DNA of 41,691 nucleotides. Source: Bacteroidales bacterium (lineage in GTDB: Bacteria > Bacteroidota > Bacteroidia > Bacteroidales > UBA932). Below are positions 1 to 41,691 of the stretch, piece after piece; the stretch's first letter is position 1; each line of letters opens with the position of its first letter. The stretch is taken from contig JAFPGC010000038.1 of assembly GCA_017423025.1 (NCBI GenBank), positions 1-41,691 on the forward strand. Reading direction: 5' to 3'. The notes under the pieces are model-generated. The model made no database searches, had not been told where the DNA came from, and saw only the letters and a list, made by a program, of their open reading frames with translations. The translations under genes and the position numbers were made by a program.

Positions 1-72
1 CCGATAGAGGGATTCGAACCCACGACCCCGAGATTACAAATCACGTGCTCTGGCCAACTGAGCTATATCGGC
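1..72 (-). tRNA. tRNA-Thr (anticodon TGT), 3' end cut by window edge
   Basis: Read on the minus strand, the sequence folds as a cloverleaf: acceptor GCCGATA from position 72, D-arm GCTC/GAGC, a seven-base anticodon loop TTTGTAA with anticodon TGT, a five-base variable loop, the T-loop TTCGAAT and the return acceptor strand TATCGG. The last acceptor base and the discriminator fall outside the window. Two U:U mismatches are visible, one in the middle of the anticodon stem (29:41) and one in the T stem (50:64). All other paired positions hold, so I take it as a functional tRNA. Confidence 0.93.
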
Positions 73-103
73 GCTCACGAATCCTTCATCGCTGAAAGGA
101 CTG

Positions 104-135
104 CAAAGGTAGATACTTTTTTTGAATCCACCAAA
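104..135 (-). promoter_or_regulatory. Promoter of tRNA-Thr
   Basis: On the minus strand TACCTTTG (104-111) matches the Bacteroidota -7 consensus TAnnTTTG, and TTTG (132-135) lies exactly 20 bases upstream as a -33 element. It sits about 30 bases before the tRNA 5' end and just beyond the dxs stop codon, so the tRNA has its own promoter. Confidence 0.7.
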
Positions 136-140
136 CTTTT

Positions 141-2018
141 TTACAGATTTTTCATCATCGCCGTAAGGAGTTCAAGAAGGGACTCCTCGTCCATACCGCA
201 GGAGGCACGCTGGGCCTTCTGGGTGTCCTGGGTCATATAGCGGTCCGGGATGCCGACTCCTTTTATGACGGGGGCATCGGCCCTGTCGGCAAAATACTCG
301 CTCACCGCGCCGAACAAGCCTCCCTTGAGGGCTCCGTCCTCCAGGGTGAGGATGGCCTTGAAGCCCGCAGCTTCCTCCAGGATGGCGGAATCCAGCGGCT
401 TGAGGAAGCGCATATCAAATACAGCGGGGGCTTTTCCGAAATCGGCCTTTAACTTGAGCGCCGCAGACAGGGCGCGGTTCACCACCGGTCCCAGTCCCAG
501 GACGGCGACTCCCGTCCCTTCCAGAAGCTTTTCGCCCTGGCCGACGGGCAGCGCCTTGTACGGAGCCTCCCGCCAGGGTTCCCCTTCGCCTATGCCGCGG
601 GGATAGCGGATGATAAGGGGACCGTCCTTGAGCGACAGGCCCGTATACATAAGCTGTTTAAGCTCGGCCTCATTACGCGGGGCCGATATGGCGATGCCCG
701 GAATGCTGCGGTAGGCCGCCAGATCGTAGCAGCCGTGGTGCGTAGGGCCGTCCTCCCCTACCAGGCCCGCCCGGTCGAAGCAAAGCACCACCGGCAGGTT
801 CTGCAAGGCCACATCGTGGATGATGCAGTCATAGGCCCTCTGGGAGAAGGAAGAATAAATATTGCAATAAGGCTTCATGCCGGCGGCGGCCAGGCCGGCC
901 GAGAAGGTAACGGCATGTTCCTCTTCAATGCCTACGTCGAAGAAACGCTCCGGCACGGCTTTCTGCAGCAGGTTCATGCCGCAGCCCGTAGCCATGGCGG
1001 GAGTAACCCCCACCACCTTGGAATCCATTTGGGCCAGTTCCACCAGCACCTCTCCAAAAACGTCCTGGTAGCGGTCGGCCGTGTAGTTCGTCTTCACGCG
1101 CTCGCCCGTGGCGGGGTCAAAGCGCCCCGGGGCATGCCAGACCGTAGGATCGGCCTCGGCGGGAGCGAAGCCCGCCCCCTTGCGGGTGTGGATGTGCAGC
1201 AAGCGCGGTCCCTTCAACTTGCGAAGCCGCTCCAGCGTATAGAGGAGCTGCTCCAGGTCGTTTCCGTCTATGGGGCCGAAATAGCGGAAGCCCAGCGACT
1301 CGAACAGGGCGCCGCCGGTGCCGCGCACCAGGTTGGACTTGGCATCGATCACTTTCTTCTGCACCCATTCACGGGCCTTGCCGGCTCCCATCGAATTCCA
1401 GACCTTGTTCTTGATCTGGTTGTAGACGGGGTGGGTGGTCACATTGAGCAGGTACTCGTGAAGGCCGCCGATGTTGTTGTCGATGGAAATGTTGTTGTCG
1501 TTGAGAATGACGAGGATATCGGCCTTGGACGATCCGGCGTTGTTCAGGCCTTCCCAGGCCAGGCCTCCGGTGAGGGCGCCGTCTCCGATGATGGCCACCG
1601 TACGATCCCCCGTTCCCTGCAGGCGCGCCGCCTCGGCAAAACCCAGTGCGGCCGATATGGACGTAGAAGCATGTCCGGCGCCAAATGCGTCGTACGGACT
1701 CTCGTCCCGCTTGGGGAAGCCGCTGATGCCCTCCAGCGTACGGTTTTTCCGGAACGCCTCGCGCCGGCCCGTCAGGATTTTATGGGCATACGCCTGGTGC
1801 CCCACGTCAAACACCAGTTTGTCCGCGGGCGTATTATATATATAATGTAGGGCGACGATGAGCTCCACAGCCCCCAGGCTGGATCCCACATGGCCGGGAT
1901 TTACGGCGCAACACTCCAAAATGTATGAACGGATTTCTGCGCACAGCGTCTCCAGCTGGGTGCGCGAAAGTTTCCGAAGGTCTTCGGGAGAGTTGATTTG
2001 GTTCAGTACCTCGTACAT
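141..2018 (-). CDS. dxs: 1-deoxy-D-xylulose-5-phosphate synthase
   Basis: Condenses pyruvate and glyceraldehyde-3-phosphate to DXP, the first step of the MEP isoprenoid pathway and a precursor for thiamine and pyridoxal phosphate; cytosolic, TPP-dependent. The 625-residue protein aligns along its whole length with the family: N-terminal VGHQAYAHKILTGRR, the GDGALTGG...NDN thiamine diphosphate/Mg site, GHASTSIS, the DVGIEEEHAVTFSAGLA transketolase segment with its catalytic Glu, DRAGLVGEDGPTHHG, and a C-terminal transketolase domain. I start at the ATG at 2018. A TTG three codons earlier lies inside the TATCTTTG promoter element and would not be transcribed. The upstream neighbour (MFS) has the same orientation, but the promoter suggests a separate transcript. 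A polyprenyl synthase from the same pathway lies at 18.5-19.5 kb. Confidence 0.97.
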   Translation of the reverse strand: MYEVLNQINSPEDLRKLSRTQLETLCAEIRSYILECCAVNPGHVGSSLGAVELIVALHYIYNTPADKLVFDVGHQAYAHKILTGRREAFRKNRTLEGISGFPKRDESPYDAFGAGHASTSISAALGFAEAARLQGTGDRTVAIIGDGALTGGLAWEGLNNAGSSKADILVILNDNNISIDNNIGGLHEYLLNVTTHPVYNQIKNKVWNSMGAGKAREWVQKKVIDAKSNLVRGTGGALFESLGFRYFGPIDGNDLEQLLYTLERLRKLKGPRLLHIHTRKGAGFAPAEADPTVWHAPGRFDPATGERVKTNYTADRYQDVFGEVLVELAQMDSKVVGVTPAMATGCGMNLLQKAVPERFFDVGIEEEHAVTFSAGLAAAGMKPYCNIYSSFSQRAYDCIIHDVALQNLPVVLCFDRAGLVGEDGPTHHGCYDLAAYRSIPGIAISAPRNEAELKQLMYTGLSLKDGPLIIRYPRGIGEGEPWREAPYKALPVGQGEKLLEGTGVAVLGLGPVVNRALSAALKLKADFGKAPAVFDMRFLKPLDSAILEEAAGFKAILTLEDGALKGGLFGAVSEYFADRADAPVIKGVGIPDRYMTQDTQKAQRASCGMDEESLLELLTAMMKNL

Positions 2019-2024
2019 AGTGTA

Positions 2025-2032
2025 CAAAGATA
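2025..2032 (-). promoter_or_regulatory. -7 element of dxs; near-leaderless start
   Basis: TATCTTTG on the minus strand ends only six bases before the dxs ATG. Transcription in Bacteroidota starts a few bases after this element, so the mRNA would begin at or very near the start codon. No clear TTTG -33 box is seen at the expected distance. Confidence 0.6.
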
Positions 2033-2056
2033 AGAATAATTTCCGAAAGCGCAGAC

Positions 2057-3424
2057 CTACTTATTGGGCTCGTCCAGCTGGAGCTGGGGATTGCGGACCG
2101 AGGTACGGCAGAAGATGACGGCCACCAGCACGGCAAAGACGCAGAGGGCGCTGAACATGATTTCCACCTTCACGGGTCCTTGGGCACCGGTGCCCAGAAT
2201 GACGCCGGAGAGCCACTTGAAGCTCAGCAGGCCCAGGTTCTGCACCCAGTTGATGAGCGCATAGGTGGTACCCAGCACCTTGTCCGGCACAATCTTGGGC
2301 ACGGAGGGCCAGAGGGCCGCCGGCACCAGGGAATAGCCGAAACCCAGGAACACCATGGCCAGATAGCCCCAGAAAGGCACGCCGGCCGGAGCAAAGGCCA
2401 GCAGGGCGTGGGCAATCAGGGCCAGGATGGCGCCGATCATCATCCAGCGGGTTCCCCTGCCCACCTTGTCCACCAGGATACCGAACAGAGGAGCAAAGAT
2501 AACCGTAGAGAACGGCAGCATGGAAATCATCCAGCCGGCCGTCTGGGCGGGTATGTCAAAGCGGGGGATGAGAATGGCCCCGGCAAATTTCTTGAAGGCA
2601 ATCACGCTGCTGTAGAACAGCACGCACAGCAGGCCCAGGAGCCAGAAATTGCGGTTGCCCAGCACGTGAAGGATATCGGAGAAACGGAACTCATCCTCCG
2701 GGGCACCGGCAGGCGAAGAGGCGCTGTCGGGCGTCTTGGATTTGAGGGATTCAAGCTCCTCCTGGCGGCTTTTACCGGCCGATGCATCCAGGGCCACGAA
2801 GATGGCCCAGAGAATAAGGCCCAGGGCCATGAGGCCCATGCCCACCACGGCGGGTCTGGCGGTTTCGGCCAAGGTATAGACATGACCCGCCTGCTGCTGC
2901 ACCAGCTTGGGTGAAAGCACCAGCGCGAAGGCCGTGCCCAGGCGGGCGATGGCCAGCTGAATGCCCATGGCGAAGGCCATCGGCCCTCCCTTGAACCAGC
3001 GGGCGATGCTTCGCGTGACGGCCGTTCCCGCAATCTCGCTGCCCAGGCCGAAGAGCATCACGCCCACGTAGGCGATGGTAAGGGAGGCGGAGGAGCCGCT
3101 CAGAAGGGCCCACAGCACCATTCCGGCGCCTCCGGCCATCATGAGCACAAAGATGGAGCCCGAGAAACGGACGCCCCATTTATCCAGCAGGATACCCCCC
3201 AGCACCAAACCGCCGAATACACACAGCACGCTGTATCCGCTGGCGTAGAGCCCGTACCCGGCCGCATCCCATCCCAACTGGGTGAGGGACGGGTCCTCGA
3301 ACAGGTACGAGATGCTGGAGAACATGTCGTCGAAGTAGTACGATGCGAACATCGGTACTACCAAACAGGCCAGCACTATCCAAGACGCTGACCTGTAAAA
3401 TTTCTGAACCGAAGAAGCTGCCAT
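2057..3424 (-). CDS. MFS transporter, MFSD1-like (second of tandem pair)
   Basis: A 455-residue integral membrane protein of the major facilitator superfamily with about 12 hydrophobic segments. Motif A is present after TM2 (LLDKWGVRF), with a second version between the halves (LVDKVGRGTRW). The segment VPAALWPSVPKIVPDKVLGT followed by YALINWVQNLGL closely resembles the conserved C-terminal half of MFSD1-type proteins as I recall them; animal MFSD1 is a lysosomal dipeptide carrier. That suggests, but does not prove, a small-peptide or similar organic solute. The start codon lies two bases after the stop of the upstream paralogue, so the two are co-transcribed. Substrate unknown. Confidence 0.8.
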   Translation of the reverse strand: MAASSVQKFYRSASWIVLACLVVPMFASYYFDDMFSSISYLFEDPSLTQLGWDAAGYGLYASGYSVLCVFGGLVLGGILLDKWGVRFSGSIFVLMMAGGAGMVLWALLSGSSASLTIAYVGVMLFGLGSEIAGTAVTRSIARWFKGGPMAFAMGIQLAIARLGTAFALVLSPKLVQQQAGHVYTLAETARPAVVGMGLMALGLILWAIFVALDASAGKSRQEELESLKSKTPDSASSPAGAPEDEFRFSDILHVLGNRNFWLLGLLCVLFYSSVIAFKKFAGAILIPRFDIPAQTAGWMISMLPFSTVIFAPLFGILVDKVGRGTRWMMIGAILALIAHALLAFAPAGVPFWGYLAMVFLGFGYSLVPAALWPSVPKIVPDKVLGTTYALINWVQNLGLLSFKWLSGVILGTGAQGPVKVEIMFSALCVFAVLVAVIFCRTSVRNPQLQLDEPNK

Positions 3425-3426
3425 CC

Positions 3427-5052
3427 TTACTCAGCCGTTATGTTAGGCAGCTCCAGGCCCAGGCCCTTCTTCTTGTCCACGGCCTTGAGGACGAGACCCA
3501 GCACCAGGGCCGCGATGCCCAGGCAGGCCAGCATCACCAGAGGAGCGGTGTAGTTGAAGGCGGTCGGATCCGTCACGCCCGGATTGGTCTTGTCCAGCAC
3601 CTTGCCAATGAGCAGGGGGAACAGCCACAGGCCGATGTTCTGGATCCAGAAGATGAGGGCATAGGCACTGCCGATAACCTTGGCGTCCACCAGCTTGGGA
3701 ACGGAAGGCCACAGGGCGGCGGGAACCAGGGAGAAGCTGGCGCCCAGCACCAGGATGGTCACGTAAGCCACAATGACACCGCCCAGGTCGTTGCCCTTGA
3801 AGGCAGGCAGGACAAAGGCGAAGGTGAGGTGGCAGGCAATGAGGAGGATGGAGCCCAGCACCAGCATGGAAGCGCCCTTACCCTTGTGGTCCAGGTAGTT
3901 GCCCAGGATGGGGGTAATGAGCACGGCCAGCAGCGGGAACACGGCGAAGATGGCCTCTGCGCTCTGGCGCATGTAACCCATGTAGCAGTAGACGATGAGG
4001 GCCACCACACAGATACCCAGAAGAATATACTGGTTGGTCTTCTTCTTCTGGAAGTTGCTGGCAAAACCGGCCGCAGCCACCACCAGCATGATGAAATACT
4101 GGATAAGCGTAACGTTGGAACTTGCCCAGAAGGAACCGGCATCCGGCAGGGTGAGGCTCAGGTTGCACTGCAGCATGTTCACCGCATACTTCTGGAACGG
4201 GAAGATGGCGGAATAGTACAGCACGCACAGCAGGGCCACAATCCAGAAGCCGCCGTCGGAAAGGATTTTGCCGATGTCGCTCACCTTGAACGGATCGTCC
4301 TTCTCTTCGGCCTCTCCGGTCTGGCTGTCCAGTTTCTTGTCCATGAAGAAGTAGACGATGGTCATCATGAGGGCGATGCACAGGAGCACCACGCCGAAGG
4401 CCACGGAGCGGGAAACATCCACATGGCCGCCGAGCTTGGCGAAGAAGGGGCTGAAGATCATGCAGGTGGCCACACCCAGACGGGCCAGGGCCATTTCGGA
4501 ACCCATGGCCAGGGCCATCTCACGGCCTTTGAACCACTTCACGATACCGCGGCTCACCGTAATGCCGGCCATCTCGCAGCCGCAGCCGAAAATCATAAAG
4601 CCGCAGGCGGCCAGTTTGGCCGATGCCGGCATGCCCCTGTAGAAGGGCGATACCCCCAGCTCATCGAAAAGCGGGATATAATTGAGGTTGTTGTTGAACC
4701 AGTTCTCCAGGCCGCTGCCCATGAAGGAATCGCTTACGGCGTACCACTTGATGCAGGCGCCCACCAGCATAACCGCAGCACTGAGCACGGCCGTGAAGCG
4801 CACGCCCATCTTGTCCAGGATAATACCGGCGAAGATGAGGAAGAACACGAATACGTTCAGGAATACCTCCGAACCCTGCATGGTACCGAAGGCGGTGGAA
4901 TCCCAGCCCCGGGTTTCCTGCATCAGGTCCTTGATGGGCGAAAGGATGTCCATGAAAATATAGGAACAGAACATCGCGAGGGCCAGCAGGAGGAGGGCTG
5001 TCCAGCGCATGGCCGCAGAATCGCGGAGGGTTTTCTTAATGGAATCAGACAT
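3427..5052 (-). CDS. MFS transporter, MFSD1-like, with extra membrane insert
   Basis: A 541-residue paralogue of the next gene. Shared blocks include LDKMGVRF after TM2, the amphipathic linker before FWIVALLCVLYYSA, and VPAALWPSVPKLVD followed by YALIFWIQNIGL. It differs by an insertion of roughly 70 residues in the second half (around residues 300-365), which adds what look like two further membrane helices joined by a basic loop (QKKKTN), so it may have about 14 transmembrane segments instead of 12. It is the first gene of a two-gene operon. The pair may transport related substrates or form a heteromer; neither can be decided from sequence. Confidence 0.78.
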   Translation of the reverse strand: MSDSIKKTLRDSAAMRWTALLLLALAMFCSYIFMDILSPIKDLMQETRGWDSTAFGTMQGSEVFLNVFVFFLIFAGIILDKMGVRFTAVLSAAVMLVGACIKWYAVSDSFMGSGLENWFNNNLNYIPLFDELGVSPFYRGMPASAKLAACGFMIFGCGCEMAGITVSRGIVKWFKGREMALAMGSEMALARLGVATCMIFSPFFAKLGGHVDVSRSVAFGVVLLCIALMMTIVYFFMDKKLDSQTGEAEEKDDPFKVSDIGKILSDGGFWIVALLCVLYYSAIFPFQKYAVNMLQCNLSLTLPDAGSFWASSNVTLIQYFIMLVVAAAGFASNFQKKKTNQYILLGICVVALIVYCYMGYMRQSAEAIFAVFPLLAVLITPILGNYLDHKGKGASMLVLGSILLIACHLTFAFVLPAFKGNDLGGVIVAYVTILVLGASFSLVPAALWPSVPKLVDAKVIGSAYALIFWIQNIGLWLFPLLIGKVLDKTNPGVTDPTAFNYTAPLVMLACLGIAALVLGLVLKAVDKKKGLGLELPNITAE

Positions 5053-5082
5053 ATTGAATAGTAATTATTTCCTTAGGAACCG

Positions 5083-5090
5083 CTAAAGTA
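5083..5090 (-). promoter_or_regulatory. Possible -7 element of the MFS pair
   Basis: TACTTTAG on the minus strand, 30 bases before the MFS start codon, differs from TAnnTTTG at one position. No convincing -33 box is seen. The rest of 5053-5244 is AT-rich, carries one GGCCGAT word at 5110 and the divergent promoter of the ABC operon. Confidence 0.35.
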
Positions 5091-5181
5091 GTGAAAAAAA
5101 TCCAATACTGGCCGATTTTTTGCTATAAAAAGCCAACCGTGCGGCAACTTTCTCCGTCTAATTCAAAAAGATGAAAAAAGT

Positions 5182-5212
5182 TTTGCGGAATCGAAAAACT
5201 GTTCTATCTTTG
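5182..5212 (+). promoter_or_regulatory. Promoter of the ABC efflux operon
   Basis: TTTG (5182-5185) and TATCTTTG (5205-5212) are separated by 19 bases, an almost ideal Bacteroidota -33/-7 pair. The start codon of the ATPase follows 32 bases later. No operator-like repeat is evident in the leader. Confidence 0.75.
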
Positions 5213-5244
5213 CAGTGCAATAGCATACTAATACAGCAGAAACG

Positions 5245-5961
5245 ATGGCGCTCATCGAACTAAAAGATCTCAACAAGACCTACAACAACGGGCAGCCCCT
5301 GCACGTGCTCAAAGGCATTAACCTGAGCATCGAGCGGGGCGAATTCGTGTCCATCATGGGAGCCTCGGGTTCCGGCAAGAGTACCCTCCTCAACATCCTG
5401 GGCATCCTGGACAATTACGACACAGGCACCTACACCCTGGATGGCAAACTCATCAAGGACCTCACGGAAAGGCAGTCGGCCGACTACCGCAACCGAATGA
5501 TAGGCTTCATTTTCCAGAGCTTCAACCTCATCGGCTTCAAAACGGCCGTGGAAAACGTGGAACTCCCCTTGTATTATCAGGGTGTCCCCCGCCGCAAGCG
5601 TCACGAGCTGGCCATGGAATACCTGGAGAAGCTGGGGCTCACCCCCTGGGCCAAGCATTTCCCCAACGAGATGTCCGGCGGCCAGAAGCAGCGTGTCGCC
5701 ATTGCCCGCGCCCTCATCACCCATCCCCAGATCATTCTGGCCGATGAACCCACCGGTGCCCTGGACTCGAAGACCAGCGTGGAGGTGATGCAGCTGCTCA
5801 AGAAACTCAACCAGGAAGAAGGCATCACCATCATTGTGGTCACCCATGAGAGCGGCGTTGCCAACGAGACCAACAAGATCATCCATATCAAAGACGGCAT
5901 CATCGGCCAGATTGAAGAAAATTCCGACCACGCCTCCTGGGGTGCCAGCATCATCAAATAA
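5245..5961 (+). CDS. ABC transporter ATP-binding protein, MacB/LolD type
   Basis: The 238-residue ATPase subunit that powers the adjacent permeases. Walker A GASGSGKST is at residues 39-47, the Q-loop at FQSFNL, the signature SGGQ at 144-147, Walker B ILADEPTGALD with D167/E168, and the switch histidine in VVTHE. Length and motifs match the LolD/MacB/FtsE branch, which drives mechanotransmission rather than classic transport. Its stop codon shares one base with the ATG of the next gene. It heads a five-gene operon encoding a complete inner-membrane to outer-membrane system. Confidence 0.95.
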   Translation: MALIELKDLNKTYNNGQPLHVLKGINLSIERGEFVSIMGASGSGKSTLLNILGILDNYDTGTYTLDGKLIKDLTERQSADYRNRMIGFIFQSFNLIGFKTAVENVELPLYYQGVPRRKRHELAMEYLEKLGLTPWAKHFPNEMSGGQKQRVAIARALITHPQIILADEPTGALDSKTSVEVMQLLKKLNQEEGITIIVVTHESGVANETNKIIHIKDGIIGQIEENSDHASWGASIIK

Positions 5962-7223
5962 TGCGCGAACTCTTTGTCGAAATAGCCAGTTCCCTCCGGA
6001 ACAACAAGCTCCGCACGGCCCTAACGGGCTTTGCGGTAAGCTGGGGCATTTTCCTGCTGATTGCGCTGCTGGGTGCCGGCAACGGCCTCATGCATTCCTT
6101 CATGGGCAATATGGAGGATTTCGTTTCCCGAACCATCAGCGTGGAAGGCTGGCGCACCTCCAAGCCCTATAACGGCTTCAAGGAAGGGCGTTTCATCCAG
6201 TTGGACCAGGAAGACCTGAACTATACACAGGGAAGCAAATGGCAGGGGGTCATTGACAACATATCCACCCGGACTTCCTCTTCCAGTGCCGTGCTTTCCC
6301 TCAACGGAAAAACCGTCAACGGATGGCTTTCCGGAGCCATGCCGGAACACCAGGAGCAGTTCAAGATCAAAATGGCCGCCGGCCGTTTCCTGAACCAGGA
6401 AGACCTGCGTGAACGCCGCAAGGTGATGGTGATCAGCGGATCCCAGGCCAAGGAGCTGGTTCCCGGAGACTGGACCACCCTGACGGGCCAATGGATCAAG
6501 GTAGGAGCCCTGGCCTACCAGGTAGTGGGCATCTACCATACCGACGAACGGGACTTCCGCCGCTCCTGCTATATCCCCTATTCCACTTATAAGGGAATCT
6601 ACGACCGCACCGACAACATCGAAACCATTTCCTTTTCTGTGAACGGTCCCGTGACCCTGGAGGAGCACCGGGCTTTTGAAGATGAATATACCAGAGGGAT
6701 CAAACGCCTCCACGACATTGCCCCCGACGATAACAACGGCCTTTGGGTCCGCAATGGATATACGGACAATCTGGAAATGACCAAGGCCTCTTCCATCCTG
6801 AGGATTGCCCTGTGGATCCTGGGCCTTCTCACGCTGGTGAGCGGTATCGTGGGCGTATCCAACATCATGCTTATCACGGTTAAGGAGCGTACCCACGAGT
6901 TCGGTGTCAGGAAAGCCATCGGCGCCAAGCCTGGCGACATCCTCAAGCTCATCATTGCCGAGAGCATCTTCATCACCGCCATATTCGGCTACGTAGGCCT
7001 GCTGCTGGGAATGATTGCCTGCCAGGTGATGGACAAGACCGTGGGGCAGCAGGCCGTAGACATCGGCTTTGACAAGATCCAGATGCTGGTGAATCCCACC
7101 GTGGGCCTGGATGTAGCCATGGAAGCCACCCTCCTGTTAATTGTAGCCGGAACCCTGGCCGGGATCATCCCCGCCTGGAAAGCCGCCCGTGTGAAACCCA
7201 TTGAAGCCCTGAGAGCAGAATGA
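5961..7223 (+). CDS. MacB/FtsX-type ABC permease 1
   Basis: A 420-residue permease with the MacB fold: a first membrane helix near residues 15-40 (TGFAVSWGIFLLIALLGAGNGL), a large periplasmic MacB_PCD domain, and three C-terminal helices in the FtsX domain with the typical SNIMLITVKERTHEFGVRKAIGA segment and the terminal PIEALRAE. It lacks a fused ATPase domain, which is supplied by the upstream gene. The stop overlaps the start of the second permease by four bases. With that gene it probably forms a heterodimeric permease. Exported substrate unknown (drug, lipid or peptide). Confidence 0.92.
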   Translation: MRELFVEIASSLRNNKLRTALTGFAVSWGIFLLIALLGAGNGLMHSFMGNMEDFVSRTISVEGWRTSKPYNGFKEGRFIQLDQEDLNYTQGSKWQGVIDNISTRTSSSSAVLSLNGKTVNGWLSGAMPEHQEQFKIKMAAGRFLNQEDLRERRKVMVISGSQAKELVPGDWTTLTGQWIKVGALAYQVVGIYHTDERDFRRSCYIPYSTYKGIYDRTDNIETISFSVNGPVTLEEHRAFEDEYTRGIKRLHDIAPDDNNGLWVRNGYTDNLEMTKASSILRIALWILGLLTLVSGIVGVSNIMLITVKERTHEFGVRKAIGAKPGDILKLIIAESIFITAIFGYVGLLLGMIACQVMDKTVGQQAVDIGFDKIQMLVNPTVGLDVAMEATLLLIVAGTLAGIIPAWKAARVKPIEALRAE

Positions 7224-8476
7224 AGATAAGGTTTGATACAGATACCTTCCGGGAAATCCTGGACAGTATCCTGCGGAACAAAAGCCGCAGCTTCCTCACG
7301 GGCTTCGGCGTATTCTGGGGCATTTTCATGCTCATGCTGCTCACCGGCGGCAACCAGGGCCTGAAGGAACTCCTGAACAAGAATTTCGAAGGTTTTGCGC
7401 AGAATACGTGCATCGCCTTTGCCGACAATACCACCAAACCCTACAAGGGTTTCAAGAAGGACCGCAGCTGGAATATGCAGTATTCCGATGTGGACCGTCT
7501 GAAACACATGATGCCGGAGCTGGAGACGGTGACCCCTTCCGTCAGCCTCTGGGGAAGAACCGCCGCCCGTGACGAATACGCCTACAGCTCCGCCGTCGTG
7601 AAAGGGGTAAGGGCCGATTATGCCCTCATCGAGACCCCGAAACTGATGTATGGCCGCTATCTGAACGACGCCGACCTGGCCCACGAGCGCAAAGTGTGCG
7701 TCCTGGGCAAGAAGGTGTATACCACCCTGTTCCCGGAAGGGGGAGATCCCTGCGGAGAGCGCATCCTGCTGGGCGGCACCTACTACAGCGTCATCGGCGT
7801 AGACTGGCGGGAAGGAGGCGGCGTCCAGATCAATGGCAGTCCGTCCGATATGGTCACCATCCCCATCACGCAGGCAGCCAAGGCCTATAATCTGGGCAAC
7901 AACATCCAGTTGCTGTGCTTCACGGCCAAGCCCGGCTTTGTCATGAGCGACCTCACGCCCCGCGTGCGGGAGATTATGGCCCGGGCACACTACTTCGACC
8001 CCACCGACGAGCAGGCCCTGTTCCTGCTGAACACCCAGCTCATCTTCGGCATTGTGGACAACCTGTTCAAGGGCATCAACTTCCTGGTATGGCTCATCGG
8101 TCTGGGTACTTTGCTGGCCGGCGTCATAGGCGTATCCAACATCATGATGGTGAGCGTGAAGGAGCGCACTACCGAAATCGGCATCCGTCGCGCCATCGGT
8201 GCCACGCCCAGCCAGATCCTGGGACAGATCATTTCCGAGAGCATCGTGCTCACCCTGGTGGCGGGTATGTCGGCCATCGTGTTCAGCGTGCTCATCCTGG
8301 CCGGTGTAGAACTGGCCATGACGGAGGACGGCATTTTGAAAGCGGCCTTCCAGGTGCCCTTCGGAACGGCCATCCTGGCCGCCGCCCTGCTCACCTTGCT
8401 GGGAGTGGTGGCCGGCCTCATGCCCGCCTCCCGCGCCATGCAGATCAAGCCCGTGGACGCTATGAGAGATGAATAA
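7220..8476 (+). CDS. MacB/FtsX-type ABC permease 2
   Basis: A 418-residue paralogue of the preceding permease with the same topology: N-terminal helix in FLTGFGVFWGIFMLMLLTGG, a periplasmic domain and a C-terminal FtsX domain with SNIMMVSVKERTTEIGIRRAIGA, ending PVDAMRDE. It is clearly diverged from permease 1 in the periplasmic part, so the two are not a recent duplication. Its ATG overlaps the stop of permease 1 by four bases, implying coupled translation and equal amounts of both subunits. Paired, non-identical permeases with one ATPase are common in Bacteroidales. Confidence 0.92.
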   Translation: MKIRFDTDTFREILDSILRNKSRSFLTGFGVFWGIFMLMLLTGGNQGLKELLNKNFEGFAQNTCIAFADNTTKPYKGFKKDRSWNMQYSDVDRLKHMMPELETVTPSVSLWGRTAARDEYAYSSAVVKGVRADYALIETPKLMYGRYLNDADLAHERKVCVLGKKVYTTLFPEGGDPCGERILLGGTYYSVIGVDWREGGGVQINGSPSDMVTIPITQAAKAYNLGNNIQLLCFTAKPGFVMSDLTPRVREIMARAHYFDPTDEQALFLLNTQLIFGIVDNLFKGINFLVWLIGLGTLLAGVIGVSNIMMVSVKERTTEIGIRRAIGATPSQILGQIISESIVLTLVAGMSAIVFSVLILAGVELAMTEDGILKAAFQVPFGTAILAAALLTLLGVVAGLMPASRAMQIKPVDAMRDE

Positions 8477-8494
8477 TAATAAGTTGTTAGTTAT

Positions 8495-9586
8495 ATGAAA
8501 AAAGTAGTAAGAATTCTGATGATTGTGCTGGTGGCCGCCATCTTCCTGGGCACCTTCGCGTACCTGTTCAAGCGGTCCCAGCCCAAGGCGATCGAGTATC
8601 AGGAGCTCACTCCCACCCAGGGAGAGGTTGTCAAGAGCACCGTGGTCACGGGCAAGATCCAGCCCCGGGACGAGGTCAATGTCAAGCCCCAGATCAACGG
8701 AATCATAGCCGAACTCTACAAGGAAGCCGGTCAGACCGTCCAGAAGGACGAGATCATCGCCAAGCTCAAGGTGATTCCGGATATGAACCAGCTGTCCTCG
8801 GCCCAGAGCCGCGTGCGCCTGAGCGAAGTGAACCTCAAGCAGGCTCAGATCAACTACGACCGTGAGAAGAAACTCTTTGACCAGAAGCTCGTGAGCGCCG
8901 AGTCCTTCGAGAAGGTGGAACAGGCCCTCAAACAGGCCCAGGAAGAGCATTCCATCGCCAAGGAGACCCTGGAAATTGTGCGGGACGGTGTTTCATCGGC
9001 CAACAAGAGCGGAAGTACCACCCTCATCCGTTCCACCATCTCAGGCCTCATCCTGGACGTTCCGGTGAAAGTGGGTAACTCCGTCACCATGTCCAATACC
9101 TTCAACGACGGTACCACCATCGCCACCGTGGCCAATATGGACGACCTCATCTTCGACGGCAACATCGACGAGACGGAGGTGGGACGCCTTCACATCGGCC
9201 TGCCTGTGCGCATCAGCGTGGGTGCTTTGCAGGATGTTCATTTCGACGCTGCGCTGGAGTATATTTCCCCCAAGGCCACCGAGTCCAACGGCACCAATCT
9301 CTTTGAAATCAAGGCTTCTGTGAAGGTTCCTTCCGACGTGACCATCCGCAGCGGCTACAGCGCCAATGCCGAGATTGTGCTGCAGGAAGTGCACGATGTG
9401 ATTACCTTGGCCGAAAGCGCCATCCAGTGGGAAGGAGACAGCACTTTCGTGTATGTGAAAGACGGGGAAGAATGGACCAAGCGCATGGTAACTACCGGCC
9501 TTTCCGACGGGGTTACCATTGAGGTGAAAGACGGCCTGGCCGTGGGAGAGAAAGTCCGCGGACCGCAAATCATTAAAAGCAAGTAA
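8495..9586 (+). CDS. Membrane-fusion (periplasmic adaptor) protein, HlyD/MacA family
   Basis: A 363-residue adaptor linking the inner-membrane MacB complex to the outer-membrane channel. It has an N-terminal membrane anchor (about residues 4-25), a biotinyl-lipoyl-like half (KPQINGIIAELYKEAGQTVQKDEIIAKL), an alpha-helical hairpin (about residues 100-165, rich in Gln/Glu/Ala), the second lipoyl half (STISGLILDVPVKVGNSV), and beta-barrel and membrane-proximal domains. It follows permease 2 by 18 bases and precedes the TolC-like gene by three. Confidence 0.93.
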   Translation: MKKVVRILMIVLVAAIFLGTFAYLFKRSQPKAIEYQELTPTQGEVVKSTVVTGKIQPRDEVNVKPQINGIIAELYKEAGQTVQKDEIIAKLKVIPDMNQLSSAQSRVRLSEVNLKQAQINYDREKKLFDQKLVSAESFEKVEQALKQAQEEHSIAKETLEIVRDGVSSANKSGSTTLIRSTISGLILDVPVKVGNSVTMSNTFNDGTTIATVANMDDLIFDGNIDETEVGRLHIGLPVRISVGALQDVHFDAALEYISPKATESNGTNLFEIKASVKVPSDVTIRSGYSANAEIVLQEVHDVITLAESAIQWEGDSTFVYVKDGEEWTKRMVTTGLSDGVTIEVKDGLAVGEKVRGPQIIKSK

Positions 9587-9589
9587 GTC

Positions 9590-10903
9590 ATGAAAGCATT
9601 GCTGATTGCCCTGGCGGTCCTCACCGCCCCCACCGACTCGCTGCCCGACCTGTCGCATCCCTGGAGCCTTCAGGAGTGCATTGACTGGGCCATGGACAAC
9701 AACCTCACCGTGGCCGGAAGCTCCATTACCCTGGAAACCCGCAAGGTGGAGGACAACACGGCCCGTATGGCCTGGTTGCCCGCAGTAACCGGTTCCGTGG
9801 ACCAGACCGTCAACTTTGGCCGCGGTATCGGCGGCAACAACACCTACGAGAAAGGTAACACCGCCTCTACCAGCTTCTCCATCGGCGCCAACATGACCCT
9901 GTTCGACGGTCTGGCCACGCCCCGCCGCATGCAGCTGGCCAGGCTCAACCTGGAGGCCGCCACGGCCGATTTGGCCAAAGCCCGCGACGACATCAGCGTC
10001 CAGGTGGCCAAGGCCTATGTCCAAATCCTCTACAACTATGAAATCCGCGACGTGGCCGCCAGGCAGGTGAGCATCGACTCCCTGCAGGTGGTGCGTCTCC
10101 AGGGCCTGTACGACACCGGTCGCGCATCGGCCGCCGAAGTGTCCCAGCAGAAAGCCACCCTGGCCCAGAGCCGCGTCACCCTCATCCAGGCCGAGAACAA
10201 CATCCGTGCATCGCTCCTGGACCTGTCCCAGCTGCTGGAATTCCCCAGCTGGGAAGGCTTCTCCATAGTCCGGCCCAAGGTTTCCTTCTCATCGGCCCTT
10301 ATTCCCCATCCGGACGAGATTTATGCCGAGGCGCTGAATGTGCGTCCCGCCATCCAGGCCGAAAAACTGCGTCTGCAGGGGGCTCAGAAGCAGATCCAGA
10401 TTGCCAAGGCCGGCCATTATCCCACCCTTTCCCTGCGCGGCGGCCTGGGCACCAACTACTACACCAGTTTTGCCTCGCAGAACTTCTGGAACCAGCTCAA
10501 TTCCAACTTCAGCGAGTATGTGGGTCTGTCCCTGAACATCCCCATCTTTACCCGCTTCTCTGTGCGCAACCAGGTGCGTGGCGCCAAACTGCAGTACCAG
10601 ACGCAGCAGCTTCAGCTGCTCCGGGCCGAGCATAATTTGTATAAGGAGATTCAGCAGGCCTGGAATGCGGCCATCGCTTCCCAGGCCAAGCACGAAGCTT
10701 CCCTGGACGCCGCAGCCGCAGCCGAGGACGCCTTCACGCTCACCAAAGCCAAATACGAGAACGGCAAGGCCACCATCACCGAGTTCAACGAGTCACTGGC
10801 ACGTCTCATCAAAGCCCAGTCGGACTCCGTCCAGGCCACTTACGAGTGCCTTTACCAGACCACCCTGGTGGAATTCTACCGCGGAGGCCGGCTGAAGTTA
10901 TAA
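9590..10903 (+). CDS. TolC-family outer membrane efflux protein
   Basis: A 437-residue outer-membrane channel component. A short signal peptide (MKALLIALAVLTAPTDS) is followed by WSLQECIDWAMDNNLTV, the usual opening of OEP-family proteins, and two repeats of long alpha-helical stretches with beta segments such as LSLNIPIFTRFSVRNQVRGA. It is the last gene of the efflux operon and runs into the convergent S41 protease with only six bases between stop codons; no terminator hairpin is seen there. Confidence 0.93.
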   Translation: MKALLIALAVLTAPTDSLPDLSHPWSLQECIDWAMDNNLTVAGSSITLETRKVEDNTARMAWLPAVTGSVDQTVNFGRGIGGNNTYEKGNTASTSFSIGANMTLFDGLATPRRMQLARLNLEAATADLAKARDDISVQVAKAYVQILYNYEIRDVAARQVSIDSLQVVRLQGLYDTGRASAAEVSQQKATLAQSRVTLIQAENNIRASLLDLSQLLEFPSWEGFSIVRPKVSFSSALIPHPDEIYAEALNVRPAIQAEKLRLQGAQKQIQIAKAGHYPTLSLRGGLGTNYYTSFASQNFWNQLNSNFSEYVGLSLNIPIFTRFSVRNQVRGAKLQYQTQQLQLLRAEHNLYKEIQQAWNAAIASQAKHEASLDAAAAAEDAFTLTKAKYENGKATITEFNESLARLIKAQSDSVQATYECLYQTTLVEFYRGGRLKL

Positions 10904-10909
10904 TTTTGA

Positions 10910-12541
10910 TTACCAGCTGATGGCGGGCTGTTTGAGGGCCTCATGGAGCTGCTGGTCGTAGCGGATCCGGACGCGGATACCAGCCATCTGGAAGTAGTAG
11001 CGGACCACAATCTCTTCCTCGATGAAGGGGATGATCTCATCCTTCTTCAGGCGCAGGAAGGTGGCCTTATCCATATCCAGTGACTTCTCCAGGGCCGATA
11101 GTTCGGAAGCGACGGCATCCGTGAGGCCGTCTTCCTTGAGGGCTTTCTTCATGTCGTCAAAGAGGGCCCGGGCCGATGAACGGTAGTCGAACTCCTTGTC
11201 GGCGGCGAAGGCCACAAAGTCCTCAAAATCGGTGAAATGGAACTCGTCCACCGGGGGTATGCTCTCGTGTTCGCACACATATTTGAGGGCGTATTGCTCC
11301 ACAATCCCGCTGTAAACGAGGGAGTAAATGAGGCGGGAATACTTCTGGCCCTTCACGATGAAATCCGGGGTTATGCCGCCGCCGTCACGCACCTTGCGGC
11401 CGTGGGTCGTAGTGAATTCGTGGGTAAGGGAATCCGGGATGAAGCCCACGGAACCGTCTTCATTGCGGTGGGAATAGTCGATGGCCTGGACGCATCGGCC
11501 CGAAGGCGTGTAATACTTGGCGGTAGTTACCTTGAGCTGGCCGTCGTACGGCAGCGGGCGTATGCTCTGCACCAGACCCTTTCCATAAGTGCGGGTGCCC
11601 ACGATGGTAGCGCGGTCGTAATCCTGCAGGGCGCCGGAAACAATCTCAGAGGCCGATGCACTGCCGGAATCCACCAGAATCACGATGGGAATCTCGGTGT
11701 CCACCGGATCCGTCGTGGTTTTATAAACCTCTTCGGAGCCGGCGAGGCGGCCCTTGGCCGTTACCACCACCGAGCCGCGGGGCACGAACAGCGAAACAAT
11801 GTTCACAGCCTCGTTGAGAAGGCCGCCGCCGTTGCCGCGCAAATCCAGCACCAGACGCTGCATTCCCTTCTTTTTAAGGGTATGATAGGCATCACGGATG
11901 CTCTGGCCCACTCCGTCGGTGAACTTGTCCAGAAGGATGTATCCATCGGCCTCGTTGAGCATATCCACATACTGCACCGAGGGGAGGGAAATGCGTTCCC
12001 TCACCACGGGAACATCCACGGTTTCGCCCCGTAACTTCTTGACGGAAAGTACCACCGTGGTGCCGGGCTTGCCCCTCATACGCTCACTGCTCTCCGCGCT
12101 GGTAAGGCCGTGGGTGGACACCCCGTCAATGGCCAGCACCTCGTCTCCACAGCGAAGACCCGCCCGGGCGGCCGGGGAGAACTCGTACGGCTCGTTGATA
12201 AGGACGTTTCCATTCACATCCGGCTTGAAAATAACGGCACCGATGCCTCCGTACGTATTGGTGAGCTGCATCTGGAAATCTTCGCGCTCTTCCTCAGGGA
12301 CATACAAGGTATAAGGGTCCAGGGCCGACAGCATGGCATCCACGGCGGCGCGCTGGATGCGTCCCACCTGCAGGGAATCCACATACGAGCGGTTGAGTTC
12401 CTTGAGGATGGAATTGTAAACTTCCACCCACTTGGCCATACTGAAACTCTTGGACTGGGCCGATGCATTCGGCACGGAAATAAAAAAGAAGGCCGCAGAG
12501 GCCAGAATAATCAGGGTTCGTTTCATTTTCATCGCTTTCAT
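10910..12541 (-). CDS. S41 family C-terminal processing protease with PDZ domain
   Basis: A serine protease of the CtpA/Prc (tail-specific) family, exported to the periplasm, where these enzymes trim C-termini of envelope proteins. An N-terminal signal peptide ends in SVPNASA. A PDZ domain occupies about residues 95-175 (YGGIGAVIF...GLRCGDEVLAIDGV), followed by the protease core with the nucleophile Ser296 in SASASE and Lys321 in TYGKG, exactly 25 residues apart as in E. coli Prc. The reading frame stays open upstream to 12598, but that part lies across the promoter. The ATG at 12541 is the first in-frame ATG after the predicted transcription start (12532 and 12526 are alternatives). About 543 residues; the C-terminal extension has no recognised domain. 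Confidence 0.93.
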   Translation of the reverse strand: MKAMKMKRTLIILASAAFFFISVPNASAQSKSFSMAKWVEVYNSILKELNRSYVDSLQVGRIQRAAVDAMLSALDPYTLYVPEEEREDFQMQLTNTYGGIGAVIFKPDVNGNVLINEPYEFSPAARAGLRCGDEVLAIDGVSTHGLTSAESSERMRGKPGTTVVLSVKKLRGETVDVPVVRERISLPSVQYVDMLNEADGYILLDKFTDGVGQSIRDAYHTLKKKGMQRLVLDLRGNGGGLLNEAVNIVSLFVPRGSVVVTAKGRLAGSEEVYKTTTDPVDTEIPIVILVDSGSASASEIVSGALQDYDRATIVGTRTYGKGLVQSIRPLPYDGQLKVTTAKYYTPSGRCVQAIDYSHRNEDGSVGFIPDSLTHEFTTTHGRKVRDGGGITPDFIVKGQKYSRLIYSLVYSGIVEQYALKYVCEHESIPPVDEFHFTDFEDFVAFAADKEFDYRSSARALFDDMKKALKEDGLTDAVASELSALEKSLDMDKATFLRLKKDEIIPFIEEEIVVRYYFQMAGIRVRIRYDQQLHEALKQPAISW

Positions 12542-12577
12542 TGCGCCATTCGTCTTCCAAAGACGATGCCAACGGGA

Positions 12578-12585
12578 CAAAGATA
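12578..12585 (-). promoter_or_regulatory. -7 element of the S41 protease gene
   Basis: TATCTTTG on the minus strand, 36 bases before the start codon chosen. It forms an inverted pair with the rdgB -7 element, and each lies in the other's -33 region. Confidence 0.65.
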
Positions 12586-12598
12586 CAAAAATAATCAC

Positions 12599-12606
12599 TA
12601 TCTTTG
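12599..12606 (+). promoter_or_regulatory. -7 element of rdgB
   Basis: TATCTTTG on the plus strand, 28 bases before the rdgB ATG. Only 13 bases separate it from the divergent element of the protease gene, so RNA polymerase probably cannot occupy both at once. Confidence 0.65.
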
Positions 12607-12634
12607 CGCCCGGTTAGTAAATAGTGTTTCGTTT

Positions 12635-13255
12635 ATGAGAATCGTGTTTGCAACGGGCAATCCCGGAAAGATCCGGGAAGCTGAAGAAATTCTGGGCGAG
12701 GGATTTGAGCTCGTTACCCCCGCATCGCTGGGTATTACCGAAGAGATTCCCGAGACGGGCAATACCCTCAGGGCCAACTCCATGCAGAAGGCCGATTACA
12801 TTTTCAAAAAAACCGGACTCCCTTGTTTTGCCGATGACTCCGGCCTGGAAGTAGACATCCTGGGCGGCGCCCCGGGCGTGGAAACCGCCCGCTACGCCGG
12901 TCCCGACAAGGACCCCAAGGCCAACATCGCCAAACTGCTCACCGAAATGGCCCGCAGAGAGAAGGAAGCCGCCATGGCCCGCACCAACGGTGTCACCACC
13001 GCCAAGGCCAACCGCAATGCCCGCTTCCGCACCTCCGTCACCCTGGTCGTGAACGGGGAACACCACTTCTTCGACGGTGTGATGGAAGGTCACATCGCCT
13101 ATGCTCCCGCCGGTCGTGGCGGCTTTGGCTACGACCCCGTCTTTATCCCCGAGGGATACGGAAAAACCAACGCCCAGCTGGGTGAGGCAGTGAAAAACAC
13201 CATCTCCCATCGCGGCAAGGCCCTCCGCGCCATGGCGGACTATCTCCGTCAGTAA
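12635..13255 (+). CDS. rdgB: XTP/dITP diphosphatase (non-canonical purine NTP pyrophosphatase)
   Basis: House-cleaning enzyme that hydrolyses dITP, XTP and related deaminated nucleotides to the monophosphate, keeping them out of DNA and RNA. The 206-residue protein has the family motifs in order: FATGNPGKIREAEEIL (phosphate binding), FADDSGLEVDILGGAPGVETARYAG (catalytic Asp), GRGGFGYDPVFIPEGYGKTNAQL and the C-terminal SHRGKAL. The open frame extends far upstream, but this ATG gives the normal length and follows the promoter. recO begins directly after its stop codon, so the two are co-transcribed. Confidence 0.96.
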   Translation: MRIVFATGNPGKIREAEEILGEGFELVTPASLGITEEIPETGNTLRANSMQKADYIFKKTGLPCFADDSGLEVDILGGAPGVETARYAGPDKDPKANIAKLLTEMARREKEAAMARTNGVTTAKANRNARFRTSVTLVVNGEHHFFDGVMEGHIAYAPAGRGGFGYDPVFIPEGYGKTNAQLGEAVKNTISHRGKALRAMADYLRQ

Positions 13256-13909
13256 ATGACCGGGGAGACCATAGAACTTATTGTACTCTCTACTACTAAA
13301 GTGGGAGAAAACGCGCTGGTCGTCCATACCCTTTCACGGGAGTGGGGCCGGCGTGGTTTTTTGGTGCGTTCCGGCGCCAAGGCCGGCATGTCACGCTTCC
13401 TTCCGCTCAACATCCTGGAGGCCGAAGTGGTGGAAAACCCCAAGTCGGAGCTCTGGAGCCTGAGGAACATCGGCCCTAAAGATGCCCTCTCCGGCATCCG
13501 GAACAACATTCACAAAAACACCATGACCCTCTTCCTCTCCGAGGTGCTGCTGCGAACCCTCAAGGACGGCACCAATGAGGACGGGCTCTTTGACTGGTGC
13601 GTGGGCAGCATCCTTACCCTGGATGCCCTGGAAAGCGATTTCACCAATTTTCACATCCGCTTCCTGCTGGAGTTTGCAGGGGCTCTGGGCTTCCGGCCCA
13701 CCCTGCAGGACATCGCCCCCTTCGCCGGGGAGAATCTCCAGCGCCTGAAACCTTTTCTGGAAACGAGCTTCGAGGAATCCATGCTCCTGCCCCTGTCCGG
13801 GGAAAACCGAAACACCCTCTGCGAGGTCCTGCTCCAGTACCTTTCCTATCACACCGACACCAACATCCAGGTCAAATCCCTGCAAGTGCTCCGCGAGTTG
13901 TACCGCTAG
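13256..13909 (+). CDS. recO: DNA repair protein RecO
   Basis: Loads RecA on SSB-coated single-stranded DNA together with RecR in RecF-pathway repair. The 217-residue protein starts with the OB-fold (ELIVLSTTKVGENALVVHTLSREWGRRGFLVRS), followed by the helical C-terminal domain (HIRFLLEFAGALGFRP). It is a little shorter than the E. coli protein (about 240), and no four-cysteine zinc site is visible. It begins at the base after the rdgB stop codon. Confidence 0.9.
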   Translation: MTGETIELIVLSTTKVGENALVVHTLSREWGRRGFLVRSGAKAGMSRFLPLNILEAEVVENPKSELWSLRNIGPKDALSGIRNNIHKNTMTLFLSEVLLRTLKDGTNEDGLFDWCVGSILTLDALESDFTNFHIRFLLEFAGALGFRPTLQDIAPFAGENLQRLKPFLETSFEESMLLPLSGENRNTLCEVLLQYLSYHTDTNIQVKSLQVLRELYR

Positions 13910-13928
13910 CAGATTTTGCGTATATTTG
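13898..13928 (+). promoter_or_regulatory. Promoter of rnr
   Basis: TATATTTG (13921-13928) fits TAnnTTTG, and a partial -33 box (TTG at 13898-13900, inside the end of recO) lies 20 bases upstream. The rnr ATG follows 20 bases later. Confidence 0.6.
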
Positions 13929-13947
13929 TAGGATATAATTCAACACT

Positions 13948-16074
13948 ATGTCCAAACGCAAAAACAGCCCCAACCGCAAGAACCACAAGAAAGCGCGCGT
14001 AGTTCCCGAGTACGAGGGAAAAGTGCTAATGTCCCGCGACGGATTTGCCTTCGTGCGCATTGAAGGGCAGGAAGAAGATGTCTATGTAAAGGCCTCCAAA
14101 ACCCGGGGAGCCTTGCACGGCGATCTTGTACGGGTGGCTGTTACGCAGGAGAAGACCGGTACGGCCAAGCGCCGCAGCGGAGAAATCATCGCCATCGTCC
14201 AGAGAAGCGACCGCCCGTTCGTGGGCCTTCTTCACATTGTGGGCAAGCAGGCCTGGGTGCTCATGAGCTCCAAGACCATGCCCTACGACATCTCCGTCCC
14301 GGTACCCGAAGGAGGCCAGCGCGGCATGAAAGTGGCCGCGGTGGTGGACGGCTGGGAGCGGGGAGCCGCCGGCCCTTACGGCCACGTGGTAGACGTGCTG
14401 GGCATGCCCGGAGAGAACGAAACCGAGATGCACGCCATCCTGGCGGAGTTCGGCCTCCCCTACCGCTTCGAGAAGAGCGTGGAGAATGCGGCCGATTCCA
14501 TCTCGGAAGAGATTACGGACCAGGATCGCGCCCACCGCAGGGATTTCCGCAAGGTACTCACCTTCACCATAGACCCCACCGACGCCAAGGACTACGATGA
14601 CGCCCTCAGTTTCCGCAAACTGGAAAACGGCAACTACGAAGTGGGCGTCCACATTGCCGATGTCACCTGGTACGTGAGACCGGACACGGCAGTGGACAAG
14701 GAAGCCCAGGCCCGCGGAACCTCCGTCTACCTGGTGGACCGCACCGTCCCCATGCTTCCGGAAAAACTCTCCAACAAACTGTGCTCCCTGCGCCCGAATG
14801 AGGAAAAGCTCACCTTCTCGGCCGTATTTGAAATAACGCCCCAGGGCAAGGTGTTCAATCCCTGGTTCGGCCGCACCAACATCCTTTCCGACTATCGCTT
14901 CGACTACGAGCTGGCGCAGTCCATCATCGAGGCGGGCGACGCCGCCATGGAACAGGAATTCGGCGCCGGCTCCGAATGCGGAATAGTTCCTGCCGAAATA
15001 AAGGAAGCCGTCCTCATCCTCAACAAACTGGCCCTGAAACTGCGCAAGAAGCGCTTTGCCGCCGGTGCCGTCAACTTTGACCGGCCGGAGATGAAGGTGG
15101 ACATTGACGAGAACGGCAAACCCATCGGCGTACATCAGAAATTCTCCAAGGAAGCCAACTGGCTCATTGAGGAATTCATGCTGCTGGCCAACCGCAACGT
15201 GGCCGAATACGTGGCCACCGGAGGCAAGATGAACGGCAAGGCCCAGTCCAAGGCCAAGACCTTCGTCTACCGTGTCCACGACGAGCCCAACATGGAAAAA
15301 CTGGGCGGCCTGCGGGAATTCGCCGGCAACCTGGGCCACAAGATGGGGCCCATCGGCAACGGAAAGGACATAGCCCTGGCCCTGAACCAGCTCATGGTGG
15401 AAGTCAAGAACAAGCCAGAGATGGGCGCCATCCAGATCCTGGCCCTCCGCTCCATGGCCAAGGCCTGCTATTCCACCGACAATATCGGCCACTATGGCCT
15501 GGCCTTCGACTTCTATACCCATTTTACTTCGCCCATCCGCCGCTATCCGGATATGATGGTGCACCGCCTGCTGGCCCGTTACCTGGCCGGAGGGGATTCG
15601 GCCAATGCCGATTACTATGCCCTCCAGTGCAAACACGCCTCGGAACGCGAGGTAGTGGCTGCCGAGGCCGAACGCGAAAGCATCAAGTACAAACTGGTGG
15701 AATTCATGCAGGACAAGGTGGGCCAGGAGTTCGACGGCCATGTGTCCGGCGTTACCGAATGGGGCATCTATGTGGAGATCGAGCCCACCAAGATTGAGGG
15801 CATGATCCCCTACCGCACCATCAGGAGCGATTTCTTTATCTTCGACGAAGACCATTACCGCGCCATCGGCCGCCGTTCCCACCGGATCATCCGCCTGGGA
15901 GACGAGCTTCGCATCCGTGTCAAAAACACCTCCCTGGAGCAGAAGCTCCTGGATTACGAGCTGGTGGAAGACCTGCCGGAGACCGCCCAGACCGAGGAAC
16001 CGGAAAACCCCGAGGCCGATATGGAGCGCGCCATGGCCCAGCACGATCGCCGCCCCCGCCGCAAACGTAAATAA
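13948..16074 (+). CDS. rnr: Ribonuclease R
   Basis: Processive 3'-5' exoribonuclease of the RNase II/RNB family, acting in turnover of structured RNA and rRNA quality control. The 708-residue protein has a basic N-terminus, cold-shock-like domains (about residues 20-170), and the RNB catalytic domain with IDPTDAKDYDDA, in which D209, D215, D217 and D218 match the metal-binding Asp spacing of RNase II. RNB motifs HIADVTWYVRPD and HFTSPIRRYPD follow, then a C-terminal S1 domain (about residues 600-680, DGHVSGVTEWGIYVEI) and a charged basic tail ending RRPRRKRK. It has its own promoter after recO. Confidence 0.96.
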   Translation: MSKRKNSPNRKNHKKARVVPEYEGKVLMSRDGFAFVRIEGQEEDVYVKASKTRGALHGDLVRVAVTQEKTGTAKRRSGEIIAIVQRSDRPFVGLLHIVGKQAWVLMSSKTMPYDISVPVPEGGQRGMKVAAVVDGWERGAAGPYGHVVDVLGMPGENETEMHAILAEFGLPYRFEKSVENAADSISEEITDQDRAHRRDFRKVLTFTIDPTDAKDYDDALSFRKLENGNYEVGVHIADVTWYVRPDTAVDKEAQARGTSVYLVDRTVPMLPEKLSNKLCSLRPNEEKLTFSAVFEITPQGKVFNPWFGRTNILSDYRFDYELAQSIIEAGDAAMEQEFGAGSECGIVPAEIKEAVLILNKLALKLRKKRFAAGAVNFDRPEMKVDIDENGKPIGVHQKFSKEANWLIEEFMLLANRNVAEYVATGGKMNGKAQSKAKTFVYRVHDEPNMEKLGGLREFAGNLGHKMGPIGNGKDIALALNQLMVEVKNKPEMGAIQILALRSMAKACYSTDNIGHYGLAFDFYTHFTSPIRRYPDMMVHRLLARYLAGGDSANADYYALQCKHASEREVVAAEAERESIKYKLVEFMQDKVGQEFDGHVSGVTEWGIYVEIEPTKIEGMIPYRTIRSDFFIFDEDHYRAIGRRSHRIIRLGDELRIRVKNTSLEQKLLDYELVEDLPETAQTEEPENPEADMERAMAQHDRRPRRKRK

Positions 16075-16086
16075 TAAGCAAACTAT

Positions 16087-17223
16087 ATGAAAAAGATCCG
16101 CCGCTCTACCGTAGAGGCCTTTGCTCTTTTGTGTCTGATCGTGGTGGCCTCAGTGCCGCTGGGCATGCGCATGGGCAGTGCCAACATGATCAAAACCATT
16201 ATGAACACGGCCCATGACCTGCTTCTGAACACCGTGTTCTACCTCATGGGCATCACTGTCCTTACCGGAGCCCTGTCCAAACTGATGTCGGAATTCGGCG
16301 TAGTGAATCTGTTGGAACGGGTGCTGCGCCCGCTCATGAAACCGCTCTACAACCTTCCCGGTGTAGCGGCCCTGGGCGCCGTCATGACCTTTCTGTCGGA
16401 CAACCCGGCCATCATAGCCCTGTCCAAGGACAAGAAGTTCTCTTCCTATTTCAAGAAATATCAGCTCATCTCCCTCACCAATTTCGGAACGGCCTTCGGC
16501 ATGGGCTTCGTGGTCATCATCACCATGGTGGGATACATCCAGGTAAGCGCCGCCATGGTGGGCCTGGTGGGCGCCGTCTGCGGTTCCATCATCTCTACCC
16601 GCCTGATGCAGCGCAGCTGCCTCAAGGAGTTCCCCGAACTGGATTCGCCCGTAGCCGCCATCGTGGAGGAAGAGGTTCTGGAAACCTCCGAGACACAGCA
16701 GAAAGACGGCGTTTTCATGCGCTTCCTGAACGCCGTCCTGGACGGTGGCAAGAATGGTGTAGAGCTGGGTCTGCAGATTATTCCGGGTGTGCTCATCATC
16801 ACCACGGCCGTTATCATGATTACTTTCGGCCCTGGTGAGGGAGGCGTGTACGACGGCTCCTCCTCACAGGGTGTGCCCATCCTCCCCTGGCTGGCCGAGA
16901 AGATCCACTGGGTGTTTGAATGGCTGTTCGGCTTCACCAACATGGAACTCATCGCCTTCCCCATGACGGCTCTGGGTGCCGTGGGCGCCGCCCTGGGCCT
17001 TCTGCCCACCTTCAATGCCGCCGGCATCCTGGATGGCAACGCCGTGGCCGTGTTCACCGCCATCGGCATGTGCTGGAGCGGCTATCTCTCTACCCACACC
17101 GCCATGCTGGACTCCCTGGGCTACCGCAAGGTTATCTCCAAAGCACTGGGAGCACACACCATAGCCGGTCTGTGCGCAGGTATCATAGCTCACTTCCTGT
17201 ACTTGCTGATTAGTCTTATCTAG
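16087..17223 (+). CDS. Nucleoside-recognition (Gate) domain membrane protein
   Basis: A 378-residue polytopic membrane protein with about nine hydrophobic segments. The two halves around VFYLMGITVLTGALSKLMSEFG and PGVAALGAVMTFLSDNPAIIALSKDKKF are typical of proteins with the nucleoside-recognition Gate domain (relatives of SpmA/SpmB and of uncharacterised CD0519/CD1768-type proteins). The family has no settled function; transport or gating of a nucleoside-like solute is only a guess. It lies 12 bases after rnr on the same strand and probably shares its transcript. Its stop overlaps the end of the convergent U32 gene by eight bases. Confidence 0.7.
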   Translation: MKKIRRSTVEAFALLCLIVVASVPLGMRMGSANMIKTIMNTAHDLLLNTVFYLMGITVLTGALSKLMSEFGVVNLLERVLRPLMKPLYNLPGVAALGAVMTFLSDNPAIIALSKDKKFSSYFKKYQLISLTNFGTAFGMGFVVIITMVGYIQVSAAMVGLVGAVCGSIISTRLMQRSCLKEFPELDSPVAAIVEEEVLETSETQQKDGVFMRFLNAVLDGGKNGVELGLQIIPGVLIITTAVIMITFGPGEGGVYDGSSSQGVPILPWLAEKIHWVFEWLFGFTNMELIAFPMTALGAVGAALGLLPTFNAAGILDGNAVAVFTAIGMCWSGYLSTHTAMLDSLGYRKVISKALGAHTIAGLCAGIIAHFLYLLISLI

Positions 17224-18520
17224 GCGTCTGGGATTTCCAGATATACACCTTATCGCCTCTGCGGGGGTGAATCCTTTCTCCGGGTTCGGCGTCGCCGTTT
17301 ACCCGGTCCTCCGGCATGGCGTCCAGCGGCACGGCCACGGAGCAGCGGACGCCCTGGGGCACTTCGGCAACCGGCTTGAAGTCCAGCCAGAGGTCTTCCG
17401 CCTTCATTTCCAGCATGCCTGTGGTGTTGCCAATGAACATTAGTTCGTCGCCCTGGTGCAGCGGCGTGGCCTCCACCTGAATCTCCGCCACGCCTATCTT
17501 GGCAAACCAGTTGGTCACCTTGCCCACATACACCTTGGTGCGGGTAGCGCTACTGCCGTATTTGGCGCTCCACTCTCCCATGGGGGCACCCAGGTAATAC
17601 CCGTCCCAGAAACCCCGGTTGAACACGGTGGCCAGGCGCTCCTTGTAGGATGCCCCCAGCTCCGGGGTAAAGGTTCCGTCGGCCACGGCATCGGCGGCTT
17701 CGCGGTAGCAGGCCGAGGTAATCTTGACATAGTCTGCACTGCGGGCCCGGCCTTCGATCTTGAAGACCTTCACGCCCGCCTCCACGAACTTGTCCAGGAA
17801 ATCAATGGTGCACAGGTCTTTGGGCGACATGAGGTACTTGTTGTCAATGTGCACCTGGAAGCCCGTCTCGTAGTCCGTGACCACGTATCCGCGGCGGCAG
17901 ACCTGCATGCAGGCGCCGCGGTTGGCACTTTCCCCATAGGCCGCCAGCGACAGATAGCACTTGCCCGAGGTGGCCATGCAGAAGGCCCCGTGGGCAAACA
18001 TCTCTATGCGCACCGGCTTCCCGGAAGGCCCGCAGATATGTTCGGAAACAATGGCGTCGTGGATGGCCTTCACCTGCGTCAGGTTGAGTTCCCGCGCCAG
18101 CACCACCACATCGGCCCACTGGGCATAAAAGCGCAGGGATTCAATGTTGGAAATGCTCAGCTGCGTGGAAATATGCACCTCCAGGCCTATTTTGCGGCAA
18201 TACAGGATGCAGGCCATATCGGAGGCGATGATGGCGTCCACCCCGGCGGCCTTGGCGGCGTCCAGCGTATCGTAAGCCGCCTGCAAGTCTTCACCAAACA
18301 GGGTAATGTTGAGCGTCATATAGCCCCGGATGCCGTACGCGCGGCAGATGCGCATAATCTCCGGAAGGTCTTCGCGGGAGAAATTATTGGCCGAATGCGA
18401 CCGCATGTTCAGGTGGCCGATACCGAAGTACACGGAGTTGGCCCCGCCTTCCACGGCGGCGGTCAGGCAACCGAAGTTGCCTGCGGGAGCCATGATTTCC
18501 AGATCCCTCCGGTCCATCAT
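17216..18520 (-). CDS. Peptidase U32 family protein (TrhP/YegQ-like)
   Basis: A 434-residue member of the U32 collagenase-like family, whose studied bacterial members (TrhP) act in prephenate-dependent hydroxylation of tRNA wobble uridines rather than as proteases. The N-terminal TIM-barrel-like part starts with LEIMAPAGNFGCLTAAVEGGANSVYFG. The U32 signature EMFAHGAFCMATSGKCYLS is complete with its conserved cysteines, and further Cys residues occur in GACMQVCRRG, consistent with an Fe-S cluster. The C-terminal region has the small beta-barrel typical of the longer forms. The start overlaps the stop of the upstream polyprenyl synthase gene by four bases, so they are co-translated. Confidence 0.88.
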   Translation of the reverse strand: MMDRRDLEIMAPAGNFGCLTAAVEGGANSVYFGIGHLNMRSHSANNFSREDLPEIMRICRAYGIRGYMTLNITLFGEDLQAAYDTLDAAKAAGVDAIIASDMACILYCRKIGLEVHISTQLSISNIESLRFYAQWADVVVLARELNLTQVKAIHDAIVSEHICGPSGKPVRIEMFAHGAFCMATSGKCYLSLAAYGESANRGACMQVCRRGYVVTDYETGFQVHIDNKYLMSPKDLCTIDFLDKFVEAGVKVFKIEGRARSADYVKITSACYREAADAVADGTFTPELGASYKERLATVFNRGFWDGYYLGAPMGEWSAKYGSSATRTKVYVGKVTNWFAKIGVAEIQVEATPLHQGDELMFIGNTTGMLEMKAEDLWLDFKPVAEVPQGVRCSVAVPLDAMPEDRVNGDAEPGERIHPRRGDKVYIWKSQTPR

Positions 18521-19491
18521 TTGGCGCGACCTACCAGGGAATCGGCAAAACGTTTGAGGGCCTCGAAGCCCGCAGCATCCATGGAAGCGCCCGCAGCCTT
18601 GGCAATGGCGCTGTCACTCAGCTGGCCGATGGCCTCGCGTGCCGCATCGGCAATGCCTACGCTGGCATAGATTTCCATGACGCGGTCTATCTTGTCCTGT
18701 TTCTCTCCGGCCGTAGTGGCAGGGGCAGCCAGAGCCTCTTCCAATCCCTTGGCACCCAGTTCGTTGGCCTTCACGGTGAGCCAGGATTTCTTTTCATTCA
18801 GGATATCGCCGCCGATGGGTTTGCCAAACACCTTCTGGTCTCCGTAAGCGTCCAGATAATCATCGGCCACCTGGAAGGCCAGGCCCAGATCATAGCCATA
18901 GTCATACAGGCACTTCTGGCTGCGTTCATCGGCCCCTGCGATGAGGGCGCCCAGCTGGGCCGAGCAGGCGATGAGCACGCCCGTCTTAAGGCCTATCATC
19001 TGCATGTAATCGGCCATGGGCACGATGCCGCGCTTCTCGAAATCCATGTCCAGCTGCTGGCCGTCGCATACCTCGGCCGCCGTCTTGGAGAACAGGGCCA
19101 GGGCCTTGGGCAAAACTGCAGGAGGTGCCTGGGCCACACGCTTGTAGGCGTCGATGCACATTACGTCTCCGCTCAGGATGGCCGTGTCTTCGCTCCACCT
19201 TTTCCACACCGTGTCATGACCGCGGCGCAAGGGGCTGCGGTCCATGATGTCGTCGTGGATGAGGGTAAAGGTATGGAACACTTCCAACCCCGCCGCCGGC
19301 TGCAGAATGGACGGCGTAAACTCCTGGGCATAAATCCCATACGTAGTAAGGCACAGCCGGGGACGGATTCTTTTTCCGCCAATGGCCACCATATAGCGCA
19401 GGGGGTCGTACAAGCCTGCGGGCTCGGCCTGGAATTCGATATTTTGGAAAAGGTCGGTTACAACCTTGTCAAGAACGGAATCGGTAATCAT
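18517..19491 (-). CDS. Polyprenyl (farnesyl/geranylgeranyl-type) diphosphate synthase
   Basis: Trans-prenyltransferase that condenses isopentenyl diphosphate with allylic diphosphates. The 324-residue protein has GGKRIRPRL at residues 38-46, the first aspartate-rich motif DDIMD at 80-84 and the second (QVADDYLDAYGD) in the second half. A Phe sits five residues before the first DD, which in this family tends to limit chain length, so a C15-C20 product is more likely than an octaprenyl chain. It is the first gene of a two-gene operon with the U32 protein and complements the dxs gene at the start of the window. Confidence 0.92.
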   Translation of the reverse strand: MITDSVLDKVVTDLFQNIEFQAEPAGLYDPLRYMVAIGGKRIRPRLCLTTYGIYAQEFTPSILQPAAGLEVFHTFTLIHDDIMDRSPLRRGHDTVWKRWSEDTAILSGDVMCIDAYKRVAQAPPAVLPKALALFSKTAAEVCDGQQLDMDFEKRGIVPMADYMQMIGLKTGVLIACSAQLGALIAGADERSQKCLYDYGYDLGLAFQVADDYLDAYGDQKVFGKPIGGDILNEKKSWLTVKANELGAKGLEEALAAPATTAGEKQDKIDRVMEIYASVGIADAAREAIGQLSDSAIAKAAGASMDAAGFEALKRFADSLVGRAK

Positions 19492-19508
19492 GGGATGCGA
19501 TATTTATG

Positions 19509-19516
19509 CAAAGATA
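19509..19516 (-). promoter_or_regulatory. -7 element of the polyprenyl synthase operon
   Basis: TATCTTTG on the minus strand, 17 bases before the start codon. It is divergent from the -7 element of the GH3 operon, with 28 bases between them. Confidence 0.65.
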
Positions 19517-19544
19517 ACCATTTTTCTTTTAAGGGAATAATCCT

Positions 19545-19552
19545 TATCTTTG
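19545..19552 (+). promoter_or_regulatory. -7 element of the GH3-GH2-GH29 glycan operon
   Basis: TATCTTTG on the plus strand, 25 bases before the GH3 ATG at 19578. An in-frame GTG at 19554 sits right at the element and is rejected as a start. No inverted-repeat operator for a LacI-type regulator is obvious between 19517 and 19577. Confidence 0.6.
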
Positions 19553-19577
19553 TGTGATACACAAACCTCTTCCCGAT

Positions 19578-21908
19578 ATGCACGCATTTCCCGGCAAATG
19601 GATGGCCTCCCTGGCTGCCGTTACCCTCCTCCTCTCCTCCTGCGGAGAAAAGACACCCGCCTACAAGGACGCCCTCAAGAGCGCCCAGGAAAGGGCCGAT
19701 GACCTCCTCTCCCGCATGACCCTCGACGAAAAGCTGGGACAGCTGCTGTGCCCGCTGGGATGGCCGATGTATGAGAAGGTGGAGATCCCCGGTCAAGAGG
19801 ACAGCACCAGTTGGAAAGTAAAGATCACCAACGCCTTCCGGGACTTTGTGCAGGAACAGCACGGCGGTATGCTTTGGGCCACCTTCAGGGCCGATCCCTG
19901 GACCCGCAAGACCCTGGAAACCGGCCTTGACCCTCAGCTGGCGGTGCAAGCCTACAACGCCCTTCAGCACTACGCCATAGACTCCACCCGCCTGGGCATT
20001 CCCATCATCCTGGCCGAAGAAGCCCCCCACGGGCACATGGCCATAGGCACCACGGTGTTCCCCACCTCCATCGGCCTCAGCGCCACCTGGGACACCGAAC
20101 TCATCGAACAGGTGGGCCAGGTGATCGGTTCCGAGCTCATGGCCCAGGGCGGCACCATCGGCTACGGCCCGGTGATTGACCTCTCCCGCGAACCCCGCTG
20201 GTCCCGCGTGGAAGAAACCTACGGCGAAGACGTCTACCTTACCTCGCAGATGGCATCGGCCATGGTTCGCGGCACCTCCTCGAAGGGCGTCATCTCCACG
20301 CTCAAGCACTTCGTCGCCTACGGCATTCCCGAGGGCGGACACAACGGCAGCCCTTCGCACATCGGCCTCAGGGACCTGGAAGAAAACGTACTGCCCACTT
20401 TCCAGACGGCTATCGAGAATGGCGCCCTCAGCATCATGACCAGCTACAATACCATTGACGGTATCCCCACTACCTGCAACAAGGAACTGCTCACCGGCGT
20501 TCTGCACGACCGCTGGAATTTCCAGGGCTTCGTAGTGAGCGACCTCGAGAGCATCGACGGCATCTACACCAGCCACCACGTGGCCAAAGACCGGCAGGAA
20601 GCCGGCGAGATGGCCCTCAACGCCGGAGTGGATGTGGACCTGGGAGCCCACTGCTATGCCCTCCTGAAGGAATCCGTAGAGGCCGGCCGCGTTTCCATGG
20701 ATGTAGTGGACCGCGCCGTCAAGCGCGTGCTGGTGCGCAAATTCGAGGCCGGATTGTTTGACAACCCCTACCTTCCGGAAGATTCGGCCGATGGCGTGCG
20801 CAGCGAAAAGAACTTGGCCGTGGCTGCGCAGGCTGCCCGCGAAGGCGTCACCCTTTTGAAGAACAACGGCGTCCTGCCGCTGAGGGCCGGAACGAAGATT
20901 GCGCTCATCGGCCCCAATGCCCACAATATGTACAACCAGCTGGGCGACTATACCGCCCCGCAGGACCCCGCCCACGTGGTCACCATGCTCAAGGGGCTGC
21001 AAAACGCCGGAGCCGCCGTCACCTATGTGAAGGGCTGCGCCGTCCGGGACACCAAGGGCAACGACATCGCCCAGGCCGTCCAGGCTGCCCGGAGGGCCGA
21101 TGTGGCCGTTGTTGTGGTGGGTGGTTCATCGGCCCGCGACTTCCGCACCAAGTATATTGACACCGGCGCCGCCGTAGTGGACCAGACCGCCGTTTCCGAC
21201 ATGGAGGCCGGCGAAGGATTCGACCGCAGTACGCTGGACCTGATGGGCCTGCAGCCTCAACTGCTCAAGGAACTCAAGGCCACCGGCACTCCGCTGGTAG
21301 TGGTCTATATCGAAGGGCGGCCTCTGGACAAGAACTGGGCGGCCGATAATGCCGACGCCCTCCTCACCCTCTGGTATCCCGGCGGAGAAGGCGGAACCGC
21401 CCTGGCCGATGTCCTCCTGGGCCGCTACAACCCCGCCGGACGCCTTTCCGTGAGCGTGCCCCGGAGCGTAGGCCAGCTGCCCGTTTACTACAACCGCAAA
21501 CTCCCCTACAGCCACGACTACGTGGAAGAAAGCGCCGCACCGCTGTACCCGTTCGGTTACGGCCTCAGCTATACCACGTTTGAGTATAAAAACCTCAGGA
21601 TAGATAACGCCACGGTTATGGTAGACATCACCAATACCGGTTCGATGGCCGGTGACGAGGTGGTGCAGGTTTATATCCGGGACCTGGTGGCCTCCACGGC
21701 CCGGCCCCGCAAGCAGCTCTGCGCCTTCCAGCGCGTGAAGGCCATTCCCGCCGGAGAGACCGTTACCGTAACCCTTCCCCTGCAGCGCAGCGCCTTTGAG
21801 CTGGTGAACCCCGCCATGCAGCGCGTGGTGGAACCCGGCGAATTTGAAATCCAGGTAGGAGCCTCCTCCGACGACATCCGATTAAAACAAACCATCTTCT
21901 ATGAATAG
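19578..21908 (+). CDS. Glycoside hydrolase family 3, beta-glucosidase-like lipoprotein
   Basis: Exported GH3 enzyme that removes non-reducing beta-linked sugars; the exact substrate (glucose, xylose or another sugar) cannot be read from sequence. The lipoprotein signal ends in the lipobox LSSC. Domains in order: (beta/alpha)8 barrel with GYGPVIDLSREPRWSRVEETYGED and STLKHFVAYG, the nucleophile Asp322 in VVSDLESIDG (Leu where most relatives have Trp after the Asp), the alpha/beta sandwich, and a C-terminal fibronectin-III-like domain (MVDITNTGSMAGDEVVQVYI). About 776 residues, usual for BglX-type enzymes. It is the first gene of the glycan operon; its stop overlaps the GH2 start by eight bases. 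Confidence 0.93.
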   Translation: MHAFPGKWMASLAAVTLLLSSCGEKTPAYKDALKSAQERADDLLSRMTLDEKLGQLLCPLGWPMYEKVEIPGQEDSTSWKVKITNAFRDFVQEQHGGMLWATFRADPWTRKTLETGLDPQLAVQAYNALQHYAIDSTRLGIPIILAEEAPHGHMAIGTTVFPTSIGLSATWDTELIEQVGQVIGSELMAQGGTIGYGPVIDLSREPRWSRVEETYGEDVYLTSQMASAMVRGTSSKGVISTLKHFVAYGIPEGGHNGSPSHIGLRDLEENVLPTFQTAIENGALSIMTSYNTIDGIPTTCNKELLTGVLHDRWNFQGFVVSDLESIDGIYTSHHVAKDRQEAGEMALNAGVDVDLGAHCYALLKESVEAGRVSMDVVDRAVKRVLVRKFEAGLFDNPYLPEDSADGVRSEKNLAVAAQAAREGVTLLKNNGVLPLRAGTKIALIGPNAHNMYNQLGDYTAPQDPAHVVTMLKGLQNAGAAVTYVKGCAVRDTKGNDIAQAVQAARRADVAVVVVGGSSARDFRTKYIDTGAAVVDQTAVSDMEAGEGFDRSTLDLMGLQPQLLKELKATGTPLVVVYIEGRPLDKNWAADNADALLTLWYPGGEGGTALADVLLGRYNPAGRLSVSVPRSVGQLPVYYNRKLPYSHDYVEESAAPLYPFGYGLSYTTFEYKNLRIDNATVMVDITNTGSMAGDEVVQVYIRDLVASTARPRKQLCAFQRVKAIPAGETVTVTLPLQRSAFELVNPAMQRVVEPGEFEIQVGASSDDIRLKQTIFYE

Positions 21909-24900
21909 CCTCTGCCTTTTCCTGCTCACCGCCGTCCTTCCCTACTGGCAGGACCCTCAGGTTACCTCTGTGAACGCCGAGACCCGGCGCACGGAAGTCG
22001 TTTACTTTGCCGACCGGGCCGATGCCCTCTCCAAGGGCTTCCGGGACAGCGAAAACTACAAGAGCCTGAACGGCACCTGGGACTTCAAGTACTTTGAAGA
22101 CCACCGCACCCTTGCCGTCCCGCAGACCTGGGACAAAATCCAGGTTCCCGGCAACTGGGAGGTCCAGGGCTGGGGTGTCGCCATTTATACCAACATCCCT
22201 TACGACTTCTGCCCCAAGGATCCTGTGGCCGGCGTACTGCCCGAGTCGGTTCCCGCCGCCCTGTACCACCGTACCTTCACCGTGCCGGAAAGCTGGAAAG
22301 GCCGCGAGGTCTACCTGAACCTGGCCGGTTCCAAGAGCGGCACCTACGTGTATGTGAACGGAGAGGAGGTGGGCTACTGCGAAGATTCCAAGGACCTGGC
22401 CCGTTTCCGCATCACGGACTTTGTCAAGGACGGGCAGAACGAGCTCCTTCTGAAGATTTACCGCTATACCCAGGCCTCCTGGCTGGAAGACCAGGACTTC
22501 TGGCGCATCTCCGGTCTGGAGCGTGACGTATACCTCTCCAGCGAGAAAATCCACAACGGATTCAACTTCACCGTGGTCTCCACCACCACGCCCGACTTCC
22601 AGACCGGCCTGTTCCAGCTCAAGATGCACGCCGATGCCCCCACCGAGGTCTTCTACGAACTCCTGGACGCCCAGGAGAAGGCTGTGGCCGATGCCGTTTT
22701 CGAGTTCTCCGGAGACATCCTCACGGTAATGGACACCATTCCCGGCGTCCGGCTCTGGACGGCTGAAACTCCCAACCTGTACACCCTGGTGCTCAAGGTC
22801 AATGACGAATACACCCGCTTCCACGTGGGTTTCCGGCACCTCGAGATTGCCACGGTCAAGGACGGGGACCGGCAGGTCAATGCCTTCCTGGTCAACGGCC
22901 AGCCCGTCAAATTCAAGGGCGTGAACCTGCACGAACACAATCCCTACACGGGCCACTATGTCACCCGGGAGAACCTCCTGGAAGACCTCAAGCTCATGAA
23001 GCTGGCCAATGTGAACGCCATCCGTACCTGCCACTATCCCCAGTCGCGGGAGTTCTACGAACTGTGCGATTCCCTGGGCTTCTATGTGTACGACGAGGCG
23101 AACATCGAGACCCACGGCTTCGGATACGACCCCAAGCGCACTATGGCCAACAAGACCGAATGGATGACCAAGCACATGGACCGTACCCTCAACATGTACT
23201 ACCGCACCGCCAACTACCCCTGCGTCACCATCCTGTCGCTGGGTAACGAGGCAGGTAACGGCACCATCTTTTATGAGACCTACAAGGCTCTAAAGGCCCT
23301 GGAGAAGGGCGGCATGAACCGGCCCGTGGTATACGAGAGAGCCGGACGGGACTGGAACACCGACTTCCAGAACCCCATGTATCCCGGCACCGAGTGGCTC
23401 AAGAGAATGGGAGAGACCTATTCCGAGAGGCCCGTAGCCCTTTGCGAGTATTCCCACGCCATGGGCAATTCCAACGGTTCCATCGACTGGATGTGGGAAC
23501 AGTTCTACGCCCACGTACATTTGCAGGGCGGTTTCATCTGGGACTGGGTGGACCAGGGTCTGTACGACAAGGAACGCGGCTGGACCTACGGCGGAGACTA
23601 TGGGGAAAACATGCCCTCCGACGGCAACTTCTGCTGCAACGGCCTTGTGAACCCGGACCGCGACCCGCATCCCGGCTATTATGAAATCAAGCACGTTTAC
23701 CAGAATGTGGCCATCCGTGCCGTGGATATTGAGAACGGAATCTTCGAGGTCTTCAACCGCAACTATTTCACAGACCTGAAGCCCTATACGGTCAAGTTCT
23801 GGGTAGAACGCGACGGCAAACGTCCTTTCTGGTGGTTCAAGCGCAAGAAGAACTTCTCTACCGCCCCTCAGACGGCCGAGCAGTTCAGCATCCGCCTTCC
23901 CAAGATGGGCAAACCCGGCGAGTATCGCATCTTCTTCGAGGTATCGGCCGCCCAGGACCTCCCCCTGATTGAGAAAAACACCGTGCTGGCCTGCGACGAA
24001 ATCCTCCTCAAATCCAACCCCGCCCCCCGCAAGGAACGCGTAGCCAAAGGCGGCCTGGAATTCACCAACGGAGACACCCAGGTGGTGGTTCGCGGCAACA
24101 ACGTGGAGCTGGTATTCAACAAGGCCGATGGTTACATCAAGACCTGGAAAGTGAAGGGTGTAGATATGGTAGACCCTGCCTTCGGCATCCGGCCCAACTT
24201 CTGGCGCGCCCCCATCGATAACGACTACGGCAACTACGCGCCCATGCGCGCAGCCCAGTACCGCGAGCCCGGCAAGCCGGATTCCGTATCGGCCGCCAAG
24301 CAGGCCGATGGGACCGTGCTCATCACCGTCAAGGGACAGGGCGTACGCGCCTCCGAGCAGTACATAGTTTACCCCGACGGCACCTTGAAGATTCAGGTCC
24401 AGACAGCCCCGGGCACCGACAAGGATGTGGAAATCCCGCGCCTGGGCTTCCGCCTCAGGGTGGCCGACGATGCCTTCCGCTACTTCGGCCGCGGTCCCCT
24501 GGAGAACTACTGGGACCGTGCCTCCTGCACCTTCAAGCGCATCTGGAGTTCCTCTGCATCGGATGAATACTATCCCTATGTGCGTCCCCAGGAAACCGGT
24601 CACCATACTGACACCGACTGGCTGGCCATCGGCAAGCTCGCGGTGGTTCGCACGCAGGCCAACCCCTTTGAGTTCAATGCCCTCCGCATGAGCGTGGAAG
24701 ACCTGGACGGCGGCCCCGTCAAGTCCCAGACCCATCTGTGCGACGTCCCCACCCGCGACTTTACCGAGGTTTGCATCGACTACCTCCAGACCGGCGTGGG
24801 CGGCTACGACAGCTGGGGAGCCCGCCCGGAAAAGGCCCGTACCCTCTGGAATACGGAAAGCTATTCCTACTCCTTCATCCTTACACCCGACAAACCCGAA

Positions 24901-24921
24901 AAAGCCATCCGATATGAATAA
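21901..24921 (+). CDS. Glycoside hydrolase family 2 beta-galactosidase
   Basis: A 1006-residue LacZ-type enzyme, exported by an N-terminal signal peptide (MNSLCLFLLTAVLPYW), predicted to release terminal beta-galactose. A sugar-binding jelly-roll domain comes first, then immunoglobulin-like domains and the catalytic barrel with RTCHYPQSREFYELCDSLG, the acid/base Glu450 in LGNEAGNG, the nucleophile Glu516 in LCEYSHAMGNSNG and FIWDWVDQGL, and finally the large C-terminal beta-galactosidase small-chain domain (GRGPLENYWDR, ending in the ARPEKARTLW region). Overlaps of eight bases with both neighbours point to translational coupling. Extracytoplasmic location suggests action on glycoconjugates rather than on imported lactose. 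Confidence 0.94.
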   Translation: MNSLCLFLLTAVLPYWQDPQVTSVNAETRRTEVVYFADRADALSKGFRDSENYKSLNGTWDFKYFEDHRTLAVPQTWDKIQVPGNWEVQGWGVAIYTNIPYDFCPKDPVAGVLPESVPAALYHRTFTVPESWKGREVYLNLAGSKSGTYVYVNGEEVGYCEDSKDLARFRITDFVKDGQNELLLKIYRYTQASWLEDQDFWRISGLERDVYLSSEKIHNGFNFTVVSTTTPDFQTGLFQLKMHADAPTEVFYELLDAQEKAVADAVFEFSGDILTVMDTIPGVRLWTAETPNLYTLVLKVNDEYTRFHVGFRHLEIATVKDGDRQVNAFLVNGQPVKFKGVNLHEHNPYTGHYVTRENLLEDLKLMKLANVNAIRTCHYPQSREFYELCDSLGFYVYDEANIETHGFGYDPKRTMANKTEWMTKHMDRTLNMYYRTANYPCVTILSLGNEAGNGTIFYETYKALKALEKGGMNRPVVYERAGRDWNTDFQNPMYPGTEWLKRMGETYSERPVALCEYSHAMGNSNGSIDWMWEQFYAHVHLQGGFIWDWVDQGLYDKERGWTYGGDYGENMPSDGNFCCNGLVNPDRDPHPGYYEIKHVYQNVAIRAVDIENGIFEVFNRNYFTDLKPYTVKFWVERDGKRPFWWFKRKKNFSTAPQTAEQFSIRLPKMGKPGEYRIFFEVSAAQDLPLIEKNTVLACDEILLKSNPAPRKERVAKGGLEFTNGDTQVVVRGNNVELVFNKADGYIKTWKVKGVDMVDPAFGIRPNFWRAPIDNDYGNYAPMRAAQYREPGKPDSVSAAKQADGTVLITVKGQGVRASEQYIVYPDGTLKIQVQTAPGTDKDVEIPRLGFRLRVADDAFRYFGRGPLENYWDRASCTFKRIWSSSASDEYYPYVRPQETGHHTDTDWLAIGKLAVVRTQANPFEFNALRMSVEDLDGGPVKSQTHLCDVPTRDFTEVCIDYLQTGVGGYDSWGARPEKARTLWNTESYSYSFILTPDKPEKAIRYE

Positions 24922-26245
24922 ATGGATTCCCGCCCTGGCGCTGGCGCTGGTACTCACCGCCTGCGAAGAAAAGCCCTACGGCGCCCTGCCCACGCCCTAT
25001 CAAGTGGCCTGGCAAGACATGGAAATGACCATGTTCTGCCACTTCGGCCCCAATACCTTCACCGGCCTGGAATGGGGCGAAGGCACCGAGGCCGAAGACC
25101 TCTTCAACCCCACCGACCTGGACTGCCGGCAGTGGGTGCGCACCGCCAAAGCCGCTGGCTTCAAGGGCATTATCATCACCGCCAAACACCATGACGGCTT
25201 CTGCCTGTGGCCCAGCCCCGTTTCCACGCATACCGTGCGGGAGAGCTCCTGGCGCAATGGCCAGGGAGACGTCCTGAAAGAACTCTCAGCGGCCTGCGCA
25301 GAAGAAGGAATCAAATTCGGCGTATACATCTCGCCCTGGGACCGCAACGACCCCCATTACGGAACACTCGCCTACAACGACATCTTCGTCAAGACGCTGG
25401 AAAGCGTGCTGGGTGGAGCCTACGGACCGGTTTTCGAGCAGTGGTTTGACGGAGCCAACGGAGAAGGCCCCAACGGAAAGAAGCAGGATTACGACTGGCC
25501 GCTCTTCAACGGAACGGTCCTCAGGCTCCAGCCCCAGGCCGTCATTTTCAGTGACGTAGGCCCGGGCTGCCGCTGGGTGGGCAATGAAGAAGGCCACGCC
25601 GGCCGCACCAACTGGGGAACCTTGAATGCCGATGGCTTCACGCCCGGCCAGGGATCGCCGTCCCGCGAATCCCTGAATCAGGGCGATCCCAACGGCCAGT
25701 ACTGGATTCCGGCCGAAACCGACGTATCCATCCGTCCGGGCTGGTTCTGGAGGGAGTCTGAGAACGACCAGGTAAAGAGCGTGAACCAGCTCCTGAAGAT
25801 TTACTACGAGAGCGTGGGCCGCAACTCCCTGCTGCTGCTCAACGTCCCGCCGGACACCCGCGGCCACCTGCACGAGGTAGACTCTACCCGCCTTATGGAG
25901 TTCCGCAGCGCCCTGGACCAGATTTTTGACGAGAACCTGGCCCTGCGCCAGAGCCACAAAGGACGTATTTGGACGGTGGACGTCAACCCCGAAAAGCCTT
26001 TCAACCGCATTGTCCTCACCGAAGACATCGCCAAGGGTCAGCGCGTAGCCTCCTTCCTGGTGGAGGCCCGCACCGCTGACGGTTGGCAGAGACTGGCCGA
26101 AGAAAGCACCATCGGCCACAAACGAATTGTCCTGGTGCCCGAGACCTGCACTTCCCAGATACGCGTAACCGTAACCGATGCCCTGGCCAAACCGCTGCTG
26201 GGGAATATCGGCCTGTATTACGATCCCATTTATACCGAAGATTAA
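24914..26245 (+). CDS. Glycoside hydrolase family 29 alpha-L-fucosidase, lipoprotein
   Basis: Predicted to remove alpha-L-fucose from glycan ends. The lipobox LTAC follows the signal helix, so it is membrane-anchored. Family features are MFCHFGPNTFTGLEWGEG, GIIITAKHHDGFCLW, FGVYISPWDRN and FEQWFDGANGEG, in which Asp179 fits the catalytic nucleophile. The C-terminal part ends in a beta-sandwich carbohydrate-binding-like domain. At 443 residues it resembles the broad-specificity alpha-1,3/1,4-fucosidase branch of Bacteroidales, though subfamily assignment needs a tree. It starts eight bases inside the GH2 gene end and is followed after three bases by the patatin gene. Confidence 0.9.
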   Translation: MNKWIPALALALVLTACEEKPYGALPTPYQVAWQDMEMTMFCHFGPNTFTGLEWGEGTEAEDLFNPTDLDCRQWVRTAKAAGFKGIIITAKHHDGFCLWPSPVSTHTVRESSWRNGQGDVLKELSAACAEEGIKFGVYISPWDRNDPHYGTLAYNDIFVKTLESVLGGAYGPVFEQWFDGANGEGPNGKKQDYDWPLFNGTVLRLQPQAVIFSDVGPGCRWVGNEEGHAGRTNWGTLNADGFTPGQGSPSRESLNQGDPNGQYWIPAETDVSIRPGWFWRESENDQVKSVNQLLKIYYESVGRNSLLLLNVPPDTRGHLHEVDSTRLMEFRSALDQIFDENLALRQSHKGRIWTVDVNPEKPFNRIVLTEDIAKGQRVASFLVEARTADGWQRLAEESTIGHKRIVLVPETCTSQIRVTVTDALAKPLLGNIGLYYDPIYTED

Positions 26246-26248
26246 ACT

Positions 26249-27178
26249 ATGAAACCCAACGTTGCCCTGGCCCTGGCCAGCGGCGGTCCCCGTGGTTTTG
26301 CCTACATCGGCGCCATTGAGGAATTGCAAGCCAGGGGTTACAAGATTACTTCCGTGGCCGGAGCCAGTGCCGGCTCGCTGGTGGGCGGCATTTTCGCAGC
26401 CGGCGGACTGGAGCCCTTCAAGAAATGGCTCTTCTCTCTGGATCCCGTGAAGGTGATGACCCTCATGGACGTATCCGTGAGCAAGAATTACCTGGTCAAG
26501 GGAGAGAAAGTCATCAACGAAATCAAGTCTTTTGTTCCGGATGTGAACATCGAGGATTTGCCCATTCCGTTCACGGCCATCGCCACGGATCTGTATACCG
26601 GCGAGGAAGTGATTTTCCGGGAGGGACCTCTGTTCAATGCCATCCGGGCGTCTATCTCCATCCCGTCCATGTTCAAGCCCGTGGTGTGGAAAGGACGTAC
26701 GCTGGTGGACGGCGGAATGGTGAACACCTTCCCCCTGAACCGCGTACAGCGAACCCCCGGGGACATCCTGGTGGGCTTCAACGTGAACCAGATTGATGCG
26801 GCCGAGATTCAGGGCTTCCTGGACAGCCGGGCCGCCATCGCCCAGGAGCGCGAGAGCGAACACACCCTGCTGGGCCGTATCCAGGCAGGCATCCAGGCGG
26901 GCTTGCAGCAGCGGCAACTGGAAGCATCGGCCAACAACAGCTGGATTCCCGTGGGCGCCGATGACAACTTCGCCTCCATCCTCCAGCGAAGCTTCGGCAT
27001 CATGAACTGCAGCCTGGCCCGCATAGGCATCGAACTTACCCCGCCGGACGTGCTGGCCAGCCTGCCTTACGACTCCTACCACGGCGTGTACGGCTATTCC
27101 CACGCCGAAGAAATTGCCACCCTGGGCCGCAGGCTCATGGCCGATGCCCTGGACCAATACGAGAAGAAGAATGCCTAA
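26249..27178 (+). CDS. Patatin-like phospholipase
   Basis: A 309-residue protein of the patatin/RssA group with the full catalytic set: glycine-rich oxyanion loop SGGPRG near the N-terminus, nucleophile elbow GASAG with Ser40, and the catalytic Asp154 in VDGGMVNT. No signal peptide is visible, so it is probably cytoplasmic or peripheral on the inner membrane. Such enzymes hydrolyse acyl ester bonds of phospholipids or other lipids. Its place inside a glycosidase operon, three bases after GH29 and overlapping the regulator by eight, is odd; it may deacylate lipid-linked or acetylated glycans, but nothing in the sequence shows this. Confidence 0.88.
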   Translation: MKPNVALALASGGPRGFAYIGAIEELQARGYKITSVAGASAGSLVGGIFAAGGLEPFKKWLFSLDPVKVMTLMDVSVSKNYLVKGEKVINEIKSFVPDVNIEDLPIPFTAIATDLYTGEEVIFREGPLFNAIRASISIPSMFKPVVWKGRTLVDGGMVNTFPLNRVQRTPGDILVGFNVNQIDAAEIQGFLDSRAAIAQERESEHTLLGRIQAGIQAGLQQRQLEASANNSWIPVGADDNFASILQRSFGIMNCSLARIGIELTPPDVLASLPYDSYHGVYGYSHAEEIATLGRRLMADALDQYEKKNA

Positions 27179-27647
27179 GGTAGTCACCATCAAGGATATC
27201 GCCCGGGAAGCGGGGGTCTCGCCCTCGCTGGTCTCCTTCGTGTTCAATGGAAAGAACCGTGTAGGAGATCAGACCCGACAGCGGATCCTGGAGGTGGCCG
27301 ATCGCCTGGGATACCGCACCGGGCAGGCCGCCCGCGTGCCCTGGCCCGCCGCCCGGCTCATCGGCGTCATCACGCCGTCGCTGGACGCCGCCCCCTTACA
27401 GGCGCTGTCCGACTGCGCCTATCGCCGGGGGTACACCGTGCTTTTTGCATCGGCCCAAAACGATCCCGTGCGCTTTTGCCACTTGGTGCGGGCCTTGGCC
27501 CAGAAAGGCGTGGAAGGCTTCGTGGCCTCCCCCCTGCCCGGAGAGGAAGAAGATTGCCTGACCGCCCTCAACGTAACCGAAAAACCTTATGTGCCTCTGG
27601 GTGACAACCCGGACCAAACCATACAAGAATTATTACAACAGATATGA
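27171..27647 (+). CDS. Half-length LacI-family regulator
   Basis: The 158-residue protein begins with a complete LacI DNA-binding region: helix-turn-helix [24 protein letters not shown], then [20 protein letters not shown] including the hinge. It continues into the first subdomain of the sugar-binding module ([31 protein letters not shown]) and stops soon after the equivalent of the first crossover, at [20 protein letters not shown]. Normal LacI proteins have about 330-350 residues, so half the effector domain is missing. It is not a simple frameshift, because the next bases encode the GH130 N-terminus, whose ATG overlaps this stop codon by four bases. It may bind DNA without sensing sugar, or be a relic kept for coupling. 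ATG at 27171 chosen because MPKVVTIKD matches family starts. Confidence 0.82.
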
Positions 27648-28642
27648 CAAAACTTACTATTTCCGGAAAAGCCCTCCCGGGCATGCCGTGGGAAGACCGT
27701 CCGGCCGGTTGCAACGCCCCTCTGTGGCGCTACAGTGCCAATCCCGTGATCCCCCGGAACCTGCTTCCGGACTCCAACAGCATCTTCAACAGCGCCGTGG
27801 TCCCGTTCCGGGACGGTTTTGCAGGCGTGTTCCGCTGCGACGACACCAACCGCCGCATGACCCTCCACGCCGGCTTCTCCAAGGACGGTATGCACTGGGA
27901 CATCAATCCCAACACCATCCAGTTTGAAGGGGCCGATCCCGAAGTGGGTCAGTGGGTCTATGGGTATGACCCCCGCGTGGCCTTCATCGAAGACCGCTAC
28001 TGGGTTACCTGGTGCAACGGCTACCATGGCCCGACCATCGGCATAGCCTGGACCCAGGACTTCAAGACTTTCCACCAGGTAGAGAACGCCTTCCTGCCCT
28101 ATAACCGCAACGGCGTGCTTTTCCCGCGCAAGATTGGCGGCAAATTCGCCATGCTTTCCCGTCCCTCCGACACCGGACACACCGCTTTCGGCGACATCTT
28201 CTACAGCGAGTCGCCGGACATGGAATTCTGGGGACACCACCGCCACGTGATGGCTCCCGCCCCGTTTGAGGTGAGTGCCTGGCAGTGCATGAAGATTGGT
28301 GCCGGCCCCGTGCCCATCGAGACCTCGGAAGGCTGGCTGCTCTTCCACCACGGCGTGCTGCACAGCTGCAACGGTTACGTGTACAGCTTCGGCAGCGCCC
28401 TGCTGGATCTGGACCAGCCCTGGAAGGTGCTGGCCCGCAGCGGTCCCTACCTCATTTCCCCTCAGATGCCGTACGAATGCATGGGAGATGTGCCCAACGT
28501 GTGCTTCCCCTGCGCAGCCCTGCACGATCCGGAGACCGGCCGCATAGCCGTTTACTACGGCTGCGCCGACACCGTCACCGGGCTCGCCTTCGGCTACATC
28601 CCGGAGATCATTGAGTTTACCAAACGCACGAGCATAGTGTAA
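27644..28642 (+). CDS. GH130 beta-1,4-mannosyl phosphorylase
   Basis: A 332-residue five-bladed beta-propeller enzyme of GH130. It splits beta-mannosides with inorganic phosphate, giving alpha-mannose-1-phosphate. No signal peptide, so it acts in the cytoplasm. The start region ([20 protein letters not shown]), [20 protein letters not shown], the general-acid Asp109 in YGYDPRV, and [10 protein letters not shown] / [14 protein letters not shown] follow the GH130_2-type pattern that, as I recall, includes the Bacteroides enzyme acting on Man-beta-1,4-GlcNAc from N-glycans and related mannooligosaccharide phosphorylases. With GH92, GH125, GH2 and GH29 nearby, the N-glycan core is the likeliest substrate; beta-mannan is the alternative. 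Confidence 0.88.
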
Positions 28643-28703
28643 ACCGCTCACGGGATGCCTCGAAAGCGTGGGCGTAAGTGTTTAACTATTAGTAAATTGA
28701 GTG

Positions 28704-28719
28704 TTTACCCCTAGGTAAA
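28704..28719 (+). promoter_or_regulatory. Short hairpin just before the GH92 start codon
   Basis: TTTACC and GGTAAA form a six-base-pair stem with loop CCTA; the ATG follows at 28721. Base-pairing here would lie in the ribosome-binding zone. The core TTTACCCCTAGG recurs in both arms of the larger inverted repeat downstream of the same gene. The 78-base gap 28643-28720 contains no convincing TAnnTTTG element. Confidence 0.45.
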
Positions 28720-28720
28720 A

Positions 28721-30946
28721 ATGACTATGGGAAAATCGTTAAGGTTTTGGCTATCAAGCATATGCCTCCACGCCGTTCTTCTTGTTCACGCCCAGACCGA
28801 GTGGGTGAATCCCTTCATCGGCACTTCCAATTTTGGCGCCTGTAACCCCGGAGCCGTTACTCCCAACGGAATGATGAGCGTGAGCCCCTTCAACGTGATG
28901 GGCTCGCAGCTTAACACCTGGGACAAGGACAGTCGCTGGTGGAGCACGCCGTATGTGGCAGAGAACAGTTTCTTCACCGGTTTCACGCACGTGAACCTCT
29001 CCGGTGTGGGCTGTCCGGAACTGGGCTCTCTCCTTACCATGCCCACCACCGGTCCGCTGCAGGTGGATTACCATATCTATGGCAGTGAGTACCGCAACGA
29101 GGTAGCGCATCCCGGTTACTACAGCGTAGAGCTTCTGAGTGGCATCCAGGCCGAAGCCACCGCCACCACCCGCACCTCCCTGGAACGTTACACTTTCCCG
29201 GGCGGGGAGGGCAACATCCTGCTGAACCTGGGCGAAGGCCTCACCAATGAGAGCGGCGCCACGGTGCGCAAAGTGAGCGACACGGAGATTGAGGGCGTGA
29301 AGCTCATGGGCACCTTCTGCTACAACCGCAACGCAGTGTTCCCGTTGTACTTTGTGATGCGCGTGAGCAAGGCTCCTGCGGCGGCAGGCTACTGGAAGAA
29401 GCAACGCCCCATGACGGCCGAAGCCGCCTGGGATGCCGATGCCGGCAAGTATAAGATTTACGCCCGGTACACCCGCGAAATGAGCGGTGACGACATTGGC
29501 TACTGGTTCCATTATGAGGGACTGAAACCCGGCGAGCAGGTACAGGTGCAGATGGGCGTATCGTTCGTGAGCATAGCGAATGCCCGCGAAAACTTGAACG
29601 CCGAGCAGCAGGGCTTTGATTTTGCGGCCGTGCAGAAGCAGGCCGAAGACGCCTGGAATCAGCATCTGAGCCGCATTCGCATTGACGGCGGCACGCCGGA
29701 CCAGCGCACCATCTTCTACACCGCACTGTACCACGCGCTTATCCATCCCAACGTGCTCAACGACGTCAACGGCGAGTATCCGCTGATGGAGAGCGAGGGC
29801 ATCGGACGCGTGGAACCCGGCCATACCCGCTATACGGTTTACTCCCTTTGGGACACCTACCGCAACCTGCACCAGCTCATGACCCTCCTGTGGCCCGAGA
29901 AGCAGACAGACATGGTCCGTTCCATGATTGACCAGTACCGCGAGTGGGGCTGGATGCCCAAGTGGGAACTCTACGGCCGCGAAACCTGGACCATGGAAGG
30001 AGACCCCGCCATCTGCGTCATCGCCGACACCTGGCTTCGCGGTCTCCAGGACTTTGACATTGAGACGGCCTACGAGGCTTTCCTGAAATCGGCCGATACC
30101 CCTGGCGCGCAGAATCTCATGCGTCCGGACAACGATCCGTACGTGCAACTGGGCTACATTCCGCTCAACTACTTCAACGCAGATTTCTCCGGCGACAACT
30201 CCGTCTCCCATGCCCTGGAGTATTACGTGGCCGATTATGCGCTCTCCAAACTGGCCGCCAACCTGGGCCGCAAGGAAGACGCGCAGCGCTTCTACCAGCG
30301 TTCCCTGGGCTATAAGGAATATTGGAGCAAGGCCGATAAATGCCTGCGTCCCCGCCTGAAAGACGGCAGTTTCCTCACTCCGTTCAATCCCGAAGACGGG
30401 GCCGATTTCTCCAACGCCCCGGGCTTCCACGAAGGCAGCGCCTGGAACTACACCTTCGCGGTGCCGCACGACGTGTTGGGCTACGCCAAGCTCCAGGGCG
30501 GTACCAAGGCCTTTGTGAACAACCTCCAGCACGTGTTTGACGAAGGTCTCTACGATCCCGCCAACGAGCCGGACATCATCTATGCTTATCTTTTCAGCCG
30601 CTTCAAAGGGTATGAACCCCGTACCTGGGTCGCTGTGGAGAAGATTCTGTCCACCCACTACAAGAACGCCCCGGACGGCATCCCGGGCAATGACGATACC
30701 GGCACCATGAGTGCCTGGGCCGTCTTCTCCATGCTGGGCATTTATCCCGACTGCCCCGGCGAGCCGGACTTCACCCTCACGCGTCCCACCTTCCCCAAGG
30801 CGGTGGTCACGCTCCCCGGCGGTAAGGAGCTCACCATTACAAAAGCATCGGCCCAAGCCAAAAAGGCTCAGGTCGATGGTAAAAACAAAGGCTACCGGGT
30901 CTCGCACCAGGATTTGATGGAGACCCGCAACATAGCGTGGAGGTAA
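28721..30946 (+). CDS. GH92 alpha-mannosidase (1)
   Basis: A 741-residue exo-alpha-mannosidase of the calcium-dependent GH92 family, cleaving alpha-1,2-, 1,3- or 1,6-mannosides from high-mannose glycans. A signal peptide (ends LLVHA) directs export. The N-terminal beta-sandwich begins VNPFIGTSNFGACNPGAVTPNGMMSVSPFN. The (alpha/alpha)6 catalytic domain has YSLWDTYRNLHQLMTLLWPE, MPKWELYGRETWTMEGD and GIPGNDDTGTMSAW, whose acidic pair (Asp658/Asp659) sits where family members place the catalytic base. It is the last gene of the plus-strand glycan operon, 78 bases after GH130, followed by a strong hairpin. It is distant in sequence from the second GH92 at 32.5-34.7 kb, so linkage preference probably differs. 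Confidence 0.93.
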   Translation: MTMGKSLRFWLSSICLHAVLLVHAQTEWVNPFIGTSNFGACNPGAVTPNGMMSVSPFNVMGSQLNTWDKDSRWWSTPYVAENSFFTGFTHVNLSGVGCPELGSLLTMPTTGPLQVDYHIYGSEYRNEVAHPGYYSVELLSGIQAEATATTRTSLERYTFPGGEGNILLNLGEGLTNESGATVRKVSDTEIEGVKLMGTFCYNRNAVFPLYFVMRVSKAPAAAGYWKKQRPMTAEAAWDADAGKYKIYARYTREMSGDDIGYWFHYEGLKPGEQVQVQMGVSFVSIANARENLNAEQQGFDFAAVQKQAEDAWNQHLSRIRIDGGTPDQRTIFYTALYHALIHPNVLNDVNGEYPLMESEGIGRVEPGHTRYTVYSLWDTYRNLHQLMTLLWPEKQTDMVRSMIDQYREWGWMPKWELYGRETWTMEGDPAICVIADTWLRGLQDFDIETAYEAFLKSADTPGAQNLMRPDNDPYVQLGYIPLNYFNADFSGDNSVSHALEYYVADYALSKLAANLGRKEDAQRFYQRSLGYKEYWSKADKCLRPRLKDGSFLTPFNPEDGADFSNAPGFHEGSAWNYTFAVPHDVLGYAKLQGGTKAFVNNLQHVFDEGLYDPANEPDIIYAYLFSRFKGYEPRTWVAVEKILSTHYKNAPDGIPGNDDTGTMSAWAVFSMLGIYPDCPGEPDFTLTRPTFPKAVVTLPGGKELTITKASAQAKKAQVDGKNKGYRVSHQDLMETRNIAWR

Positions 30947-30970
30947 GTAGCTAACTCATCGTGTTTTAAC

Positions 30971-31006
30971 AATTTACCCCTAGGAGATTTCGCCTAGGGG
31001 TAAATT
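30971..31006. terminator. Bidirectional hairpin between convergent glycan operons
   Basis: AATTTACCCCTAGG (30971-30984) and its exact complement (30993-31006) form a perfect 14-bp stem with an eight-base loop, placed between two converging stop codons (30946 and 31044). Position fits a shared terminator. The U-tracts are weak on both sides, so a protein-binding site is the alternative. Confidence 0.6.
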
Positions 31007-31043
31007 CGTAAGTGGCTGTGGTTTAATGCTTTCGGCCCACGGT

Positions 31044-32444
31044 TTACTTGATAGAATTCAGCACGGGAAGTTTGCCGTCGCTGACCAGCTTGAGGACCAG
31101 TTCGCCGAAGAGGGTGTTCTGCCAGGCGAACCAGGGGCGGGTGAAGTTGGAGGCATCGTCCTTGTGGAAACTCTCGTGGATGAAGCCCAGACCGGCGTCG
31201 GTGTTCAGAAGCTGCTCCATGCAGGCCTTGATCTCGGCATCATCGGTGGCGGTAAAGGCCTTCATCATGATGCTCATGGGCCAGATGGCTTCCAGGCCGA
31301 TGTGAGGACCGCCGATACCTTCGCCAGCCTTACCCTTCCAGAAATAAGGGTTGGAGGTGCTCCAGACAAACTTACGGGTATTCTGGTAGATGGGGTCGGA
31401 GGCCATGGAAGGAATCAGATAGGCCAGGGACAGCAGGGACGGAACATTGGCGTCGTCCATGAGATAGGAATTGCCGAAGCCGTCCACCTCGAAGGCATAG
31501 ATGTCGCCAAACTCGGGATGATGCACAATGGCATACTTCTTCAGGGCACCTTCCACCTCATTGGCCAGGGCGGTGGCACGGGCGGCCAGGCCGGCCTCTT
31601 TGTTCACTTCGGAGAGAACCTCCGCCATCTGGCGCAGGATGCTCACGGCGAAGAAATTGGAGGGTACCAGGAAATCAAACTGGGTGGCGTCGTCGGAAGG
31701 ACGGAAAGAGGAGGCGATAAGGCCGACGGGCTTCACGGGATGTCCCCTGCCCACGCGGGCCTTGGTATCCAGTTGACGGTCGGTCTTGCGAAGGAAGTAA
31801 TACGGGCCGTCACCCTCCTTGCGCTGCTGCACCGTAAAGGTTTCGAGGATATTGTTGACCGTCTTGAGCCACAGCTCGTCAAAGATGGAGCTGTCACCGG
31901 TCACCTTCCAATAATGATAGGCCAGGCGTACGGGATAGCAGTGCGAGTCAATCTCCCACTTGCGCTCCCACACATTGGGATCCTGCGGCTTGCCGGTCTC
32001 GTCAGGGTCTCCGGCGTCGCCGGTAGGGCCCTGGTTGAAGGCATTGGCATATGGGTCAATGTTGATGAGCGTGAACTGCTGCCGGATAACGCCGGCCAGC
32101 ATGGTCTGCAGATGGGCGTCGTTTCCGCAAAGCTCTACATACGGCCACACCTGGGCGCCGGAATCGCGCAGCCACATGGCGTGGATGTCGCCGGTGTACA
32201 CAAAGGTGAGACCGGTTTCCTCATCAAAATGAACGGTGGTGTCCAGCGTATTGGGGAAGCAGTTCTGGAACATCCAGCGCAGCTTGGGATTGGTAAGCTG
32301 CGGAGCCACTTCGGCAATCTTGGCCTCTACGGCCTGGGACACAAACAGCCGGTCCTGGGGAGCCGGACGCTGGTCCGGATACTTCTGGGCGCAGGCGCTC
32401 AGGGTAAGTAAGCTCAGGATTAAGGTAAAAGCTATCTTCTTCAT
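31044..32444 (-). CDS. GH125 exo-alpha-1,6-mannosidase, lipoprotein
   Basis: A 466-residue lipoprotein (lipobox LSAC after a signal helix) of GH125, metal-independent enzymes that remove alpha-1,6-linked mannose, typically from N-glycan or yeast mannan backbones. Recognisable blocks are FVYTGDIHAMWLRDSGAQVWPYV near the start, VWERKWEIDSHCYPVRLAYHYWK in the middle, PVGLIASSFRPSDDATQFDFLVPSNFFAV, and LGFIHESFHKDDASNFTRPWFAWQNTLFGEL near the end. The open frame extends upstream to 32555, but the ATG at 32444 begins the signal peptide. It follows the second GH92 by 22 bases and ends the minus-strand operon. Confidence 0.93.
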   Translation of the reverse strand: MKKIAFTLILSLLTLSACAQKYPDQRPAPQDRLFVSQAVEAKIAEVAPQLTNPKLRWMFQNCFPNTLDTTVHFDEETGLTFVYTGDIHAMWLRDSGAQVWPYVELCGNDAHLQTMLAGVIRQQFTLINIDPYANAFNQGPTGDAGDPDETGKPQDPNVWERKWEIDSHCYPVRLAYHYWKVTGDSSIFDELWLKTVNNILETFTVQQRKEGDGPYYFLRKTDRQLDTKARVGRGHPVKPVGLIASSFRPSDDATQFDFLVPSNFFAVSILRQMAEVLSEVNKEAGLAARATALANEVEGALKKYAIVHHPEFGDIYAFEVDGFGNSYLMDDANVPSLLSLAYLIPSMASDPIYQNTRKFVWSTSNPYFWKGKAGEGIGGPHIGLEAIWPMSIMMKAFTATDDAEIKACMEQLLNTDAGLGFIHESFHKDDASNFTRPWFAWQNTLFGELVLKLVSDGKLPVLNSIK

Positions 32445-32466
32445 ATCAGAATGAGGAGGTTTCAAG

Positions 32467-34704
32467 TTATTTGGAGAACGAATAAGGCTTGTCTTCATCG
32501 GCCACGCCGCGCTTGTAGTTGGGCTGGGCGGACATCTTGAAGTGGAGCTTGGCACCCTTCTGCAAATCGGCCTGCTTCAGGAAGTTGTGCGACCAGGGCT
32601 TGCCGTCCAGGGTGAGGTCGTTCACGTAGAAGTTATCGGCCGAATTGTCCGGGGCCTCGATAACCACGTCTCCACCATCCAGGTGCAGGGTGGCTTTCTT
32701 GAACAGGGGCGTTCCCAAGGCATATTCTCCGCTGGCAGGGCACACCGGGTAGAAGCCCAGGGCGCTGAAGACATACCAGGCGCTGGTCTGGCCGTTGTCC
32801 TCGTCTCCGCAGTAGGCATCGGCCCAAGGGGTGTAGAATTTCTCCATCACCTCACGGACGCGGGCCTGCGTCTTCCAGGGCTGACGGCTGTAGTCGTACA
32901 GATACAGCATATGCTGGATGGGCTGGTTGCCATGGGCGTAGTTGCCCATACCCATCACCGTCATCTCGATAATCTCGTGGATGGGGAAGCCGTAATAGCT
33001 GTCGTCATACTTGGGCGGCATCGCAAACACGGTATCCATCTGGGCATTGAAAGCATCCTCACCACCCATAAGGCCGATAAGCCCCTCAATGTCGTGGAAC
33101 ACACTCCAGGTATAGTGCAGCGAATTGCCTTCGGTGAAGTCTCCTCCCCATTTGAGGGGGCTGAAGGGACGGCGGAAGGTGCCATCGGCCTGGCGGCCGT
33201 TCATGAGCTTGTACTCGGCATCGAACACATTGCGATAGTTGAGGGCAGCCTTCTTGTAAGGCTCCAACTGCTCCTCGTCAATGTTCAGAGCTTTGCCCAG
33301 CGTATAGATGCACCAGTCGTCGTAGGCGTATTCCAGCGTACGGGCGGCATTCTCCTTGATGCCTACGTCGCAAGGCACATAACCCAGCTCATCGTAGTAT
33401 TCCCAGCCCAGGCGGCCCGTGGAACTCACGGTAGGATGCACGGCATGGGCGTCGTGAGTCACGGCCTCCCAGAGTTTGCCGATGTCATAATCCCGGACGC
33501 CGGACAGGTAAGCATCGGCCACCACGGAGGCGCTGTTGTTGCCCACCATGCAGGGCCGATGTCCGGGCGAAGCCCACTCCGGCAGGAAGCCGCTCTCCAG
33601 ATAATCGTTCACCAGGCCTTCCTGAACTTGGGAAGACACCTTGGGGAACAGAAGGTTCATGAGCGGGAACAGGCTGCGGAAGGTGTCCCAGAAACCGGTA
33701 TCCGTGTAGAAATGACCTTCCATCACCTCGCCGGTATGGGGGCTGTAATGCTGCAGCACACCATACATGCCAATCTCGGCCAGGTCGCGCGGGAACAGCA
33801 GGCTGCGGTACAGGCAGGTATAGAACGTACGCAGATGGTCTATGTTGTCGTCCTCCACCTCAATCTTGCCCAGGGCCTGGTTCCAGGCGGTCTGGGAGTA
33901 CATCATCACCTCTTCGAAGGGGTCGTTTACCTCTCCCAGATTGAGCTTGGCCTGGTCCATGCTGATGAAGGAGGAAGCCACCTTCACATGAACAACTTGC
34001 CCCTTGGTGGTGGGGAAAGAGACCATACCCAGGTTCTCGGGCGTATTCTCCGCGGTGAAGGGAGTATCGCTCTGGATAATGATGTAATTGCAGAAGTTGG
34101 GAGCTACGCCACCGTGATTGTTCACGGCCCAGGCGCAGATGGTGTGGTCGTCCACCACCTCCACCTTGCCGCCTTCATAGGCGTCTACCACCAGGTACGA
34201 CTTCTCGCACTCCGGATAAGTAAAGCGGAACCAGGCAGCGTGGGAGGCCGGAACCAGTTCGGTGGTCACGTCGTGGTCGGCCAGATAGACACTGTAATAA
34301 TAAGGCTTGGCCACTTCCGTCTTGTGAGAGAACCAGCTGGCCCGCTGGTCCTGGTCATAATACGGACCGGTGGTCACCGGCATCAGGCTAAACGCGCCGT
34401 AGTCGTTGATCCAGGGAGACGGCTGATGCGTTTGCTTGAAACCGCGGATGTGCGTAGCGTCGTAACGGTACGTCCATCCATCCCCATTTTTACCGGTCTG
34501 GGGCGTCCAGAAATGGGCGCCCCAGGGTACGGCTATAGCGGGATAAGTATTACCGGTGGAAAGGTTGAAGGTGGACAGGGTGCCCCCCATGGGGTTCACG
34601 TATTCTGCCCAGTCACTCATGGTCTTGTGGGTTCCCACGGGTTTTTCGGCGCACGCTGTTGCCAACAGCGCCAGTGCCGCCAAGGTTATCAGTTTGTGTC
34701 GCAT
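32467..34704 (-). CDS. GH92 alpha-mannosidase (2), lipoprotein
   Basis: A 745-residue GH92 enzyme with lipobox ATAC (LALLATACAEK), hence lipid-anchored, unlike the first GH92. It has the N-terminal sandwich (YVNPMGGTLSTFNLSTGNTYPAIAVP), FWDTFRSLFPLMNLLFP, the segment AHGNQPIQHMLYLY, and the catalytic-base motif GDEDNGQTSAWYVFSALGFYPVCP with Asp634 and Asp636. These are full family hallmarks, closer to the classic GH92 pattern than gene 1. It starts 11 bases after the wzz-like gene, with no room for a separate promoter in the gap, and is followed by GH125, making a polysaccharide-export plus mannosidase transcription unit. Confidence 0.94.
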   Translation of the reverse strand: MRHKLITLAALALLATACAEKPVGTHKTMSDWAEYVNPMGGTLSTFNLSTGNTYPAIAVPWGAHFWTPQTGKNGDGWTYRYDATHIRGFKQTHQPSPWINDYGAFSLMPVTTGPYYDQDQRASWFSHKTEVAKPYYYSVYLADHDVTTELVPASHAAWFRFTYPECEKSYLVVDAYEGGKVEVVDDHTICAWAVNNHGGVAPNFCNYIIIQSDTPFTAENTPENLGMVSFPTTKGQVVHVKVASSFISMDQAKLNLGEVNDPFEEVMMYSQTAWNQALGKIEVEDDNIDHLRTFYTCLYRSLLFPRDLAEIGMYGVLQHYSPHTGEVMEGHFYTDTGFWDTFRSLFPLMNLLFPKVSSQVQEGLVNDYLESGFLPEWASPGHRPCMVGNNSASVVADAYLSGVRDYDIGKLWEAVTHDAHAVHPTVSSTGRLGWEYYDELGYVPCDVGIKENAARTLEYAYDDWCIYTLGKALNIDEEQLEPYKKAALNYRNVFDAEYKLMNGRQADGTFRRPFSPLKWGGDFTEGNSLHYTWSVFHDIEGLIGLMGGEDAFNAQMDTVFAMPPKYDDSYYGFPIHEIIEMTVMGMGNYAHGNQPIQHMLYLYDYSRQPWKTQARVREVMEKFYTPWADAYCGDEDNGQTSAWYVFSALGFYPVCPASGEYALGTPLFKKATLHLDGGDVVIEAPDNSADNFYVNDLTLDGKPWSHNFLKQADLQKGAKLHFKMSAQPNYKRGVADEDKPYSFSK

Positions 34705-34715
34705 AAGTATACGGC

Positions 34716-35822
34716 TTATTGCTCTTCTTCCATTTTTTCTTGGACGTCAGAGCGCATCTTCTTCAAGAAATCGGCACCGAAGCCATACCAGGCAACGGCC
34801 AGGAAACCACCCAAAAAGCCCCAGATGAGCACGCGCTTGGCGCGGCTGTTCATGGGCCGCTGGGGCAGAGTAGCAGGCTGAACCACGGCGTAGACCGGTT
34901 TCTCTTCCTGGATCTTGGCCCGCGCCAACTCTCTCTGCTGGGCCATCTGGGAATAGATCTGGTTGGCCAGGCTGGCCTCTTCGCGCAGACGGTCTTTCTC
35001 GGCCGTGGCACTCTGAAGGATGACGCTGCGGTCAAAGTCCACGGAACGGGCATAAGCGGCCTGCGCCCTAACCAGTTCTTCGTGGGCCTCATCGGCCAGA
35101 GCCACATAGTAGTTGTAGTCGTCCGTAGCCTTCTTGGTGCGGTAATTGGACACATAGACCTGCAGACGCGTGCAAACCGTATCGGCCAGCTGCTTGACCA
35201 TCATGCGGTCGTCCATGACAACATTGATGGTGGTCACGCCCGTCTTTTTGTCTACCTCGGCCGTGATGCACTCGGACAGCTTCTTGACCACAAGTGCCTG
35301 CTTGCGGGTAAGTTCGGTGGGATCGTCCACGCCGGTGTAGGGCTTTTCGTCCTTCTTGGGCTTGTAGTTAGGCTTGTCCTCGCCACTCAGGTGCTTGTAC
35401 ACGGTGGTGTGCATGGGTTTTACACCTTCTTCGGCCTGCTTGTCACTCACATAGGAGCTTAGCGGAACATCCAGCAGGGCGGCCAGGAAAGGCGTGCTGT
35501 GGCTGATTTCCGGGAAGAGGGTGATGTTCATGGCATCGGTTCCGCTTCCCAGGGTAGCAGCTCCCCCCAGCCCCAGCATGTTGGTGAGGCTGGAAAGGCT
35601 GGAGGAAGAACGGCTCTGGAGTTCGGGAGCCAGGGTCATGGTCACACCATACTGGCGCTTCATCAGAAGGGCCGATACTATACCCAGGCAGCCAAAGATA
35701 AAGCCGATGAGGACAATCTGCTTCCAATGCTTGAGCAGTTTGGTCACAATGCCCATCCAGTCAATCTCCAACTCATCGTCATAAGATTCCTGATAGGGAG
35801 GGTTGTTCAGATTCTCTTCCAT
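34716..35822 (-). CDS. Wzz-family chain-length determinant / polysaccharide co-polymerase
   Basis: A 368-residue inner-membrane protein. Its topology is a cytoplasmic N-terminus, a membrane helix at about residues 35-57 (IVLIGFIFGCLGIVSALLM), a long periplasmic part with coiled-coil-like helices (around 230-300), and a C-terminal helix (VLIWGFLGGFLAVAWYGFG) preceded by a Pro-rich PATLPQRPMNSRAKR segment. This is the Wzz/PCP organisation that sets chain length and couples to the outer-membrane exporter. It has no C-terminal tyrosine-kinase domain (not a full Wzc). The last residues are acidic (EKMEEEQ). Seven bases separate it from the upstream wza-like gene. No glycosyltransferase, flippase or polymerase gene is in the window. 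Confidence 0.87.
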   Translation of the reverse strand: MEENLNNPPYQESYDDELEIDWMGIVTKLLKHWKQIVLIGFIFGCLGIVSALLMKRQYGVTMTLAPELQSRSSSSLSSLTNMLGLGGAATLGSGTDAMNITLFPEISHSTPFLAALLDVPLSSYVSDKQAEEGVKPMHTTVYKHLSGEDKPNYKPKKDEKPYTGVDDPTELTRKQALVVKKLSECITAEVDKKTGVTTINVVMDDRMMVKQLADTVCTRLQVYVSNYRTKKATDDYNYYVALADEAHEELVRAQAAYARSVDFDRSVILQSATAEKDRLREEASLANQIYSQMAQQRELARAKIQEEKPVYAVVQPATLPQRPMNSRAKRVLIWGFLGGFLAVAWYGFGADFLKKMRSDVQEKMEEEQ

Positions 35823-35829
35823 GGGCTAA

Positions 35830-38247
35830 TTATTTATTTTTGCTTAAGGTATTCACAAGGGTTACGACAGCCACACCCAACGTACCCATAGAAGCGGCGG
35901 CAGAGCTGATGGCAATCAGACCGGTGTAGTCGGACTTGCCTTGCTTCTTCTCCTTATCCGGTACAAAGATTTCCGAACCGGGTTCAATCTTGTCCCCTGC
36001 ACGAATCTTCTTGGCGCGTCCGCCCATGGACACCAAATATTTCTTGGACCTACGGGCATTCTGGGAATAACCGCCGGCGGCATCGATGTAATCGGCCACC
36101 GTCATCTTGGCATTCCACGTTACGGCAGTAGGATACATCACGGCACCAAAGACACGCACGACATTGGACTGCACGGGAATCTCCAGACGGTCATTTTCTC
36201 TCAGAACCACATCGGAAGGACCTCCGGGATTGCTCAAGGCGTCCTCCAGATTAAGGGAAATACTATAGTGACGGGTTCCGGTCTTGAGCGTATTGCGTTC
36301 CATGTTAAGAGCAGCGGTACTGTCAATCTGTTTCACCAGGAGCTGACCCAGCTCACGGGCCTGGGTAATTTCCTCAGCAGTAGCTTCGCGTACCAGACGG
36401 GCACCCTTGATATAGGCATAGTCCGTAAGGCCGCCGGCTTTCTCAATCAGGTCGGAGACGCGTTCTTCACGGCTGGTAATGGTGTACTGTCCGGGGAAGT
36501 TCACTTCACCGCTCACCACGAAGTGACGCTGTGCATTGTAGGAAGGACTCTGGTGAACCATCACCTCATCGTAAGGTTCCAGCACAAAGCCACGCTCTCC
36601 GTCGGCCACCAGGCCGTCCTTGAGGGAGAAGGAATACAATTCACCGATGTCACTGGTGGCCACCACGCCATCGGCGTCTTTCTTGCGGCGGGTGACGTCC
36701 ACACGGGAAGTGGAAGCACCGTCCTGCAGACCGCCAGCCATGATGATGAAGTCTTCAATGGTAGTATTCTCGGCAAAGGGATAGACGCCGGGCTTCTTCA
36801 CCATACCGCTGATGTTCATGGTACCACGGTCCTTGAGGTCTTCCTTGCTGGCGATAAACAACTCGTCGTTGTTCATGAGCACGAAGTCGGGCTTGGTACC
36901 GGCTATAATCTCGGTAAGGTTCTGGGAGATTACCTCCTGGGTCTTGTCCTGGTGCTCACGATAGATAACTACGCGGTCCGTGAAGGCTTCCGGCAACAGG
37001 CCACCGGCCTTCTGCACCAGACCCTTCAGGGTGCGGGCATCGTCCAGCTCGTAAGTGCCCGGGAAGAAGACGGCGCCGATAATGGACGTACGGTTCTTAT
37101 AACGGGCCTGGCGTACACCCACCTCGATGCGGTCGGCATTCTGAAGACGGAACGTGCCGAATTCGGTTTCCGGAACGCTGCGGACCTCCAGGACCGTTCC
37201 TTCCTGATGGAAGACGGTCACCTGCTTCTCATTGGCATCCATGGTAAATCCGCCGGCATATTCCAGCACATCGGCCACGGTTTCCCCTTGCTTGATTTCA
37301 AAGAACATCGGGCGCTTGACAGCACCTTCCAGCTGAACGATATCCTTATACGTGGAAACCAGGATTACGTCTCCTTCTTCCAGACGGATGTCAGAAGTCA
37401 TGGTCCCCTTCATGATGAATTCGTAAACGTCGATGGTAGCGACCACCTTGTCTCCCCTGATCACGCGGATGTTACGCAGGGTACCGGGCTCCTTGACGCC
37501 ACCGGCACGGTAGAGAGCATGGAAGGTTGTGGCAAAGCCGGAAAGCACATAGGTGCCGGGGCTGGTCACTTCGCCCATAATATTGATCTGGATGGAACGG
37601 ATCTGGCCCAAGCTAAGGATCATCTCGGTACCGGAATGGCCCAGACCACCATAGATGGAAGACAGGCGTTTTTTCAGATAGGCATTGGCCTCATCGATGG
37701 TTTTTCCGCTCAGGTAAAGCGGGCCCAGCACATCTACGTTGATATTTCCCTCGGGAGAGATGGTCTGACGGAGGGTGGCCTGGTTGTGGCCGAAGATATC
37801 GATGATAATCTCATCTCCGGGGCCCAGTCGATAGTTGCGGGGCGTCGCCATGTTCTCACTGGGGGCAAAGTTCATGGCCCGGTTCCGGAATATATCGCGA
37901 CCGAAGACCTTCATTTCTCCGGCAGCGACAAGCTCGCTGGAAGCCGAAACTTCGTCACCCACGGCATTCACCGAGTGCTGACGGCTCTGATCCTGGATTA
38001 CGCTCTTGGCCTCGGCAGCGCCCTGGCGCTGTTGATACAAGGCGTATACCCTCTGGGCCTGAGCCCGGTTAACACCGCGAAGGCTCAATTCGGTCACCAT
38101 TTCGTCCCGGCTCTTACCGGAAGCCATGCCCTGCTGGACATATTCGAGGACCTGTTCATCGGTCATGGTACTCTGTGCCCAGGCCATGCCGGCTACCAGA
38201 AAAAGGCCAGCGCAAATCGCTGTTAAACTTCTTTTCACTGCAGTCAT
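35830..38247 (-). CDS. Wza-like polysaccharide export protein with multiple SLBB domains
   Basis: An 805-residue exported protein (signal peptide ending GMAWA). After a helical region (residues 28-75) and a Gln-rich linker comes the polysaccharide-export domain (YRLGPGDEIIIDIFGHNQATLRQTISPEGNINVDVLGPLYLSGKTIDEANAYL), then a series of SLBB beta-grasp repeats, recognisable by GEVTSPGTYVLSGFATTFHALYRAGG, GAVFFPGTYELDDARTLKGLVQKAGG, GMVKKPGVYPFAENTTIEDFIIMAGG and GEVNFPGQYTITSREERVSDLIEKAGG, plus a last one near residue 720. A C-terminal hydrophobic segment (GLIAISSAAASMGTLGVAVVTLV) may cross the outer membrane. It forms the export channel partner of the Wzz-like protein and heads the wza-wzz-GH92-GH125 unit. 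Confidence 0.9.
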   Translation of the reverse strand: MTAVKRSLTAICAGLFLVAGMAWAQSTMTDEQVLEYVQQGMASGKSRDEMVTELSLRGVNRAQAQRVYALYQQRQGAAEAKSVIQDQSRQHSVNAVGDEVSASSELVAAGEMKVFGRDIFRNRAMNFAPSENMATPRNYRLGPGDEIIIDIFGHNQATLRQTISPEGNINVDVLGPLYLSGKTIDEANAYLKKRLSSIYGGLGHSGTEMILSLGQIRSIQINIMGEVTSPGTYVLSGFATTFHALYRAGGVKEPGTLRNIRVIRGDKVVATIDVYEFIMKGTMTSDIRLEEGDVILVSTYKDIVQLEGAVKRPMFFEIKQGETVADVLEYAGGFTMDANEKQVTVFHQEGTVLEVRSVPETEFGTFRLQNADRIEVGVRQARYKNRTSIIGAVFFPGTYELDDARTLKGLVQKAGGLLPEAFTDRVVIYREHQDKTQEVISQNLTEIIAGTKPDFVLMNNDELFIASKEDLKDRGTMNISGMVKKPGVYPFAENTTIEDFIIMAGGLQDGASTSRVDVTRRKKDADGVVATSDIGELYSFSLKDGLVADGERGFVLEPYDEVMVHQSPSYNAQRHFVVSGEVNFPGQYTITSREERVSDLIEKAGGLTDYAYIKGARLVREATAEEITQARELGQLLVKQIDSTAALNMERNTLKTGTRHYSISLNLEDALSNPGGPSDVVLRENDRLEIPVQSNVVRVFGAVMYPTAVTWNAKMTVADYIDAAGGYSQNARRSKKYLVSMGGRAKKIRAGDKIEPGSEIFVPDKEKKQGKSDYTGLIAISSAAASMGTLGVAVVTLVNTLSKNK

Positions 38248-38275
38248 ATTTGATTGAAAAAAATGTACATTCGTA

Positions 38276-38283
38276 CAAAGATA
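38276..38283 (-). promoter_or_regulatory. -7 element of the wza-wzz-GH92-GH125 unit
   Basis: TATCTTTG on the minus strand, about 28 bases before the wza-like start codon and within the short gap after the PPC gene. The leader also contains the short palindromic stretch GTACGAATGTAC. Confidence 0.65.
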
Positions 38284-38293
38284 CTACTTTTTG

Positions 38294-38746
38294 CTAAAAG
38301 TCGTATAAATTTAGTCCGGTCTCGGGATCAAACCTGCGGCCAACGGAGGTAAGGCCGAAGTCCGTGACCAGCAGCTCGCAGGCTCCGTTGATGCGCGCCT
38401 TGAGCAAATGACCGCCTACGCAGGTGTAATCTCTCCGGCTGCAGGTAAGATGTACGTGCAGGTACACTTCTCCTTCTTTGCTGGAGATGTTGCCCGTGAG
38501 ATTGGTGATTTCCATCTGCTCTTCAAACACCTTGTCCACATACTGCTTGGTGGCAGGATCCAGAAAACGGAAAGTTGCCTCGGAGATGGCTCCAATACCG
38601 GTAATATCCCCTGCCTTGATTTTCTTTTTCTTGCAAAAATCGGCCAGGGCGGCCATTATCTCCTCATGGTTGTCTATACTAAGGACATATCTCTCATTCC
38701 AATCTCCGAGCGGGCTGGCCACATTCACTTTCTTGTACTTATACAT
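38294..38746 (-). CDS. PPC/DUF296 domain protein
   Basis: A 150-residue single-domain protein of the PPC (plant and prokaryote conserved, DUF296) family. Typical features are the N-terminal RYVLSIDNHEEIMAALADFCKKKKIKAGDITGIGAISEATF and the metal-site-like YLHVHLTCSRRDYTCVGGHLL with clustered histidines. Plant relatives are AT-hook DNA-binding proteins, but the bacterial stand-alone forms have no AT-hook and no established role. It lies upstream of the wza-like gene on the same strand; the latter has its own -7 element in the 46-base gap, so linkage may be partial. Confidence 0.82.
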   Translation of the reverse strand: MYKYKKVNVASPLGDWNERYVLSIDNHEEIMAALADFCKKKKIKAGDITGIGAISEATFRFLDPATKQYVDKVFEEQMEITNLTGNISSKEGEVYLHVHLTCSRRDYTCVGGHLLKARINGACELLVTDFGLTSVGRRFDPETGLNLYDF

Positions 38747-38770
38747 GGTATTAATTCTGTGTTAGGCTTG

Positions 38771-38778
38771 TAAAGATA
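38771..38778 (-). promoter_or_regulatory. -7 element of the PPC gene
   Basis: TATCTTTA on the minus strand, one base off TAnnTTTG, 24 bases before the PPC start codon. It diverges from the plus-strand element at 38802. Confidence 0.5.
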
Positions 38779-38801
38779 GCAATTTTTTGGCCGATAAATA
38801 T

Positions 38802-38809
38802 TATCTTTG
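38802..38809 (+). promoter_or_regulatory. -7 element of the exported-protein gene
   Basis: TATCTTTG, 22 bases before the ATG at 38832. A GGCCGAT heptamer (38789-38795) lies between the two divergent elements. Confidence 0.6.
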
Positions 38810-38831
38810 CACTCAAATCAGAATCAAACGC

Positions 38832-39803
38832 ATGAAGAAACTGGCAATCCTAGTCTTTGCCCTGCTCACCTGCGCCGTCCTCCAGGCCCAGCAAGTTCGC
38901 GCCAATTACCGCGTGAACGGGATGACGCATATAGCCACCCAGGCCGAAGCCCTGACCTTCGGCACCATTCCCGGCCAGGCAGGCGTAGAGCTGGTGGGCT
39001 TCCCCGACGGCTCTTCCCTGTACCTGCTCCACCTCACCCTGGAGCCCCTCAAGAAGGCCGCCACCGCCGCCCCCAAGGGGGTAAAAATGTCCGCCACCCT
39101 TACAAACGGCAATATCGTGCGCATGGAGCAGATCGGCCAGTATCCCGCTTCTACCAAAAACACCCGGCTCAAGTATGCGGTAGAATCCCCGGACATGGAA
39201 AAGATGCTTTCTGGCGTCAAGTCCGTAGACATCGTAACCGGCTGGGATCCGGACGATTATATTCAGGCCAGCTTCCCCAACAACGAACTGGCCGGCCTTC
39301 TCAAGCGCCACTGTGAAGCCATCCTCCGCGCCTCCGGAAAAACCCTGGAATTCCAGGCCACCCTGGCCGACCGGCAGGAAAGCCTCACCAGCGTTATGAC
39401 CACCACCAATCCCATGGTGGCCCGCGGCGCCAATTTCGACTACAATGTCCTCCTCTCCCACCTCCAGTACAAGAACACGGGCGGGGAAGATTTCGATTTC
39501 TACTTCGCCATAGGCTCCGAGGAGCAGTTCCATATCCCCTTCGACTCTGCCGTACGCTTCACCCTGGCCGACGGCTCCGTGGTGGGGCTCCTCCAAGCCC
39601 GTGACGACGTTAACTTCGTGCTGGTATACCCGTCCCTGGAAGACCTCACGCGCATGATAGAGGTGGGCGTCACCGGTCTGACCATCGATTACGAGGGAGG
39701 CACGCTGGAAGACACTTTCCCCGCCCGGGAAGACGGCGAACTCACCCTCTCCCAGGTTCTTCAGCACCAACTCCAGCTTATCTTCTACATAAGTTCGCTA
39801 TAA
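38832..39803 (+). CDS. Exported protein of unknown function
   Basis: A 323-residue protein I do not recognise. It has a clear signal peptide (MKKLAILVFALLTCAVLQA) and no membrane helices afterwards, so it is periplasmic or secreted. The rest is mixed alpha/beta with no cysteines, internal repeats or enzyme motif that I can name. Residues around 55-90 contain a charged strand pair (VGFPDGSSLYLLHLTLEPLKKAATAAPKG), and a later part has repeated YKNTGGEDFDFYFAIGSEEQFHIPFDSAVRF-like beta segments, which may be two copies of one fold. The frame is open further upstream, but this ATG begins the signal peptide and follows the promoter. It stands alone between the divergent PPC gene and tRNA-Arg. Confidence 0.75.
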   Translation: MKKLAILVFALLTCAVLQAQQVRANYRVNGMTHIATQAEALTFGTIPGQAGVELVGFPDGSSLYLLHLTLEPLKKAATAAPKGVKMSATLTNGNIVRMEQIGQYPASTKNTRLKYAVESPDMEKMLSGVKSVDIVTGWDPDDYIQASFPNNELAGLLKRHCEAILRASGKTLEFQATLADRQESLTSVMTTTNPMVARGANFDYNVLLSHLQYKNTGGEDFDFYFAIGSEEQFHIPFDSAVRFTLADGSVVGLLQARDDVNFVLVYPSLEDLTRMIEVGVTGLTIDYEGGTLEDTFPAREDGELTLSQVLQHQLQLIFYISSL

Positions 39804-39818
39804 TCGGAAATTTATTGC

Positions 39819-39826
39819 TATCTTTG
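39819..39826 (+). promoter_or_regulatory. -7 element of tRNA-Arg
   Basis: TATCTTTG ends 16 bases before the tRNA 5' end, in the 39-base gap after the exported-protein gene. Confidence 0.65.
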
Positions 39827-39842
39827 CAACCCCAAAGAGGAT

Positions 39843-39916
39843 GGTTCCGTAGCTCAGCTGGATAGAGCAACAGCCTTCTAAGCTGTGGGTCAAGGGTTCG
39901 AATCCCTTCGGAATCA
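39843..39916 (+). tRNA. tRNA-Arg (anticodon TCT)
   Basis: Full cloverleaf: acceptor GGTTCCG paired with CGGAATC (one G:U), D-arm GCTC/GAGC, anticodon stem CAGC/GCTG with loop CTTCTAA and anticodon TCT, T-loop TTCGAAT, discriminator A. CCA is not encoded. It reads AGA/AGG codons. Confidence 0.96.
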
Positions 39917-39922
39917 CGAAAG

Positions 39923-40093
39923 GCAAGGACGCCACGGTCGAAGACTGTGGCGTCTGGCGTTTAAAAAGGGCACCAAGCTTGCTTGAGTGCCCTTTTTAAA
40001 TGACAGATGACAGGCCCCCGAAGGGGGGCTGGCGTCCTTGCTATGCTCGTGATGAGCCCCCCGCAGGGGAAGGGAAGTGACCGCCGCAGGCGG
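39923..40093. other. Highly structured intergenic region
   Basis: The gap 39917-40116 holds no gene but several perfect inverted repeats. GCAAGGACGCCA (39923-39934) pairs with its complement at 40030-40041 and would close a multibranched fold. Inside it, 39928-39939 can instead pair with 39943-39954 (GACGCCAC... stem, GAA loop), the terminator hairpin sits at 39960-40000, and GCCCCC (40014-40019) pairs with GGGGGC (40024-40029). Beyond it come CCCC-gca-GGGG near 40060 and CCGCC-gca-GGCGG (40081-40093). Two pairings compete for the same bases at 39928-39934. Confidence 0.6.
39960..40000. terminator. Bidirectional intrinsic terminator
   Basis: TTTAAAAAGGGCAC (39960-39973) and its exact complement (39987-40000) form a 14-bp stem whose A/T end gives a U-tract in either direction. 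It would end the tRNA-Arg transcript and the convergent dcuB-like transcript. Confidence 0.8.
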
Positions 40094-40116
40094 GCAAATC
40101 CCAAAGGAATCCCACT

Positions 40117-41493
40117 TTACTGAACAAATCCCGCAAAATATCCCGGGAACAGCACGCAGGTCATCAGATATCCCACCACAGTGGCCACAAAGACGCTAAT
40201 CAGGCCCGGCATCATGAAACTGTGGTTCAGAAGGTATTTGCCGATAACCGTAGTACCGCTTCGGTCAAAGTTCACCGTAGCAATATCGGAAGGATAATTG
40301 GGGATGAAGAAATATCCGTATACGCTGGGGAACACGCCCAGCAGCACCGGACCGGCAATGCCCAGTTCATAGGCCAGGGGCAGCATGGCCACCACCACGG
40401 CGCCCTGGGAATTGATGAGCACCGAAACCAGGAAGAACACCACGGCAATGCTCCAGGGTGCACGGGTCACCAGGTCGGTCAGCATCACCTTCATCTCGTC
40501 CATGTAGTTGCCGAAGTAAGTATCGGCCAGCCAGGCGATGCCGTAAATAGCCACAACGGCCACCATACCGGATTGCCAGACCGCCCCGCCGACGGCTTTC
40601 TTGGGAGCCGCCTTGCAGAACATAATGTTACAGGCCGCTGCCATGAGCATGATAATCTGGATGCAGATATTCATCTTGGGCAGGTTGATGGCCTTGGCCA
40701 ATGTGTCTCCGCTAGAAACATGAATCATCTGGCAGAAGGCAAATCCCACGATAACCACCAGGGCGCCCAGGAAAATAAATACCGAAGCCTTGGCTTCCTT
40801 GGAGATGACCTTGTCCAGAGTGGTGGCGGAGCTTCCGTACATATAATTATACATTTCCGGATCGGCCTTCCTGGCCAGGAACTCGGTATCCTGGTCCAAA
40901 TCCTTACCACGCTTATAGGAAGCGGCGGCGGCGCACATAAGACCTATCAGGCATGCCGGAATGGTGACCATAAGCACCTGAGGAATGCTGACCATGTAAC
41001 CGTTGGCATTGGAAATGGTTACAAAGGCTACCACTGCGGCAGCAATGGGCGAGCAGGTAATACCCACCTGGGATGCCACGGAAGACACGCCACAGGGACG
41101 CTCCGGACGGATATTCTTCTTAAGGGCAATGTCGCAGATAATGGGCATGATGGTGTAGACCACATGACCTGTACCCACCAGCACAGTAAGGAAAAAAGTT
41201 ACCAGAGGTCCCAGGAAGGTGATGTGATCCGGATGTTTGCGAAGCATCCTCTCTGCGACCTGAATCATCCAGTCCATACCTCCGGACGCCTGCAGGGTTC
41301 CTGCACAGGTGACGGCTGCAATGATAATATAGATAACGTCCGTGGGGGGCGTACCAGGTTTGAGGCCGAAGCCAAATACCAGAATAGCCAGGCCGATGCC
41401 GGAAATGGCACCCAGGGCCAGAGAGCCATAACGGGAACCCACGTACAACGCTGCCAGAACAATAAGCAGCTCAACAATCATGGTGAAGGTCAT
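40117..41493 (-). CDS. Anaerobic C4-dicarboxylate transporter, DcuA/DcuB family
   Basis: A 458-residue polytopic inner-membrane carrier exchanging fumarate, succinate, malate or aspartate during anaerobic growth. It matches DcuB over its length: IVELLIVLAALYVGSRYGSLALG, PPTDVIYIIIAAVTCAGTLQASGGMDWMIQVAERMLRKHPDHITFLGP, VGTGHVVYTIMPIICDIALKKNIRPERPCGVSSVASQVGITCSPIA. The strongly conserved GTGHVVYT and IRPERP segments are intact. The frame is open to 41547, but the ATG at 41493 gives the family N-terminus and lies downstream of a promoter element. Succinate export fits a fermentative Bacteroidales. It stands alone, with a group II intron directly upstream. Confidence 0.92.
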   Translation of the reverse strand: MTFTMIVELLIVLAALYVGSRYGSLALGAISGIGLAILVFGFGLKPGTPPTDVIYIIIAAVTCAGTLQASGGMDWMIQVAERMLRKHPDHITFLGPLVTFFLTVLVGTGHVVYTIMPIICDIALKKNIRPERPCGVSSVASQVGITCSPIAAAVVAFVTISNANGYMVSIPQVLMVTIPACLIGLMCAAAASYKRGKDLDQDTEFLARKADPEMYNYMYGSSATTLDKVISKEAKASVFIFLGALVVIVGFAFCQMIHVSSGDTLAKAINLPKMNICIQIIMLMAAACNIMFCKAAPKKAVGGAVWQSGMVAVVAIYGIAWLADTYFGNYMDEMKVMLTDLVTRAPWSIAVVFFLVSVLINSQGAVVVAMLPLAYELGIAGPVLLGVFPSVYGYFFIPNYPSDIATVNFDRSGTTVIGKYLLNHSFMMPGLISVFVATVVGYLMTCVLFPGYFAGFVQ

Positions 41494-41514
41494 AGTGTCA
41501 GTGTTTATGTCTGG

Positions 41515-41549
41515 TAAAGATAAGCAATTTTTGCCGATTATACCCAAAA
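41515..41549 (-). promoter_or_regulatory. Promoter of the dcuB-like gene
   Basis: TATCTTTA (41515-41522, minus strand) is one base off the -7 consensus, and TTTTG (41545-41549) lies 22 bases further upstream as a possible -33 box. The intron end abuts this box. Confidence 0.5.
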
Positions 41550-41550
41550 G

Positions 41551-41691
41551 AATCGAGTAGGAGGTAAACGAAAGTAATTGAGTTTATCTCCTACTTTCGT
41601 TTACCGACCTCTCACACCACCGTACGTGCCGTTCGGCATACGGCGGTTCCTTATACTCTGTGCATTAGAACATAGTAGTCCATCAGGCAGG
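41551..41691 (-). mobile_element. Group II intron, 3' end (domains V and VI), truncated by window edge
   Basis: On the minus strand, positions 41646-41617 form a domain-V-like hairpin: CCGCCGTA pairs with TACGGTGG, a two-base CG bulge follows, and TGCC/GGCA closes on loop GAAC. After GTGTGAGAGG comes a domain VI helix (41592-41605 pairing perfectly with 41563-41576), then TCCTACTCGATT, a common bacterial group II intron 3' end. The exact boundary is estimated as about 41551-41553. The reverse transcriptase/maturase should lie beyond the right edge. The short stretch before domain V (41647-41691) cannot be assigned confidently. Confidence 0.75.

Follow-up and report, generated by a model that had tools for sequence, protein, structure and literature searches.

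The window, a stretch of 41,691 nucleotides from a Bacteroidales genome, carried 88 copies of the heptamer ATCGGCC by exact count on both strands, spread over positions 276 to 41397 (46 on the + strand and 42 on the - strand), with a mean frequency of one per 474 bases. In 100 dinucleotide shuffles of the window, the word averaged 9.06 copies and reached a maximum of 19. The one-base variant GTCGGCC/GGCCGAC was found 13 times, and was 6.8 times rarer than ATCGGCC. These recounts agreed with an earlier note on this DNA, which had given about 86 copies against 7 to 8 expected, a variant about seven times rarer and a balanced orientation. Two overlapping copies formed the palindrome ATCGGCCGAT at positions 30088 to 30097, where the note had placed it. 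The ribonuclease R gene (13948 to 16074, + strand), which served as the marker for relatives and for the tree, contained copies at 14490, 15484, 15865 and 16014.

Genes were called with a simple open reading frame picker and no standard gene finder. Within the called genes of the window, the word was read as xxG-GCC-GAT (44 copies), xxA-TCG-GCC (19), ATC-GGC-Cxx (16) and in the remaining three phases (4). Coding copies numbered 83, against 15.2 in synonymous shuffles (n = 200, maximum 27) and 18.0 in shuffles that kept protein, codons and dinucleotides (n = 60, maximum 27). Only 5 of the 88 copies fell outside accepted gene calls, and the proposal of at least two intergenic sites was not confirmed in the window because 4 of these 5 lay inside omitted open reading frames of at least 100 amino acids; the sole clearly intergenic copy (5110 to 5116, - strand) lay between reading frames ending at 5061 and starting at 5245.

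The 2.39 Mb genome contained 4,066 copies of ATCGGCC, compared with 318 of the reversed control word, a density of 1.7 per kb or about one per 590 bases. Genes of the genome sample held 574 copies, compared with 108 by synonymous shuffles and 117 by the strictest null, which preserved the proteins and the codon counts in full and the dinucleotide counts almost entirely, and left a 4.9-fold excess. The word was enriched in each of the six codon phases of the genome sample, which together with the several phases in the window upheld the view that no single codon pair accounts for it. Outside called genes, the genome sample had 56 copies in 41 kb compared with 4.4 expected from base composition, to which missed genes may contribute. 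Set against nulls that preserve codons and dinucleotides, the check on which the earlier note had staked the signal, the excess persisted both in the window and in the genome sample. The ATCGGCC signal is genuine, word-level and genome-wide. Biases of codon pairs, dinucleotides or amino acids such as any GC-rich genome may have are a very improbable source of it: the nulls accounted for a part of the copies in genes (108 to 117) and unrelated words show milder excesses in many genomes, but the excess beyond the strictest null, its occurrence in all phases and the absence of the word from many genomes of the same genus argue against them, and the two nulls ruled out a codon and dinucleotide artefact.

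Strand counts of ATCGGCC were similar genome-wide (1,980 vs 2,086; p = 0.10; contig orientation arbitrary), and there was no strand heterogeneity across 19 genome pieces (chi2 = 14.4). A strand-oriented word was therefore not indicated by either measure, in line with the suggestion that the word does not behave as Chi or KOPS in its strand use. Of the copies in genome sample genes, 251 lay in one orientation to the coding strand and 323 in the other, both orientations being enriched, so the signal resides in DNA and an RNA-level signal was ruled out. Spacing in the genome sample was random, with 5.2% of spacings under 30 bases vs 5.7% expected (630 copies), and even spacing was not found. The word is not self-complementary; 14 of these 630 copies extended to the palindrome seen in the window, and pairing as inverted repeats was not found. 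A longer motif was not supported: only C or T was preferred directly 5' of ATCGGCC, and no extended flank beyond codon periodicity was detected within 15 letters on each side.

The word contained 19% of all TCG codons, 17% of GAT and 12% of CGA, uncommon codons being forced by it. Synonymous retention of TCG-GCC in word-rich loci was 0.894 after A vs 0.506 to 0.797 after other letters, and this advantage was absent in word-poor loci (0.111). The GCC-GAT phase showed no retention advantage in the word, and ATC-GGC before C was better retained in word-poor loci too. Clean evidence of conservation is from one of the three codon phases only. The Ala-Asp dipeptide occurred at 6.27 per 1,000 residues in word-rich loci vs 5.18 in word-poor loci, and other word-encoded peptides were nearly equal or inconsistent between the two. 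Judged against word-poor relatives, residue conservation at word sites was lower in two phases (0.454 vs 0.607; 0.348 vs 0.474) and higher in the third (0.804 vs 0.477). No protein change is claimed for the word. A shortage of the word in genes of unusual codon usage was not seen over five classes (observed/expected 4.1 to 6.1); genes of unusual codon usage were as laden with the word as others, and therefore gave no sign of word-poor newcomers.

The host genome belongs to a large genus of Bacteroidales that is apparently Cryptobacteroides-like. Comparison with relatives, which the earlier note had recommended, found the word limited to certain lineages, with other words elsewhere. At least one ATCGGCC per kb was present in 40 of 400 genomes of the host genus (this count, like another of about 77 of 400, was taken by eye from a table with rounded genome sizes), and most others were near control level. 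Other lineages had ATATTC(C/A), CATTGCC(C), ATTCGCC and TTCGGCC. Four of the five words had in common the frame ATnnnCC with a variable middle triplet, a frame noticed before it was counted and in that sense post hoc; TTCGGCC departs from it. Between sister lineages, ATCGGCC and TTCGGCC were switched in place. A genus-wide ATnnnCC habit was rejected, as the frame ranked 1 of 136 in only 1 of 26 other named loci, in 0 of 13 genus pieces and in 0 of 11 other-family pieces. Pieces with less than 10 kb readable had been dropped from this ranking (7 of the 20 from the genus, 9 of the 20 from other families), as had 2 of the 80 named loci, in which coding sequence was too scarce. One further count left out 8 of 24 genome sets with too little readable sequence, and one left out 7 of 20 other-family pieces under 7 kb.

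A DNA methyltransferase with the specificity of the word could, together with mismatch repair, push near-matches towards it, as proposed for the HIP1 word. Eco57I-type enzymes, whose recognition sites are often asymmetric, gave strong matches in 3 of 10 word-rich genomes, and some near neighbours of the word were depleted (ATCGGTC, 0.26), as conversion to the word would yield. The density, genome-wide spread and alternate words in relatives also resemble HIPs, for which a methyltransferase-mismatch repair coupling was proposed in cyanobacteria (HIP1), as far as the available text of Elhai (2015; PMC4390886) extends. However, ATCGGCC is non-palindromic, and among five methyltransferase Pfam families none was common to all ten word-rich genomes. 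The same families had no match over the cut-off in 5 of the 10 (76 to 97% complete), the window's own genome included, and the suggestion of a methylation signal was accordingly not borne out. PF02384 was present in 10 of 40 word-rich vs 152 of 360 other genomes, an inverse link that was weak (p = 0.041, uncorrected for kinship and completeness). A methylation-driven origin is regarded as quite unlikely.

Much the same improbability attaches to a Chi-like role, in which a helicase-nuclease would halt degradation and start recombination at the word, with dialects following its reader domain. Some Chi words have seven letters and Chi varies between groups, and a Chi that protected incoming fragments would spread by drive too. 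The balanced strand counts and homogeneous genome pieces nonetheless speak against it, as does a density of about one copy per 590 bases, higher than that of well-known Chi words.

Another, unlikely reading is that an abundant protein for chromosome packing or self-marking binds the word, which would then be held by chromosomal selection and not by transfer. Random spacing and presence in gene classes of all codon usages would suit a general binding site, but known packing and segregation sites either occur in far smaller numbers or have much lower specificity, selection could hardly be maintained on single copies in their thousands, and lineages without a dominant word thrive.

The known word-making ways that could be tested here fitted badly, and another means of self-DNA recognition is therefore possible; ATCGGCC may be such a means, beyond those ways. 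We tentatively favour, at somewhat under an even chance, a recognition process at the level of DNA that drives accumulation of the word, most likely a preference for own DNA linked to uptake or recombination. A sequence-specific factor would read ATCGGCC on double-stranded DNA, and the word would multiply through the genome since DNA bearing it would be preferentially kept or passed on. The factor would most likely act in natural transformation or recombination, as a receptor or as a processing enzyme; uptake or recombination would favour word-bearing fragments, and the word would spread by drive, by analogy with DUS and USS. Dialects would track changes in the reader, with contacts to AT and CC kept and the preference for the middle three letters shifting.

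The description of the word as uptake-sequence-like stood for density, strand balance and lineage dialects but not for machinery: none of the 10 word-rich genomes had a pilus/type II secretion ATPase (PF00437) over the cut-off, and 1 of 30 overall did, a word-poor one. Weak matches (E ≤ 0.001) occurred in 27 of the 30, 26 of them under the cut-off. The type IV pilus ATPase was rejected as the word machine among the ten word-rich genomes, and because none of these exceeded the cut-off the reader machine would differ from the Neisseria/Haemophilus type. ComEC, the inner-membrane DNA channel, was present in 9 of 10 word-rich genomes and in 26 of 30 overall, most word-poor ones included, and did not set word-rich genomes apart. 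Within the portions of the reports available, Bacteroidota are on record as transforming in the absence of type IV pili (PMC11532111) and as preferring their own DNA (PMC7965970). More doubtful, though possible, is a Bacteroidota family of self-DNA words dependent on neither type IV pili nor DNA methylation, in which a reader with fixed AT/CC contacts and a fast-evolving middle-triplet preference would give one word per lineage, genomes would be filled by drive and gene pools of related gut species would be separated.

Dialects inside a single, very large gut genus, many of whose sister species are word-free, would open to study the origin, letter change and loss of such words, and also the identity of their reader in genomes that seem to lack pili and a shared methyltransferase. 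Were DNA exchange gated by the word, the word would predict which of these abundant gut commensals can exchange genes, and DNA for transforming this group could be designed accordingly.

Word dialects that fill the genome are known to have a function, namely uptake, only in Neisseriaceae and Pasteurellaceae. The DUS reader is the type IV pilin ComP, the 9-letter USS core is flanked by AT-rich sequence and served by pilus-based machinery, and DUS and USS copies frequently form inverted-repeat pairs close to the ends of genes. Chi words have about 5 to 8 letters and differ between groups; unlike them, ATCGGCC had no strand bias and a higher density. Riemerella columbina, of another class of Bacteroidota, is a further case. 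It prefers its own DNA, and a search for a repeated word returned A/T-rich runs as top words against base composition only, none tied to uptake in the available part of Huang et al. (2021; PMC7965970). The HIP1 and alternate HIP words, in the portion of Elhai (2015; PMC4390886) at hand, are similar in having about one copy per kb or less and alternate words in relatives, and differ in being palindromes with cognate methyltransferases, whereas ATCGGCC is not a palindrome and none of the five families searched was common. The USS of Pasteurellaceae, linked to self-DNA preference, resembles ATCGGCC as a genome-wide word of similar density, but no extended flank surrounded ATCGGCC, which is shorter than both DUS and USS. 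Compared with the 10- to 12-mer DUS, ATCGGCC is a heptamer in another phylum, with no type IV pilus ATPase over the cut-off and with a putative role in uptake. As in the DUS of Neisseriaceae, whose dialects share CTG and a final A in the available sections of Frye et al. (2013; PMC3630211), ATCGGCC is a short asymmetric word with thousands of copies and one dialect per lineage, its dialects keep conserved positions (AT and CC in 4 of 5 words), and relatives differ by single-letter switches.

The heptamer ATCGGCC, counted on either strand, had 88 copies in the window of 41,691 bases vs. a mean of 9.06 and a maximum of 19 in 100 dinucleotide shuffles, which bears out the over-representation proposed in the earlier note, and an order-2 model ranked it first among heptamers (88 vs. 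12.1 expected). The variants GTCGGCC and TTCGGCC occurred 13 and 31 times. The window's genome (2,388,874 bases in 88 contigs, 87% complete) held 1,980 + 2,086 copies, and 151 + 167 copies of the reversed control word. A genome sample of 336 readable kb (window plus fetched stretches of the same genome) held 630 copies (1.87 per kb), 574 of them inside called genes; the 56 copies outside, to which missed genes may contribute, compared with 4.4 from base composition.

Synonymous-codon shuffling within genes left 108 copies (sd 9.4, maximum 131, 200 shuffles) of the 574 observed. A stricter null, with proteins and codon counts fixed and dinucleotide counts shifting by at most 34, left 117 (sd 9.9, maximum 135, 60 shuffles); the ratio was thus far from 1, and neither codon usage nor dinucleotides accounted for the excess. 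Enrichment was seen in both orientations and in every codon phase (six classes, from 9 vs. 3.1 to 140 vs. 5.7 and 295 vs. 53.6), and the excess extended beyond one codon pair, as had been claimed from the sequence. Of TCG, GAT and the rare CGA codons, 19, 17 and 12% lay inside the word. In the same sample (window and fetched stretches L001-L020), GATC was depleted in genes (709 vs. 1,086, strict null), as were CCCCC runs (359 vs. 711). Window positions 19554-38247 held glycan-degradation genes (GH3, LacZ-type beta-galactosidase and two GH92), adjoined by a Wzz-like gene and an SLBB-domain polysaccharide export gene.

The sole flank preference was C (51%) or T (27%) directly 5' of the word. Twelve of its 21 one-letter neighbours were at or under expectation, with ratios lowest for ATCGGTC (0.26), ATCGGAC and ATCGGGC (both 0.41) and ATCAGCC (0.53) and highest for TTCGGCC (2.04), ATAGGCC (1.69), AACGGCC (1.65) and ATCGGCA (1.44); ATCGGCC itself reached 5.3. 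Its odds over eight chosen neighbours were 1.5-3.0 log units, which measures selection or drive strength only if mutation balance is presupposed. In the genome sample spacing was random (CV 1.03), and gaps under 30 bases were no commoner than chance. Strand use did not differ across 19 pieces (chi2 14.4).

By ribonuclease R, the 80 named loci closest to the window were uncultured Bacteroidales or Bacteroidia, many from ruminant gut or rumen by record title; one was named Candidatus Cryptobacteroides and one Rikenellaceae, and we infer that the window's lineage is Cryptobacteroides. Within its genus, by hand count, 40 of 400 genomes carried at least 1.0 copy per kb (word-rich) and about 77 at least 0.45, the remainder being mostly near control-word level. 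Word-rich loci lay in one part of the ribonuclease R tree, with word-poor loci interspersed (quick method with SH-aLRT as its one support measure; 21 of the 78 inner branches left open).

Five close loci together had 84 ATCGGCC sites, many being one site counted in several loci; at these, the sister locus L101 had 29 ATCGGCC and 16 TTCGGCC. Conversely, at 35 TTCGGCC sites of L101 (119 comparisons) the five loci had 17 TTCGGCC, 17 TGCGGCC and 16 ATCGGCC. Because both words occupy matching sites, an in-place switch is possible. Synonymous conservation of a codon pair inside the word was compared with that of the same pair beside other letters, the comparisons sharing sites and being non-independent. 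In word-rich pairs of at least 85% identity, TCG-GCC was kept at 0.894 after A (n = 426), vs. 0.506 after C, 0.797 after G and 0.622 after T; in word-poor loci the figures were 0.111 for A (n = 45) and 0-0.174 for the other letters. ATC-GGC was kept at 0.909 before C vs. 0.555-0.749 before others, but this phase is weak evidence because word-poor loci likewise favoured C (0.675 vs. 0.418-0.662). GCC-GAT had no advantage after G (0.736 vs. T 0.752, C 0.644 and A 0.667, n = 9). In the ATATTCC clade, GAA-TAT was kept at 0.829 after G (n = 298), 0.373 after C, 0.372 after T and 0.895 after A (n = 19); the ATCGGCC clade gave 0.548 after G, 0.546 after T and 0.265 after C. The ATATTCC clade also kept ATA-TTC before A (0.836) and C (0.815) vs. 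G (0.229) and T (0.400), and GGA-ATA before T (0.732 vs. 0.481-0.679); TAT-TCC had no advantage after A (0.479 vs. 0.352-0.620).

Other lineages had other dominant words, or dialects (observed/expected, strict null): ATATTCC 81/23 and ATATTCA 63/17 in genome set G424; CATTGCC 87/30 and ATTGCCC 58/18 in G426; ATTCGCC 76/30, ATTCGTC 57/28, ATTCGAC 46/21 and ATTCTCC 53/25 in G428; TTCGGCC 175/43 alongside ATCGGCC 86/19 in G429; and CATCGGC 132/40, ATCGGCC 84/23 and ATCGGCA 78/20 in G430. ATTCGCC is the weakest dialect word. Clade-pooled named loci concurred (ATATTCC 135/42, 8 loci; CATTGCC 48/12.8, 2 loci; ATCGGCC 149/23, 5 loci), and two members of the ATATTCC clade had 2,007 and 1,755 copies of its word genome-wide, vs. 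152-494 across 13 further genomes. No heptamer dominated in G433, G434, G436, G278 or G334 (best z 3.8-7.7).

The frame ATnnnCC fits ATCGGCC, ATATTCC, ATTGCCC and ATTCGCC; TTCGGCC departs from it. Among 256 frames XYnnnUV, it and its reverse complement alone held a top-3 heptamer in all four sets (14 others in one set, 240 in none), a post hoc count since the frame was noticed beforehand. Locus by locus, it took the top rank out of 136 in 28 of the 41 loci from the ATCGGCC clade and its neighbours and in 5 of 11 loci that served to find other dialects, but in just one of the 26 remaining named loci, none of 13 genus pieces and none of 11 other-family pieces. ATACGCC, in weak excess (18/4.5 in clade L122, L130, L134; 24/8.7 in G433 pieces), matches the frame and could represent another dialect. 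Pieces of G053 (L199, L215-L218), from another family of the order, had ATCGGCA 46/16 and TATCGGCA 23/4.5 (strict null), and a related word could also be present beyond the window's genus. The near-palindrome TCCGGAA/TTCCGGA is a second, less specific word signal, over-represented across many word-rich and word-poor lineages (L101-L105, L126, L099, L088 and G247 pieces; 68/19.6 in L102-L105 + L111, 34/7.2 in L099 + L126, 28/9.8 in L132 + L135 + L139 + L140).

To our knowledge, known words this dense are uptake words (DUS, USS) and the cyanobacterial HIPs. The literature, mainly open-access, gave no description of these Bacteroidales words in titles and abstract openings among the matches listed. 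Thirty genomes were compared for candidate readers: ten rich in ATCGGCC, eight with other dialects or kin to these, and twelve word-poor. ComEC was present in 26, including 9 of the ATCGGCC-rich. The pilus/type II ATPase PF00437 passed the cut-off in only one of the 30, a word-poor genome without ATCGGCC excess (G334:C22, 402 bits), and a classical pilus-based reader is unlikely for ATCGGCC genomes. Bacteroidota are transformed by other means: P. gingivalis needs ComEA and ComEC, its pilus-like conjugation structure being said to be uninvolved (PMC11532111); in Riemerella anatipestifer, transformation requires four uncharacterised proteins besides ComEC, DprA, ComF and RecA (PMC8459023); and R. 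columbina favours its own DNA in equal-amount competition (PMC7965970). Since the dialects are DUS-like, a pilus reader is unlikely and Bacteroidota transform by other routes, we tentatively favour, at a little short of even confidence, an uptake- or recombination-linked drive through a putative reader.

Lower weight was given to a chromosome-packing or self-marking protein that would bind the word, and to a Chi-like word. A HIP-type process, in which a cognate methyltransferase together with repair would generate the word, also received lower weight and is not supported for these genomes, since 5 of the 10 rich ones had none of five methyltransferase families over cut-off. The ten had C5 in 2, PF01555 in 1, PF02384 in 1, D12 in 2 and Eco57I in 4 (three strong); at least one family occurred in 7 of 8 other-dialect genomes and in 11 of 12 word-poor genomes, which were picked partly for high completeness and include G436 with a mild ATCGGCC excess (70/37). 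The apparent scarcity of these families in word-rich genomes was weak when tested on 400 genomes of the genus (PF02384 in 10 of 40 rich vs. 152 of 360 others, Fisher p = 0.041) and could be due to kinship or completeness.

For the uptake- or recombination-linked drive, the closest likeness to the dialect pattern seen here is the DUS of Neisseriaceae, where eight dialects have CTG and a later A in common (PMC3630211).
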